64,000 nucleotides of DNA from positions 10,704,378 to 10,768,377 of the forward strand of contig JALMQS010000030.1 of assembly GCA_024734495.1 (NCBI GenBank). The letters are read 5' to 3'. Positions within the stretch are counted from its first letter, which is position 1; each line of letters opens with the position of its first letter. This document shows, one piece after another, positions 1 through 64,000 of the stretch. Position numbers and translations under genes: made by a program. Source of the DNA: Forficula auricularia. Its lineage: Eukaryota > Arthropoda > Insecta > Dermaptera > Forficulidae. The notes below the pieces were generated by a model. That model saw nothing but the letters and a program-made list of their open reading frames with translations, was not told the origin of the DNA and searched no databases.

Positions 1-547
1 ATTTTTTTATATTTTCTTCGGGATAACTTTAGAAATCTCGTCATCCATTGCCGGACACTTATGACAGTTGCTACCCCCTGCCAGACACCCCTAAACTTTA
101 ATAAATTATAATTATACTTTCGTTATAATATAAAAGATAAATTTTATATATGTTACTTGGCGACCTATAAAAAATGTTACCTCAATAGGCGGACAGTTTT
201 AATGGTTTTTACATAGATTTTTGACATTTCGGTTATTATTGATAACCATTGGTGAAGACATGGAGGAATCGACTTAAAATCAAAAATAACCATCGATTCT
301 TATCTAATACTAGAGGAATAACCTTATTGCATTCCATTTTTGTTGTTTTGACTATTAATGACAACTTCTACTGAAAACGTGGAAGAATCGACTTAAAATC
401 AAAAAGACTAAATTCTTTTATGGCAAACCACTCAAGCTTGAGTTTCTTAAAGTTTAGGGGTGTCTGGCAGGGAGTAGCAACTGTCATAAGTGTCCGGCAA
501 TGGATGACGAGATTTCTAAAGTTATCCCGAAGAAAATATAAAAAAAT
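1..547. repeat. Inverted repeat with ~100-bp arms, truncated by the window edge
   Basis: Bases 1-100 reappear inverted at 448-547 with about one mismatch; both arms carry the words TTCGGGATAACTTTAG and GCCGGACACTTATGACAG. The left arm may extend outside the window. Between the arms, 220-420 holds two units of the repeat that forms the 59.3-60.5 kb array (ATTTCGGTTATTATTG, then GAAGACATGGAGGAATCG). No coding content. Confidence 0.85.
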
Positions 548-1474
548 TGAGCTTTATACTTTAACGAATTTAAAGTACTATTTTATACACCTTTATTACC
601 TGTTACCTGCCAAAGTAACCACAACCCAAACTCTATAGTCGCTGGTCGTTCTTACCTGTATAGGGGACATGCACAGAAAAACTTTCAGCTTTTATAAAAT
701 AACGAAGGTCTGGCAGTCGTGGGCTCTTGGGCTATTGCATCACTATTCTGAAAAGGTTAAATTTGAAGTGGAGACTTGAAACTTGGGGGATATTTTTTTA
801 ATTTATTTCGAATCATATGAGTCTCTGTCATCGTAAGAATTCAAAAATACCCAAAAAAAGACCACACTAATAGACATATATTTTTTTCTTTTGATTTAAG
901 ACCGGGAATTAAAAATAATTTATTTCTTTAGTAGTAGCCATTGGGACATGTACGTATAATCTCACATTTATTAAATTGCAATGATTAGTATTTTTTATTT
1001 TATCAAAAAAGGAATTAATCGAAAGAGGAAAAAAAATAAGGATAGGGTGAGGGGGTGGAGGAAAAAGCTTTGAAAAGTAAATAGGTCGAAATGAACTGAA
1101 GGGGATGGGAGGGTTTGCGGGGGCGGAATCTTTTCCATTCCCCCGTTTTTTTCATTTAATAGAAATATCCCATAAGATTAAATGTCGGCAGCTGCTTACA
1201 GAGTAAAGCCTAGGCGCGCAAGATGACGTTATGGTATTTAGAATAAACGACCCTCACTACTCTTTACCTTTTCTTTTTCTGTCACTTTCATTGATTATCC
1301 TTTTTTTCTTCCTTAAAAAATACAAACACCGGAATAAGATGAGAATGAATATAAAAAAAAAAAAGAGGAGACGCGTATGATAACGTTAACGTTATAAGCA
1401 AGACAATCGTTATTTGTTTTTTTTTCTTTCTTTTTGGATTGAAATGAAATTCAAAATCAATATAGTTTTGTGTA

Positions 1475-1476
<2 letters not shown>
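548..1476. other. AT-rich sequence without recognised features
   Basis: No gene, terminal repeat or RNA motif recognised. A GC-richer purine patch lies at about 1040-1150 (GGGGG and AAAAA runs). Confidence 0.4.

Positions 1477-1477
<1 letters not shown>

Positions 1478-1508
<31 letters not shown>
1478..1508. repeat. (GA)n microsatellite
   Basis: About fifteen uninterrupted GA dinucleotides. Confidence 0.95.
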
Positions 1509-1511
<3 letters not shown>

Positions 1512-1741
1512 CCTTTATGGAAATTGAATCAAAAGACAGGATGACGATAATGATCCCCAGGGAAGCAATCATTATTCTCATTAGCATTCAGAGAAGGCAT
1601 AGGTACGTTATTCACAGGTGGGGGCCAAAGGGGGTGGGGGGGGGGGAGAAAAATCATAACAAATAAATTACAACACAATTATCTTTACTTGTTGTTACTG
1701 TTGTTGTTGTTGTTGTTAAGAGAGATATTCTGTTTTTTTGT

Positions 1742-1910
1742 TAAGCATTTCTACATTCGAGAGACTTAAAAATGATGAATGAAAAAGAAATATTAAGAAT
1801 AGAAAATTAACATTTCGAAAAAGAGCTTAAAATATTTAAATATAGATAATATTATTCTGCTGGTACATTTATAAAAAAAATACAGTTTCTTTTTCTAGAA
1901 AGTCTGATTA
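1742..1910 (+). repeat. Direct duplication, copy 1
   Basis: The stretch from AGCATTTCTACATTCGAG to AGAAAGTCTGATTA recurs in the same orientation at 2393-2577. This copy runs directly into the CCCGTATGG MITE. The two copies bracket that MITE and a hAT end. Confidence 0.85.
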
Positions 1911-2162
1911 CCCGTATGGAAATAAATAGATTTTCGAAATATGTTTTTTATATATTTTAGAAAATATATAAAAAATATAAAATTTTTGTGTTAAATTTAT
2001 ATAAAATTTATGTTTTCTACATATTCTTAAAATATAATTAATTTTATGTCGCTCTAGTATAAATTTTATATATATTTATCATAAAATTTTTATATTTTTA
2101 ATAAATTTTTAAAATATATATAAAAAAAACATATTTTGAAAATATATTTATTTCCATACGGG
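1911..2162. mobile_element. MITE with CCCGTATGG termini (family P, copy 1)
   Basis: A 252-bp, extremely AT-rich palindrome. Termini are CCCGTATGGAAATAAATAG and the matching inverted end finishing in CCATACGGG. The flanks are TA on both sides, which fits a TA target duplication as in Tc1/mariner-type MITEs. A second copy at 19679-20917 carries an inserted LINE fragment. Confidence 0.8.
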
Positions 2163-2264
2163 TAATAATCTCCCCCCCCCTCTGCAGTAGTAGAATAATT
2201 CGATTTTCGGAAATTTTGAGTTATCACTATCATACACTACCTAAGTGAATTTATTATCAGGGAT

Positions 2265-2340
2265 CAGGGGTCCCCAAACTACGCCCCACAGGAAAAATTC
2301 GGCTCTTGGAACTTTTCTATCCGGCCCCCGGCACTACAGA
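2265..2340 (+). mobile_element. hAT-type terminal fragment
   Basis: CAGGGGTCCCCAAACTACG followed by GGCCCCCGG-like text is the widespread CAGGGGT-type hAT terminus. The other end of the element is not found nearby, so this is a fragment. Confidence 0.5.
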
Positions 2341-2392
2341 ATTATAATTCTTTAATTCGTAATCAGAGCTTTGTAAATATGTATTCAACATA

Positions 2393-2577
2393 ATGAAGCA
2401 TTTCTACATTCGAGACTTAAAAATGATGAATGAAACAGAAATATTAAGAATAGAAAACTAACATTTCGAAAAAGAGCTTAAAATATTTAAATATAGATAA
2501 TATTATTCTGATATATACGGTGTACATTTATAAAAAAAAAAATACAATTTCTTTTTTTAGAAAGTCTGATTACAGGT
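2393..2577 (+). repeat. Direct duplication, copy 2
   Basis: Partner of 1742-1910, about 95% identical by eye with a short TATATACGG insertion. It ends ..GATTACAGGTATGGAAAT, so only the first bases of the MITE terminus remain. Confidence 0.85.
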
Positions 2578-2641
2578 ATGGAAATATTGAAGGAGACAAT
2601 AAAAGAGTGTGTCTTCTGCTGGAATTATAAATTTTATTTAT

Positions 2642-2695
2642 TTATAACGCGACTATAGTTTCGAGGGCTTTGCCCTCTTCATCAGTCTATTACAA
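2642..2695 (-). ncRNA. Hammerhead ribozyme, family A, intact core
   Basis: On the minus strand: CUGATGA (2679-2685), one extra A, a six-base-pair stem II GAGGGC/GCCCUC with an AAA loop, then GAAAC, a UAUA loop and GUC. Stem III is two base pairs (AC/GU) and cleavage is predicted after the C of GUC. A seven-pair stem I forms between UUGUAAU upstream and GUUAUAA downstream, with mismatches next to the core. This is the type I, short-stem-III form known from Penelope-like elements and retrozymes. Activity is inferred. Confidence 0.8.
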
Positions 2696-2987
2696 TTGAT
2701 TCACGGGAATTAATTTATGAATGGAAGGTTAGAATTTTTCAAATGGTTGAGCTAAGAATTGACATTTATGTGTAGTCAATAAAATCTTTTATAAAAAAAA
2801 TCTTATAACATTAATTTAAAACCCGCAAACGTTTTGAGAGAATTTCTATATTTATGAATTGAATTTAATTATCATTTTCTGGTTCATTTGCCTGACGCTT
2901 TCTCTTACGAGATGCATGCAAGGTATTATATTGAGTCACTATTAATAACATCACAAATATGAGAAAAATAAAAATAATTTTTATAAA

Positions 2988-3398
2988 AAAAAATAAAACC
3001 GACTTCAAAAAAATTAAATAAATAATAAAAAATAAAATAATAAGAACTCAAAAATCAAATAAAATACACTAAAAGGTATAAAATAATTATCTAATTTAGT
3101 TACAACTAAACGACCTAATATTAACGTGAAATTACTTTTTGAAGTCGGTGCCAAACATATACATTTTATGAATCGCACTTGACGGATCTTACTTAGTACG
3201 TTTGGCGGGTACGCTCGCTTATTGGTATAGTTTGTTTGGCACCGACTTCAAAAAGTAATTCCATGTAAATATTTCGTCGTTTAGTTGTAACTAAATAAGA
3301 TAATTATTTTATACCTTTTAGTGGATTTTATTTTATTTTTAAGTTCATATTATATTATTTGTTGCATTTAAGTTTTTTGAAGTCGGTTTTTTTTTTAT
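2988..3398. mobile_element. Foldback MITE with ACCGACTTCAAAAA ends
   Basis: Long inverted repeat: the left arm starts AACCGACTTCAAAAAAAT and the right arm ends TTTTTTGAAGTCGGTT. Both arms carry the word ATACCTTTTAGTG or its complement. A second, inner inverted pair of the same motif (GAAGTCGGTGCCAAAC near 3138 and its complement near 3235) gives two concentric terminal repeats. No ORF. Confidence 0.8.
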
Positions 3399-3400
3399 AA

Positions 3401-5800
3401 TATTAAATAATTTTGAACACGTTTTGGGAACGTGATATAATACAAAATGCGCCATTTCTGCATATTGTTATCATCCTTTAAGAGATAATATCCTGAAACC
3501 ATGAGGTGAGTATATCGTGTGGGCAAGTGAAGAACCAGGCAGGTGATCCATCTGGATCTCGGACAGGAGTCACTCAACCAAAAGAGCCGAGTTTCTCTAG
3601 GGTGAAGGCCAGACGGACGGACAGACAAAGTGGGTGGCTCTTGTTCCTTTAAACCCGTCATTATGTCCTTCCTTATTTAACCCCCCTTTCTATTTTCAGA
3701 ATATGTACGAATTATCCATTTGCATTTTAAACCAGGAGAGAACTTTAGCATGAGAGGTTCGATCTATTCTTGTCAAACAAAAATGTTCTTTTTTTCACTA
3801 ATTACGTTCATATTCTGGTTGGATTACGTTTGCTTACGTTGTCCGATGAGTAAAAATTCTTTTTTAACTTCGAGTATTCATAAAATCTCGTAGAAATGAA
3901 TCATGATTAATTTGGTAGTCGAAATTTGACACTATGAAAAAATATTGTATCCAAGAAAATGTAATAAATATATTAGAATAAAATTAAATTTATACCTAAT
4001 AATTATAATTTTATTTTAATTAATTTTGACAAGATATTGTGCATAGAAAATCTCACAAATACGCAAAAATATTTTAATTTTTTTTTCGAAAATTTTTATT
4101 CTCTTTGCAGAATTTGTTTCTCTTCTATATATAAAAAAATAACTGCTTGAATATTTCAGCTCAAAATATAAATTTTTAAGGGTCGCTCTAAAATAATATT
4201 TCAAGATTTTTCTATGGTTCCTGTTTAACGTTTTCAAGCGATCTTTAAATAACGTTTTTGGGATTTATTGTAAAATAAATTAATAGCCTGCATTATGGAC
4301 TATGACAATGAATCTATTTTGATACCGATTTTTTGAGTCTCAGTCCTCTATTTTTGATCATTATGTTGTAATTTTGACATACCTACAACATTTTGATATA
4401 AAAGTGACAATATAGAAAATAACAATTGATTTTTACTTTTTTGAGATATTTCAAAATTCTCGAGCGACCTCTAAATAATTTTTTTATCGAGCTAAAAAAT
4501 GTGGAGTTTTTTTACATTTTTGAGATATTACAAAATTTTCGAACGAACTCTAAATAATTATTTTATCGAGCTGAAAAATTTGGAGAGGGTTCTTAAAACA
4601 TTACAACAACGACTATAAATACTAACAAATTTTCACGCGAGACGCCAAAAAGAAAAAAAATAATTGATAGGTATATGTTTATTTGCATCAAGCAGAGGAG
4701 AAGCTTAGTTATTTATTTTTATATATAAATTAAAAGCTGATATAGATGCAATACTACAGATGGAGACATACCTACTTTACTCGGTAATATTATGTAGGAG
4801 AAGTAATTTATGATTATTTAAAAAAAAATTTCCGATGAAATTAAATTTTTATTTTTGGATTAATATTGAACACATTTTAGTCTTATTCTAAATTTTCTAT
4901 TTTGATCAAATTAATGTAGATAGTAAATTTTATATTAAATCATGCAAGTCCGTTTTTATTAAATCCAGTATATCAAGCATGGAGAGAATATAATTTTCAA
5001 TCTTTTTGTTTTTACTTATTTCGATATTATAATAAATTTAAAACTTATAAACTAGGAATTATGTATCATATTTAAAAAGGATAAAATCCAAACAAGTAAG
5101 TAAGTATGTACTTAAATATCATGGCGCTATTTACAGAATACATCTCTCCCAATCTCTCTCTGTATTTTGAATAGTACCTACAAGTTTTCCAGAACAGGTT
5201 ATTTGACACTAATGGTAATATAGACAGGTATTTATACATATATAGATTTAGACATAGGTATAAATTGTATATAGAAACGAGAAATTGGATTGGAAATTGA
5301 CCTGGTTTGTTGAGGATTTGCCACTCGCTTCCATAATTCAACCTTTATTATTCTTTTTTGCTTTTTTTACAAATGTATTTTTTTTACTTTTTAGTGGCCA
5401 CCCCTGCTTGCTGTCTCTAAAGCTGAATATTTGTAAATCTTTCATAAAAAATTCGGATTAGTCATGTGAAAAAGATTAATCTAGTTCGAAAAAGACCAAA
5501 AAAAAAAAAATTATTAACTTGCGAATGTGTCAAATAAAATGTATAATTAAATTTTTTATTTTGCCTTGTATTTTAAAACCCACTAATAGTTAAATTTACA
5601 AATAATAAAATTATATGAAATTTATTAATTAGATAACTTATTAAATAAATTGTTAATTAATTAAATAAATACATTAAATAATTAGAGGTATTTTCTATTG
5701 AAGATGGATTAGTAGAACTCAATACTTAATTGATTCAAAGGATAATGAAAACCACAAATTATTAATAATAATAATTTGTTGGAAGATCATTTTCATTCTC
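3401..5800. other. AT-rich region, little recognised
   Basis: No supported gene. An imperfect tandem pair of about 70 bp lies at 4436-4580 (TTTTGAGATATT.. then TAAATAATT..TTTATCGAGCT). The words TATATGTTTATTTGCATC and AAGCAGAGG at about 4670-4700 are the tail repeat that elsewhere accompanies ribozyme family A (9.0, 23.3, 33.5 and 35.2 kb). Confidence 0.4.
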
Positions 5801-5810
5801 TTAAAAAAAG

Positions 5811-5850
5811 CCGATGATTCGGAGGATCTTTCCTCCTTCTTCAGGGTATA
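5811..5850 (-). ncRNA. Decayed hammerhead ribozyme, family B
   Basis: Minus strand: CUGAAGA (5838-5844), extra A, a six-pair stem II GGAGGA/UCCUCC, then GAAU instead of GAAA. The changed base is A15.1, which closes stem III, so this copy is probably inactive. Downstream sequence matches the copy at 9.26 kb. Confidence 0.55.
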
Positions 5851-6094
5851 AAAGGATCAACGAAAAAACCTCTGTTTATATATTACTGGTATTAATATTA
5901 TTTTTAATTGCATTTAAGTTCAAAACTTTGTGCTTTTATGATAATAGCTGGAGTGAGTCAAAAATGTTTCCAAAAAAAAAAAAAAAAAAAATATTTCAAT
6001 TCTATTTACCATAACTCAACCTGCAAATAAAAAAATAAACCTTTTTAACTGAATTCGAAATTCAGAATAATATTAACATATAGTATATATTTTT

Positions 6095-6145
6095 TAACTA
6101 TAGGAAAAAATTACCGGGCAACGCTCGGTCCGCCAGGTACTATAT
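6095..6145 (+). mobile_element. Element 3' end with GAGC-type hairpin and GGTACTAT
   Basis: ACCGGGCAACGCTCGGTCC then CCAGGTACTATA. The same end motif recurs at 10.39, 15.72, 21.38, 26.39, 42.56 and 42.89 kb. It resembles a Helentron-like end (hairpin close to a terminus without CTRR), but the class is uncertain. Confidence 0.45.
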
Positions 6146-6564
6146 AATATACATTTATTTGCTATATACTGTATATATATCTTGATGAATCAACAACTCT
6201 ACAACTCTGGATAATAAAATCTTTTCAAACAATGTACCGCTAAAAATTGCATACAAGTTTTGAAATTGTCTATTTCGGATTAAATAATCGACTTACATAA
6301 TGTAATTCAAGCTTTAAAAGTTATACTTACCTATATATATATATATATTTTAATCAGAAGGTCATTCGGGAGAAACGAATAGCTATAATATAGGGCTATA
6401 ATATTTTTTCGAAAAAAAAACTATGCAAAAATTGAAATATATTGAAATTAATTATTTTAAAGTCTCTAAACATTAATTGTATGCATATAATCAGCCTGAA
6501 ACATGATTTGAACCATTTCATTTCCATTATTAGAAGAACTGAAGAGGTTTAATAGAGAAAATGA

Positions 6565-6600
6565 TAGCTCTGGTAGGTTCTAGTTACCTTCATCAGCAGC
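6565..6600 (-). other. Hammerhead-like relic (very weak)
   Basis: Minus strand CUGATGA (6590-6596), then a GGUA/UACC stem, then AGAGC where GAAAC is expected. The second core strand is not conserved, so this is either a relic or chance. Confidence 0.2.
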
Positions 6601-6619
6601 GATCAATACCTAAGGTACT

Positions 6620-7330
6620 TTCATATTATCACATAATAAAGTGAGACTAGAATGGAACATGAACGCAACAATATACTGTACCCCATACAAGTCAGTGTTG
6701 TGATAATAAAGAAGAGGATATTTCGATGGAAAGAGAGACATCCTAACACCGAGAAGACACGAGATCGAGTTTCATCATCATTGAGCACTACATCTAAGAC
6801 CGGCCCGATGCAACAATCCGTCCACTCGACTCTGTAGCCCACACAGCTGTGTGATACTCTCGAAATGTCTGGCATCCGATGTCCCTCGGTTAGCCAGGTA
6901 AAATATGTCTAATCTGGCCGTGCCGTTGTCGATCCGCTCCCTCGAGATGGTCGCCTAAGCAGTGGCCCATGTCTCAGTGTGTGCGCCATCATCTGGCCTC
7001 TTCTCTTCTTCAGACTCTTAAACAAGGTTCATTCTAATCACGATCCGTCCAAGACACCGAGATCGAGTTTTACTTACACTAATCTAAACCACCCATCAAC
7101 ATCTATACTGTAGCCCATACAAGTGTGATAATCAAGAAGAGAAGACTGCGATGTCCCTCGGTGGTCAGGTAAAAATGAATGATCGGCTGGTTGCAATGTC
7201 CCTCGGTGGTTGAGTAAGAGTGGATGATGGACGATTTGGTTACCTAAATTCAAAGAGAGACATTCTAACACGATCCGAGAAGAGACGAGATCGAGTTTTA
7301 TTTACAGATTTACACTAATCTAAACCACCC
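6620..7330. repeat. GC-richer block with internal duplications, unknown class
   Basis: Stands out from the AT-rich background. Three related segments share ACGAGATCGAGTTT (6757, 7058, 7285) with CATTCTAACACGATCCG-like lead-ins. GATGTCCCTCGGTTAG and ..GGTGGTCAG-like units recur at 6880, 7150 and 7195, and TGTAGCCCAYACA at 6832 and 7110. No convincing ORF. Possibly a decayed satellite or the untranslated part of a retroelement. Confidence 0.5.
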
Positions 7331-8520
7331 ATCAACATCATCCATTACTCATGAGATGACAATGGACCATAATAGTACCAATAATAAAATCCATATAGGA
7401 ATATATTTAAACTAAAAAAAAAGAACGTTTTAATAACGCAAATTAAAAATTCAATTATGAATTTCAATTGATTAATTTTTAATATATTAAAATTGGTATA
7501 ATTAATAAAATTGTTTAAATTAAATTGTTAAAAATTAATTACATTGAATTTATACCTATTGTATTCCTATTTGTACCTGATATGAAAAATTTAATAATTA
7601 ATTTTTTCTTGTATAAAGTAATTTTTTTTTTTAATCTATCTATAGATCTAAAATTGGCATTGATCTCGTGAAATGAAATAAATTTTAATTTTCGTTTTTT
7701 TTTTAAATAAAATAGCAATTTATTATACAACGAGCAGCACAATTTGTTGCTGTTGTTGTTGATGCTGTTGTTTCTTTTATCGACACCATTTAACCATTTT
7801 GATTGGCTTATTTCCACTATAAATTCCAATTAATAGGTCGATTCGAAAGCTTATCTTATGGTCATGTTTTTAATGCCCCCCCCCCCCCTTCCAATGCCCC
7901 CACCCTGGCCTTTGCGTACATCGAAACAACTAGACAACAACAACAACTACCACACACACATACATACATACAGACATTGCCAACTACAAATCCACACACC
8001 GATACAAAACACGCATATCAAATGTTATCTGTCTCGACATTGTCTATTTTCGGATAATAGATGTTCGCAGGCTTTATAGTGTAGGATTTCTGTGATGGGG
8101 GTCCAAAAAGGGGGGGGTTCTAAAGGTGGCTGCCATTTTATGGCGCACGGTAATTTATGTTTACGATTCTCGTAGTATCCTCTTTTGTAACTTTCGCAGC
8201 TTAGAGAGGCAGATGAGTTGGATTTTGATTCCATTTCAGACAGACACCTCATCTAGAAGCTTCTTCTCTATCTAGTCATCCAGAAGAACGCGATTTTTTA
8301 ACTTGATTCATGTCTCACACGAAGCAGCTTTTTTATTTTTTATTTTCGCTATAAATTTCATTCCAATATATAAAAATACCTTCATTATATTAAAAACGTA
8401 TCAATTTTGACAATAAGTGTGGAAAATATGGGAATAAATATTTTAATACCGCCAAACGACACTCATATTGGATTAGAAATTGTATATTTATCCTTGTATA
8501 TTATTTTATTTCTTATTATA
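7331..8520. other. AT-rich region with simple repeats
   Basis: Contains a poly-C run near 7870 and CA/CATA microsatellite text at about 7950-7975. No gene supported. Confidence 0.4.
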
Positions 8521-8527
8521 TTAAACC

Positions 8528-8580
8528 CAGCTGCGAAGCCCGCCTTTTGGCGAGCATCTTGCTGGCCAAGGAGCATTCCC
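8528..8580 (-). mobile_element. Decayed Helitron 3' end
   Basis: Reading the plus strand, CAGCTGCGAAGCCCGCCTT and CATCTTGCTGG parallel the inverted 3' end of the short Helitron at 42933-43106 (CTAGCTGCGACGCCCGCC, CCTCTTGCTAG). The terminal CTAG has become CCAG. The 5' end is not found. Confidence 0.4.
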
Positions 8581-8929
8581 TCTGGAATTCCTAGTGCGTT
8601 TTAATGTAATAATTTAAATTTCCTAATTATCAATTCAATATCAATTGTAAAAGCCTGTATCTGATGGCTAAAAGGCCAGGGATTAATAAATAAAAAAGAA
8701 AATCATAATTTACATAAATAATATTTGTCATGAACTATTAGTTGGAGTTAAAATTAAAAAAATCAAGCCGATTATAATAAGTATAATTGAGAAATTTCTG
8801 AATGTATGTTATATAACTATTGTTAATTTGTTGTAGTTAAATTGTATTGATGTTTGGATGACCTAGGCACCGAGGATTTGTGCCCCTAAGCAGGTCGAGG
8901 AATAAAGATCTATTTATTTAAATACACGA

Positions 8930-9060
8930 TATATATATATATTTCTATAGAATCGGTTTCTCGAAAAATCCTCTAACGATTTCTAAAGAGTAATCAATGA
9001 GGTTATCCTCTGCTTGATGTAAATAAACATATACATATACCTATATCAAATATAAATATC
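8930..9060. repeat. Element terminus with GGTTTCTCGAAAA plus family A tail
   Basis: Contains ATCGGTTTCTCGAAAAATCC and CTCTAACGATTTC, which recur at 19.62 and 42.68 kb, followed by the inverted tail word GCTTGATGTAAATAAACATA shared with ribozyme family A loci. Confidence 0.5.
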
Positions 9061-9085
9061 TGTGTATATTTAATTTATTTATGTG

Positions 9086-9125
9086 AGACAATACTTTCGA
9101 AGGTTTGACCTTGATCACCAGTTTT
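9086..9125 (-). ncRNA. Decayed hammerhead ribozyme, family A
   Basis: Minus strand CUGGUGAUC in place of CUGAUGAUG, then the AAGGU/ACCUU stem and GAAAGUAUUGUC. The A6-to-G change in the first core strand should abolish cleavage. Flanks match the other family A copies. Confidence 0.5.
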
Positions 9126-9261
9126 TTTTATTAGAAATATTTCTCATGGGGTGAATTACCCAGTGAATATAGAAAAAATTTTATAGCAAGCTAGTCACAT
9201 AAAAGATTTAACTATATCTCAAACAAATAAATTATATACATATAATATATATGATCATCAC

Positions 9262-9300
9262 AATTCGGAAGATCGTCCCCTTCTTCAGAGTTTAAAAGAG
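9262..9300 (-). ncRNA. Decayed hammerhead ribozyme, family B
   Basis: Minus strand CUGAAGA, a disrupted GGGGA/UCUUCC stem II, then GAAU. Same family and same GAAU change as 5.82 kb; the downstream text AAAAAACCTCYGTTTATA is shared with that copy. Confidence 0.45.
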
Positions 9301-9364
9301 TAAGTCATCAAAAAACCTCCGTGTATAATAATATTATTTTTAATTGAGAATAAAATTTTCAAAA

Positions 9365-9695
9365 GTCGAAAAAAATAGTAATTATCCTAGGACCACTATC
9401 AACTCGGTCTTAAAATTTGTTGAATGAATGAAAGTTAAAGAAAAAATTATCAAAAAAGATGTGAAGAGTCCATACAGTTTCAAAAACAAGATTAGAATTT
9501 TCAAACTCAAAAACTCACATATAAACACAATTTTAAATAGAATTTTTTTGTATTTTTTTCTTCTAAAAACTATGATCAAAAAACAAAATTTATCAGGAAG
9601 GATTTTTCTATTGGACAAAAAATCTCAAAAAAAAAATGAGGAAGATCACAAAATTAAAATTTTTCAGCCGTCCGATTTGGCGTGGATGCCTCTAA
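9365..9695. mobile_element. Half copy of foldback family G
   Basis: Corresponds to the right half of the element at 22425-23285: TAATTATCCTAGGACCACT, the TCAAACTCAAAAA core, and the terminus GTCCGATTTGGCGTGGATGC. The left arm is missing. Confidence 0.6.
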
Positions 9696-9820
9696 TATAT
9701 ATATATATATTAATTTTACTTAGAGAAAGTGGTATAGGTTTTAGGTGAAACATGATATTAATTAATAAAGTAAAGGGTGTGTAGTTTCACAGTGAATGAA
9801 ATAAAACTCAAAGAGGTTTA

Positions 9821-9869
9821 TACAAACTCAATATATTTCGGATTATTAGTCCATCATCAGGAGTTTACA
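9821..9869 (-). ncRNA. Hammerhead ribozyme, family C, intact core
   Basis: Minus strand: nine-pair stem I (UGUAAACUC with GAGUUUGUA, some G-U pairs), CUGATGA (9854-9860), extra U, three-pair stem II GGA/UCC, GAAA, UAUA loop, then UU. Cleavage is predicted after the second U, immediately before GAG. The A15.1-U16.1 pair is the only stem III pair. Sequence is identical to the plus-strand copy in the other arm. Confidence 0.85.
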
Positions 9870-10251
9870 GGTTAAAACTAATAATATTTGAACATGTGAT
9901 CACAAATTATAACATCTAAATCATACGTACCAATATAACACAAGAAAAACATCAACATTTAACAATAATGAATTTAAATTTAATTACGATAAAATTAAAA
10001 ATTTTTAGACAAGTCAACATAAATAGGTATAGAAAAAAAAATATATTTTATCTTTTTCTATGTTTATGTTGACTTGTCTAAAAATTTTAATTTTATCGTA
10101 ATTAAATTTAAATTCATTATTGTTAAATGTTGATGTTTTTCTTGTGTTATATTGGTACGTATGATTTGGATATTATACTTTGTTATATTGGTACGTATGA
10201 TTTAGATGTTATAATTTGTGATCACATGTTCAAATATTATTAGTTTTAACC

Positions 10252-10300
10252 TGTAAACTCCTGATGATGGACTAATAATCCGAAATATATTGAGTTTGTA
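10252..10300 (+). ncRNA. Hammerhead ribozyme, family C, intact core
   Basis: Mirror partner of 9821-9869: CTGATGA at 10261-10267, GAAA at 10282-10285, the same nine-pair stem I. The two ribozymes point away from each other, so transcription across the palindrome in either direction yields one active-sense ribozyme. Confidence 0.85.
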
Positions 10301-10384
10301 TAAACCTCTTTGAGTTTTATTTCATTCACTGTGAAACTACACAACCTTTACTTTATTAATTAATATATTTTAATTTTAAATAAC

Positions 10385-10425
10385 AAATTACCCATCAAGA
10401 ATCGGTCTCTGGACAGGTACTATCG
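10385..10425 (+). mobile_element. Degenerate element end with CAGGTACTAT
   Basis: GAATCGGTCTCTGGACAGGTACTAT resembles the family end at 6.1 and 15.7 kb, but the hairpin is lost. Confidence 0.3.
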
Positions 10426-10961
10426 GATTTTAATAAAAATTTAACCTTCAATAAATTCAATTCCCCAAAATATAAGCTTTAACAAGCTACTTATGTAAAT
10501 CTTATCGTATTTACGCCAAAGCTTGTATTCGCGATGAAATAATAACTTAATAAAAAACAATTTTCTACCTTGAAAACAACTTCTATTTATATACCATAGT
10601 AAATGCTAAAAATATGGAAGAACAAAATTATTTATTTTTAATTAACGAGAACGTTAATTAATTTATTAAAGGCGATGATGTATTTATACTATATTATTCT
10701 CCTCTATACATATATATTTATATATTTATATATTTTCTGACTGATGCTTTTGTATTCCTCCGCTAGACTCCGCTCGTGCCATTTGATAATTAATTTAATA
10801 TTATATTAGAAATCTTCTCTCTCTCTTGGATTCAATTTACATTATAATTTAATTAAACGCGTTTCAAGCATAGATATAGATTAATACGTTTCGATATTTT
10901 CACATAAAATATTTTTATTTACATGTATAGGTATTATTTATTAATTTTCCTTATTTATCAA

Positions 10962-11343
10962 CAGGGACGTAACTAGGCCGTATTTCACCCGGGGCAAGAA
11001 GATAAATTTGCGCCCCCTACGCAGGCGCGGATCCAGACCTCTGATTTGGGGGGGGGGCGGTCGCCGGTATATAAGATCTACTTTTGATCTCGGAAGTGTG
11101 TCGCGATCGAATTGTCCAAGTGTAGGGGGGCGGAGTCTCTGAGTCCCCCCTACATAGAACTTTATTTTCTTCAATTTTAAAATTTAATGTTATAAAAAAA
11201 AAATTAAATAAACATATAAAAAATGTTGATCTCCAATGCTTTGAGAGGCGATCAAACTTCTTTTCCTCTGAAAGTTCGTTTAATTGCGCCCCTCTGATTT
11301 TGGCGCCCGGGGCTACCGCCCCCCCCCCCTAGTTACGTCCCTG
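10962..11343. mobile_element. hAT MITE 1 with perfect 8-bp target duplication
   Basis: Termini CAGGGACGTAACTAGG and CCTAGTTACGTCCCTG, flanked by TTTATCAA at 10954-10961 and 11344-11351. 382 bp, G/C-runs inside, no transposase. CAGGG ends and an 8-bp duplication are diagnostic of hAT elements. Confidence 0.9.
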
Positions 11344-11386
11344 TTTATCAATAACAAACATTTTGTGTAATTTTGTTCGTTATTTC

Positions 11387-11878
11387 CAGGGAGATAGGGA
11401 GTGCCTGTAAGCTTAGAACTTAGGCGAGGAAATTGTCTCCTGAAGCGGGGAAGAAGAAGCTCGACCGCCATCTTGCATAGTTCAAAACATTGCCAAACAT
11501 AACGTTATCAAATGAGAAATACATGTTTAACAAAGAGCTAATACTCTCATATAAGCACGTTTTTCTTTAATATAAAATACAGAATCTGTTCCTATGACTA
11601 TTTTGTGTATATTCATCTTATTTTAATGTGAAATAATTTATAATTAATTTCAATTTTCTCTAGATATCTGTAAAAATCAAAAAACTATAATTTAAAATAG
11701 TTTTTTTATTTAGGTGACCTTATAATATTGAAAATCGAAGGTAAAATGATATATATTTTAGTATAGGACCATATGGAAATCTCAATGTTTTGAAAGATCC
11801 AAGATGGCGGACTGTGAGTCAGCGATGACGTAGGCAGGCGACACTTTTCTTAGAATATGCTCTCTCCCTATCTCCCTG
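11387..11878. mobile_element. hAT MITE 2 with perfect 8-bp target duplication
   Basis: Termini CAGGGAGATAGGGAG and CTCCCTATCTCCCTG, flanked by GTTATTTC at 11379-11386 and 11879-11886. 492 bp, no transposase. Subterminal CGCCATCTTG and CCAAGATGGCG form an extra inverted pair. Only 43 bp separate it from hAT MITE 1. Confidence 0.9.
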
Positions 11879-12145
11879 GTTATTTCCGATCTTGTATATT
11901 GAGAGTTCTTAAAAATGGATTAATCTAACATTTCTCGAATCATCTTTATTTATTCCTTTTTTGTTCCTCAGCGAAACAATTTTTATTTTACTAAAACTTG
12001 TCTGAACTTGTCTTTGACATACTTGAACTGGAAAATATATCAGGCAGGGAGTTCAAACCTTCTATCCGCGCCCATTACGGAAAAATCATTCATTTTATTG
12101 CCACTTGAAACTATGCAACAATTTTATTTCATTTCGAGAACCAAT

Positions 12146-12850
12146 ATAGGGTGCATTCCACGCCAAATCAGAGGGTTTAAAAATTTTAGTTTTCTTCATT
12201 TTTTGATATCTTATAGTACCCATCAAAAAATCTCCTGGTAAATTTTGAAATTTTTTTGATCACCGTTTTATGGTAAAAGGTATCGAATTTCGATTTTTCG
12301 CTCATAACTTCTACAAAAATGGTCCAAATTCAAAAGTTGTTGTTTTTTTTTGAAATTTTTATTTTTTTATATACTTTTTAGAAAAAAATACAAAAAAAAT
12401 TATTTATAGTGTTTTTATATTCGATTTTTTGAGTTTTAAAAATGTAATCTTATTTTTGAAACTGTATGTACTCTTGGATTTTTAAAATAAATAGTTTAAA
12501 ATAAAAAAATATCAAAAAATCGAAGAATACATCAGTTTCAAAAACAAGATTAAAATTTTCAAACTCAAAAATCTCGTATAAAAACAATTTATATAATTTT
12601 TTAGTATTTTTTTCAAAAAGAATGTAAAAAAATAAAAATTTCAAAAAATAAAAAAAAATTTGAATTTTGACCATTTTTGAAGAAGTTATGAGCGAAAAAC
12701 CGAAATTCGACATCATTTGAACCGGTGATCAAAAAAATTTCAAAATTTGCCAGGAAAAGTTTTTTGATGGGTACTAAAAAATGTCAAAAAATGAAGGAAA
12801 TCAAAAATTAAAATTTTTAAAATCGTCCTATCTGGCGTGGAATGCCCATA
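12146..12850. mobile_element. Foldback element, family G, full copy
   Basis: Arms of about 270 bp. Left end GGGTGCATTCCACGCCA, right end TGGCGTGGAATGCCC. Subterminal words TAGTACCCATCAAAAAA, TTTTTTGATCACCG and GCTCATAACTTCT occur inverted on the other side. The centre is AT-rich filler without an ORF. Confidence 0.85.
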
Positions 12851-12969
12851 TCTACTTTTCAAAGGAAAACATGTTTTTTTTATAGAAATATTTGAAATAA
12901 CGGATAATAATTTGAAAATTGAAAGATCCTCCTGAAATTTTGCAGACGAATAATAATAATATTAATAAG

Positions 12970-13065
12970 AAGGGTCGGTAGCACAATCGGTTAAATCACC
13001 AACTTTTCTAATCCGATTAGGAGAACATCAACCTAGACTTCATCAGTTCGATCCCAGCAAGAAGC
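12970..13065 (+). repeat. tRNA-like (SINE-type) sequence
   Basis: GTAGCACAATCGGTTAA fits a Pol III A box and GTTCGATCCCAGC a B box, about 60 bp apart. The cloverleaf is not clean, so a tRNA-derived SINE head or tRNA relic is likelier than a functional tRNA. It lies just upstream of an RTE-type fragment. Confidence 0.5.
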
Positions 13066-13089
13066 AAAGTGAATTTATTTGAAAATAAT

Positions 13090-13535
13090 AAAAAACCGGC
13101 CCCTCGGCTCGAGAAACTGACAATCTCTGGTTCTACAAAACCTCGCGCATGCGCAGGACAAAATTTCGTAAGAAGCAACCATGAATCGTGAGAGGCAAAA
13201 CAAGATTACCCCAGGTGGTAACCAATCCACCCACCCTCGAGTGGCAACCGGGCATTCAGATTCTGGGGGACCCAGACCATCACGAAATCAAGGAAGAAAC
13301 AATGGAAGAATAACACCAAAAATCCATACATACCTGGGCACCTTTAACATCAGCACACTCATCCGGCCGGATATTAATAAATTGAAGAAATTATTTAACA
13401 CAGGAATTGGTAAAAAAAAATCAATGTCTTATAAATTCGTTCATTTTTATAAATTATTAATAGGTACGTATAATAAAATTGGAACAAATTTTAGTTCTTC
13501 GATAAAATCCAACCCAAGAAGAAGAAAAAGAAGTG
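13090..13535 (+). pseudogene. RTE-clade retrotransposon, 5' coding fragment
   Basis: An ORF from 13181 encodes about 65 recognisable residues: MNRERQNK.. then THPRVATG, and HTYLGTFNISTLIRP. The last resembles the HLGTFNIRTL start of RTE-type endonuclease domains. Homology ends near 13385. The TCCAACCCAAGAAGAAG text at 13508-13530 resembles an element 3' tail, so this may be an internally deleted copy. Catalytic endonuclease residues are absent. Confidence 0.5.
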
Positions 13536-14074
13536 TGGCTGGTCCATTGAGAGTCCTCCGCTCCATTGGTTTCTTATTCGATTATCGAACTTGCTTCATG
13601 GCATTCTGCGCCCGCGAATTTAATTAATAACCGAAATAATAATGGATTTCATTTCCCTCCTGAGAGCCTCATTCATTCATTCTTTCATTCATTTATTCAT
13701 TTTAAAATACACCCTTTATTCTATGATTTTTCATCTCTTCCTCCTATTGATGATATAATAAATAATATTCATACTTGTTCTTTTGTTTTAAGTTTTATCA
13801 TGAAATACGAAACGAAATTATAATATAATATACAATATTTTGTATAGAAATAGGGTTTTTGTTCTTTATTATTAATAATAATAATTGAAAGAAGTTTTAT
13901 TTATGACAATGGATGAGAAGACAGGAAAGCTTATTTTCAATCTTACTTTCTCTATATACCATATATCTATTTCCAAGTAATTTTTAATTAAAGTTTTTGA
14001 CGTTTTGAATAACGTACGTGAGTTGAGGATATCATGAAAACTTATGGACAAAAGTATAGATAAAAAGAAATCTT

Positions 14075-14610
14075 TTTAAAGTTTCGATTATTATTGGAAA
14101 CCATTCCTGAAGACATGAATAAATCGTCTTACAATCTAAAATGGTCATCGATTTTCATATAATACTTGAAAATTAACCATTTTGCATTCTATTCTTAACG
14201 TTTCGATTATAATCATTTTTTGGCTTTCTCGGCATTAACCATTATCCATTTGCTATACTATATTTTAATTAATTTTTTTTAATTATGTAGGGATCAGATT
14301 GAAGTTTGATTGCAGCGAGTCGGGCTTGGACACGAGTTAACTTGATTATAAAGCATGTTCGTTATCCACTCGACCAACCTGACCCCCAGCGTTTCAATTA
14401 TTATTGGTAAGCATTCCTGAAAACATGAAGGAATCGTCTTAAAATCTAAAATCATCGATTCTCATTTAATATTTGAGATTTAACCATTTTGCATTATATT
14501 TTTAACGTTTCGATTATTATTGGTAATCATTGCTGAAGACATTGAGAAATCGTCTTAAAATCAAAAATAGCCATCGATTTTCATCTAAAACTTAAAGTAA
14601 AGAAAATTTA
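14075..14610 (+). repeat. Dispersed units of the 120-bp satellite-like repeat
   Basis: Three units with GTTTCGATTATTATTGG, ..CCTGAAGACATG and AATCGTCTTA at about 14085, 14390 and 14505. They match the array at 59.3-60.5 kb. The second is preceded by a tRNA-like insertion. Confidence 0.7.
14285..14392 (-). repeat. tRNA-like SINE insertion
   Basis: On the minus strand GGTTGGTCGAGTGGATAACG is a strong Pol III A box in a tRNA-Ser/Leu-like setting. The B-box region (AGCCCGACTC) is degenerate. It is embedded between satellite units. Confidence 0.45.
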
Positions 14611-14624
14611 AAGAATTTTAGGTA

Positions 14625-14805
14625 GGTTTCACAAAAATAAAAGACAAGATGCTTATTAGCATGACTCTCTATATATAGTTTTCTCTTTGAAGTCCTGAAG
14701 ATAGGCTCGTATCCCGAAATACCATATATATATATAGAGGTCTTGCTAATAAGCATCTTGTCATTAATTTTGTGAAAGCTACCTAGAATTCTATAATTTT
14801 TAAAT
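14625..14805. mobile_element. Family C-related palindrome around a hammerhead-like core
   Basis: Arms share ACAAGATGCTTATTAGCA and its inverted copy GCTAATAAGCATCTTGT, and GTAGGTTTCACAAAA versus TTTTGTGAAAGCTACCTA. These ends resemble those of the 49.4 kb element. A ribozyme-like core sits in the centre. Confidence 0.75.
14705..14745 (+). ncRNA. Weakened hammerhead ribozyme, family C
   Basis: Plus strand CTGAAGA, a poor two- to three-pair stem II, then CGAAATACC. Both core strands match the consensus, but stem II and the UH site are unclear, so activity is doubtful. Confidence 0.45.
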
Positions 14806-14829
14806 TTTTAAAATTTTCTTTACTTATAC

Positions 14830-15450
14830 TATATAATGTTTGTCTAGATTAATTTGTAACAACGCTTAGAGAAATTTCTCTAAAAAAATTACCCTCTTGC
14901 CTAGAATCGAACCGACGAACTCTTGAACTAGGGGAATCATCTCTAACCACTAGACCAATATCACATTAATATTTATGTCTTGATTTCGTTTTACTAAAAC
15001 TATATATTTTTGATTTAGACTTTGTGTCTAGATAATATTGTATTCATTTGAACTCGAATGAAAATGAAAAAACACAAATAGATTTTAAATTTAGAAACAT
15101 TAAATATATATTAATTAACGATGCAAATTTGAAAACTCGGATTTTAAACTGATGGCTCCAATCGATTTTCATTAACCAGGCAAATTTGAAATATATATAT
15201 TCGAATTTTGAAATGAAAGACTCCAATTCATTTTAAATTAAGAAACATTAAATATATTGATAATGTTGCTTCCCCTCCCCCCTCTCGCCACTCCAAAAAT
15301 TAAAGATGCGAAACTTTTAAGAGACGATGTATTTTCGGTAGTTTACGGGTATACATTTGGAGTGTGGTTTTTTAAGAGGAATAAAATTTTTGGGACCGAG
15401 ACGCTGCCTGCTAGGGCACCATCAGCACGCCCTCGAAGACTCGTTAAAAT
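14830..15450 (+). mobile_element. Composite repeat family L, copy 1
   Basis: Contains an inverted tRNA-like segment (14885-14965, with CCTAGAATCGAACC and ACCACTAGACCAATA), then AAATTTGAAATATATATA, AGACTCCAATTCATTTTA, a C-rich tract, and the 3' part GGAGTGTGGTTTTTTAAG to CACGCCCTCGAAGACTCG. Copies 2 and 3 lie at 18.49-19.09 kb (inverted) and 24.04-24.87 kb. The end is more degenerate here than in copy 3. Confidence 0.65.
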
Positions 15451-15524
15451 ATGTTTCACCAAGAACCTACACCATTCTCCCTTAACAAAATTAATACTTA
15501 AATAATAACCAAGCTACAGAGCAT

Positions 15525-15580
15525 TTTTGACGTTTCGATTATTATTGGTAACCATTGCTGTGAAGACATGGAAGAATCGA
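15525..15580 (+). repeat. Single unit of the 120-bp repeat
   Basis: GACGTTTCGATTATTATTGG then GTGAAGACATGGAAGAATCG, as in the 59.3 kb array. Confidence 0.65.
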
Positions 15581-15704
15581 TAAAATACCAGATCTAACTT
15601 TTGGAAAAAAAATATTTTGATAGGGTTTTCAATGAAACTAATTATTATTATTAACAGGTGGTTGAATAAAAATGAATCATGTGGTTGATTAAATAGCAAA
15701 CAAA

Positions 15705-15745
15705 CAAATTATCGAGGGAAGATCGGTCCTCCACAGGTACTATAC
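15705..15745 (+). mobile_element. Element 3' end with CAGGTACTAT
   Basis: GAAGATCGGTCCTCCACAGG then TACTAT. Same terminal family as 6.1 kb. The preceding text GGTGGTTGAATAAAAATG and ATCATGTGGTTGA matches 42.29 kb. Confidence 0.45.
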
Positions 15746-16276
15746 CGTATACTTATACTATAACTGCTCTGAAATTTGACACATATATATGCTTGTATGA
15801 ATAAATTATATACCTACCCTCTGTCTCAAGTTACAACTTTTTGACTAGAAACTGTTCACTGACGTAAAATTGTCAAATCATATACATTTTTTGATAACGT
15901 TAATTACTATAGTCTTGAAAAAGTTTTCACTTTATCCACTAATTTAAAAGAAAAAAAAATCAGGTTTTTATAAAAATAACTAAGTATTTATTAATACAAT
16001 TAGGTACACTTTGGCCCGTTCCGCAGGGCACATATTTGTTAATTTCTTTGGAAATTCTTTAGACCATTTAGATAAACGACTTAGGCATTTGAGAAGCAGA
16101 TTTAGGCGTTTTTGTATGAAAATCATAATTTTACCAAATAACAATATTATTTAATTAGATAGTAGTGGCCCTACAATATTATTTGGCACTAATATTTTTA
16201 AAGTACCCTATAGATATCCCACAAATTCATATAATATCTATTTTATTTGTTCTAATTTGAAATTAGGGATATCGTC

Positions 16277-16514
16277 GGGTTACTGCCAAAACAAGCTAAC
16301 TCCATAATTTGAACTTTTGAGAAATTGTCGTTTGAAAATTTAAATTGAAATGAAAAATCGTCACAGCTTGAAAATGATTTAATGATTGAAAAAAATCAAA
16401 GTAAGTAAGTTGTCTGGTTTTTTGTCAGTATGTTTTTCAAACATTTTTTAATCTAATGGAGTACTTAACTCCGAATTGAGTAAAAGTGGAGTTAGCTTGT
16501 TTTGGCAGTAACCC
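16277..16514. mobile_element. MITE with GGGTTACTGCC termini
   Basis: Terminal inverted repeats of about 28 bp: GGGTTACTGCCAAAACAAG at the left and CTTGTTTTGGCAGTAACCC at the right. The flanks (ATATCG / CGATAT) also look inverted. 238 bp, no ORF. Confidence 0.8.
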
Positions 16515-16977
16515 AACGATATATTATATAAATTGTAGTATATTTGTATGTGGGTTTTAAAAAGATTAAATATGTAGAAAAAATTCAATTAGAGTTTTCT
16601 TATTAGAACTTGAAATAAAAATGGAAAAAAATTCTAAAGTTCCTTCTGGGACTAAAAGTTGACCTTTTAAGAATCACATCGCTAACTTGACCCTTAAAGA
16701 GTCTATGTTTCAAATTTCAAGTCAGTCCGTTAAGCCGTTTAACCTGGAGGTGGGTGAACATAGAGATATACAATCCCAAAACTATTCTATTGATAAAATT
16801 ATTAATGTAAAAAAATTTAAAATATTGTTTTTTATTTAAGATATTTACATGTACTTATATTTAATTTATTATCAATTAGAAGGGCTCGTGCCCTCTCCCT
16901 TTTGGAGTATATCTCAGTCATAAATATTTAATATGCTAGAAAATTAAATTAAATATAAAATAAATAGCTAATCTTAC

Positions 16978-17076
16978 CTTAAAGGATGCTGCGAATCTCG
17001 TCTGCGGCAGGCCATATGGTCACAGGGTATCTGGTCCGCCCACACACATCCACTCTCGCCTGTATTCGCAAATCAA
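16978..17076 (-). CDS. Candidate internal exon of a host gene
   Basis: A GC-rich 99-bp island between a good acceptor (TTTCTTTCTTTTCAG) and a consensus donor (AAG, GTAAGAT) on the minus strand. One frame reads ..ARVDVCGRTRYPVTIW then PAADEIRSIL and a stop just before the donor. Another, using a nearby acceptor after AATACAG, reads ESGCVWADQIPCDHMAC and stays open to the donor. I recognise neither product. The evidence is splice signals plus composition, without homology. Confidence 0.4.
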
Positions 17077-17654
17077 CTGAAAAGAAAGAAAATATTTTCT
17101 AAATAAATAAATTCCCGTTAGTTTTTCATTCTTATCATTATCGGCTGGTCAGAGTAGAAAATATTTATATTAAAAGTTTATTTATCATTTCTCATTTATT
17201 TATTTATTTTCTACACATTACACAGGGTGACTATACCAAACACAGGGTGTTTCAAAAAACATAATTATAATTTTTGTTTTTATTATTGAAGTGAAATTTC
17301 TTTAGCGACGTAAATGTTTTAATTTTTTTGTTACAATAAAGGGGAAATGACTCATTAGAGGGGAAATAAGAGACAAGCTCTGAATTTAAATTAATAATTT
17401 AAATTTTCTAATTTTTTAAAATTTTATTTGTCATGAACCATTAGTGGGTTTTAAAATTAAAGTTTCACTTCAACCGTGAGCTTATGTGGATGAGGCTCAT
17501 ACATTTTTTTTTTCATAAAATTTCGATTTCATTTGGATTTTAAAAAGTAAAATAAGTTTTAAAATAATGGTTTTGGAAATATTTTTTTTGAGGTGTTTCG
17601 GAATTTTTTGTTTACTAGATGTGAAGTAATTGTGTCACTTTAATGTGTTTCGAA

Positions 17655-17715
17655 AGGTGTAAATTTATAGACAATGTTTCGGTCTTTTTTGAACCTTCAT
17701 CAGCATTTGAGATAC
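17655..17715 (-). ncRNA. Hammerhead ribozyme, intact core
   Basis: Minus strand CUGATGA (17697-17703), extra A, four-pair stem II GGUU/GACC, GAAAC, AUU loop, GUC (ending 17670). Stem III is AC/GU; cleavage is predicted after GUC. Stem I pairs only partly next to the core. This copy is not in an obvious palindrome, and its flanks do not match families A-D. Confidence 0.75.
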
Positions 17716-18487
17716 AAAAAATCGACATTTGTGAATGCTTTAGTCTGAAGAATAATTCTGTGATGAAAAATTGTAATATACTTTAATTTTGATTAATTAA
17801 GCTGATGTTTACCATAAAGTGTGCAAAAGCAAAAAAGGGCCCCTTCAAAGAAGTCTCGCAAAGTAAATTCTTAAAATTATTAAATTTACCTTGGCTAATT
17901 TATTTTCGTGATACATTGAAGGTATTGTTATAATAGCTTTTAACGGAAAGACACAGTGGACTGAAAGGCTTGTAATGTACCTAAGTTATAAGTACGGCTT
18001 CAACTTTATGAATTTGAACTTTCGTAGTTGTTTGTTGTATCTTAACTATAAAATCGACAAAGAACAAAGAAAAGGCTTATAAAAAACCACCCAACTTGAA
18101 AAATGATAACCAGTTGAAAAAACATACTTGGCACAATGCCCCGAACCAATACACCAGATGAAAAAATTACGTTTGGATTTATTTATATTTGGAACCTCTT
18201 AAATTAGGTGAGAAAATATTATTTTTATAAAAATATGGTATAGCCAAGCTAATCCAACTATTATTTCATAAATTCTACTAAAGTATCGGCGCTAAGTCAC
18301 AACAAGATTCATTGGCATTCTACTCTAAATTTTATTGTAAAATAACTTTTTTTATTAATTATTTTACAAATTTTTAGTCTTGATTGTATTTTTTATTATT
18401 ATTAAATCTTTAAGACTTTTTTGACTGTAGAAATGACAGTGTGAAATAAAATTAGCAACCAATAATTTGGCATCTTTACTCGGTTCT

Positions 18488-19085
18488 TTTTACACGAGCT
18501 TTTCGTGCGTGCCTTCGGCACGCCCTCGAAGCTCGGCTTTCCGGACTGGTGCCCTGGCGGGCAGCGTCTCGGTCCAAAAAATTTTATTTCTCTTAAAAAA
18601 CCACACTCCAAATGTATACCGGTAAACTACCGAAAATACATCGTCTCTTAAAAGTTTCGCCTCTTTAACTTTTGAATGGCGAGAGGGGGGGGAGGAATAA
18701 TGATCAATATATTTAATGTTTCTTAATTTAAAATGAATTGGAGTCTTTCATTTCAAAATTCGAGTCCAAATTAGAATTATATTTCAAATTTGCCTGGTTA
18801 ATGAAAATCGATTGGAGCCATCAGTTTAAAATACGCGCTGACAATTATATTTCAAATTTGCCTCGTTAATTAATATATACACAAAGTCCAAATCAAAAAT
18901 ATATAGTTTTAGTAACAGAAATCATGGTATAAATATTAATATTAGATTGGTCTAGTGGTTAAAGCTAATGACCTTAGTTCAAGAGTTCGTACGTTCGATT
19001 CTAGGCAAGAGGGAAATTTTTTTAGAGAAATTTCTCTTAGCGTTGTTACAAATTAATCTAGACAAATATATATAGTATTAGTAAA
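18488..19085 (-). mobile_element. Composite repeat family L, copy 2
   Basis: Inverted copy. From the right: CTAGATTAATTTGTAAC, the tRNA-like segment at 18945-19015 (A box TGGTCTAGTGGTTAAAG, B box CGTTCGATTCTAGG), then AGACTCCAATTCATTTTA and the 3' part ending GGGCGTGCCGAAGGCACG-like. That last piece forms a GTGCC/GGCAC hairpin followed by GAAAAGCTCGT. The hairpin near a terminus suggests a Helitron/Helentron-type 3' end carrying a tRNA-derived segment. Confidence 0.65.
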
Positions 19086-19254
19086 AATAGATCTTTACTG
19101 TAATACATACAGTCTATGATAAAAAAATCTATCTCTAGAAAATGATTCAACAATCATTTGATTAAAATTTTGATTTTGATTTCGAGAAAAATGTATACAT
19201 CATATATTATTAAATGATCAATATATGTATATGTTGCAGTAAAAACCCGTTTTT

Positions 19255-19625
19255 TACTAAGAACGGGTTCTTACTAGTTAAAACGCGTTTCACTGAATAC
19301 CTTTGTGTCAACTAAAATTTACTGATGCTGGTTGAGTTTGGTCCAAAGATCTAGAATCTTCATTTTTGACCCTCCGCCTCATTTTGGGTGTTTATTTTCA
19401 AAAAATTTTAAACGAAAATGTCAAAAATTACATCTTCATTATAGATGCAAAGTTCTAAATTGATATTTTCGTTTAAAAAATTTTGAAAATAAACACCCAA
19501 AATGACGCGGAAGGTCAAAAATGAAGATTCTAGACCTTTGGACCAAACTCATTCAACATCAGTAAATTCTAGTTGGCACAAAGGTATTCAGTAAAACGCG
19601 TTTTAACTAGTAAGAACCCGTTATA
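19255..19625. mobile_element. Foldback element with AACGGGTTCTTACTAG ends
   Basis: Arms of about 165 bp. Left GAACGGGTTCTTACTAG and AAAACGCGTTT; right CGCGTTTTAACTAGTAAG and AACCCGTT. Internal words TTTTGAAAATAAACACCCA and TTTGGTCCAAAG-like text are mirrored. The centre is CATCTTCATTATAGATG. No ORF. Confidence 0.85.
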
Positions 19626-19678
19626 TAGAAACAGTTTCTCGAAAACTCCTCTAACGATTTCGATGAAAATTACACCCT

Positions 19679-20917
19679 ACCCGTTTGGAAATAAATAGAT
19701 TTTCGAAATATGTTTTTTAAATATTTTTTGAAAATATAAAAAATTTATTGAAAAAATATAAAAAAATTTTGTTAAATTTATATAAAGCTTATACTAGAGC
19801 GACATAAAAATAATTATATTTTAAGAATATATAGAAAACATAAACTTTATATAAATTTAACACAAAAATTTTATATTTTTAATATATTTTTTTCAAGGAA
19901 ATATTTAAACTTCCACTCGAAACCTCCATCTATTCAGCCGAAGGCTTCGCCATTCTGAGGGCCGTTCAATATATTAGAAATGTTCATGATTATAACAAAT
20001 TTCTGGTCTGTACTGACTCGTTGGGGATTTTAAAGGCAATTAATGGTTTCCCCAAAAACAAAAACCCTTCCTATATTATTTTAGATATTATAGAGGAATT
20101 AAATAAACTCAGGGTTGATGGGAAAGAAATTGAAATTCTATGGATACCTAGTCACACTGGCATTACGGGAAATGAGGAGGTTGATAGGCTGGCCTGTCTA
20201 ACCGATGGTATTCCACACTCAATTGATCTAACGCCCAATGATATCCGTTCAATAATCAAGAAGAGAATTTACTGGTGTTGGCAGAATATGTGGTCGTCAT
20301 CAAGTATGGTAAAAGGTCGTCATTTCTTTAATGTATGTCCGAGAATCCCGGTTCGTCCGTGGTTTGAAAACTTCGATCTTCATCGAAAACTGAAAGTTCA
20401 CATTATACGACTTAGACTAGGACATGCAATAACACCTGCATACCTACACAAAATCGGCCAGAGAAATAATCCATACTGCTCTTGTGATTCCATTTCTATT
20501 GGCGATATTAACCACGTACTTCTGGGCTGTGTGACACACAGTCAAAAAATTGATCGTTTATACCTGAATATGAAAGGAAGAAATGATTTACCCACATGTG
20601 CAGAGATCCTATTAGCATCTCTAGACCAAGGAGGGCCAACTGCAGACTCCTTTATTAAACATTTAGTTTCCATTGGTTTCCAACTATAATCCAACGACTT
20701 TAGTTATTTGTTTTGTTAGTTTATTTTGTTTTAATTAGTTTTGTTTTATTTAGTTTTATTTTATTTGTTTATACACCTATTCGACGTGAATCTGTGACGA
20801 CTGGCTAAATGGGCATCAAGTTCCCGAGGCCAAGGGGTAGGAAAAAAAATATATATTTTCAAAAAATATATAAAAAACATATTTCGAAAATCTATTTATT
20901 TCCATACTAGTAGGGGG
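19679..20917. mobile_element. MITE family P, copy 2, split by a LINE insertion
   Basis: Left end CCCGTTTGGAAATAAATAG, right end ..CTATTTATTTCCATAC. The AT-rich interior matches 1911-2162 up to about 19890 and resumes after 20850. The middle is a retrotransposon fragment. Confidence 0.75.
19905..20850 (+). pseudogene. 5'-truncated LINE (I/R1-like) fragment: RNase H and C-terminal zinc knuckle
   Basis: The frame is open from about 19907 to 20689. Visible: YSAEGFAILRAV (RNase H Glu), FLVCTDSLGILK (Asp), WIPSHTGITGNEEVDRLA (last Asp), then LKVHIIRLRLGHAITPAYL and a C-x-C..H..C cluster (YCSCDS, INHVLLGC). The first RNase H Asp strand, reverse transcriptase and endonuclease are missing. A 3' UTR and A-run follow. 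Near-identical ATATATTTT..CAA text on both sides suggests a target duplication inside the MITE. An RNase H domain excludes Jockey and CR1 and fits I or related clades. Confidence 0.85.
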
Positions 20918-20924
20918 TTTTTGA

Positions 20925-21412
20925 GTCCACAAATTGATCTGTCACGGTCTTATCTTCGAATAACTTTAATTTGATTGTTTTTTTTTCGTAATAAAAATAA
21001 TCATTCACAGGTAAAGAGATGCTAAGTTTGGGGTTTTAAAAAGTTTCACAGACAATGAATTTGGCCGGAATATTTTCTCAAAGACTTTGGTGAGGTATTG
21101 TGTGCTGGATTTAACATATTTTGTTCTCCCTAAACGTTAGAACTATTAATAAACGTTTTATAATTGTTTTTATTAAGAAACTTATTCATTTAATAGAATA
21201 AAAAATAATCAAGAATTTATTTAAAAATATATTTTATGTACTATATATAATCATGTCTCAATTTTGTGAAAAAATAAACATATTTTGATAGATTTTTTAA
21301 TTAAACTAAATTATTAACAAATGGCTAAAAAAATTAATCATTTAGTTGAATCAAAACAAAAGAATTGGTTGTCCAAATAATCCCGAGCGAAGCTCCGTCT
21401 TCCAGGTACTAT
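20925..21412 (+). mobile_element. Helentron-like non-autonomous element
   Basis: Shares with 41.85-42.59 kb the words TGATCTGTCACGGTCT, CCCTAAACGTTAGAA, AATAAACGTTTTATAAT and the end GAGCGAAGCTCCGTC then CCAGGTACTATA (GAGC/GCTC hairpin). No ORF. Class is inferred only from the terminal hairpin. Confidence 0.5.
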
Positions 21413-21754
21413 ATATTATATAATGCTTTGACTTTGAGCATTCTATCTACAGTAATAGGGTTCCCGTTTTACTTACTTTTGAAATGAGCTTAATATTAAG
21501 TGTGCGCGCTTTTATTCTGAAATTTAATTGCAATTAGCGTCCGCCCTTCTCAAAAAAATCTACCTGATAAATCTTTTTAGCTTAAAGATTAGTAAGAGAT
21601 GAAAAAATATTTTTATTGAAAAAAACATATATATATTTCTTTGAATTTGAAGCTGTAGGGTAAATTCGTTTTTGTTATAATACATATTATACAGCTACAT
21701 ATCCAATCGGGTAATTGAACCCATGAAAAATAACAGATAAAATATTTCTTATTA

Positions 21755-21805
21755 AAAAGACTGATGATGAAGATCAAACCTTCAAAAACTATAGATATTC
21801 TGAAA
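21755..21805 (+). ncRNA. Decayed hammerhead ribozyme, family A
   Basis: CTGATGA at 21761-21767 is intact, but GAAAC has become AAAAAC and GUC has become GAU. Upstream GTAATTGAACCCATGAAAA and downstream TTCTGAAACAAATA match the other family A copies. Confidence 0.55.
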
Positions 21806-22228
21806 CAAATACATTTTATATAAGGCGTTCAGACCTAAAGTGGATCAAGTCCAAAATTGTTTATTGCGGATTAAAACCTGTTAATGGTGTATATTTTCAG
21901 AAACATAATACCTAAATTAAGTTCCTGCTATTGCTATTTTTTAACAGATGGCAGTAGTTATCTTTGGATCTGAAAAACTCTCATAAAATTTCATTGCCAA
22001 ACTGGATTAAGTCCGAAATCCCGATATATCAGCACATATGAATGAATCAAGTCCAGTATTATTATTTAAAATTAAATTGCCAGTTTAATTATTGTTTTTG
22101 AATTTTCAAATTATAACCCATATTTAAGTTAGTCTTCATAATACAAAAAGAAAAAAATAATTATCCTCTAAATCACTTTAGGATACATCTAGAGTAAATA
22201 AACTTTAATCTTGATTATCTTGAAACAA

Positions 22229-22336
22229 CCCTAGTAACACAATGTTTCAAACTATATAGTAATTATATAGTGCCTTTCGAGAATCAATATAGCCGCTATA
22301 TAGTTACTATATAGTTTGAAACATTGTGCTACTAGG
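22229..22336. repeat. Short near-perfect palindrome
   Basis: CTAGTAACACAATGTTTCAA and its inverted copy TTGAAACATTGTGCTACTAG enclose TATAGTAATTATATAG-type text. About 108 bp; it can form one long hairpin, typical of a tiny MITE. Confidence 0.8.
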
Positions 22337-22424
22337 AATCATTTATGGATTTGATTCACTTTAGCTCTGAGCCCCTCAAATATAAGTACATAATTATATT
22401 TCGTATATATATGGGACCTTTTGC

Positions 22425-23285
22425 CCCAAATCGGATGGTTTGAAAAATTGTAATTTTTGATTTCCTTCATTTTTTGACATTTTTTAGTACCCATCTAAAA
22501 TCTCTTCTCTGGTAATTTTTTTGATCACCGGCTTAAAAAAAAACCGGCTTTTAAAGATATCGAATTTCTGTTTTTCCCTCATAACTTCTTCAAAAATATT
22601 CAAAATTCATTTTTTTTTTTTACTTACTTTTACATACAAAAAATTATTTAAAGCGTATTTATATGCGATTTTTGAAAAATTGTAGTATTAGATTTTTTTG
22701 ATAATTTGTTATCTTAAAATTCTATTCATTCTACAAATTTTAAGACCGGGTTGATAGTCGTCCTATGATAATTACTATTTATTTTCAATTTTTGAAAATT
22801 TCGAAAAAAATTTATTTGCTATTAACCATTATTAAAACCACTTTTTGGTATTGAGTTCTCTTTTTTTAGTTATTTTTAATTGATTTTTGTCGTTAACAGA
22901 TGTTTTAAATAAATAATTAGTATTTTAGTTTGTTGAAACAAAATCAAAATCAAAAATCAAAAATCGAAAAAAATAGTAATTATCTTAGGACCACTATCAA
23001 TCCGGTCTTAAAATTTGTAAAATGAATAGAAGTTTAAAATAAAAATTATCAAAAAAATCGATTACATATGGTACAGTTTCAAAATCAATATTAATATTTT
23101 CAAACTCAAAAATCGCATATAAAAACACTTTAAATAATGTTTTGTATTTTTTTCTAAAAAGTATTAAAGAAATTTCAAAATTTACCAGAAATAGTTTTTT
23201 GATGGGTACTAAAAAATGACAAAAAATGAAGGAAATCAAAAAATAAAATTTTTCAAACCATCCGATTTTGCGCGTAAGGCCTCAA
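22425..23285. mobile_element. Foldback element, family G, longer copy
   Basis: Left AAATCGGATGGTTTGAAAAA and right TTTTTCAAACCATCCGATTT, with TAGTACCCATC, GATCACCGG and CTCATAACTTCTTC as in the 12.1 kb copy. An additional inner inverted pair (GACCGGGTTGATAGTCG-like and TATCAATCCGGTC) is absent from that copy but present in the half copy at 9.4 kb. Confidence 0.8.
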
Positions 23286-23299
23286 GTACCTACATATAT

Positions 23300-23390
23300 A
23301 TTTTTCGTATATATATGTATATGTTTATTTGCATCAAGTAGAAAACGATCTCATTGATTTCTCTTTATAAATAATGTTAGGGTTTTTCTT
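23300..23390 (+). repeat. Family A tail repeat
   Basis: ATGTTTATTTGCATCAAGTA, ..GATCTCATTGATTTCTC. The same tail is found at 4.67, 9.0, 33.5 and 35.2 kb, in two cases next to a family A ribozyme. Confidence 0.5.
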
Positions 23391-23554
23391 TTCTTCACAA
23401 ATTCGACTTTAATGCACTTTGTAACTAGATTTTCTTCATTTTAAGTTTAAAAAGTTAACTAACCTGTTTCAAACTTTGGAATACTAATAATAATAATAAT
23501 AAAAATAAAAAATAATGCACAAGAAGAAGGAGAAAAAGAAGAATAAGGGGAATG

Positions 23555-23815
23555 TTTTGCTATAGCTGGTGGAAGGTTTGGTTTGGTCATTCACCCAAGA
23601 TGACCTGAAATGTTCAAAGCAGAATGCGTAGGCAGGGGGGACCAAGAGGGTGTGGTGGGCAGGGGGACCAGGGGGGCTATAGAGTAATCCGCTCCAGGTC
23701 TTTTCACTTCCTTTCTTCTCTTTATGATGATTGCTCGCTTCTCTGAGAGAGTAGACCAAGTTGTCCTCATCCGGCAATTAAAGCCACTTCATCTCATCTC
23801 CATTATGCCATTACT
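23555..23815. other. GC-richer block, unidentified
   Basis: Composition rises well above background, with GGGGGGACCAAG and GCAGGGGGACC near-repeats. Several frames are open for 60-90 codons, but none shows a recognised motif or a clear start context. It may be the untranslated end of a LINE. Confidence 0.3.
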
Positions 23816-24039
23816 TCATTCTAGACATCTTTGCTTAAATCGCCAATATACTTGAATAAAAAAAATTATAATTAAAACCTGGAAGCCGATAAAGTCAGTC
23901 CGAGAATAAAAACTTTGTTAAAAAAAAATTCACACGGCCGATATTCAATTCTAATTACTGTAAATTATGATTAGAGAAAGTGGACTGTTGTAAGGGACGG
24001 CGCGATGTCCATATGTGTGGTGCACGATGGCGAGGGACC

Positions 24040-24873
24040 ATTGAATATATTTATCTAGATTAATTTGCCGCAACGCTGACGTAATGCTGCCGTCAGGGAG
24101 CGCTGATGCCGTCTTTGCGGCAAATTTGAAATATAATTGTAATTGAAACTCGAATTTTGGAATGAAAGACTCCAATTGATTTTAAATTAAGAAACATTAA
24201 ATTTATTGATAATTATTCCCCCCCCCCTCACCACTCAAAAATCAAATATTCAATTCGCTTTTCTTTGCGCACAGAAAAAGAAATTAATCACATCTTATTT
24301 GATTTATATTTTATATATTATTTGTTTATTTTTTAAAAATTTGCCACTTTTTTATAATTTATTAAAAATCTAAATTTTGTTATTCTTATTTTTTGATTTT
24401 TACAAAATTGAACGACTTAAGACACGCATGCCCGAGTTTCTCATGGCAATACTGGAGGGAGCAGCCTGTCATACAAACAACACCTGATTGATCTCTTTTA
24501 AATATTTGGAGCCTTATATCGATTATCGATCCGAAATTTAAAAAAAATGATATAATATAATTCTCCTCCTCACACGATCCCACTTATTTAAATAAATCTA
24601 CATATTTCCACACAAAAAATATCACAATGCTGTAGATTATTGAAAAAAATACTACCAGATTCATATCTAGAGCCTCATTTCTGTAGCTGTGTCAGGACGA
24701 AAATGAGGTGAAACTTTTAAGAGACTATGTGTTTTCGGGAGTTTACAGGTATACATTTGGAGTGTGGTTTTTTAAGAGGAATAAAATTTTTGGACCGAGA
24801 CGCTGCCCGCCAGGGCACCAGCCCGGAGGGCCGAGCTTCGAGGGCGTGCCGAAGGCACGCACGAAAGCTCGTA
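24040..24873 (+). mobile_element. Composite repeat family L, copy 3
   Basis: Has ATCTAGATTAATTTGC, AGACTCCAATTGATTTTA, a C-run, then an unrelated stretch (24235-24690), and the conserved 3' part with GGAGTGTGGTTTTTTAAG, GACGCTGCCCGCCAGGGC and a clear hairpin GTGCC-GAA-GGCAC before GAAAGCTCGT. Best preserved 3' end of the three copies. The tRNA-like part is replaced here. Confidence 0.65.
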
Positions 24874-24929
24874 TAATAATAATAATATAATATATTCTCA
24901 TTAGGTTATCATTCTTCATTTATTTTATG

Positions 24930-25228
24930 CCTCCTCTACACTATGAGCCAACTTGGGCCAATTCAAGCCAACGCCAATGTGTAGAGGGTTTGGCTTGTAA
25001 TGGTCATTGGTTGACGCTGGCGATGGTTGGCCTTCGGAGCGGTTTTTTCGATATATCAAAGAGGGCCAATATCACGCAACGAAAGTGCTAGGTGTCGTTT
25101 CCACAAGGCTATAGACATTGGACCAACTCTTGGACCACTGTGTGGAGGCACCGTCAAATTAACTCGTTTTACTGGTGGCCTACATGGTCAACATGTTTGG
25201 CTCACGTTGGGCCATAATGTAGAGGGCC
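24930..25228. mobile_element. MITE with CCTCTACACTATG ends
   Basis: Left CCTCTACACTATGAGCCAAC, right GGGCCATAATGTAGAGG (inverted match with a few differences). Interior is rich in TTGGCC/GGCCAA words. 299 bp. Target duplication not clear. Confidence 0.6.
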
Positions 25229-25229
25229 C

Positions 25230-25955
25230 ATTAAATGCTGAAAAATGAAACTTGTAGAAAAAATATTTAAATTTCTAATAAATTACAATGAAACATACAA
25301 AGTATCAGTGAATTAATGAAAAGAGAATGATTCCACTTCTTTGCTCGTGATTGTATATTCTACCTATCAAATGAATAAATTTTAAAGAATTTTAACAGGA
25401 GAATTGGATTGGAAAATATGGAATTGGAATAAGAGGTTTTTTTATTTAATTAGTTTTTTCCTCTTATTAAAAACAAGGACTAAAAAGATGATCAAGGACA
25501 CTCGATGGTGGAGAAGTAATCTCCGGAGTCGAAGCTCAAATACAATGTATACATTAATTCATGTAAAATAATTGGTTTAATAAAATTTATAAAAAAAAAA
25601 GAATTTTAATTTAATTTATTACCATTCCCTCATTCTCTAAACTCATATCCATTTTATTATTCATTCTCCAAGTGGTGGATTTTTTCAAAATGTTCCCACT
25701 AAAATTTAAAAAATGATTAAAATAAATAAAAAAAAAAAAAGAACATGGGTAGGCCGTATTTATTGCTCGATGCGCAAATTATTGTAAAACTAAAAAATAA
25801 TAATGTCAATTTTAATTTGGAAATAAAAACATTTTGTTCAAAAAAAAACGAATTAAAAAAAGTATTATCTTACTCTAGTGTAAAGTACTTTGATATATAA
25901 TTTTTCTAATAATTTTATATAACATTTTTTTCTGGTCTTCAAGACTTTAATTAGA
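25230..25955. other. AT-rich region, nothing recognised
   Basis: Poly-A/T tracts, no gene, no clear element ends. Confidence 0.35.
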
Positions 25956-25957
25956 TT

Positions 25958-26078
25958 TACCAAAAACTAATCAGCGCTTCATTTTGTTAAAGTAGTAGAA
26001 AAAATCGTTTTCGAAAAAAAAGGGTAACATACTTACATTCATTCATCCATGCTTGGCATTGGATAAAATAAAAATGTT
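25958..26078 (+). repeat. Family F, internally deleted copy
   Basis: ACCAAAAACTAATCAGCG then CTTCATTTTGTTAAAGTAG, followed directly by the 3' end GCATTGGATAAAATAAAAAT. About 300 bp of the full element (compare 30.85-31.46 kb) are missing. Confidence 0.65.
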
Positions 26079-26239
26079 GAATGGCTAGCGCCTTTCTTTT
26101 GCAAGGTAGTCTTACCCTTAACTGATCCGGTAAACTAAGTTGTCTATATAGCAGGGGCTCCCATTATTCGAAATGTTGCTATTAAATGACCTGGCTGATG
26201 CTGGTACTGGCAAATAGCGAGCGTGCCGCTACAGGTTTG

Positions 26240-26410
26240 AACATGATTGTGTCATGAGTTATTGGTCGTGTATAGATTTTAATTCGATTGAAATTAAGGA
26301 AGGGGGTGTAAATTAAAATAAATTTTTCAATCATTAAAATATCGTCTTCTTTAAGTCGCAGAGCTATTTAGAGGCACAAAGTTACCGAGCATCGTTCCAG
26401 GTACTTTCTA
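26240..26410 (+). mobile_element. Helentron-like element fragment
   Basis: TCATGAGTTATTGGTCGTG, ..TAAGTCGCAGAGCTATTTAG and the end GTTACCGAGCATCGTTCCAG. Same family as 42.74-42.92 kb. Confidence 0.5.
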
Positions 26411-26859
26411 TTAATACAACAACAAAACTTATTTTTATTTAAAATATAGATATTTAGTAAATTTAAGAGCAATAAATAATAAACAAAAAACGAAAATAGT
26501 AGAATCGTTAATAATAATAATAATAATAATATACTAAATGAACTTAGAGGGAGAGTAAATTAATAACTAAATTAAAAATAAATATATAGATTCTTATCAG
26601 TAGGTAATGTTTTAATTGATACTTAAAACAAAAAAAAATAAACATTAATGTGTTTTATTTTTAAAAAAATAATTATTTATATTGCAATGAATAAATAAAT
26701 AGCGGAGATAAAAGTATCATTAATAGGGGGTGTTTTTTTTTTTGTTTTTTTTTAATAGGTTTTAATTTCGAATGCAAATGGTTGTTGTTTTTTGATTAAA
26801 CGGTATTTCGAAGTAAATACTAAGCAATAAGCACCGAGAAATGTTTGGCGAAAGTTTCA

Positions 26860-26900
26860 AGACGATCTTCCTCTCTTCTTCAGCCCCAACGCCCCTTGAA
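26860..26900 (-). ncRNA. Decayed hammerhead ribozyme, family B-like
   Basis: Minus strand CUGAAGA then a disrupted stem II (AGA/UCU only), then UUGAAACUUUCG. Core strands remain but stem II is largely lost. Confidence 0.35.
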
Positions 26901-27148
26901 GAACACTCTGCTCTCTTGCTCGGTTGTCTATTCCAAGAGGAAAACTTGGAATCCGATCGAATGGTATAATTTCTCTTGAGTAGAGAGCGAGACTTAACTA
27001 TTAGTTGAATTGGATTGAGAATTTCAAAGTGGGGGAGTGAAATTCCGGGAATGTTTAATTTTTTGACTTTCTCTGTCGACAACTGTAGGTATTTGATTGA
27101 CAATTTCCATTTCATTAAATAGTATCAATCTTGAGAGATAATCTATAT

Positions 27149-28049
27149 CAGGGGGTGGCCATTAACCTTAACTTTGGGAGCCGCAAAAATTTATAAAACT
27201 TTTTTCAAACCGAGCCACATTGTTTGGAGATTCATTAATGGTTTATTAAAAAAAGACACATTTTTTATTTTATTAAATATTTATAAATGAAGTAACATAT
27301 ATTTTTTGCTCTACTTACTTAAAATATTACAAATTACAAATTAATTTAATTTTTATATTATTATTTTTTTAATTTAATTATTTTTACAGGGTGGGGCATA
27401 AAGATCTACCACATTTCGAAGAGATATAAAAAAATGAAAAAATGTAACTAGAAAAAACTAAATATATTTTTGAAAATAAAATAAATGTAATTTTTTTAAA
27501 TGTATTTTAAATATTATCAGACAAAAACGGTGGGGGGGGGTCAAAAAAAAATTCTAGCCCTTTTGGCCAAACTCAACCAAATTTTGTATACATATTCTGT
27601 GGATCCCCTTCTTGGGAGAAGGATAGAAATGCAAAAATTAACCAAATTTTGTATACATAGTTTGGTCCGAAAGGGCTAGTATTTTCATTTTTGACACTCC
27701 TCCAATTTTGGGTGGTTAGATTTTGCATTTCTAGTCTTTTTGGGGCCCACAGAATATGTATACAAAATTTGGTTGAGTTGGTCGAAAGGGCTAAAATTTT
27801 CATTTTCCCCCTCTTTTGTCTGGTATAATGTTTAAAATTCATTAAAAAAATTATTATATGTTCTTTTCAAAAATATATTCACTTTCTTTCTAGTTAAATT
27901 TTTTTATTTTTTATAACTCTTTCAAAAGATGGTAGATCTTAAATACCATGTACTTTTCAAAATCAGTATTATTCAAGAGGGTTCAAGAGCCGCACGAGAT
28001 TGACTGAAGAGCCGCATGCGGCTCGCGAGCCATGTTGTGGCCACCTCTG
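27149..28049. mobile_element. hAT non-autonomous element, 901 bp
   Basis: Termini CAGGGGGTGGCC and GGCCACCTCTG with subterminal GAGCCGC words (GGGAGCCGCAAAAATTT left; GAGCCGCATGCGGCTCGCG right), a widespread hAT end type. Flanks ATCTATAT and GTTTATAT match in six of eight positions, fitting a decayed 8-bp duplication. An internal inverted repeat (27540-27840, TTTTGTATACATA words) is related to text at 28.9 kb. No transposase. Confidence 0.8.
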
Positions 28050-28234
28050 GTTTATATACTCAAGGTGTGAAGCCCGCCCCCTATATTTAAACGAAATTTT
28101 CTCTTTAGAGAGAGACAGACTGGGAGAATTTTCAGCTAAAAGTAATGGAAGGTAGTCCAAGGATATCGGAGAAAAAAAATTATCACATTTCCAAACAAGG
28201 TGTATTTATTGGACTATCTTTCTTTTCTTTTCTT

Positions 28235-28295
28235 CTTTCTTTTTAAACGAATGTTTCGGAGGATTTTTCCCTCCTTCTTCAGGGTTTCAAAGGGT
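28235..28295 (-). ncRNA. Hammerhead ribozyme, family B, intact core
   Basis: Minus strand CUGAAGA (28276-28282), extra A, five-pair stem II GGAGG/CCUCC, GAAAC (28253-28257), then AUUC and GUUUAAAAAG. Cleavage after UUC lets stem I form: CUUUGAAACC upstream against GUUUAAAAAG, about seven pairs with one bulge. Confidence 0.75.
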
Positions 28296-28737
28296 CACTG
28301 AAGGAAACAAACAAGATGCTTCCTTCTTCTTTCCTCCAGCAATGTTTGAAATTTTACCCTTCTTTAGTAGAAGCGTCAAATAGAAATATTTTTACTTTAC
28401 CATACAGGGTATGGTCAAGTATTGTAATCGTGCATGAAAAAAGTGGTTTTTTTTCCTTCTTTTTTTCGAAATATCTCAAAAACGGCTGAAACTAGTTTGA
28501 TTAAAAAAATTGAGCAAAACCATGGCATTTCGCTCTACAAAAAAGCCCTAATAAGTGAACATCGAAAAAATTATATTTTTCGACATAATAATTTTAAACC
28601 TAAACAAATAAATTACCACAGCTATAAAAAGAAAAAATTGAAGCTGCACATCTCTTATTTTAAACCTAAACAAAGAGATAATAATTGTTTTGTCAAAATG
28701 TCTGTTAGTCTGTCTGGTTCTCTCGTTCGTTGTCTGT

Positions 28738-28770
28738 TAGTTATTTAGTTAGTTAGTTAGTTAGTTAGTC
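28738..28770. repeat. (TTAG)n microsatellite
   Basis: Seven to eight TTAG units. Not telomeric in type (no TTAGG). Confidence 0.85.
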
Positions 28771-28889
28771 TGTGCGTTACCAAATTTTTGTGGACGAGCT
28801 AGCTCAAAAACTATTGTGGATATCAAAACCAAATTTCACAAGTAGTTTTAGTCCATTGAGATTAAGAGCTGATTATATTTTGGTGCATA

Positions 28890-29075
28890 TCGATCCAAAA
28901 ATTAAGGGGGGTGGAGGGGGGTTAAAAATTAAAAATCTATGTTATTTGAGCAAACTCAACCTAATTTTGTATACATAATCAGTGGGGCCCCAGAAGTCTA
29001 AAAATGCAAAAATTAACCGCCCATAATGGGGGGGGGGGGTGGTATAGGGTCAAAAAATGAAAATCTTGGCCATTT
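28890..29075. repeat. Fragment related to the hAT interior
   Basis: AACTCAACCTAATTTTGTAT, ..GGGGCCCCAGAAGTCTA, AAATGCAAAAATTAACCG parallel the 27.55-27.80 kb inverted repeat. A poly-G run lies at 29026-29038. Confidence 0.5.
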
Positions 29076-29084
29076 ACCAAAAGA

Positions 29085-29098
29085 TACAAATATATATA

Positions 29099-29138
<40 letters not shown>
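29085..29138. repeat. (AT)n microsatellite
   Basis: A long alternating AT tract with one interruption. Confidence 0.9.
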
Positions 29139-29139
<1 letters not shown>

Positions 29140-30840
29140 CAATTTTTGCTCTTTTAATAAGAGTAGATAGATTATTTAATCACAAAAAAAAAAAATAGTT
29201 TGTTTTATTAAAAAAACATGTAATTGCTATATTTTTGGATGACCCTACAAACAGCGATATCGAGTTTTGAAAAAGTCTCCACAAAAAAAAAATGAATTAT
29301 TCTTCTAGTTGAACGAATAAATAAATGCAAAAATTTTGATTCATCTGAATCATATAATAATTAGAGTTGAAATATTTTTCTGTTCATTCATTCATTCATT
29401 TTTTCCCCTCTTATTCTTCATTTTCTTCTTGTTGGGTTTGATTTGTCTTGATATGAATGAGCAAGGGCTGGCAGAAAACCCCGCCTCCCTCTCTCCCATC
29501 CACCCGTCTCCCAATGTGATTTATGTTATTGTTATTGCAGTCATATTTCTTACTAATCGCTAACCCCCCCTTTACCCCCTCCATACCCCCCCCTCTATTC
29601 AACATTCGCACAGACCAACGTCTTAATTTTGCCCTTTTCACCCTTCTCTCTCTTTTTGCTATATATATATATATTTCAATATTTCACAAATTTTCGAATA
29701 TATACATACGTATATATTATATATTAAAATTAAAGTCATTTGAAGAATGAAAATAAAATAAATGATAATGAAGATATTCATCAAAATATGAATAATTCCA
29801 TTCGCTAAAGTAAAAACTACATAAATATTAGAAAAGAATAATATTTTTTATAAAATTTTAATAATAACGTATTTAAAACACAATTCTTTATAAAAAAATA
29901 GTTGGCTGTGTTTAAAACTACACGGCAGAAGTGAAAATGTCTATGGCTTAATCGATTCAACGAAGTAATAAGTATACCTTATATGAACAGTGGCCGTGCC
30001 AGCTTTTTTCTGATTAAGGTAGTTTTTTCACAAATGCAAAAATTCAAGAAGTCTTGGTATATAAGTCAGTAAAAGCATAATAAACACACTGTTAAAATTT
30101 GAAGATGATTTACCACACCAAACATGAAATAATTGCAATTAAAAATGAGATTTTTTACATATGGTAGATTGGGAAAGGGTGGGGATATGATCATTATTTT
30201 ATTTTTTTTCATTGAAGGACTTTCACCATCTTGATGAAAAACTAAAATTTGTTAGAATAATATATTTGGAGTAACTTAAAAAAAAAAATTGAAATTATTT
30301 GCCTATTAGTTTTGATAAAAAACAAAAAAAAACATATTTGGGCGATTATTTTTAGTGGAGGAGATATAAGTTCAATGGCTTGGAAACGATCCGGCTAGTA
30401 TGTGTGTATCCATATAGAGATTTTGTAGTGTGAGTGGTACAGTCACATTAAAAAAACATAACCTAAAATTATAGTTACGTTCATATTTATAGAGTGGTTA
30501 CGAGGCTAAAACTTTTTGTGTGGATTGTCGCAAGAACCTCCTTAAATTTCGAAGGTGGGCAGCAAAAATGTGCATTATTTCTGGTAATAAATTAGAGATT
30601 TTAGAAATTCAAACTACAATTAAAAAATTGGATAAAAAAATGTTATATTTAATTTAAAGTTTATTTTACATAGAAACACATGATTATAGAACAATAATCA
30701 TTAAATCATTAAAACGGATTCAGATTAGCACGAGTGGTTAAAGAGCAAACCTTTTATCAAGCTGCTTTTTATAGTGTAATATGAATGAAGTCCTGAATTA
30801 TATTCTTTTTAATTTCTTGAAGTACTTACCTATTTGTTTT
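29140..30840. other. AT-rich region; possible tRNA-like A box at 30.72 kb
   Basis: No gene supported. TTAGCACGAGTGGTTAA at 30727 resembles a Pol III A box without a B box. A C-rich pyrimidine tract lies at 29560-29595. Confidence 0.35.
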
Positions 30841-30847
30841 AATAAAA

Positions 30848-31456
30848 AATAAACTGCAACGGATCGTTGCTAAACTTTATCCAAATTCATTTGAAATATT
30901 AATATGTTCTTGAGTAAAGTACATTAAAATATAATTTTACTAAAAACTTTATTTAACCTTTTTTATGGTCCCCAAGGTACTTAATTAGGATATTAAATTT
31001 CATCAAAATTGGTTAAGTCATTTTCAAGATATTTAAAAAAAACTAAAAAAGTACCGAAATAAAGTACTAATGTTTGTGGACCGATATGTACCAAAAACTA
31101 ATCAGCGCTTCATTTTGTTAAACTAATGGTAGGTTTTCAATTTCATTTCAATCAGCGCAAAGGTGTGAAAAAAATCGTGGACGAAAAAAACGATAACACA
31201 CACACATACATACATACATCCATCCCCACGCACTTCCAAAAAAAATGGCACTTTTTGGCCTCTCGACGAGATTCCAGGTAATTTTTGGCAAAACCGCCAC
31301 GTGCTAAAATTCAATCTCATTGAATACTTCAATTTGTGACCTTAATTGAGTCTATGGGTTCCGTAGTCTTTACCTGAGGACCCTTTGAAGTCGCGCTTGC
31401 CTCGAGAGCGATTCCAATACTTTCTCCTATGCTTCGCATTGGATAAAGTAAAAATT
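30848..31456 (+). mobile_element. Repeat family F, full-length copy (~610 bp)
   Basis: Starts CTGCAACGGATCGTTGC then TAAACTTTATCC and ends GCATTGGATAAAGTAAAAAT, so the ends carry an imperfect ACTTTATCC/GGATAAAGT inverted motif. Interior landmarks: CCCCAAGGTACTTAATTAGG, ACCAAAAACTAATCAGCG, GGCCTCTCGACGAG, TTCCGTAGTCTTTACCTGAGG. Further copies: 26.0, 47.3-47.9 (inverted), 52.6-53.1 (inverted) and 59.1-61.25 kb. No ORF; class undetermined. Confidence 0.75.
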
Positions 31457-31556
31457 CCCACTTAATATTTTGCTTTGTGGATTGACACCCCCACTCCATT
31501 AAATTTTTTTGGCTACGACAATAATAATATCCTAGTTCAAGCCCGAGTCGCTGCAA

Positions 31557-31695
31557 ATATTTGATCCGCTATAATCTGAAGGAGAAGGCAATGGGAAACC
31601 ACCACTGTGAAAAATTTCCCCCAGGAAAAATTACAATAGAGAAGATACTCTGCATTGTAATCGCCGTCCCTCGGAATTGAGTATGGTACTTGAAG
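31557..31695 (+). other. GC-richer block, possible retroelement relic
   Basis: GGAGAAGGCAATGGGAAACC resembles conserved text in RTE-type LINE relics, but no frame supports it across the block. Confidence 0.25.
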
Positions 31696-32072
31696 AAGAA
31701 TCCTTAAAAAAGCGCTATTTTTCTATTATTATGTTTAGTGGAAAAAGAATTTACAACTACATGCTTTTACAATATTTTTTTCAATGTACAAAATTCCTAA
31801 ATATGTGAGCCTCTCTTGTGATATTGTGGTCTTTAAATAATTTTATCAAATAGATTTTTAAATATTTTTTTGCTTAATTGCTCAGCATAAGGTTGGGCGA
31901 GAGCAATTTGAGTTGGGCGGTCGCCACACCTCGCCCAAATCTGACGAAGCCAATGTGTATATAAAGCACTTGAGAGCAAAAATTAAACAAATTCTATGTA
32001 AATTATGTCACGGATAATGGGTTATGGTTATGAACAATTTTTTCTTATTCAAATATATATTCTATATGTTAC

Positions 32073-32338
32073 TCGAGGGGTGAACCGCGATTGGAATTAG
32101 GTGTACATGTTTTTTGGAATTATATGGAATTATTTTGGAATTCATTAGATAATGCCCCTTCATCTTTTTTACTTATGGAAAGTGGTGTAGGTTTTAGGTG
32201 AAACATGATGTTATTTAATAGAGTAAAGGTGTGTAGTTTCACAGTGAATGAAATAGCCCCTTCATCTATTGTCTTCTACTTGGAAATGGAACTGGAAGTA
32301 GGTGTACACGATATTAGGTCGCGGTTCACCCCTCGATG
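32073..32338. mobile_element. MITE with CGAGGGGTGAACCGCG ends, interrupted
   Basis: Left CGAGGGGTGAACCGCGA, right CGCGGTTCACCCCTCGA, with GGTGTACATG / GGTGTACACG just inside. A 90-bp insertion (32166-32255) with a 12-bp target duplication lies in the middle. Confidence 0.75.
32166..32255 (-). mobile_element. Inserted tail of ribozyme family C, with 12-bp target duplication
   Basis: Flanked by GCCCCTTCATCT at 32154-32165 and 32256-32267. The insert equals the segment just downstream of the 9.82 kb ribozyme (TTTCATTCACTGTGAAACTA, ..CATGTTTCACCTAAAACC) and on the minus strand ends AAGTAAAAA. An A-rich 3' end and a 12-bp duplication are typical of target-primed insertion of a 5'-truncated RNA. 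The ribozyme itself is not included. Confidence 0.75.
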
Positions 32339-33499
32339 TAAGTGTATTTAATATACTATTATTTTGTAAACTTATTAATGCAAAAAATTAATAAATAAAA
32401 AAATTATGTAATACAATATTACAATTTTCTGAAATACACATGAAAAAGGTCTAGTTTACAAGCTACATTGTTCTGAAAAGCAGATATTGTAGCGACCCTA
32501 ATATCTATGATTTTATTTTACTTTTGTACCGAACTTTATTGGAAAACTGAGAATTATGATACGATCTATCTGGTGGTCTAAATTGAAACTAGCCACTGTG
32601 GGCCTAAAAATTAATCCACACCCTTACTAAGATTATTCAATAGAGTGAATAAAATGAATATTAAGACAATCACGTGATTTCCTCCAGATGAGCCTCTTCT
32701 ATTAATATATAATATATAATACTATAACAACAAGTAGGGCAAAATTATAAAAATAATAAATGAAATGGTTGGATTAATGAAAATGATTAATGTATAAATG
32801 AATTTTGTATGGCCTTAAGATAAATTCAATCTATTTAAAGCCCTGGAAGAGTAATAAATAATTAGAAACGAGAATAGGAACGAGGAGAATTGATTTATTA
32901 TTTAGACTCTGAGCGTACATACCATACCTACCTTATAGGAAATAAGGGCAAGTTAAGCAATTTCATAAACCCTTGCTTCCCGCCCCTATTATACCCTCTA
33001 TACTACCTATCCAAATGAATAAATAACTCCAATACGACCACGTTTTGATTATGGTCTGCAGTTGAACACTGCGGAGTTAGAATTCTTTTATTTTATAAAG
33101 AAATTAAACACAAAATATTTTTTTATAAACAGTTCAGTTTATTTTTGATCATAACTTCGAAAAAGTCAATTTTGAACTATTTTCGCTGCTAATCCTATTA
33201 ATAGTCAAAAGATTAATTCAGTCAAGTTGAGACATAATCAATATGTAACATATTAAATAAATATCCAATATCAAATAATATGGTGAAATTAGATCATTTT
33301 ACAAAATAATATAATACTAATATAATTTATTTTAAAAAAAGAATTATTTAGTAAGTATTGTATAATTTTGAAATTTTTGACTATCTTTTAAAATAAATTG
33401 CCATTTTAAGGTTGTGGATTTTTACCCTATGAAGAGTCAAAATTAGCTGATCAAAAAATTTTAACACATGATTCGGGTAAACAATATTACCTAGTCACA

Positions 33500-33545
33500 A
33501 AGAGAAACAAAGAGGTTATCCTCTGCTTGATGCAAATAAACATAC
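33500..33545 (-). repeat. Family A tail repeat
   Basis: GGTTATCCTCTGCTTGATGC then AAATAAACATA, lying on the downstream side of the 33.6 kb ribozyme. Confidence 0.6.
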
Positions 33546-33584
33546 ACAGATATATATCGAGATGATATATCTGTATATATATTA

Positions 33585-33645
33585 TTTATTTGTTTCAGAC
33601 TATAGTTTCGAAGACTTGGTCTTCATCATCAGTCTTTCTTCAATT
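33585..33645 (-). ncRNA. Hammerhead ribozyme, family A, intact core
   Basis: Minus strand CUGATGA (33626-33632), extra U, six-pair stem II GAAGAC/GUCUUC with a CAA loop, GAAAC, UAUA loop, GUC. Best preserved member of family A. Cleavage is predicted after GUC, before UGAAACAAAUAA. Extended stem I pairing is not evident by eye. Confidence 0.8.
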
Positions 33646-34107
33646 ATAAATGTATTTCATGGAGTCAATATCATATGGATATTGAAAACTTAGTGTTCCA
33701 TCGTCACTGGTGGTCGGCTAGGAACTCTAGGAACAAAAACTTTTCAATATTACCTAGTACCTATAATACACTTGGTTTTATTTTGGATTATAGTCAATAA
33801 CATGGTTAATCAGAATTGAGTAACGAAAATTAGAATAATAAAATATGGAAAGTTGTCTATAGTCGAAGTATCTTAATATTAGGGTAGCGATTTGCACAAT
33901 TTTCAAAAAATGCCCATAACTCGAAAACTGTCAGACCTTTATTAAATTTTTTTGATCCTGTGCCCTCATAAACTGGACTTTTGCTTGTCCCCGGATTAAT
34001 GTTGAGTTTTGGGTTTTGGGACCCTCTGTGTATTATTTGATGGAGACTATAATTATTTGACTTGAGTGGTTCATTTACTTAAAAAAAAACAACTAAAACT
34101 AACATTT

Positions 34108-34145
34108 AAAATACTATATTTTCTTCATCATTAGTCTTTTTAATT
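34108..34145 (-). ncRNA. Hammerhead relic, family A, stem II deleted
   Basis: Minus strand AAAAAGACTAATGATGAAG runs directly into AAAATATAGTA. Compared with 33.6 kb, stem II and part of the core are missing. Confidence 0.4.
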
Positions 34146-34259
34146 ATTATTATTATTATTTTTTGAGATAGTCAGCTTAATATTCCATCAAAACAAATTT
34201 ACCTACATCCAAATCGTGTATTTGAACCCATGCATAATAACACAGAAAATTTCTAATTA

Positions 34260-34305
34260 AAAAGACTGATGATGAAGGTCTAAACCTTCGAAACTATATT
34301 ACCTA
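34260..34305 (+). ncRNA. Hammerhead ribozyme, family A, altered cleavage site
   Basis: CTGATGA (34266-34272), extra T, five-pair stem II GAAGG/CCTTC, GAAAC (34290-34294), TATA, then TTA in place of GTC. The A15.1-U16.1 pair and a UH site (UUA) remain, but the second stem III pair is lost. Inverted partner of 33.6 kb. Confidence 0.6.
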
Positions 34306-34601
34306 TTACTTATATATATATTTATTATATAAATAAATAAAAATCTTTAAAAAAAAAAAAACAATCTTCGAACGTTTTTTAAAATACTAAACGTTTCCAA
34401 AGAATTTCTCCCTAATCAATTGAATTTTAATTTAGGAATATAAAAAAAAATTCTGATTGAGTGGATTTTGATGAGACAGTCAAAAATTCAAAAAATAAAG
34501 AAAACTAAATTCTGCTGAGAGCGAAATAATGGTATAATATTATTACTGCCACTCAGAGGGGAATGTCACATATCACATTGGATTTCCTTTCATGGACCTT
34601 T

Positions 34602-34649
34602 CAAAACCCTGAAGAAGGAGCCAATAATCCTCTGAAACGTCGGTTTTTT
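34602..34649 (+). ncRNA. Hammerhead ribozyme, family B, intact core and stem I
   Basis: CAAAACC upstream pairs with GGTTTTTT downstream (six contiguous pairs). CTGAAGA at 34609-34615, extra A, four-pair stem II GGAG/CUCU, GAAACGUC at 34634-34641. Stem III is ACGU with no loop, so efficient folding may need two molecules, as for other short-stem-III hammerheads. Cleavage is predicted after GUC. Confidence 0.85.
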
Positions 34650-34834
34650 AATAAAAAAGATAGTTTTATTAATTTTGGACTGTCTCATCAAACACTCAAT
34701 TCACTTATCAGCCCGTCTCCAAATACTACTTTAATCTTATAAAAAAGTTGCTCTATGAAATGAATTCCACTGATAAAGGGAGAAATTATCCCAAAACGTT
34801 ATTGTTTTTATAAAATATTTAGGTATGTTAGGGG

Positions 34835-35118
34835 ATTGGTTGCGTGGTGCGTGTCTGCGCTGCCCACCTAGTTGGTGGGGGCCTAACAATGATTTGACTG
34901 GCTGGGCGCCACCCGCCTAGTTGGCGGGTGAGGAGCCCCTTGTTGTTGGATGGCTCCTCGTTCGATCGATGGCTCCTCCTTCGATGATCAGTCGAGATCG
35001 AATTGCCTTAATACATGACTGAAATATTATCAGTCATGCAAAGTGTCGCAACGATCTGACTGAGTCATCTATCGCCCGTGTCGAAAAGCTCGTAGCCAAA
35101 GCAACAGCGGGCCGCTAC
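34835..35118. other. GC-rich structured block with paired hairpins
   Basis: CCCACC-TAGTT-GGTGGG (34864-34880) and CACCCGCC-TAGTT-GGCGGGTG (34909-34929) are two hairpins with different stems but the same loop. A third, ATGACTGA-AATATTA-TCAGTCAT, is at 35016-35038. GGCTCCTCGTTCGATCGA and GGCTCCTCCTTCGATGA form a direct pair. The block ends GGGCCGCTACAGGTAT, similar to GTGCCGCTACAGGTTT at 26.23 kb. No ORF or class recognised. Confidence 0.5.
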
Positions 35119-35119
35119 A

Positions 35120-36145
35120 GGTATATTTATTTATATATAATCTCAATTAATAATTTTTTTCAATATATATTTATTATATGTAGGTATAGTAAATTTATTT
35201 GCATCAAGCAGAAGACAATTTGATTGATTTCTCCTTATGAAAATAACCACTATGTTTGTAGACAAAAATTCGAAAAATGAAATACTAATACGAAAAATTA
35301 CATACAAAAAATGAATATTTTTATAATCCACCCATTTTGCCAGTTAATAAATAACAATTCAAAATATTTATTTTTAAAATTATAGTAAGTAAAAATTCCT
35401 GTTATGGGTTCTCTTAAAATATGAATAAAAAAATTTTTAAAAAGGAATTACAATCAAATGCAGATTTTTTATACCTATATATGTAAAGTTATTTCTATTC
35501 AAAATCCCCCTCTTAATAGGACCCTAAGGGAATGGAAAAATATTTCAATCTTTGGGGAGGAGTGTAAAAAGAAGCGCCTGTGTCTGAAGGGTGCCAAACT
35601 ATAATAATAAAAAGGGGAGAGAATTTTAAAATTTATTATTGTTATAACACTTCTAGAATAAATAATATATTCTTCTATTTATTTATTAATTCAAAAAAAC
35701 TCAAGCAAATGGTTTTCCTTTCAAAGTGAATTGTCGTCCTTGGTTTGAAGTCTTGAAGAAAGAGGGAGAATCCATCAGCTAAAATACTCGAATAAGTAAA
35801 TAAATACTCAGCTCAGTTGAGTCAATTCATCATTCATGTGCCCAATGGATGAAAGAGCCTTCGGGATTCGTTCTGTTCAATTGGATTGCTGGGTCAGAGG
35901 GTGCGGGGGTGGAAAACATTCAAGGGAGCATTCACCAGTGCCCGGAGGACAAGAGAAATCCAACAATACCACTTGTACGAGAGGGATAATATTTAAGTAA
36001 TCGAAATTACTAACGTTTATACATGAAATAGAGAAAAACATCGGTCATATCAGGGCTTCTCGAACCAGTCATACTGGAAAAATTTATTTGGCCGTACTAA
36101 GATTCTTGTATTTTTAAAATTTTATAAATGTTTTTCGCTCTTAAA
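35120..36145. other. AT-rich region with one GC-richer island
   Basis: The family A tail word AATTTATTTGCATCAAGCAG is at about 35190. A GC-richer island at 35840-35990 has no identified repeat or ORF; it could be single-copy DNA. Confidence 0.35.
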
Positions 36146-37435
36146 GGGGCCGTCCATAAATTACGTCACACACTAAGAGGGGAGGGGGCATCTCAGATTT
36201 GTGACAAAATGTGACAAGGAAGTTCGGGGATCTTAAAAATTGTGATGTCACAAAAATTAAATTTTTTTTTTTTAAATTTTAGGATATATTTTTAAAATTT
36301 ATTTATAACGAAATAATAATAGTAGGTAATAGTGAATAATGTGTTAAATCATATTAATAAAAATAAAATTAAACTTAAAATATATAAATCGCTTTAGTTC
36401 ATAAAAAAAATGTCTAGAATTATTAAATTACTAGCTTCAAGGCCCGCCTTCGCCTTCCCTATATAATATATATTTGGTTTTAATCTTTAAAATATATTTT
36501 TAAAGAAATTCCAAAAGCTAATTAATTCCTTTCAGTTAGTTTAGTTAGTATAGTTTCAATAATCCTTTATAATTAACTTTGAAATAAATAAATAATATTG
36601 AAATGAATGAATGAGCTCGAATACAAAAGCCAAAAGGCTTAGTTCTTTTGAAATGGCTGAGGGTCTTAAATACAATAGAAAAAGGATGAGGTGAGATTCC
36701 TAAGTGTATTTTTAAGAAAAATTATTTTTAAATAACATATTTTATTTTAAATTAAATATTTTTCATTATATATATATATAATCAAAGGCTTGGCTGAAAC
36801 TTTTTTTATTTTTTCTACCCTATTAAAGACGGTTTTCATAATTTTTTAAAAAAATTTCACCCAACCCAAAAGAAGTAAGGAATTTTTGAAAAAAAATAGC
36901 TTTTTTTTAAATAACCATAACTTTTTCAAAAATTTAGATATCATGACGTTTTTATTTTTAAATTTTTGTTTTTTAAATTTACTTTAAAAAAAAAGAAAGT
37001 TTTTTTAAATGTTTGTTGCAGTATTAAATTCTTCTTCAACGATAATGTAGTTAGAACTATTGAGAATGAATGACACTCAAAAATCTTACAAACAGGGCCG
37101 CCAACACTTGTTTCTTTTTCCTAGTTTAGTTCTTTTATTGTTTGGCAAGCTATGTTGGCTAACCTGAATTTTTTTGTTTTCTGAATTTTCCAATTTTCCG
37201 GGAAACTTTTCCAATTTTTTTTCACGTATTAACCTGAATTGGACTATTACGAACATTTAAAAAAAATTAGCCGAATCGGTCCAGGCATTTGAGAGATCTG
37301 CGCTTCATTTTTATTATATAGATAGGGTATAAAAGGGTAGTGTGACGTCACAATATAGTGGGAGCTCAATGAAAATGTGACACAGGGGGGTCTAAAAATC
37401 TTGAAATTCGTGAAACGTAATTTATGGACGGCCCC
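36146..37435. mobile_element. TIR element with GGGGCCGTCCATAAATTACG ends, split by a Helitron
   Basis: Left GGGGCCGTCCATAAATTACG, right CGTAATTTATGGACGGCCCC. Arms are similar for about 95 bp (GTGACAAAATGTGACA against its mirror, TGTGACGTCACA near the inner end). This terminus is a widespread animal MITE type. The interior is a 892-bp Helitron, so without it the element is a ~400-bp foldback. Confidence 0.8.
36431..37322 (-). mobile_element. Non-autonomous Helitron
   Basis: Minus strand 5' end TCTATATAATAAAAATGAAG preceded by A (37323); 3' end AAGGC-GAAGGCGG-GCCTT hairpin, then GAAGCTAG followed by T. Insertion between A and T, TC start, subterminal hairpin and CTAG end are diagnostic. The 5' text CTCTCAAATGCCTGGACCGA then TTCGGCTAATTTTT is typical of arthropod Helitrons. 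No Rep/helicase. Confidence 0.85.
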
Positions 37436-37674
37436 AAATATGAGAGAAACAGTTTTAAAGCAATCTAGCTTAACTCTTCCGTTTCAAAATCCACTGAAAT
37501 ATAATAATCTATCTATTACTTGTATTAATTGGATAGCGGCGACGTGATTTTTTTAATTTTAAAATCCACTAAGACGTCATGACAAATAAAATTTTTCTCT
37601 CCTCTTAATGGCCTCGGAATGAATTCCATTGTAGCCAGTCTACCATGAGTTTATAAACAATCAAATAGTATCAC

Positions 37675-37775
37675 AGACAATGAAAATAATAAATAAATAA
37701 AACAATAAATAAATAAATAAATAATAAATAAATAAAAAATAAATAATAAATAAATAAATAATAAAATATTCACAG
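37675..37775. repeat. (AAAT)n-rich low-complexity tract
   Basis: Repeated AAATAAATAAAT text. Confidence 0.8.
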
Positions 37776-38364
37776 CCAAAATATAAATTAAGTATAATAA
37801 CTGTAGTTGTCAATTGTACTATAGCTTGATCTTATTTGCTAGGATAAATCTAATCAATGATTTGTATATTTCCGATTAGGAAATTTAAATTATATTTTAT
37901 TTTTTATTGTAGAAGAAGTAGAACTACATCCTTTTCAAAATCGCTATTCTATTTCAGAAAATCTCACTTGCAGTTCAAAATTCTCATTTGAAAATTAGAA
38001 AATCTTAATTTGTATTTCAGAAATTTCGAATTGACCCTAGCACAGCCCAAACCATCACTGGGCCTAGAAAGATGAAATTTAGGGTGTATATTATTTTTAA
38101 ACGATTTAACATTGAACTAAGAAATAATTTTTTTGAAATTCGAAGACTAAAGGGAGGAAAAAGGGGCCCAAAATATGTTTTCGGGGTTTTTTCAAGATCT
38201 CTCTCTTAAATCCAAAAAATATATAGATATTCTTTCAGCTTAGAAAAGTGAAACATTAAAATACAAAAAGGGAGTATCTATAATCTAGTTTATAGTATAG
38301 TAGTTTCGTGAATGCCAAAACCTAAAAAATTGGTTTTATGTTTATTTCTTTATTTTTGTTTCAG

Positions 38365-38410
38365 GTAACTATCAACGTTGTTTTCTCTTCTGACTACTTA
38401 ACAATATGTC
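38365..38410 (+). CDS. Candidate 46-bp exon
   Basis: A strong acceptor (long T tract ending TTTTTGTTTCAG) and a GTGAGT donor bound an open frame reading VTINVVFSSDYLTIC. No product recognised. Short size and plus strand (opposite to the other exon candidates) keep confidence low. Confidence 0.3.
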
Positions 38411-38633
38411 GTGAGTAGTTTTTTAGCTTATTTTTTATTTATTTATTTTAATTTTTCCTTATTAACTAAACTTCTCTTAAAAGTATGAATAAACAATTAA
38501 ATGAATTTTTATAATAAATTATTCATAAGAATTTTGCTGGCTTGGTGTGTACTGGATATATTGATTTTTTATTGTTAAAGGATAAATAAATTGAATTGCT
38601 TCTTTCCAGTAATTTATTTTATTATTCAAATGG

Positions 38634-38683
38634 TTAATCCAAATATTTCGAGAGCGCTCTCGGCATCTCTTCCTCAGTGGAAA
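38634..38683 (-). ncRNA. Hammerhead ribozyme, family N, intact core
   Basis: Minus strand UUUCCA, CUGAGGA (38671-38677), extra A, a stem II closed by GAGA/UCUC with a longer structured loop, GAAA, UAUUU, GGAUU. Stem I pairs UCCA with UGGA. Position 7 is G, the permitted variable base. Cleavage is predicted after the UU before UGGAUU. Confidence 0.75.
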
Positions 38684-39139
38684 CTGTGAGACCACACAAT
38701 AGGCAAGTCAGTGAGTTATTATTAATTACAGATGTCAAAGGTACTCACCCACTCCCCATTCATAATTTTGATTTTGAAAATTTTAATATAATTGACTATG
38801 AAAAAAATAAAACAAAACGTTTTTTCAAGGAATCGTGTTTCATCCAACAAAGCCTGAAAAACACAGTAAATTACAAGGTAGACACGGGCTTTTTAATGAG
38901 GGAATACATAATTTTAATAGAAATGACAAAAAAATAAACATTTATGCTTTTTTTATTAATTAATTCCGCGTGCCAAAAAACGTAGACAATATTGTGGTCG
39001 TTGACCTTCCCTTGACTGGTCATTAACATTAATTAGTTCATGTTAAATTTAAACCAGCTCGAGTACTGATTAATTTTTGATTTTTTAAATTTCATTCGGA
39101 CTTCATTATAAAGAGATGTAAATAATTGTATATACTCGC

Positions 39140-39215
39140 ATGTTATCTCATTTTGAATTTGTATGTGTATATATATATATATGTATATGTATGTGTGTGT
39201 TGTGTAATCAAGCTT
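39140..39215. repeat. TATG/TG microsatellite
   Basis: Alternating TGTGTATATATATATATG-type text in the palindrome spacer. Confidence 0.7.
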
Positions 39216-39332
39216 TTATCAATGTTCTGTACAAACTGATGGGGTCGGCACATTGGTGGGGAGTGGGTGAGTACCTTTTGACATCTGTAATTAATAATAA
39301 CTCACTGACTTGCCTATTGTGTGGTCCCACAG

Positions 39333-39382
39333 TTTCCACTGAGGAAGAGATGCCGAGAGCGCTCTCGAAATATTTGGATTAA
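39333..39382 (+). ncRNA. Hammerhead ribozyme, family N, intact core
   Basis: Mirror of 38634-38683: CTGAGGA at 39339-39345, GAAA at 39367-39370, same stems. The two arms are almost identical across the ribozyme. Confidence 0.75.
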
Positions 39383-39440
39383 CCATTTGAATAATAAAAT
39401 AAATTACTGGAAAGAAGCAATTCAATTTATTTATCCTTAA

Positions 39441-39441
39441 C

Positions 39442-39477
<36 letters not shown>
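39441..39477. repeat. (TAA)n microsatellite
   Basis: About twelve AAT/TAA units between the ribozyme palindrome and the LINE N-terminal ORF. R4/Dong-clade elements are known to insert in TAA repeats. Confidence 0.9.
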
Positions 39478-39478
<1 letters not shown>

Positions 39479-39481
39479 CCT

Positions 39482-40800
39482 CAGGAACTCATTCTGATGA
39501 GTACGTGGATGGCGACCACGGGGTATCCGAGCTAAGTCTGACATTGCTTCCACTTACTTGTGTCAGGCTTCTCTCTTTTCTCTTTCCTATCTGGCCTCTC
39601 TTGGCCAACTCTTGTTTTTTTCCGACCCCGACGCTATTAGGTTTTCGAGGGCAAGGGGTTCATTTCTTTTTTCATCTTTCTTCTCTTCGCCCTGCAGGGA
39701 GTATGGTTGACGGAGGTTGCTAGATCCTCTAACGGACGCCTCCCCCGGTGACGGATATGGGAATGCCTCCCAGATATGGGTGGTACCGGGGAAATGAAAT
39801 ACCCGGAGCGGCCCAAAATTAGCAAAGGACACGACGGTTCTCCATGTTAGGAGCGGTACTCCGACAGCGTCTGTCTCCATGTGAGGAGCGGCTGAATAAA
39901 TGCTGGCAGTAGCTCTAAAATGCAAAGCCCAAAATGAAACGATTATTGGAAAATAGTATCGCGGGCGATCGGTCCTCGCAAGACCGCGCAGAAGGTTCTG
40001 ACATTGGGCCAACTGTGTCAAATGAGATACCTGTGTCAGTGGATGGTGGTGGACCTAGTACAGAACAACAGTCTAGGAGCGGCGCTGCACCACTTATGGC
40101 TACCGCAGAAGTAGGAGCATCAGCTTCAAGTACTTTGAGTCGGAGTAGCTTGAGGACTCCATCTACAGGGTCTTCCGCTGCTTCAAGACCAACTAGCCAG
40201 CGCACGAAATGGACCATAGAGATGAATACCTCTGTGATGCGTGCGTACTATACTAGTACAAGGGTAGGAACGGAATGTGAGGGATTCAGAGCGAGGATGC
40301 ATGCGGAGTGGAGGAGAATGTATCCAGACAGTACGTTAACCGAACAAAGAGTATGCAGCCAGTTAAATTCCATCCAAAGAAGAAATGTGTTTTCAACTGA
40401 CCAAATTGATCAGATTAAGCGGCAGGTGGCTGGGGAACTTCAAACCAGTTTTGCGCCTCAGATTCATCCTCATGGCGAACAACAACCTGAGGATGAAGTA
40501 ACACAAAGCGAAGGACATGCAGCTGAAAATCAACTGGTAACACCAGCTGATGAAGAACAACTTAATGGTGAACTGCAATGCGAAGACGAACAACTAAAAG
40601 GTGAATTGCAACACAATTATCATAAATACCATATGATGTACGATGGTGTCGCGTTGAAGGAACGACCTCGCATTTCGAAAGTCTCCGGCAATAAGAATTT
40701 TTATACTACATGTAAAATCATGAATTCACTGGTGGAGGATTCGGTCTCTCGGTCGTCTTCTGTATTGTATCAAAGCTTTGATTAAAATCTTGAAAATACA
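39482..40800 (+). pseudogene. Non-LTR retrotransposon 5' region with N-terminal ORF, truncated
   Basis: GC-richer than its surroundings. The ORF 39934-40785 (283 codons) has a Ser/Thr-rich N-terminus and then a conserved-looking block: TKWTIEMNTSVMRAYY, ..FRARMHAEWRRMYPDS, TEQRVCSQLNSIQRRN, IDQIKRQV. This is like the N-terminal domain seen in non-LTR retroelement proteins of insects and cnidarians. It then has EEQLNGELQ-type acidic repeats and RPRISKV. It stops before any reverse transcriptase. About 450 bp upstream would be the 5' UTR. Position after (TAA)n suggests an R4/Dong-like clade; this is inference. Confidence 0.6.
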
Positions 40801-40861
40801 AAATACATAATTTAGTTGTAAATGCCTAGTACAGTCACAACACTCCCACTGAGGTCTCTAC

Positions 40862-41172
40862 CTTAGACCATGAAATATAGACACGCCCTGGTGTCGATTT
40901 GGTGAGGCCAACATCTTCTATAGAACTTGACGTCATCTGTAGGTAGGAACACCCAGAAATAGCATGGCCACTATAGGAATTATTATACATTGAGATAAAT
41001 TTATCGTAGTTTAGATTATTTATTTTGGATTCCAATAATCGCAAATTAATATTAAATTAATATAACCAAAATATTTATGCGAGATCGTGACGTCATCTGT
41101 AGGCGATGTTGGCCTCACTTCACTCTGTGTGGAGAGTAGTAGAGGGCGTGTCTATATATTTCATGGTCTAAG
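40862..41172. mobile_element. MITE family J, copy 1, perfect 8-bp target duplication
   Basis: Ends CTTAGACCATGAAATATAG and inverted TTTCATGGTCTAAG with GACACGCCCT / AGGGCGTGTC just inside. Flanks GTCTCTAC at 40854-40861 and 41173-41180. 311 bp. The 8-bp duplication suggests hAT-like mobilisation although the ends are not CAGGG. Confidence 0.85.
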
Positions 41173-41300
41173 GTCTCTACTATAGATAAGCGTTAACTTA
41201 GAAACATTATTGAAAGTTAAGTTTACAAATGTTAAGATTACAAATAAATACAAACAACTTGTAATTTAATTATCCCTTTCAGGTATGTTTCCTTACTATA
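41173..41300 (+). repeat. Flank also carried inside MITE J copy 2
   Basis: CTATAGATAAGCGTTAACTT to CCCTTTCAGGTATGTTT is repeated at 50352-50478 inside the composite copy 2. It lies outside copy 1's target duplication. Confidence 0.8.
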
Positions 41301-41835
41301 ATAATTATCTTTATAGTATTGTTTGTAATATAAATATGTATATATTTTAATATCCCTTACAGGCATAGCAAAATCTGTTATCAAAAAGAATTTTAAATAG
41401 TATATCAAATAAGGAACTAATTTTTAATTTTTGAAATTGTTTGTTATAGTTCTTGTGTGATTTAACGAGTTTAATTGAAATATAAGGAAAAATTATCTTT
41501 AAAAACTCATAACATTCAACCTAACAGAATTAAATTTATAAATTATTTCCACGTAATCAAAGGCTAGTCACAATAATTGTTAGGAAAAAATTTAATTGAA
41601 AAAATTTTGTTTTGCAAAAGTTCCAACACTCAAACTTTTGTAATTATTTCTCGAAAATAACTTCAAAATTACTTAGGTAAAGTAAAATAAAAGCAAATCT
41701 CATTGAAAATGTTTAATTTAGAACAGGGGTTGATTTTGACTGGAATGGTACCGAATGACGTTGTGGGTCTTTTTTAATCAATCAAGATATATCTACTTTT
41801 ATTCAACGAGCAAAAATTGTATATTTGTATATATA
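41301..41835. other. AT-rich region, nothing recognised
   Basis: No gene, no clear element ends. Confidence 0.35.
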
Positions 41836-41839
41836 TTTA

Positions 41840-42592
41840 TTTATTTATTTATTTATTTGTATCTTGGTTCTATTTTGAAAACGGCTTTACCGATTTTGAT
41901 GAAATTCACGGGTTAAGGGGTTTTCGGGGTGACAATTCGATCTGTCACGGTCTGATCTTCGACAAAATTGTTTTTGATGGGTTTTTTCGTAATCAAATTA
42001 ATTATTCTCAGCTAGACAAATCCCAATCTTAGGGTTTTAAAAAAGGTTTCCTTTTTCCTTTTGTGCTCAGGCAGACAATGGGTTGGGTAAATCCTTTATT
42101 CTCAAAGACCTTGAAGAAGTATTGTGATTGTGGATTTTAACATATTTTGTTGTCCCTAAACGTTAGAAATATTAATAAACGTTTTATAATGAACTTTATT
42201 TATTTAATAGAATAAAAAATAATCAAGAGCAGGTCTCAATTTTCTGAAAAAACAACACATTTTGATAGGTTTTATTTATTAACAATTGGATGAATAAAAA
42301 TGAATCATATGGTTGAATCAAAACAGGTGCAGGAGGTGGGGTGCAGTGGTGGGTGATTCGGGGGTAGGGCGAGGTTTCGGGGGTGGGGTCGAGCGGGGTG
42401 GAGGTGGGGGAGGGGGGTACAGTGGGCGAATATTATATATTTTTGTATTTTTTTAATTTGAAAGCGGCTTTCAAATAAAAATCGACCTTTTTATCAGAAT
42501 TTTAAATTAATTTAAAAATAATATTAAAATAAAGCTTTTAACTGAACGAAGAAGTTACCGAGCATCGCTCGGTGCCTCCAGGTACTGTTACT
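41840..42592 (+). mobile_element. Helentron-like non-autonomous element
   Basis: Begins near a TTTA microsatellite with TTTTGAAAACGGCTTTACCG and ATTTTGATGAAATTCACGGG, contains TCGATCTGTCACGGTCTGAT, AAACGTTAGAAATATTAATA, and ends with the hairpin CCGAGCATCGCTCGG, CCTCCAGGTACT. A GGGGTGGAGGTGGGGG-type tract (42330-42420) is unique to this copy. Confidence 0.55.
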
Positions 42593-42664
42593 TATGTTAG
42601 AAGCGCCTAAAGAATATGAATTAACGCTAAATTTTAACTTTCACGTTAATCTAACGTTAACATA

Positions 42665-42918
42665 TTTATATATATTAATCGGTTTCTCGAAAACGGCTAT
42701 AACGATTTCGCTAAAAATTGGTGTACTTATCAAGTGTCATGAGTTATTAGTCGTGTATAGATTTTGATCCGATTCAAATAAAGGAAGGGATGTAAATTAG
42801 GAGTGTCGTAAAATAAATATTTTAATCATTCTGTAAGTCACAGAGCTTTGAAATTTGAAACTTAAGCTATTTAGAGACAAAAAGTTACCCAGCATCGCTC
42901 GTGGCTCCAGGCACTTAT
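42665..42918 (+). mobile_element. Second Helentron-like element
   Basis: Starts ATATTAATCGGTTTCTCG, AAAACGGCTATAACGATTTC and ends GTTACCCAGCATCGCTCGTG, GCTCCAGGCACT. Shares TCATGAGTTATTAGTCGTG with 26.26 kb. Confidence 0.5.
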
Positions 42919-42932
42919 AAATAAGAAATTAA

Positions 42933-43106
42933 TCTTCTTATATATAAAAATTAAGGTGTGTGTGTGTCTGTTCGTCTTTTATGAGTTCCCGCATCGTTTA
43001 TCCGATTGAGTTGAAACTTTGTACAGTTGTTGTAAAGTTTCTGATGGGCAGTGGCGGGGGGGGGGGGACTAGCAAGAGGACCGCAGAAGGCGGGCGTCGC
43101 AGCTAG
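42933..43106 (+). mobile_element. Short non-autonomous Helitron (174 bp)
   Basis: 5' end TCTTCTTATATATAAAAATT preceded by A; GTGTGTGTCTGTTCGTC and TCCGATTGAGTTGAAACTTT are typical Helitron 5' text. 3' end GGCGGGCGTCGCAGCTAG followed by T. TC start, CTAG end and A/T target all fit. A poly-G run lies inside. Confidence 0.75.
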
Positions 43107-43109
43107 TTC

Positions 43110-44240
43110 TAATCAATTTAATCACAAAAATAATACCTTTATCAGATACAAAGTTGATAAATGGGATTAACGATTTTTTTTTAATATTAATGTCTAAATC
43201 ACGTCAAATTTTATTCTGACTAATAATGTCATATTTTGTTATTAAATCTGAAATTATCTATAAATTTTGAATAGATAAAAAAAAAACTTTTCCAGGGTTG
43301 TAATTAACCGGGTGTAACACCTAAATATATACCTATAAGTATAAAAACCGGTTTTGATTTTTTTCTTAAAGAATGTTGCCGATCGAATGATCTTGTCTAC
43401 AACTAATTAACTACGAATTAAAAACCGAAACGAGATTCGCCGCGGAAGATTAATTTACCCCTTTCTCAAAAAACGTCATTTCCCCTCCCGCGCCCCCCTA
43501 CCCCTACTCTCTTTTCACATTTTTCTTTCTCTTAATCGCTCAACTTCACTGTTAGGGTCAAATTAATAAGCATCGCTAGTTAAGAAAATGAAATTATGTA
43601 ATTAATCAATTCGGTTAATTTAATAACACGGTTAGTTTAAAAGTGAAAGAGAGTTTAAAAAAAGGGCTTTAAAAAGTGCAACAAAATGTGTATATAGAGA
43701 AAGGATAGATTTTTTTTAAGAGACTTTCGAATATAGGATAGAGAGAAAGAGAGAGAGAAAGTATTTAATAAAAGCATCAACCTCAACACATCAAAAGAAC
43801 TCGCTGGGGGAAAAAAAAAAAAAAGAAAAAGTTGCAAGTTTGAAAGTGAAAAGTTAAACAAGTTTTTTGTTTTTCAAAAATTACATTTTTTTTTTTTTTT
43901 TTAATATATTTCCTAAAAAGTTGATTTATTTATTTATTTATTAAAATCAATATTTCTTATACTAGATATTGAATGTAACCCAAAATAGAAATATTGTGGG
44001 TTCATTAATCCAAATAATTTTTATAATTAAGGGGAGGGGGGTTGTGGAGTTTCCCAGAAATGAAAGATTTAAAAATATATTTCGGGTTGTTAACCCATCT
44101 TCAAGAGTACATATAGACCGATCAATAAATAAAATAAATAAATAAAAAAAATAAAAAAATCAACAGAAACCTCCCAAACATATCATTCGACTCAAACTCA
44201 CTAGAAGTCTAATTGTGAGGAGTTTGCTTTTAGCATCACT
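43110..44240. other. AT-rich region, no gene
   Basis: Includes GAGAGAGAAAGAGAG text (43739-43760), a TTTA tract (43925-43942) and the weak ribozyme relic at 44.07 kb. Confidence 0.35.
44066..44115 (-). ncRNA. Hammerhead ribozyme with mutated C3, family C
   Basis: Minus strand UUGAAGA where CUGAAGA is expected, then U, a five-pair stem II GGGUU/AACCC, GAAA and UAUAUUU. Everything but the essential C3 is conserved. C3 pairs with G8 in the active site, so this copy should be inactive. Confidence 0.6.
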
Positions 44241-44244
44241 CTAT

Positions 44245-44700
44245 TCAGCCCTGTATTTTTTGAATAATTAGTATTACAAATGGGGATAAAAAAGGTTTCG
44301 ACAATGCAATGCGACTGTAATATTGAGGTACTTTGAAATTAATATATTGGAGAATTTCACAACAATCAATCAGACCATTCAACAGTTTGCGAAGGAATAT
44401 CAAGTCATTTTGTAGTCTACGGGATGACAAACTTTGGATATTTAGTTCGGTTCTTAAGAGTCTAGAAGAGGGATAGTTATATGGGGTAAGAGAGTTATTA
44501 GTTGATGAGAATTTATATGATATAATTTTTAAAAATTTATTTTGCACTCTTTCAATTTGGTCAATTTGATGTTGGACATGCGGTGGCCAAATTAAACTGC
44601 AGTATTCCAGCTTGCTTCTTACTAGGGAGTTAAATAGTATTTTTAGGCAGTTGGAATTTTTGAAATTTTTTGTATTTCTATATATAATTTTAGATCTTGA
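44245..44700 (-). pseudogene. LINE reverse transcriptase C-terminal fragment (Jockey/CR1-like)
   Basis: Minus-strand frame: ILFNSLVRSKLEYCSLIW, PPHVQHQIDQIERVQNKFLK, then SSRRLQNDLIFLRKLLNG and LQYINFKVPQYYSRI. SLVRSKLEYCS..W..IERVQNKFL and RRL.NDL.FL.KLLNG are the classic post-RT region of Jockey/CR1-type elements. It has no RNase H. Truncated at both ends, with no reverse transcriptase catalytic block. Confidence 0.85.
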
Positions 44701-44754
44701 AGAAGGGAAAGTTTCACTTTTTCGATTTTTTCCTTTATTATTTATTACAGTTTA

Positions 44755-46134
44755 AAGGGCGCCTCGACTGCGTGGTCATTTGCGCCACAGATATTAAATG
44801 CGTTATATTTTCAATTTTTAAATTTCTTTTACATGTTTGGTTTTATAGTTAAATATAAAAGTGAGAACTCAGATATTATCATAAATGTTAATGACTCTCA
44901 AAAACTCGAACAAATTATCATATCCTTCCTCATTTTCGAGTATTTGTTTTAAGTCTTTGTTCCCCATTGAATGACATTTTCTTTCCCTTGCGTAAATTGG
45001 GCATTCCACTAATACATGATTTACATTTATCCTAACTTTGCAAGCTGGACATATCGGTGGGTCATCCTTGTTCATTAGATGGCCGTGGGTGAATAAGCAA
45101 TGACCCAATCTTAGGCGGGTCAATTTAACTTGCTCTTTTCTACTTAGATCTGAAGCTGATATGGAACCAATGATGGGTTTTATCATCTTTAAATAGTTAT
45201 TAGTAACTTTTTCCCATTCTAGCTTCCAGTTACTTATAGTTTTGGTTTTAACAAAATTTTTAATGTCTTCAGGCAGATTTTCTGTGAAGTCATAATTTTG
45301 TTTATTGGCTCCCCTTTCGCCTGTTCGTCAACAAGCTCATTACCTGGGATGCCTTTATGGCTGGGAACCCACATAAAGTGGATTATTTTCCCTCTTAGAA
45401 TAAAATTATGAAAGGATAAATGTATTTTCTGTATGAGTGGATGCTGAGTGTTATAATTTTGGATTGCAGAAAGAGCACTAAGCGAATCGGAGATTATAAG
45501 AAATTTATTGTTTGGGTGATGACTGAGGGTTGACATTACTAGTTCAATAGCTTTGATTTCAGCATTGTATATGTTTGTTACAGAAGATAATTTGAAATTT
45601 CTCTCTGATTCTTCAATTTTAAAAGCACATCCTACCTTATTTTCAAGTTTGGACCCGTCTGTAAATATTAGAGAATAATTTTCGAATTTAGAAATTATAT
45701 TATAAAAAGCTTGTACATACATGCAAGGGCTGGTCGTTTTCTTATTAAAATTGAGAAGCTCCCATATACAATTTGGCTTTTCTATAAGCCAAGGTGGATA
45801 GGGGGGGTTGATAACTTTCACGGACTGGTCCAATTGATTTTCAAATTCAATTTGAAAATTTAAACTTCTTATTGCGAGTGGCTTAGTGCTCCTTGTACGT
45901 TGTACATATTTGTTCACATTTGTGGGAGAAAATAACATTTTAAAACATGGGTGATTGGGCAGGGAATTTATTTTTATTAAATAGTTATTTGATAGAATTT
46001 TTCTTCTCACTCTTAATGGTGGTTCACCGGACTCGGCCAGAAGGCTAATAACAGGGGTTGAACGAAAAGCTCCTAAGGCAGTTCTGATTCCTAAATTGTG
46101 AATTGGGTCGAGTTGTTTAAGTACACGTTCTCTT
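44755..46134 (-). pseudogene. LINE (I-like) fragment: RT tail, RNase H, zinc knuckle; frameshifted
   Basis: Starts in the RT tail with LDPIHNLGIRTALGAFRSTP and LLAESGEPPLRVRRK. RNase H is complete: IFTDGSK (Asp), NAEIKAIEL (Glu), ISDSLSAL (Asp), WVPSHKGIPGNELVDEQA (Asp). A one-base frameshift near 45.29 kb separates this from TISNWKLEWEKVTNNYLK, LTRLRLGHCLFTHGHL and the knuckle PPICPACKVRINVNHVLVEC. 5'-truncated; a 3' UTR follows to about 44.76 kb. It lies next to a different LINE fragment in the same orientation. Confidence 0.9.
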
Positions 46135-47295
46135 TAATTGTAGCCAAAACTCAACCAGTATGCCAAATTTCAGCATTCCCGGATCAACGAAAGTACTCTA
46201 GGTTTTTGATATGTGAGAGAGTGAGTCAGTGTATAAAATGACACTTTTCAGAGCTTAATATCTCAATAAATATAATAGGTTTAATAATGAAATTCAGGAT
46301 TCTAGGTTTCCCAGTAGGCCTTATTAGACATGCATAATTTCAAGTGAGTAGGTCTAATCATTTTTGAGTTATGGGGGGTCGAATGTAGCTCGAAATGGTT
46401 CGTGTAAATATCGCCCGTTTTTCCAAACTTGGCTGACCCTCTGCCGTGTGTGTAGAACTGAAATAAATGAATGAAAAATAAATTTAAAAATCTTTTAATT
46501 TAAGCCCTCTTCAAATGATTAACTAACCTACTAAATTAAGCTAAAAATGATTCGTTCTTTCTTCAATATCTTTATCTAAATATTTGGCTTATAAACCAAC
46601 GCAAATCTTTTGTTATGTTTTTCTCATCTTAATTAATAAATAAATACTTACTAAAACAGAGAGAAAATAGAATAATTAATATTTTGTTTTTGTGATAATC
46701 CTATTAATAATTTTTTATATACATTTCTAAAGATTTTTCCATTTATATTCGAGTAGGTATATACCTACAAACCATCTTTTATATTATATTATTATCATTA
46801 TTAAGATATTTTTATCTTATTTTTGATGGAGTAAAAAAGTAAGTAATTCATTTAAGTGAAAATCCCTCTTGAAAAAGGAGTAAGGGGGTGTTCTCGTTTT
46901 CTTTTCATTCCCTTCATTTTCACCCTCACAGCCCCCCTATTAAACCCCCTTCTTCAACCCCCTATTTTATTTTTTAATGAAATTTAATTAAGAGGAATTT
47001 TCTTTTGAAATTAAAATTATAAATACTAAATAATATAAAAACATTTATATTTCTTTCTTTTCTTTTTTTTTTTTTTGGTCCTTAATAGGGTAATCATTTT
47101 TCATTGGTGAAGTTTCGCATTAATATTCAATCTTAATATTATATTTATATAATTGTATATAAAGAAACTTTAAAGATATTAGCTTAATGAAGGGTTTTCG
47201 TAACTTTTATGTTTAAAGAGACTGTAGAAGATTTTTCGCTGGTGTATTAAAGCACAATTAACCAGAATCACGCTAATTTTATATATCTTATTATA
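46135..47295. other. AT-rich region, no gene
   Basis: No element ends recognised. A pyrimidine-rich block lies at 46900-46960. Confidence 0.35.
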
Positions 47296-47299
47296 GAAA

Positions 47300-47890
47300 A
47301 TATATAATTTATACTTTATCCAATGCGAAGCATGGACAAAGTATTGTAATCGGTTTCGCGGCAAGCGCGATTTCAAAGGGTCCTCAGGTAAAAACTACGG
47401 AACCCATGGTCTGAATTAAAGTCACAAATTGTAGTATTCATTTAGGTTGAATTTTAGCACTTGACGGTTTTGCCAAAAATTACATGGAGTCTCGTCGAGA
47501 GGCCAAAAAGTGCCATTTTTCAGGAAGTGCGTGCGGATGGATGTATGTTATCGTTTTTTTTGTCCACGATTTTTTCCACACTGTAGAACCGATTGAAATG
47601 AAATTGAAAACCTCCCATTAGTTTAACAAAATTAAGCGCTGATTAGTTTTTGGTACATATCGGCCCACAAACATTAATACTTTATTTCAGTACTTTTTTA
47701 GTTTTTTCTATTTTGAAAATTACTAAACCAATTTTGATGAAATTTAAATTATAATTAAGTACCTTGAGGGCCATAAAAAAGGCTATATAAAGTTTTTTGT
47801 AAAATTATATTTTAAAGTACTTTACCCTAGAATAAGATGGTACATTGGATAAAGTTTAGCAACGATCCGTTGCAATTTATTTCATTTTTA
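47300..47890 (-). mobile_element. Repeat family F, inverted copy
   Basis: Carries the 3' end ACTTTATCCAATGCGAAGC, GACCCTTTG-type and GTCTCGTCGAGAGGCC text, CGCTGATTAGTTTTTGGT and the 5' end TTTAGCAACGATCCGTTGC. Near full length. Confidence 0.75.
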
Positions 47891-48489
47891 GTCATACCTG
47901 GTTATTTATTATACATTTTAGATTCATGTAAAATCTTAAAATTAGTTTCAGCCATTCAGATATCCAATTTTATTGTCTATTTAATTACTTATTAGATTCA
48001 TAGTAAACTGGCTAAAATGGAAATAATTCTGAGGCCAATCTAATTCGTCGATACCTCGTGAGTTTATCTCGATAAAATTTCTATGTAATTTAACTGATTT
48101 CAGCCGAAACATTTTATCGGGAAAAATATCTTTCCTGATAAAATTTAGATGTATTCATTTTTTTGGCTAATCAAAAATCGTATAAAATTTTAATGAAATA
48201 TTTTAAGAAAATTCGAATTTTATACGGGGTCAAAAATTAAAAATAAATATTTTGTCATCAAAATTTTAGTCTTATAGGCCGATTATGATCACAGTTATAC
48301 AATGTAATATTTAAATCTTAAAGAAAACTTAAAAAAATTATTTTTCTTGACGTTATTAAATTATTTAACAAAACCGGTCATTACTCTTTAATTTAATAAA
48401 AACATTGCTATCTTAATGTCTATTTTGCGGAAGAAATATAGGAATGTCTTAAAGAGAAATCAATGATACACTGTCTATCTTAAGACTGC

Positions 48490-48670
48490 AATCTACACTT
48501 GAAAACAATTCTAGAAAAAGGAGTCGAAACGTCGTGCATTCTAATGACTTAATATGAAAATGTGTAATATAAGTGGTTTCAGCTTGAAACATCTTTCTTG
48601 ATAAATTTCCATTTTGAAATTTCAATAATTTAAATTATCCAGAAAAAAAGAGATCGAAATTACGTGCAAT
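48490..48670 (+). repeat. Short diverged tandem pair with CGAAACGUC-like word
   Basis: GGAGTCGAAACGTCGTGC and GAGATCGAAATTACGTGC, each followed by TCTAATGA, plus GTGGTTTCAGCTTGAAACAT (also at 50.67 kb). CGAAACGTC matches the second hammerhead strand, but no CUGANGA lies at the right distance. Confidence 0.4.
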
Positions 48671-48781
48671 CTAATGAGTTTATAGTATTAATATATTTAA
48701 TGTTATTGGAAATCATGGCTGTAATGTAAGTGCAGTGGGATCCTGGAGATATTAGCCAAAATGGGATTCAATAAAACTCCC

Positions 48782-48832
48782 AGAATATGACGTTTCGGCC
48801 TAAATTTGTTCGGGCCATCCTCAGTTATTGAG
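48782..48832 (-). ncRNA. Hammerhead ribozyme, intact core
   Basis: Minus strand CAAUAA, CUGAGGA (48818-48824), extra U, stem II GGCC/GGCC around a 12-nt loop, GAAACGUC (48789-48796), AUAUU. Stem III is ACGU without a loop. Four A-U pairs in stem I after one mismatch. Cleavage predicted after GUC. Confidence 0.75.
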
Positions 48833-49014
48833 AATTATACACATATATTACAAAACGCATATGTGATCGAACCTAGTTTTGTCAACAATAAGAATTTTAG
48901 CTTCATGAAGTTTATTTTACCTCTGAACTTTGGGCCCAATAACGACACGAAGCTAAAATTCTTAGTGTTGACAAAAATAGGTTCGACACATTGTAATGTG
49001 TCTATTATTCCCAA

Positions 49015-49062
49015 TAATTGAGCATGGCCCAATAAAATTTAGGCCTAAACGTCTTATTCTGT
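49015..49062 (+). ncRNA. Decayed hammerhead, right arm
   Basis: Same position as the left-arm ribozyme but TTGAGCA for CTGAGGA and TAAAC for GAAAC; ACGTC and GGCC/GGCC remain. Three core changes should destroy activity. Confidence 0.6.
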
Positions 49063-49379
49063 GAGTTTTATTGATCCCGGTGCATCCCATTTTGGCTGAT
49101 ATCTTCATCAAACTTCATGCAAAAAAAAGTGGATTTCTTATTAGAAATAGTTAGTTTTTTCAAATAATTTTCAGAAAAAACATATTTTATTTAAACTTTT
49201 AATACATTCTGTGATTGTACAAATATTTTAAAAGATTTTTAGAGTGAAAACAATGTATTACTTTAATTTAAACCTTTTAAAATTAAATTTATTTAAACTA
49301 GCATAAATTTGCAGGTTTGAAATTTGATCCCTTTTTGAATTGTATTAAATGATTATCGATAATAAGTAAAAATATATTT

Positions 49380-49622
49380 TTCTAGGTGGGTTTCACAAAT
49401 AAAACAAATATATGTTTTGAGTTTTTAATCTCGATATATATTTCGGGTTATGAGCCCATCATCAGGAGTTACAAAAAGAAAAGCTCATAACCCGAAATAT
49501 ATATCGAGATTAAAAACTCAAAACATATATTTGTTTTATTTGTGAAACCCACCTAGAAAAATATATTTTTACTTATTATCTATTAAAATGTTTCACCTAG
49601 AACCGACACCTAATTCTTTAAA
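49380..49622. mobile_element. Family C palindrome with hammerhead and shared tail
   Basis: Arms GGTGGGTTTCACAAATAAAA, CAAATATATGTTTTGAG and their mirror surround a short centre (GGAGTTACAAAAAGAAAAGC). The right side continues with AATGTTTCACCTAGAACCG, the same tail as at 9.74 and 32.2 kb. The left arm carries a full ribozyme; the right has only the GAAA half. Confidence 0.85.
49426..49471 (-). ncRNA. Hammerhead ribozyme, family C, intact core
   Basis: Minus strand CUC, CUGATGA (49459-49465), extra U, stem II GGG/CCC, GAAA, UAUAUA, UC, GAG. Stem I CUC/GAG is short but exact. Cleavage predicted after AUC. Confidence 0.75.
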
Positions 49623-49737
49623 GATTATAAATGATTATCGTCTAATATCGAATTAAATTGAATATTTTAATGTTTATCAGTTCGATTTGAATATCTCATC
49701 TTTTAATTTAATTTCATTTGAAATATTGTCCAAGCAT

Positions 49738-50602
49738 ATGCCTCTAAAGACCGAGGAAGTAGCTCAAGCTGTAGCTCTAATAAATGATGGAAGATTGTAT
49801 CGGTATGTCGCTCAACGACTTAAAACATCGGTTGGAAGGTATGTCACTCAGAGCTGGAAAACGATATAAAGAAACAAACTCTCATGCCAGGATACCGAGA
49901 TATGGTCGAATTAGAGCTTCAAATGAGAGAGATGAACGATTCATACTATTGGATACTTATTGAGGGATCGCCATTAGCAGTACAGCAGCTCAAATTCAAC
50001 AGCGCCTTCTACAAACTCGACAAGTCAACCTAAGTGTTTGGACCTTAGACCATGAAAGATATAGACACGCCCTGGTGTCGATTTGGTGAGGCCAACATCT
50101 CCTATAGAACTTGACGTCATCTGTAGGCAGGAACACCCAGAAATAGCATGGCTACTATAAGAATTATTATACATTGAGATAAATTTATCGTAGTTTAGAT
50201 TATTTATTTTGGATTCCAATAATCGCAAATTAATATTAAATAATATAACCAAAATATTTATGCGAGAACGTGACGTCATCTGTAGGCGATGTTGGTCTCA
50301 CTTCACTCTGTGTGGAGAGTAGCAGAGGGCGTGTCTATATATTTCATGGTCTAAGGTCTCTACTATAGATAAGCGTTAACTTATCAACATTCTTGAAAGT
50401 GAATTGTCCCTTGTTAAGTTAACAAATAGATACAAATAACTTGTAATTTAATTATCCCTTTCAGGTATGTTTTCTTACCACTCTGTGTGGAGAGTAGCAG
50501 AGGGCGTGTCTATATCTTTCATGGTCTAAGGTTTGGACTATCAGAAAACGTCTCCGAGAATTAGGCTTGATGTCAAGGAGACCAGCGACAGACCCTCTTT
50601 GA
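49738..50602 (+). pseudogene. Tc1/mariner-type transposase relic, interrupted by MITE J
   Basis: Begins MPLKTEEVAQAVALINDGR, then after a frameshift HARIPRYGRIRASNERDERF and STAAQIQQRLLQTRQVNLSV, the paired helix-turn-helix region of Tc1-like transposases. After the MITE the frame resumes as SVWTIRKRLRELGLMSRRPA, TDPL, stop. The DDE catalytic domain is absent. Several stops and frameshifts. No Tc1 terminal repeats seen. Confidence 0.8.
50044..50530. mobile_element. MITE J copy 2: composite carrying captured flank, perfect 8-bp duplication
   Basis: GTTTGGAC duplicated at 50036-50043 and 50531-50538. Structure: left end, full MITE J, its right end (about 50351), a 127-bp segment equal to the flank of copy 1 (41173-41300), then a second right end (50480-50530, CACTCTGTGTGGAGAG to CATGGTCTAAG). 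The unit moved as a whole into the transposase relic. Confidence 0.85.
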
Positions 50603-52000
50603 CACCGATTATGTTATATATTTTTCTAAGTGTTCCACTTTTTTGCACCACAGTGTATTTATTTAATTTAAAAGTGGTTTCAGCCGAAACACCTTTCCTG
50701 ATAAATTCAATTAATTAATTATTATAATTCCTTATAGATTAAATTTTCAATTTTGAAATATCAATAAATGAAATTATCTTTGAATTTCCAATTTCAGAAT
50801 TTCTTGTAGATATTTCTCCCCCCCCCTCCCTTGTCTTTTAGACTTAAAGTTTCCCTCTATTTCTCTGGCGGCCCCCATTTAGCCAAAGTAAAGAGAATAC
50901 AAATTCATATTTCAAGTATTAACTCAATCTCTAGTTCTGGCTTTGCCTTTGGGAGAAACATTGGGGGGGCTGTGGGGGCAAAAGGTGGATGCCCCCCGGG
51001 AATTTTTGTGAGCCTAGTGATTATAATTTGCATTTAAATAACATCGCTTCATTTAATCCAACGCCGGCGTCGCTCGGTCTGACGGCCTCATTGGTAAAAA
51101 TACAAATAATGCCTCCCCCTAAAAAGGGACTACATTTTGCCGCCCCCATCCCTTCTTGCCGCCCTTTTCTCACCCACTAGACCTATTTTCGAAATCAATT
51201 GAAATTTCATCTCCATCTATTTGCACTTAATTTATATCATATAACAAGCAGACAAGCCGTTCTCGATTCCACCCCCTTAACCACCCCTTCGTTTTACCCA
51301 TTTTTTTTTATTTATTTATTGATTCGAATTCAATTTCAATTAAAGTTGAAGAAAATTTCAACATCAAACGACAAACATCGTCCCCTTCTACTACTACTAC
51401 TACTAATATATACATGATTATACAATAGAAATGTAAACATTGTGTAAAATAAATAATCAGATGAGTATTAGTAGTAATAGTAGTCGTAGAAACATACGTG
51501 AGTTTGAAAATAGGTTCGGAATTTTTATAGAATGTTTTTTTTTTTTTTTCTATTGGTTTTATTTCAAACAAAAACACAAAAATGTTTTATAAACTAAACT
51601 TAATTCAATAAAACAGAAATAAAAGAATTGGGACAAATAAACATACATTCCTAAAATAAAAAAATGAGTGTCAAATTTCCCTCAATAAATAAAATAAATA
51701 CACACGCGTTTTATAATTTGATAAGAAAATTCCATTTATTTATTGATTTTCGAATTTGTATTATCGCGTTTACGAAATATAAAGCCACTACTTACATACA
51801 GGGACGCGCCAAGTACCTTTTGCGTTGTCGTACGAAATACTGATTAAACCTTTATATGCACTGAGCCCAAATTACTGAGGCCACAACATTTTTTCACTTT
51901 TCAAGGTTTTTACCGAAGAATTATTGTAAATAATTTATAAACGGTCGCAAGCCAAAATTCATAAAATAAATAAATAAAATTTAAAAAGAACCGTGTTTGG
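50600..52000. other. AT-rich region with C-rich patches
   Basis: GTGGTTTCAGCCGAAACACC at 50665 belongs to a short dispersed repeat (also 48.1, 48.58 kb). C/G-run patches at 50820 and 50960-51010. (TAC)n near 51388. No gene supported. Confidence 0.35.
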
Positions 52001-52005
52001 GCCCT

Positions 52006-52378
52006 ATTTTATTTTAATGAATTGGCTAAGGTACCAGTTAGGGGAAAATAAAAAGTTGAAATAAAAGCCAACTTTTATTTGATACTTTATTTTGAGCAAG
52101 ACGTAATCGATATTTTACAACTTTTCGAGGGCTACACCGCTACTCTTCATCAGTGCACGTCAACCAAGTCACAAAAACACGCAAAATTTATCTCCAGCAG
52201 ACGTTTTACATTAGCAATCATTACACTGCTAAAACAAGTTATTCCAACTGAACAATTTCAAATAATGAAATGCCCAAAATAAAGTATCAAATAGAAGTTG
52301 GCTTTTATTTCAACTTTTTATTTTCTCATAACTGGCCACTTAGCCAATTCATTAAAATAAATAAAATATTCAAGGGGT
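52006..52378. mobile_element. Inverted repeat around a hammerhead-like core
   Basis: Left AATGAATTGGCTAAGG, AAAAGTTGAAATAAAAGCCA, ATTTGATACTTTATTTTG; right mirror AAAATAAAGTATCAAAT, GGCTTTTATTTCAACTTTTT, TTAGCCAATTCATT. The spacer of about 165 bp holds the ribozyme-like core. Confidence 0.8.
52105..52165 (-). ncRNA. Weakened hammerhead ribozyme
   Basis: Minus strand CUGATGA (52147-52153), extra A, stem II with an outer GAG/CUC and possible inner pairs, GAAAAGUUGU. Both core strands are present, but C15.2 is lost and the UH site is not clear. Confidence 0.45.
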
Positions 52379-52567
52379 TAAGAGATATCACCATTTTTTG
52401 ATTTTGCAAAAATTGAGTTCATGAGTTCAAATACCAGTACGGCCATTTAATAGCGATTGATGTGGAAACTCATATAATGGGATCCCCTGGCATTTAGACA
52501 ACCGTATTGGCAGATCAGTTAAGGGTATGAAACTAGGCTACAAAAAAAGGCGCAAGGCATTTCCCTA

Positions 52568-53085
52568 TATTTACTTTATCCTATGCGAAGCAGATAAAGT
52601 ATTGAATCGGTCTCCGAGCCAAGTGCACTTCAAAGGGTCCTCAGGTAAAGACTACGGAACCCATGGTTTCAATTAAAGTTTTTTTCCCACACCGTTCAAC
52701 CTATCGAAATGAAATTGAAAACCTATTATTACTTTAACAAAATAAAGAGCTGATTAGTTATTAGTACATATCGGCCCACAAACATTAGTACTTTATTCCA
52801 GTACTTTTATTATTTTCTAAATATCTTTGAAAATGACTTAACCAATTTTCATGAAATTTAATATTCTAATTAAGTATCTTGAGGACCATAAAAAAGGTTA
52901 TATAAAATTTTTAACAAAATTACATTTTAAAGTAGTACAGTAAGTCTACAGAAAGTTAGTACTTTTTAAAATTCTTTAAAATTTATTTATTTAGTCGGTT
53001 TATCTTATTAATAATAAATGAAAAAACATATTAATATTTCAAATGACTATAGATAAAGTCTAACAACGTTCCGTTGCAGTTCATT
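52568..53085 (-). mobile_element. Repeat family F, diverged inverted copy
   Basis: CTTTATCCTATGCGAAGC, GGGTCCTCAGGTAAAGACTA, TGATTAGTTATTAGTACATA and TAACAACGTTCCGTTGCAG. About 120 bp of the middle (the GGCCTCTCGACGAG region) is missing. Its 5' part includes the TTATTATTAATAAGATAAAC segment at which the 59 kb copy is interrupted. Confidence 0.7.
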
Positions 53086-53192
53086 TTTCTGTTTTTGTTT
53101 TTTTGTTCACACATTCTTTTATACGAAAAAAATTCATGTTTTGAAATCTGTAGGTATTATTTATAGAAAAAATAAAATAAAAAAAAACTTAC

Positions 53193-53260
53193 CATTAAAT
53201 GGATAATCTTTGCCTTGAGGGTAGAAAAAAAACATAACGAGATCACGAAAACCGCCTTAC
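53193..53260 (-). CDS. Candidate internal exon of a host gene
   Basis: Acceptor TTTTTTTTCAG and strong donor ATG, GTAAGT on the minus strand. If the acceptor five bases further in (after GTAAG) is used, the frame reads GGFRDLVMFFFYPQGKDYPF then N, with protein-like composition unlike the surrounding AT tracts. The other open frame reads KAVFVISLCFFSTLKAK. Product not recognised. Same strand as the 17.0 kb candidate; they could belong to one large gene, but nothing proves it. Confidence 0.4.
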
Positions 53261-53743
53261 CTGAAAAAAAAGAAAAAAATAATCGTTAATACCAACAAAA
53301 AAAAATCTTAAAACGTTTCTACATTAAGAGAAATACTAGGAAAAATAAAAAAATAAACTAATTTATAAATTTATGACAAATTAAAATATTTATAAAGTTA
53401 TTTTAATTACTACAATAATAATTACTACCTATTATATATAGTACTTATGAATATTATAATAAAAAGTCATAAATTCAATTTTTCAATTAAATTTAATTAC
53501 GATTAAACGTTCCCATTTACATATTTTGTATATTTATACGTAATATAGGAATAATTATAATTGTGTTTACCACCCTTGCACTTAGAAAAAAATCGGATAA
53601 AAATCTAAATATATGTAGAAATTTAATCTTATAAATTTAATTATTTTTCTTAAATAATGTTAAAATATACTAAAAAAAATTTTAGCTTTACCCAAGTAGG
53701 TAGTTTTTAACTAGGTATTTATTAAACGTTGTATTCGACTAGA

Positions 53744-53830
53744 GCAGGGGTTCCTAAACTTTTTCTCTGATGGTACACTATGAGGGCCTTTGAATTTTGA
53801 CACCTTGTTAAATTTGAAGGGTATGTAATG
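53744..53830 (+). mobile_element. hAT-type terminal fragment
   Basis: CAGGGGTTCCTAAACTTTTT followed by CTCTGATGGTACACTATG is a known hAT end type. No partner terminus nearby. Confidence 0.5.
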
Positions 53831-53834
53831 ACAC

Positions 53835-54430
53835 AAAATCAATAAATCTTTGAAAAATAAAAAATACTTGTTTTATCTAGTATTTAGTATTTGCAGTTTG
53901 AGATATATCGCAAAACTACACTGAAAAACGATATATTTATAGATATATAGATATGAAAAGATGGTGAAGTTAATTTTGGCGAAATCGATCTCTGTTCAAT
54001 ATAAATAAATGATATACGTATTTTAAGTATTGTCTAATATTTTTGGAGCAACTCTAGATATATTAATAGTTAAGATGCCGCTATTTGAACCAAGCACCAA
54101 TAAGTAAAATATGAAAATATTGTTATTTGAGTAAAATAGTGGAATAGTTAATTTTATTAGGTGAGTATTTAAAAGGAATAATACGTAAATACACAAGAAA
54201 TTATATAAACTTGAATATTTGTTATTTATAATAAATATATATTATGTATTTCTGACTAGAAGATGAGTATATTCATTTGATATAGAATTTATATTCAAAT
54301 TCAAATGAATTATATATATATTTTTAATTATTCATTTTGTTGAATTAATTAGATAAATATTTGAATTATTATATTTGATTTAAGTTTCGAGTTAATCGAA
54401 TTTTAATATATATTAATATTTTTTCTAATC
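53835..54430. other. AT-rich region, nothing recognised
   Basis: No gene or element ends. Confidence 0.35.
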
Positions 54431-54431
54431 T

Positions 54432-54536
54432 TATCCCAGGTAACCACAATATCATAAGAATATTCTAAGGATATTCTAAGGACATTTAAATCTTCTTAGA
54501 ATATTCTGAGGATATTGTGTGTTACCTGGGATAGAG
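54432..54536. repeat. Short palindrome (mini-MITE)
   Basis: ATCCCAGGTAACCACAATAT and its mirror ATATTGTGTGTTACCTGGGA. Interior CTAAGGATATTC words are repeated and mirrored. About 105 bp. Confidence 0.8.
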
Positions 54537-55474
54537 GAATTATACAATTTAAAAAAAAACAATTAATAATTTTTGTTATTTTTTTTAATATCTTAATTAT
54601 TAAGATATCACTATTTGCAGAAAAATCTAAGTCGTTTTATGTTAAAAAAAACATTCGTGTAGATATTTTAAGAGATATCTAATAAAATGAAATAGACCAC
54701 TCAAGTATATAATATATTTGGATTGAATACCTAAAAATTTGGTCATATTTGGAATAATTTCGATATATCTTGATTATTAATAAAATATCTTTAGGAATAA
54801 ATAAGATCCCATTAAAAATGCTCAACTCTGTTAATACATTTATTTAAAATAAATTGTATTTTTCAGTGTAGGACTGTTAGAATTTAGCATTTTTAAGCTT
54901 TTAGTTAAGTATTTAAAAATAGCAAATTTTAGCTCTTAAAAAATAAAATTTAGCATTTAAAAGCTACACTTTTTAAAAAATTGTAAATTTACTATATTAC
55001 AATACAAATAGATAGGAAATTCCAGGTACTAATTAAAATATATATTTATTAAGGTTTTTCTCTGTACATATCTCCAAATCGCCTCAAATTTTGAATGAAC
55101 ACATTTCAAGCAAAGTTATGAAAGAAAACCACCTTATCAAAATTCCTGTCTGTATGTATATCTGTTAAAATTGGCATAAAACTGCTGGAGATATTTTTAT
55201 GAAATTTCGTATTTCGATCAGATATTTTCTAACTGAAAATAGCGACTATAGAATATTTTGATATTTTGTCCCTAAATGGGGGTTTGGAGGGGGGGGGGTA
55301 ATAGAAATTATCAAATAACTCTTAATTACACTACGACAAATTCAATTCTGCTATAAGCTAAGTTGTAGAGAATGTGATTTCTAACAACTTTTGTTGAAAG
55401 AAATTCCATGATTAGATATTTGAAAATTTTTGGTATTTCGAAAATTCTATGAAGAAAATTGGTATGATTAAACT

Positions 55475-56320
55475 GATCCACAAAAATTTCTCCCAGAAAA
55501 CCTAACAATGGATTCCAGTAGAGTTTTATATGAGAATTATCATGCAATTTTCCGATTTTTACAACACGTCAGAGTTTTAAGATATTATCGGTCAAAACGA
55601 CGAAAAAGGCCATTTCGACCTATTTTTGAGTCGCATTAGATATTAAACAGAAATATTTAAAATCAAAATATTTTTTTGAAGTAATAGAAAAAAGCTTCCT
55701 CTTTGATTTTCAAATTACCACTTGTTTGCAGCTCAATTAGAACTCGAGTTATAACTAAAAAACTAAGAAGGTGTGTTTTTATCTATGTTTATTATCCTTT
55801 ATAATCACGTAAGGTAATGGCAGCAGTAGTTGACCGTGCACCAGTAGTTGACCATTTCGACATAAAACTTTAATTAATAAGGATCCAGATGAAAGGTTTC
55901 CCTTGAAAAAAAATCTATGCACAGGTCCTGCTGTCTAGTGTCCATAGATTTGATTTTTCAAGGAATCCTTCCATCTGGATCCTATTAATTAAAGTTTTAT
56001 GTCGAAATGGTCAACTTACTGGTGCACGATCAACTATTATAACTAGAAGTTCTAATTGAGCTGCAAACAAGTGGTAATTTGAAAATCAAGAAGTAATTTC
56101 TATTACGTCAACGAAATATTTTGATTACAAAGATTGCTGTTTAATATCTATTGGGACTCGAAAAGGGGTAAAATTGGCATTTTTTGTCGTTTTGACCGAT
56201 AATATCTCCAAACTCCGGCGTGTTGTAAAAATCGGGAAATCACACGATAATCAGTGTATAAAACTCTACTAGAACCCATTGTTAGGTTTACGGGGAGAAA
56301 TTTTCGTTTAATTTTTGTCG
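55475..56320. mobile_element. Large foldback element, arms ~380 bp
   Basis: Mirrored landmarks: AACCTAACAATGGATTCCAG and TAGAACCCATTGTTAGG; TATTATCGGTCAAAACGAC and GTCGTTTTGACCGATAATAT; GCTGCAAACAAGTGGTAATT and its mirror; AACTTTAATTAATAAGGATC near the centre (about 55940). The left arm has extra text (55765-55830). Arms differ at a few percent by eye. No ORF. Confidence 0.85.
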
Positions 56321-56374
56321 ATCAGTGTTATATTTCAAATAAGGAATAAGTCGTGTGTTGTCCACACCAGTTGA

Positions 56375-56575
56375 TTAAATATGTATCCAAGCAATATAGA
56401 GTATCGTTTCGGCTGTCAATTGTCTAAGATTAGCTCGGTGTAGAGACGAGGGAGTGTAGACTTGTACCATAGGCTCCCGACCGGTAGACAAAGCGCCGTT
56501 CAGGTAGCGTATTTTTAGATGAGACGTCTGGATTGTCTCGTTGTTTGCATCAGAGTTGTCGGATTCTATTTCCAT
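56375..56575 (-). CDS. Possible coding exon (unrecognised)
   Basis: Minus-strand open frame beginning MEIESDNSDANNETIQTS, then LKIRYLNGALSTGREPM, QVYTPSSLHRANLRQL. Composition is protein-like, and the ~200 bp upstream on that strand are GC/CpG-richer than the background, as a first exon might be. No homology recognised and no certain splice donor, so a spurious ORF is possible. Confidence 0.25.
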   Translation of the reverse strand: MEIESDNSDANNETIQTSHLKIRYLNGALSTGREPMVQVYTPSSLHRANLRQLTAETILYIAWIHI

Positions 56576-57439
56576 TCCGAAATACTAAAACTTTTTGATG
56601 AGAAGTAGAAATTCGAGAAAATTCTTTACCCAGGATTTAAGACAAGACAAGACAACACTGTGTCGTCCATTGAGTTGGTGGGGTGGGGAGGGGGGGTGAA
56701 TGAGTGACGTCGGCAATCAGTCCCCGCAAACGGATTTAGATCAATTCGAAACTTTGGAATTAAAATAACTTGACAAATTACACACAAGAAAGAAGAGGAA
56801 ATAATGGATTTACAAGAGGGGGTTCCGGAACGGTGTTAAATTTATCTTCAAGTCGTAAACTTTTCGACTTTTAATAGACTTTTCATTAAAAAATACCGCC
56901 ATTTCTGATTTATCGTATTTATTTATTATAATTAAATTCATTTTATAAAATAAAATTTATATCAAAACAAATAAATTATCTACACAGAATGTTATTTATT
57001 AATTTTCTTCCAGAACTTAAGTGACTTGATTTAAATTTTTCATATACATATCAGAAGGGTATGGTCTCATTGTGTCATTGTTGTGAGAATATTGATTTGA
57101 TTTAGTATATTGATTAAACATGTTTTGATTTTATAAGAAAAATGTAATAGGGAGATGTGTATTTTGATATTTCGTTAATAAAAAATTAAAAATAAAGAAT
57201 AAATTTAACTTATAATGTGTTTCTAGAATGGATTATTTATAATGGGTTTTTTAATTGTATAATAATTGATGATGCAATGAGATAATTAGAAAAAAATAAA
57301 ATTGAAAATAGTATTTAATAAAATCATTAATTCAAAATAGTTTCTAGTTCAGTGATAAACGTTTTTATAAATTGTTGCTATATATATATGTATGTGTGTG
57401 ATTGTAATGAATTGTGTGATCTATCTAAATTGAAGATTT

Positions 57440-57720
57440 AAGAATGAATGTTTCATGTGAAATGACAAATTCCGGTTCTTGAACGAGATGTATGTATGAT
57501 TTCAAATTATTGTAAAAAAATTTTGTGTTATATAATTCTCTATAAAAAGAAAAAATGTAAATAAATGTTTCATTTCAATTTTAGAACTACTGAGGATGGT
57601 CGACCAGTGGTGACCGAAACTGTATAGTTATCAATTAAATAATTCTAATAGTTATTAAAATTATTGTTTTATTATATTTGTGACAAAACCAACCCTTCAA
57701 TTTAATGAAAAACAGAATGT
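57440..57720 (+). mobile_element. Ribozyme family D, copy 1
   Basis: GGTTCTTGAACGAGATGTAT, ATGTTTCATTTCAATTTTAG, the ribozyme, then TTATTGTTTTATTATATTTG and GTGACAAAACC. Direct copy 2 at 57.9-58.26 kb. Confidence 0.7.
57575..57640 (+). ncRNA. Hammerhead ribozyme, family D, intact core
   Basis: CTGAGGA (57590-57596), extra T, stem II closed by GGTC/GACC with an inner GGTCGACC alternative, GAAAC (57616-57620), a TGTATA loop, GTT. Stem III AC/GU; cleavage predicted after GUU. Stem I is AU-rich and partial. Confidence 0.75.
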
Positions 57721-57894
57721 TATGTCTTGAGTAAAATAAATAATCAATATTTTAGGAATTTTTTTTTAAGACTCGGTACACTTTTCATAATTTTTTAAAA
57801 ATTATTTAAGAGTGTACAGTGAATTTGTAAGGTTTCTCTAAATAAACATTTACCTAAAAATTCTTTCAGAACTTAAGTAACTTAATTTTGAAAT

Positions 57895-58225
57895 TATGTT
57901 TAAATTGAAAGGGTTTTTTTAGTCACAAACTAATAAAAGACTATAATTTTAGTTAATTATTATTATTTATTTTATTGATTCACTAAACAGTTATCTATAC
58001 AAAGTTGACAATTTGCAGATCTTGAACGAAATTGTGTGTATAAATTCAGGATTCTTAATTTGTTGTATTACGACGAAATGTTTCATTTTTCAAATTTTAG
58101 TACTACTGAAGATTGTCAACCAGTGGTGACCGAAACTGTTTAGTGAATCAATAAAATAAATAATAATAATTAAATAAAATTATTGTCTTTTATTAGTTTG
58201 TGAATAAAAAAAACTTTCAATTTAA
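57895..58225. mobile_element. Ribozyme family D, copy 2, with inverted terminal segment
   Basis: About 90 bp at 57897-57990 (TTGAAAGGGTTTTTTTAGTC, ..TATTTTATTGATTCACTAAA) are the mirror of 58135-58222. The ribozyme lies at the inner edge of the right segment. Interior text (CTTGAACGAAATTGTGTG, CGAAATGTTTCATTTTTCAA) matches copy 1. Confidence 0.8.
58090..58155 (+). ncRNA. Hammerhead ribozyme, family D, with G at the cleavage site
   Basis: CTGAAGA (58106-58112), extra T, weakened stem II (GTC/GAC), GAAAC (58132-58136), TGTTTA loop, GTG. Position 17 is G, which hammerheads do not tolerate at the cleavage site, so cleavage should be lost. Confidence 0.65.
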
Positions 58226-58437
58226 AAATAATAAATATTTAATAAAAGAAAAGTAAAAATATTTTTTGGAAAATTATTATTACTATGAGTTATTCACTAT
58301 AGGTCACTTGTCACACGAGAATAACTCATAGGAAATAATAATCCAAAAAATATTTTTACTTTTCTTTTGCCAAAATTTAAAAAAAATTTCACATATTGAC
58401 CGTTTAGGAAGGCAAAAATGCAAGAAAAAATGTAAAA

Positions 58438-58460
58438 TGTATGTATGTATGTATGTATAG
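58438..58460. repeat. (GTAT)n microsatellite
   Basis: Five to six ATGT units. Confidence 0.85.
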
Positions 58461-59098
58461 AGGTGTCCCTCAAAATGACTTAATATCTCCAAAACTAAAA
58501 ATTCTAGAAATTTCAAAATCATCTTAAAATAATTCTATAATACGGGACATACCTATGTATCCATTTATCCAAGAGATTTCACCAATTTTTAAGTTTTTCA
58601 AAAAATCGAGAAATTTGGTTTTTTCGCGATTTTATCGAGACCCCCTTCGATGAAAATAGCTGAAATTTTGGATTTATGTTTTTTTTTATTTTTTTTTTAC
58701 TTTGCGTTTAAAATGAACATAACTCCACTACATTTTGAAATATAGTAATTGATTTTATTTGGAAATACAAAAACATTATGCTAGCAGGATATACTTTGTA
58801 CGATTTTTCGTTTTTGTGAATTATTTTAAATACATAAATAAATTGATATATTATAAGAACGCCTGTAGGTTAGGCAAACAAGAGTGAAACATCCAAGTAT
58901 CCTATTGGAGGAGAAAGCGATGACGTCAGATTAGAGAGTGGATTTGAAAAGAAAATCTAGAATACTTTTGAATATATTTTATTCATAATTCCTAATCATA
59001 TTAAACGAGCAAAAATTCTTTTCATATTAGGTTTAGTAAAAAAAGGGCTCTCTCGATTTTTTCGATATAAAATAAATTTTATTTTTAACCATTTAACC

Positions 59099-61252
59099 AT
59101 TTTTGAGAAAAAAAAACTGCAACGGATCGTTTGCTAAACTTTATCCAAATTCATTTGAAATATTAATATGTTTGTTCCTTTATTATTAATCAGATATCAC
59201 TTGCAATTTGTAGTTCATATTGACATTAATTCAAAAATAATTCTCATTTAAGAGTCGAGGAATAACCATTCCACATTGGATTTTTGACATTTCGGTTATT
59301 ATTGTAACCATTGCTGAAGACATAGAGGAATCGACTTAAAATCAAAAATAGCCATCGATTCTCATCTAATACTTGAGGAATAACAATTCTACATTAGGTT
59401 TTTGACGTTTCGATTATTATTGGTAACCATTGCTGAAGACATGGAGGAATCGACTTAAAATCAAAAATAACGATCGATTCTCATCTAATACTAGAGGAAT
59501 AACCTTATTGCATTCAATTTTTGATGTTTTGACCATTAATGGCAACCTCTATTGAAAACGTGGAAGAATCGACTTAAAATCAAAAAGACTAAATTCTTTT
59601 ATGGCAAACAACTCAAACTTGAGTTGTTTACCAAAAAAATTTAGTCTTTTTGATTTTAAGTCGATTCTTCCACGTTTTCAGTAGAGGTTGCCATTAATAG
59701 TCAAAACATCAAAAATGGAATGCAATAAGGTTATTCCTCTAAGTATTAGATGAGAATCGATCGTTATTTTGATTTTAAGTCGATTCCTCCATGACTTCAG
59801 CAATGGTTACCAATAATAATCGAAACGTCAAAAACCTAATGTAGAATTGTTATTTCTCAAGTATTAGATGAGAATCAATCGCTATTTTTGATTTTAAGTC
59901 GATTCCTCTATGTCTTCAGCAATGGTTACTAATAAAAACCGAAACGTCAAAAATCCAATATAGAATGGTTATTCCTCAAGTATTAGATGAGAATCAATCG
60001 CTATTTTTGATTTTAAAGTCGATTCCTCCATGTCTTCAGCAATGGTTACTAATAAAAACCGAAACGTCAAAAATCCAATATAGAATGATTATTCCTCAAG
60101 TACTAGATGAGAATCAATCGCTATTTTTGGTTTAAAGTCGATTTCTCTATGTCTTCAGCAATGGTTACTAATAAAAACCGAAACGTCAAAAATCCAATAT
60201 AGAATGATTATTCCTCAAGTACTAGATGAGAATCAATCGCTATTTTTGGTTTAAAGTCGATTTCTCTATGTCTTCAGCAATGGTTACTAATAAAAACCGA
60301 AACGTCAAAAATCCAATATAGAATGATTATTCCTCAAGTACTAGATGAGAATCAATCGCTATTTTTGGTTTAAAGTCGATTTCTCTATGTCTTCAGCAAT
60401 GGTTACTAATAAAAACCGAAACGTCAAAAATCCAATATAGAATGATTATTCCTCAAGTACTAGATGAGAATCAATCGCTATTTTTGGTTTAAAATCGATT
60501 TCTCTGGCTTCAGCAAAGGTAACGGATAAGAAAACAACGCAGTTGCTATGGTTACTCATAAAAATTCCTCCCAAATTTTTAGCATTTCACAGAGAGAAGC
60601 CTATCCATTCTTACTTAAGCAAGGCTAAATGAGCTATATTAAAACTTTCAAATGAATAAATTTTAAAGAATTTAAAAAATTAAAAAAGTACCATCTTACT
60701 CTAGAGTAAAGTACTTTAAAATATAATTTTACTAAAAACTTTATTTAACCTTTTTTGTGGTCCCCAAGGTACTTAATTAGGATATTAAATTTCATCAAAA
60801 TTGGTTAAGTCATTTTCAAGATATTTAGAAAAAACTAAAAAGTACTGAAATAAAGTACTAATGTTTGTGGGCCGATATCTACCAAAAACTAATCAGCGCT
60901 TCATTTTGTTAAACTAATGGTAGGTTTTCAATTTCATTTCAATCGGTGCAACGGTGTGGAAAAAATCGTGGGCCAAAAAAGCGATAACATACATACATCC
61001 ATCCATCCATACATACATCCATCCGCACGCACTAAATGAAAAAATCGCACTTTTTGGCCTCTCGACGAGACCCCATGTAATTTTTGGCAAAACCGTCACG
61101 TGCTAATATTCAACCTAATTGAATACTACAATTTGTGACTTTAATTGAGTCCATGGGTTCCGTAGTCTTTACCTGAGGACCCTTTGAAGCCACGCTTGCC
61201 CCGAGAGCGATTACAATACTTTACCCATGCTTTGCATTGGATAAAGTAAAAA
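59099..61252 (+). mobile_element. Repeat family F, copy split by the satellite palindrome
   Basis: 5' part 59109-59200 (CTGCAACGGATCGTTTGC, CATTTGAAATATTAATATG) and 3' part from about 60650 (AATAAATTTTAAAGAATTTA, CCCCAAGGTACTTAATTAGG, ACCAAAAACTAATCAGCG, GCATTGGATAAAGTAAAAAT). Comparison with 52.6-53.1 kb shows the break falls inside the element, so the 1.4-kb block between is a later insertion or expansion. Confidence 0.7.
59225..60535. repeat. Palindromic array of ~120-bp units carrying a hammerhead-like half core
   Basis: Inverted about a centre near 59620 (CTCAAACTTGAG). The left side has two clear units plus one diverged; the right side has about seven, spaced 119-121 bp. Each unit on the minus-sense reads CTTCAGCAATGGTTAC, ..AAYCGAAACGTC: stem II (GGUU/AACC) and GAAACGUC are hammerhead-like, but the CUGANGA strand is replaced by UUCAGCAA. 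The last four units are almost identical, showing recent expansion. Single units occur at 0.23, 14.1-14.6 and 15.5 kb. Confidence 0.85.
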
Positions 61253-61689
61253 TCTAGGTCTTTACTTTGCGAATAAAACAATATTTTTGTATAGGTTACA
61301 AATGAAAGATAATTTTACTAAAAATCAATTGAAATAATTAATTTATGAAAAAAAATATACCTACCTATATTTTAAATAAAAAATCAAAGGGCATCATCAG
61401 CAAATATTTATATTCTTAATTTGTATTCTTAAACCATCCTTCTGGCTGAATCTTATTAAATTAACTTAAGTTAATAATTTAAATATCCTAATTTTAATAA
61501 AAATTATCATGAACAATTAGTGGATTTTAAAAATTTTAAAAAAATCACGTCAGCGTCGTCACACAAGCCGATTATTATTAAGTATACAGATAGATATAGA
61601 TTTTATTTTTATTCAATGTAATATCATCACAAAGGCAATTTGTATCATTTATACAATATTTATTTGTTTATAGTTGCCTTATTGTCTAA

Positions 61690-62050
61690 GATCCCGACTC
61701 AGGTCGGCCTTCACCTGTCGAGTTTCCTAATTTAATTAATATATTGATAAACAAAACTTGATAGGGTCGACATACAATTTACATGCAAAGCTATTTAAAA
61801 AAAAATTTTGTTGTTAATTTTATTACATAATGTTCTAGAGTTTCCTTTATTGTTATAAATAAAATGTAGATAATTTTATTGCGAATTAATTATTTAATTA
61901 ATTAATTTTATTTTTTATTTTTTCCAAAAATAGCTATACAGGGAAATTGGATGTCGACCCTATCAAGTTTTGTTTATTAATACATTATATTATCAATTTA
62001 TTAATTTAATTGGGAAACTCGATAGGTGAAGGTCGACCTAAGTCGGATTC
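61690..62050. mobile_element. Foldback MITE with TCGACCTAAGTCGG-type ends
   Basis: Left CCGACTCAGGTCGGCCTTC, ACCTGTCGAGTTTCCTAATT, AACAAAACTTGATAGGGTCG; right mirror CGACCCTATCAAGTTTTGTT, CTCGATAGGTGAAGGTCGAC. Arms of about 110 bp. AT-rich centre. No ORF. Confidence 0.8.
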
Positions 62051-62054
62051 TTGT

Positions 62055-63310
62055 ACTATTATAGATTCTTTCTTAAAACAACTATTTTGCCAAATATATT
62101 ACAATTTTCATTTCTCCCGAAGCGTTTGGATTTTCTTATCGCTACATTTCAGAAATTAAATCTCCGCATTTAGGATACTAAAATCCAAAACAATAGATAA
62201 TTTGTAACCAAGTTGCTGAATTTAATTTTTTTTTCACGGATATATTATGGATATTTGAGCTTCCCATTAGCAATAAATATAATATCTAAGTGTAAATAAT
62301 AGAGATAACATATGCATATTTTATTACTGTTATTATTACCCACCTAGTATATTATCAGCACCTTTTATTCCATTGATAAATGAACCAAACTCATGTCTAT
62401 AAATTGAAGTTGGAAGTTTATTATTGTTCCATGATTGTAGAACGTAAACATGTTTCTGCATTCATTCCAATATAATTGTATAAAGGAAAGCTTAATGACA
62501 TAGGGGGGTGCAATTAAACTGACCATACACCTCACTTTACTCGCCCTTTCTGAAAAGTTTGCATATTTTAGCTAATAACAAACAAATTTAATGGATATGG
62601 ATATTATACGAGATCATAATTTTAAAATGATGATTGGACATTTAAGTTTTCTAGTCAATCAAAATTTAAATAACAAGAATATTTCCATAAAAAAATAAAG
62701 ATAGAAAATATTCCAGGGTTCAAAATCCATTTTTCGAAACAGCTAACTCAGCAGAAGACAAAACATACCAACCCCCAAATTTAGGAGCTAAAAAATTGCA
62801 CAGGCGTTTTTTATGGGGAAAATGTTTGGGTTTTTTTTAAGGGTTATGTAATTGAATGTATTGTATTTTAGGGACTTTCTTAAAAAGTCACTTTTGAAGA
62901 TTCGGAAGGTCTTGTCTTGGAAAATGCTAGATATCTTAAAATCTAAAAGTTTTAACAAAAAAGTGGTTTAAATAAAAATTTAATCCAACAAAATTTCCTA
63001 GAAAATGAGACAAGAATAAAGTTTCTAAGATAAGTAGTTTTTATTTTATGAAGGCAAAACTGCAATTTTTTGCAAAAAAATTCCAATCTTTCAAAAATTT
63101 TAACCTCATTGCGGCACGAGTTAAGATGAAACTTGGCTAATCTCTTTTTTTAGCCAATTGGTAATTATTATGAGGGTCAGCACCCCAAAAATTTGAGGAA
63201 AGGTTTCTTGTGACAACAAATCAGCATAATTCACCTTACCGCCAAGTTGGTAAAAATTGCCAATGTTTGACGATCAATTGTTGCTAAACGGTGGAATTGA
63301 TTTTAACTTT
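62055..63310. other. AT-rich region, nothing recognised
   Basis: No gene, RNA motif or element ends supported. Confidence 0.35.
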
Positions 63311-63314
63311 TAAG

Positions 63315-64000
63315 TACGATATTCGATGCAAAATTTATGCTCTTTTATTTTAATAAAAGTGCAATTTTTTGTAGACCTCGTGGTTTTTGAGTTATAAGCA
63401 AGAATCTGAAAAAAGTCCAAAATTTTCGTGGCTTTTAGGCCCTCAAAAATTCAGCACCAGCCAGAAACCGTCGCAATCTCATGCAACTCTTATTTGGGAT
63501 GCCTAACGTCGATTAAGATTATCCCAGCTTGTGCATATTTATAGGTCAGCACGGCCTTTTTTTGGCCTAATTTGCCTGAGCTACTTCCAATATGTCAAAT
63601 TTCATTATTTAAGACGCATTGTATTTTCACTACATGTTAATTTAGCATATAAATTTCACCTTCTCATTACAGCTCAGTCAAAAACTGAGATCACTAACGA
63701 TTCAAGAGCCATCTAAGTCGGATTGAGTTTTCCACATGTTTTAAAAACCATAATTAGCTCTTTATTAATTTTAGGATAGTATTATATCAGTTACTTACGT
63801 TATTCGACGCGAAATTTTATTGTCTTTCATTTTAGTAAAAGTGAAATTTTCTGTAGGACACATTGTTTTTGAGTTACGTAACTGAAAATCTAAAAAAAAA
63901 ATCCAATGTTTTGTTGTTTTTAGGCACTCAAAAATATAGCACCAGCCAAAAACCGTCGCAAATATAACTCTTATTTCGAATTCCTAACGTCGAATAAAAT
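63315..64000 (+). repeat. Direct repeats of ~200 bp, second copy cut by window end
   Basis: 63315-63530 and 63798-64000 share ATATTCGATGCAAAATTT-like starts, TTTTTGAGTTA, ..AGCACCAGCCARAAACCGTC and CCTAACGTCGAWTAA. About 480 bp period; may be the start of a tandem array that continues outside. Confidence 0.7.

Follow-up and report, generated by a model that had tools for sequence, protein, structure and literature searches.

Hammerhead-type motifs with one extra core nucleotide in a 64-kb window of the Forficula auricularia genome and their probable link to Penelope-like elements

Results

Hammerhead motifs at the locus

The window, a stretch of 64,000 nucleotides from contig JALMQS010000030.1 of Forficula auricularia, contains hammerhead-type motifs on both strands, as judged by matches to a covariance model (R1) and by descriptor sites set against shuffled sequence. 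This confirms the observation made in a preliminary description of the same DNA. The motifs lie among inverted arms and short starts of Penelope-like open reading frames (ORFs), as follows (E-values from R1).

2648..2691, minus: hammerhead motif, family 2, extra A, stem II GAGGGC/GCCCTC (E=1e-6)
5806..5850, minus: decayed family 3 copy, similar to the 28.2 kb copy (E=0.0039)
9084..9127, minus: decayed family 2b-like copy (E=0.008)
9252..9294, minus: decayed family 3 copy (E=0.031)
9709..9753, minus: Penelope-like ORF start ATGTTTCACCTAAAACC..., element tail (ORF-start match)
9755..9940, unstranded: family 1 element, left inverted arm, 99% complementary to 10181-10366
9825..9866, minus: hammerhead motif, family 1, extra U (E=9.3e-8)
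10181..10366, unstranded: family 1 element, right inverted arm, complementary to the left arm
10255..10296, plus: hammerhead motif, family 1, extra U at 10268 (descriptor, R1 model, folding)
15451..15498, plus: Penelope-like ORF start remnant MFHQEPTPFSLNKINT (ORF-start match; weak tblastn match)
17666..17709, minus: hammerhead motif, family 7, extra A (E=1.4e-4; descriptor)
21755..21798, plus: decayed family 2b copy (E=0.0011)
28243..28288, minus: hammerhead motif, family 3, extra A (E=2e-5)
32147..32206, minus: Penelope-like ORF start remnant MFHLKPTPLSISKKDEGALS (ORF-start match; weak tblastn match)
33597..33638, minus: hammerhead motif, family 2b, extra U (E=1.3e-5)
34260..34304, plus: hammerhead motif, family 2b, stem III side decayed (E=2.6e-6)
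34603..34648, plus: hammerhead motif, family 3, extra A at 34616 (E=9.3e-6; descriptor)
38635..38683, minus: hammerhead motif, family 4, extra A (E=7e-4)
39333..39381, plus: hammerhead motif, family 4, inverted partner of the 38.6 kb copy (E=7e-4)
44069..44110, minus: hammerhead motif, TUGAAGA core, family 1-like, absent from the earlier site list (E=6.7e-5)
48782..48830, minus: hammerhead motif, family 5, extra U, in inverted pair 48744-49107 (E=0.038)
49355..49583, unstranded: near-palindromic inverted pair holding the 49.4 kb motif (flanking similarity)
49430..49471, minus: hammerhead motif, family 1-like, extra U (E=2.6e-7)
49588..49647, plus: Penelope-like ORF start remnant MFHLEPTPNSLKIINDYRLI (ORF-start match; weak tblastn match)
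57584..57630, plus: hammerhead motif, family 6, extra U at 57597 (E=0.095; descriptor, folding)
58100..58171, plus: decayed direct repeat of family 6 (E=4)

The descriptor consisted of CTGANGA, 0, 1 or 2 extra nucleotides, a stem II of at least 3 bp, GAAA, the A15.1-U16.1 pair, H17 and stem I. With one extra nucleotide it found 10 core-plus-stems sites in the window, a number not matched by dinucleotide-shuffled sequence, the comparison proposed in the preliminary description (mean of 0.04 in 200 dinucleotide-preserving shuffles). With 0 and 2 extra nucleotides there were 1 and 0 window sites (shuffle means 0.07 and 0.055), the shuffle maximum was 1 for each spacing, and the reversed window sequence gave no descriptor sites. 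The sole site without an extra nucleotide, at 34.61 kb, is one of the ten in another register. It was also the only window site in a strict scan that allowed no extra nucleotide and did not demand stem I (100 Markov-generated control sequences: mean 0.3, maximum 2); this single site had suggested an artefact, a reading that was dropped once a spacing with one more nucleotide was allowed. A further site at 26.88 kb passes the descriptor, as one of the ten, but leans on many G-U pairs and was left out of the feature list.

R1, which was trained on 18 sequences from the same genome, all outside the window, matched 19 window sites at E<0.1, 15 of them at E<0.01, with filters off; these E-values are rough, as for any model of that kind, and R1 is not blind for some window families because its training set holds their near-identical relatives. 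About thirteen sites had been named beforehand, and R1 recovered 13 of 13 at E<0.1 and 11 of 13 at E<0.01, the two weakest being 48.79 kb (E=0.038) and 57.59 kb (E=0.095). The accompanying estimate of roughly ten more decayed sites was fair, with six further sites at E<0.1 (5.81, 9.08, 9.25, 21.76, 34.76 and 44.07 kb) and four at E 0.18-0.27 (14.69, 52.11, 32.84 and 26.84 kb). The Rfam hammerhead models do not match these motifs: a search of the window was empty at the gathering thresholds and yielded no hammerhead when E of up to 10 was allowed.

CTGANGA alone is enriched in the window (47 versus 15.25). The excess is partly due to a 119-bp tandem repeat (59.2-60.5 kb) and a dispersed repeat, both without the other parts of the motif. 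The CTGANGA sites in the tandem repeat and those in the dispersed repeat (31.37, 47.38, 52.64 and 61.17 kb) were rejected by eye, stem II and the GAAA strand not being proper.

One extra nucleotide between A9 and stem II

In each of the 15 sites below E=0.01, CUGANGA is separated from stem II by a single additional nucleotide, usually U or A. Stem II therefore does not follow directly after A9 with a 10.1-11.1 pair, and the confident copies depart from the canonical core spacing. The preliminary description had placed the catalytic strands at the right distance around stem II; it was correct as to the hammerhead type and missed the extra nucleotide. When 65 distinct spacers were picked by core alone from the window and from fetched loci, many of which had been fetched with the motif, 40 formed a stem II of at least 3 bp with one extra nucleotide (shuffled mean 3.0, maximum 8), as against 5, 2 and 5 with 0, 2 or 3 extra nucleotides. 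Stem II pairs in this local spacer set were of the types GC, AT, CG, TA, GT and TG, and compensation at the second pair was read from this set and two matched genome counts.

The CUGANGA and GAAA strands are conserved and NUH stands at the predicted cut site, decayed copies excepted. Stems I and II are paired and show covariation. In several window copies stem I does not pair, and several have mutations in stem I or stem III. Stem III, usually 2-4 bp long and often palindromic, is not the stable stem expected of a type I monomer. Of six isolated motifs that were folded, three did no better than shuffled sequence (z above -1). On their sequence, the window motifs are type I hammerhead motifs, that is, predicted self-cutting RNAs.

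Families and inverted pairing

Flanking similarity divides the motifs into seven groups, in agreement with an earlier count of at least five families. In the family 1 motif at 10255..10296 we distinguish stem I (AAACTC/GAGTTT), the core at 10261-10267, stem II at 10269-10281, GAA at 10282-10284, stem III at 10285-10290 and a predicted cut after 10291. The family 3 motif at 34603..34648 has stem I AAAACC/GGTTTT, its core at 34609-34615 and a predicted cut after 34641, and the family 6 motif at 57584..57630 has stem I AACTA/TAGTT and a predicted cut after 57624. In the 2.65 kb copy of family 2 the stem I side is mutated and the minimum-energy fold pairs core nucleotides.

Eight of the 19 window motifs sit in inverted pairs, an arrangement missed by the earlier site list, whose sites themselves were real. 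The 33.6 kb and 34260..34304 motifs of family 2b are inverted partners (arms 33601-33651 / 34249-34298), and the family 4 arms (38566-38758 / 39257-39449) agree at 98%. Family 6 forms a direct repeat (57563-57705 / 58076-58225). Genome-wide, motif pairs within 1 kb were outward in 16 cases and convergent in 4 among the matches listed at 99 places, and 22 versus 1 among those listed at a second set of 100 places. The 10181..10366 arm gave 51 matches from the 40 scored of 1,877 candidates genome-wide, and in family 1 matches the spacing of arms ranges from tens of bases to 2.3 kb.

Family 1 and Penelope-like elements

At the 9.86 kb copy of family 1 a Penelope-like ORF start lies at +107 (3/24 mismatches), and ORF-start tails occur at four window places (9.75, 15.45, 32.2 and 49.59 kb). 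Beside window motifs other than those at 9.86 and 49.4 kb the ORF-start search gave background values only, and tblastn found no reverse-transcriptase coding sequence in the window beyond the ORF starts.

Elsewhere in the genome, a Penelope-type reverse transcriptase ORF adjoins the motif in family 1 and its relatives, preceded by a leader with the hammerhead and accompanied by the ORF-start tail. The motif lies 106-163 nt upstream of these ORFs, and family 1 copies end at a common point about 13 codons into the ORF. At locus L068, for example, the motif occupies 988-1029 and the ORF runs from 1105 with an RVT_1 domain (E=3.8e-12). Model matches were present in 3 of 6 further leaders fetched by ORF position. 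Across all loci 24 of 41 distinct ORF starts have a core within 260 nt upstream, a figure biased because many loci had been fetched with the motif; for loci fetched by ORF only it is 7 of 16, and the other 9 starts are without an intact core upstream, the leader being cut off in some.

Homologues of the ORF carry precomputed RVT_1, PF26215 and PF28514 domains, in some cases with GIY-YIG, and the named ones among the 120 matches listed come mainly from moths, butterflies and beetles. Locus L049 represents a second family, of textbook spacing, in which a GIY-YIG domain lies between two inverted motif arms; no GIY-YIG match was found in loci L077 or L068.

By its sequence, family 1 belongs to Penelope-like elements. 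These had been one of the carriers suggested in the preliminary description, whose interpretation is partly supported: the suggestion holds for at least family 1, through its ORF. All seven families are likely remnants of Penelope-like elements, which for families 2-7 we infer.

Copy numbers in the genome

Exact-pattern counts over the genome gave 50,394 copies for a G-G/C-C stem II with W inserted (control 6), compared with 403 for the same stem without the extra nucleotide (control 7). A G-A/U-C stem with W inserted gave 37,491 (control 10). Together the two extra-nucleotide patterns occur 87,885 times in the 1.06 Gb genome, on average 5.3 times per 64 kb. The window holds 8 and is not clearly denser than this average (Poisson P about 0.17). 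The idea that so many hammerheads in 64 kb are unusual is not supported for this genome. The near-fixed extra nucleotide and the copy numbers are the new part, hammerheads in Penelope-like elements being known already.

Extra-nucleotide hammerheads in viral contigs

Among the matches listed from viral-class contigs, 89 of 102 distinct extra-U sites have a stem I of at least 4 bp and a stem III of at least 3 bp, as do 121 of 139 sites without the extra U; permuted stem I strands pass at 10% and 8%. The first two pairs of stem III are dictated by the search pattern. These stricter scans gave at least 120 matches each, and their totals are not comparable. In a first, loose pattern scan most matches were probably due to chance and only 7 passed the stem test. 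The viral motifs resemble those described here in the extra U after A9 and the G-G/C-C stem II, and differ in a stem III of 5-8 bp and a stem I of 6 bp (in the examples checked) and in their carriers. Protein searches found no relatives of the reverse transcriptase in the viral contigs; in species genomes there was one contig with relatives, and it is without the motif. The occurrence of the variant with full stems in these contigs supports the extra-nucleotide form as a real fold.

Discussion

We favour, with a probability of roughly 0.78, the reading that Penelope-like elements carry type I hammerhead motifs with an extra nucleotide in their leaders, in family 1 and likely in the other families, and that these motifs would cut the RNA upstream of the reverse-transcriptase gene. 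Transcription would run through leader repeats, and two motifs would associate via the palindromes of stem III and cut as a dimer. The product would be RNA of unit length whose 5' end is fixed some 75-130 nt ahead of the start codon, and the element's own enzyme would then copy it. The extra nucleotide would slow cleavage, and therefore some of the RNA would remain uncut. The window copies, which are without an enzyme gene, would have been mobilised by enzyme from full elements at other loci. Against this reading stand the background values beside most window motifs, the ORF starts without an intact core upstream, the mutated stems and the folding results. Also against it, for one published Penelope-like element, sections of PMC11167929 report that insertion in vitro was independent of cleavage and that RNA-seq ends at the cut site were not found.

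That last element, for which ribozyme cleavage is dispensable in vitro, also lends weight to an alternative that we consider unlikely: the motif would be a conserved stem-loop in the Penelope leader to which a protein or the RT binds, with a hammerhead's appearance but no cleavage activity. An extra core nucleotide that departs from consensus spacing, a stem III of mostly 2-4 bp and the failure of Rfam to recognise the motif would all suit such a stem-loop. Against it, the CUGANGA, GAA-A and NUH positions are constant across families that differ in their stems and loops, and viral-class contigs, in which protein searches gave no Penelope-like reverse transcriptase, keep the extra-nucleotide core together with stems I, II and III. 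Moreover, weak activity is described (in a part of PMC11014351) for a viroid hammerhead whose core holds an extra nucleotide.

That the copies are retrozymes, non-autonomous elements made of small tandem repeats with type I hammerheads and propagated through circular RNA, is very improbable. Insect type I hammerheads are reported in retrozyme-like repeats (in an excerpt of PMC7229834), and the enzyme gene is absent from the window. Metazoan retrozymes consist of tandem 150-450 bp repeats with a type I hammerhead in each, whereas the window copies are single or in inverted pairs and form no such monomers, the one direct pair (57.59 and 58.11 kb, about 516 bp apart) excepted. Close neighbours among the genome matches listed are mainly inverted, and family 1 is joined to the starts of Penelope ORFs. 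About as improbable is a third view, of MITE-like terminal inverted repeats of DNA transposons carrying the motif by chance, to which the long arms, up to 99% complementary, and the outward orientation would be suited, but which for family 1 is contradicted by the linked reverse transcriptase, encoded between or beside the arms of full members and relatives, and which sits poorly with the variable arm spacing and with a shared end about 13 codons into the ORF, as expected of a retroelement tail.

Minimal type I hammerheads of Penelope-like elements were reportedly described by Cervera and De la Pena in 2014 and by Lunse, Weinberg and Breaker in 2017. Review passages give them a short or absent stem III, a location within the leader repeat, dispersed copies in the thousands and cleavage as dimers (PMC6155905, PMC7761336, PMC6466107). 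The hammerheads in Penelope-like leaders favoured here share the stem III, the leader position, the many dispersed copies and the presumed dimer cleavage. Measured by the reviews' description, they differ in that nearly all copies have the extra nucleotide after A9, that one genome holds 87,885 exact-core copies and that inverted pairing is frequent.

The hammerhead of Chrysanthemum chlorotic mottle viroid is said (De la Pena and Flores, 2001) to have an extra core nucleotide between A9 and 10.1. It is alike in this one nucleotide and unlike in being a single viroid ribozyme as opposed to tens of thousands of copies with a minimal stem III. Outside the viroid case, we found no description of an extra core nucleotide in the portions consulted of PMC4918200, PMC3705267, PMC6155905, PMC9608096, PMC11014351, PMC12531169 and PMC4770207. 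The PAc element (Poseidon, Anolis carolinensis) likewise has a hammerhead at the leader/ORF junction and copies with a tail ending near the ORF start, but its ORF begins at stem II (sections of PMC11167929), whereas in the elements described here the ORF does not begin until 106-163 nt past the core.

Tentatively, and as one possibility, hammerheads with an extra nucleotide after A9 may constitute a large natural sub-class common to phages and Penelope-like elements, on the order of 100,000 of them in this genome; in the Penelope-like elements the extra nucleotide would throttle a dimer-dependent ribozyme to cut only where two leader copies meet. Standard models would miss such a sub-class because they expect stem II directly after A9. 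A published screen discarded any mispair adjoining the core (methods passage of PMC3088659), and natural hammerhead counts may be too low because that screen and the Rfam models would miss extra-nucleotide forms.

If the copies cleave, a core long held to be fixed in spacing would tolerate one additional nucleotide at a fixed place, and this tolerance would be seen in tens of thousands of natural copies as well as in phage contigs. The role of the hammerhead in Penelope-like elements has been called a mystery (in a passage of PMC7761336), and a genome with many nearly identical copies would be ready material for testing it.

Hammerhead sites in the window

The window was scanned with a descriptor that required CTGANGA (ending at A9), a GAAA strand, stems I and II, and NUH with a short stem III, and that allowed 0, 1 or 2 extra nucleotides before stem II. 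Ten sites contained exactly one extra nucleotide; a single site, at 34.61 kb, fitted without one, and in a different register it is one of these ten; none contained two. Over 200 dinucleotide-preserving shuffles the means were 0.07 (no extra nucleotide), 0.04 (one) and 0.055 (two), and no descriptor site occurred in the reversed window. With ten one-extra sites against a shuffle mean of 0.04, the hammerhead motifs of the preliminary description are confirmed.

A covariance model trained on 18 sequences of the same genome, all from outside the window, recovered all 13 hammerhead sites of that description at E<0.1 (11 of 13 at E<0.01) and six further sites at E<0.1, although it is not independent for families (groups of window motifs defined by flanking similarity) with near-identical copies in the training set. 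Rfam models matched none of the window motifs, and detected no hammerhead in ten other loci with, or possibly with, the motif. In isolation the 10.25 and 57.59 kb motifs are predicted to fold as drawn, for three of six isolated window motifs the predicted fold is not better than that of shuffled sequence, and a competing fold is predicted for the 2.65 kb copy.

The CTGANGA count in the window is inflated because units of a tandem repeat carry CTGAAGA; these were rejected as hammerheads, since by eye a proper stem II and the GAAA strand are missing. This and other features of the window are as follows.

59240-59586 and 59647-60520: 119-bp tandem repeat, two blocks in opposite orientation
31022-31427, 47307-47710, 52638-52934 and 60712-61253: dispersed repeat of ~300-540 bp with CTGAGGACCC, four copies on both strands, unrelated to hammerheads
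19883-20689 and 44245-46133: remains of a different class of retrotransposon, with RNase H domains (PF00075) at 19883-20689 and 45234-46133
39919-40785: open frame of 288 residues without a Pfam match, adjoining the 4-kb stretch of highest GC content in the window

One extra nucleotide precedes stem II

The window and the collected loci contain 65 distinct CTGANGA...GAAA spacers when no stem is required. With one extra nucleotide, 40 of them could form a stem II of at least 3 bp (after shuffling the mean was 3.0 and the maximum 8); with none, two and three, 5, 2 and 5 could do so. The extra nucleotide in the 40 was U (21), A (17) or G (2). Genome counts carry more weight, since many of these loci were selected by motif. 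In the 1.06 Gb genome CTGANGA-W-GG...CC-GAAA (W, A or T) occurred exactly 25,336 + 25,058 times (reversed-pattern control 2 + 4) and CTGANGA-W-GA...TC-GAAA 18,650 + 18,841 times (control 5 + 5). Without the extra nucleotide the GG...CC pattern fell to 216 + 187 (control 4 + 3), several of which, by eye, do carry the extra nucleotide, as G. Textbook spacing (CTGATGA GCCA AACAA TGGC GAAAC) is found in a second Penelope family, at loci L001 and L049; a pattern that takes in this family among others had 378 + 397 matches (control 7 + 4).

Both extra-nucleotide patterns together have 87,885 copies genome-wide, or 5.3 per 64 kb. With 8, the window is ordinary for its genome in motif density, and an unusual richness of these 64 kb, as originally claimed, is not supported; it is the genome itself that seems not to be ordinary, judging from counts in this genome alone.

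A stricter extra-U pattern had at least 102 distinct sites in contigs classed as viral, and a pattern without the extra U at least 139, lower bounds that do not measure relative abundance. Stem I of at least 4 bp and stem III of at least 3 bp, two pairs of which the pattern itself fixes, were present in 89 of the 102 listed extra-U sites, and both stems in 121 of the 139; with permuted stem I strands both remained in 10% and 8%, respectively. Nine viral contigs (L115, L183, L221, L230, L241, L247, L263, L275 and L276) each carry two or three extra-U type I hammerheads on one strand, every one with 6 bp in stem I and 5-8 bp in stem III; Rfam reported no hammerhead in L115. These viral sites, with stems I and III paired, show that the extra nucleotide still allows a hammerhead to pair fully, at the level of predicted pairing.

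Perreault et al. 2011 (PMC3088659) describe rare core variants, including three of viroid origin. Candidates in which a mispair adjoins the core were rejected there; most were 'cryptic mutant hammerheads' in repeats. The main-text section on core variants does not mention an extra nucleotide after A9, and the portions of the literature searched gave a viroid case only. The form therefore appears to be new outside that case, although it may already appear in Lunse et al. 2017.

Inverted layout and Penelope-like carriers

Neighbouring motifs less than 1 kb apart are mainly inverted and outward-facing. Two genome listings gave 16 outward, 4 convergent and 1 same-strand pairs among 99 of the places listed first, with one more listed place set aside, and 22 outward versus 1 among the first 100, in both cases the top of a long listing rather than a genome-wide sample. 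Eight of the 19 window motifs at E<0.1 have the inverted layout.

9.86/10.26 kb (family 1), 33.60/34.27 kb and 38.63/39.33 kb: inverted pairs
48.79 kb: motif with a decayed partner near 49.04 kb
49.4 kb: motif in a near-palindrome
57.59/58.11 kb: direct repeats, not among the eight

The inverted family 5 pair has at its centre a palindrome (48870-48983), which matches several microRNA precursors at scores below cut-off.

Hammerheads in Penelope-like leaders are established (reviews PMC6155905, PMC7761336). Starts of Penelope-like reverse-transcriptase ORFs in the window are:

9753, - strand, with the 9.86 kb motif 107 nt upstream
15451, + strand
32206, - strand
49588, + strand

Probing the remaining window motifs for an ORF start gave nothing above background, and enzyme coding sequence beyond these starts was not found in the window. 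The family 1 arms (9755-9940 and 10181-10366) are 99% complementary and had 51 genome matches in 40 scored of 1,877 candidates. At locus L039 a reverse-transcriptase fragment lies between two arms spaced by 2.3 kb; its protein had 151 matches in 150 scored of 1,051 candidates, some in open frames of >800 residues. Precomputed annotation gives the ORF homologues reverse-transcriptase, PF26215, PF28514 and, in part, GIY-YIG domains. In locus L068 a motif (988-1029) is followed by an ORF from 1105 (MFHYKPTP...) with an RVT_1 match, and in L049, of the textbook-spacing family, GIY-YIG (E=1.1e-4) lies between inverted arms.

A core was present ≤260 nt upstream of 24 of the 41 distinct ORF starts in all collected loci (nearest distances 106-163 nt), a share biased because many loci were selected by motif; for loci selected by ORF only it was 7 of 16, and the covariance model matched three of six leaders chosen by ORF position. 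Similarity among family 1 copies ends ~13 codons into the ORF, a common end resembling the 'tail' described for Penelope-like elements in PMC11167929. At L077 960-1180 a Penelope-like ORF has an inverted copy of its own start on its upstream side, and the leader is therefore cut off between motif and ORF.

On this sequence evidence the carrier of family 1 is Penelope-like. For families 2-7 such a carrier is inferred because they have the motif with its extra nucleotide, and the inverted arrangement, in common with family 1; our overall confidence is slightly lower because the link is direct for family 1 only.

Proposed mechanism

The sequence, pairing, orientation and copy number of the motif are shown, as is its place in family 1. 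In the proposed mechanism, transcription would run through the leader repeats and the motifs would cleave as dimers via their palindromic stem III, in line with reports on Penelope-like hammerheads (PMC6466107, PMC7761336). The RNA set free would begin about 75-130 nt upstream of the ORF and be copied by the element's own enzyme. Findings on an Anolis element argue that cleavage may not be needed: its insertion in vitro proceeded without cleavage, and RNA-seq ends were not found at the cut site (PMC11167929). In a viroid hammerhead an extra core nucleotide reportedly weakens cleavage, and its removal increases cleavage and abolishes infectivity (PMC11014351). By analogy, the extra nucleotide may act as a brake on cleavage.
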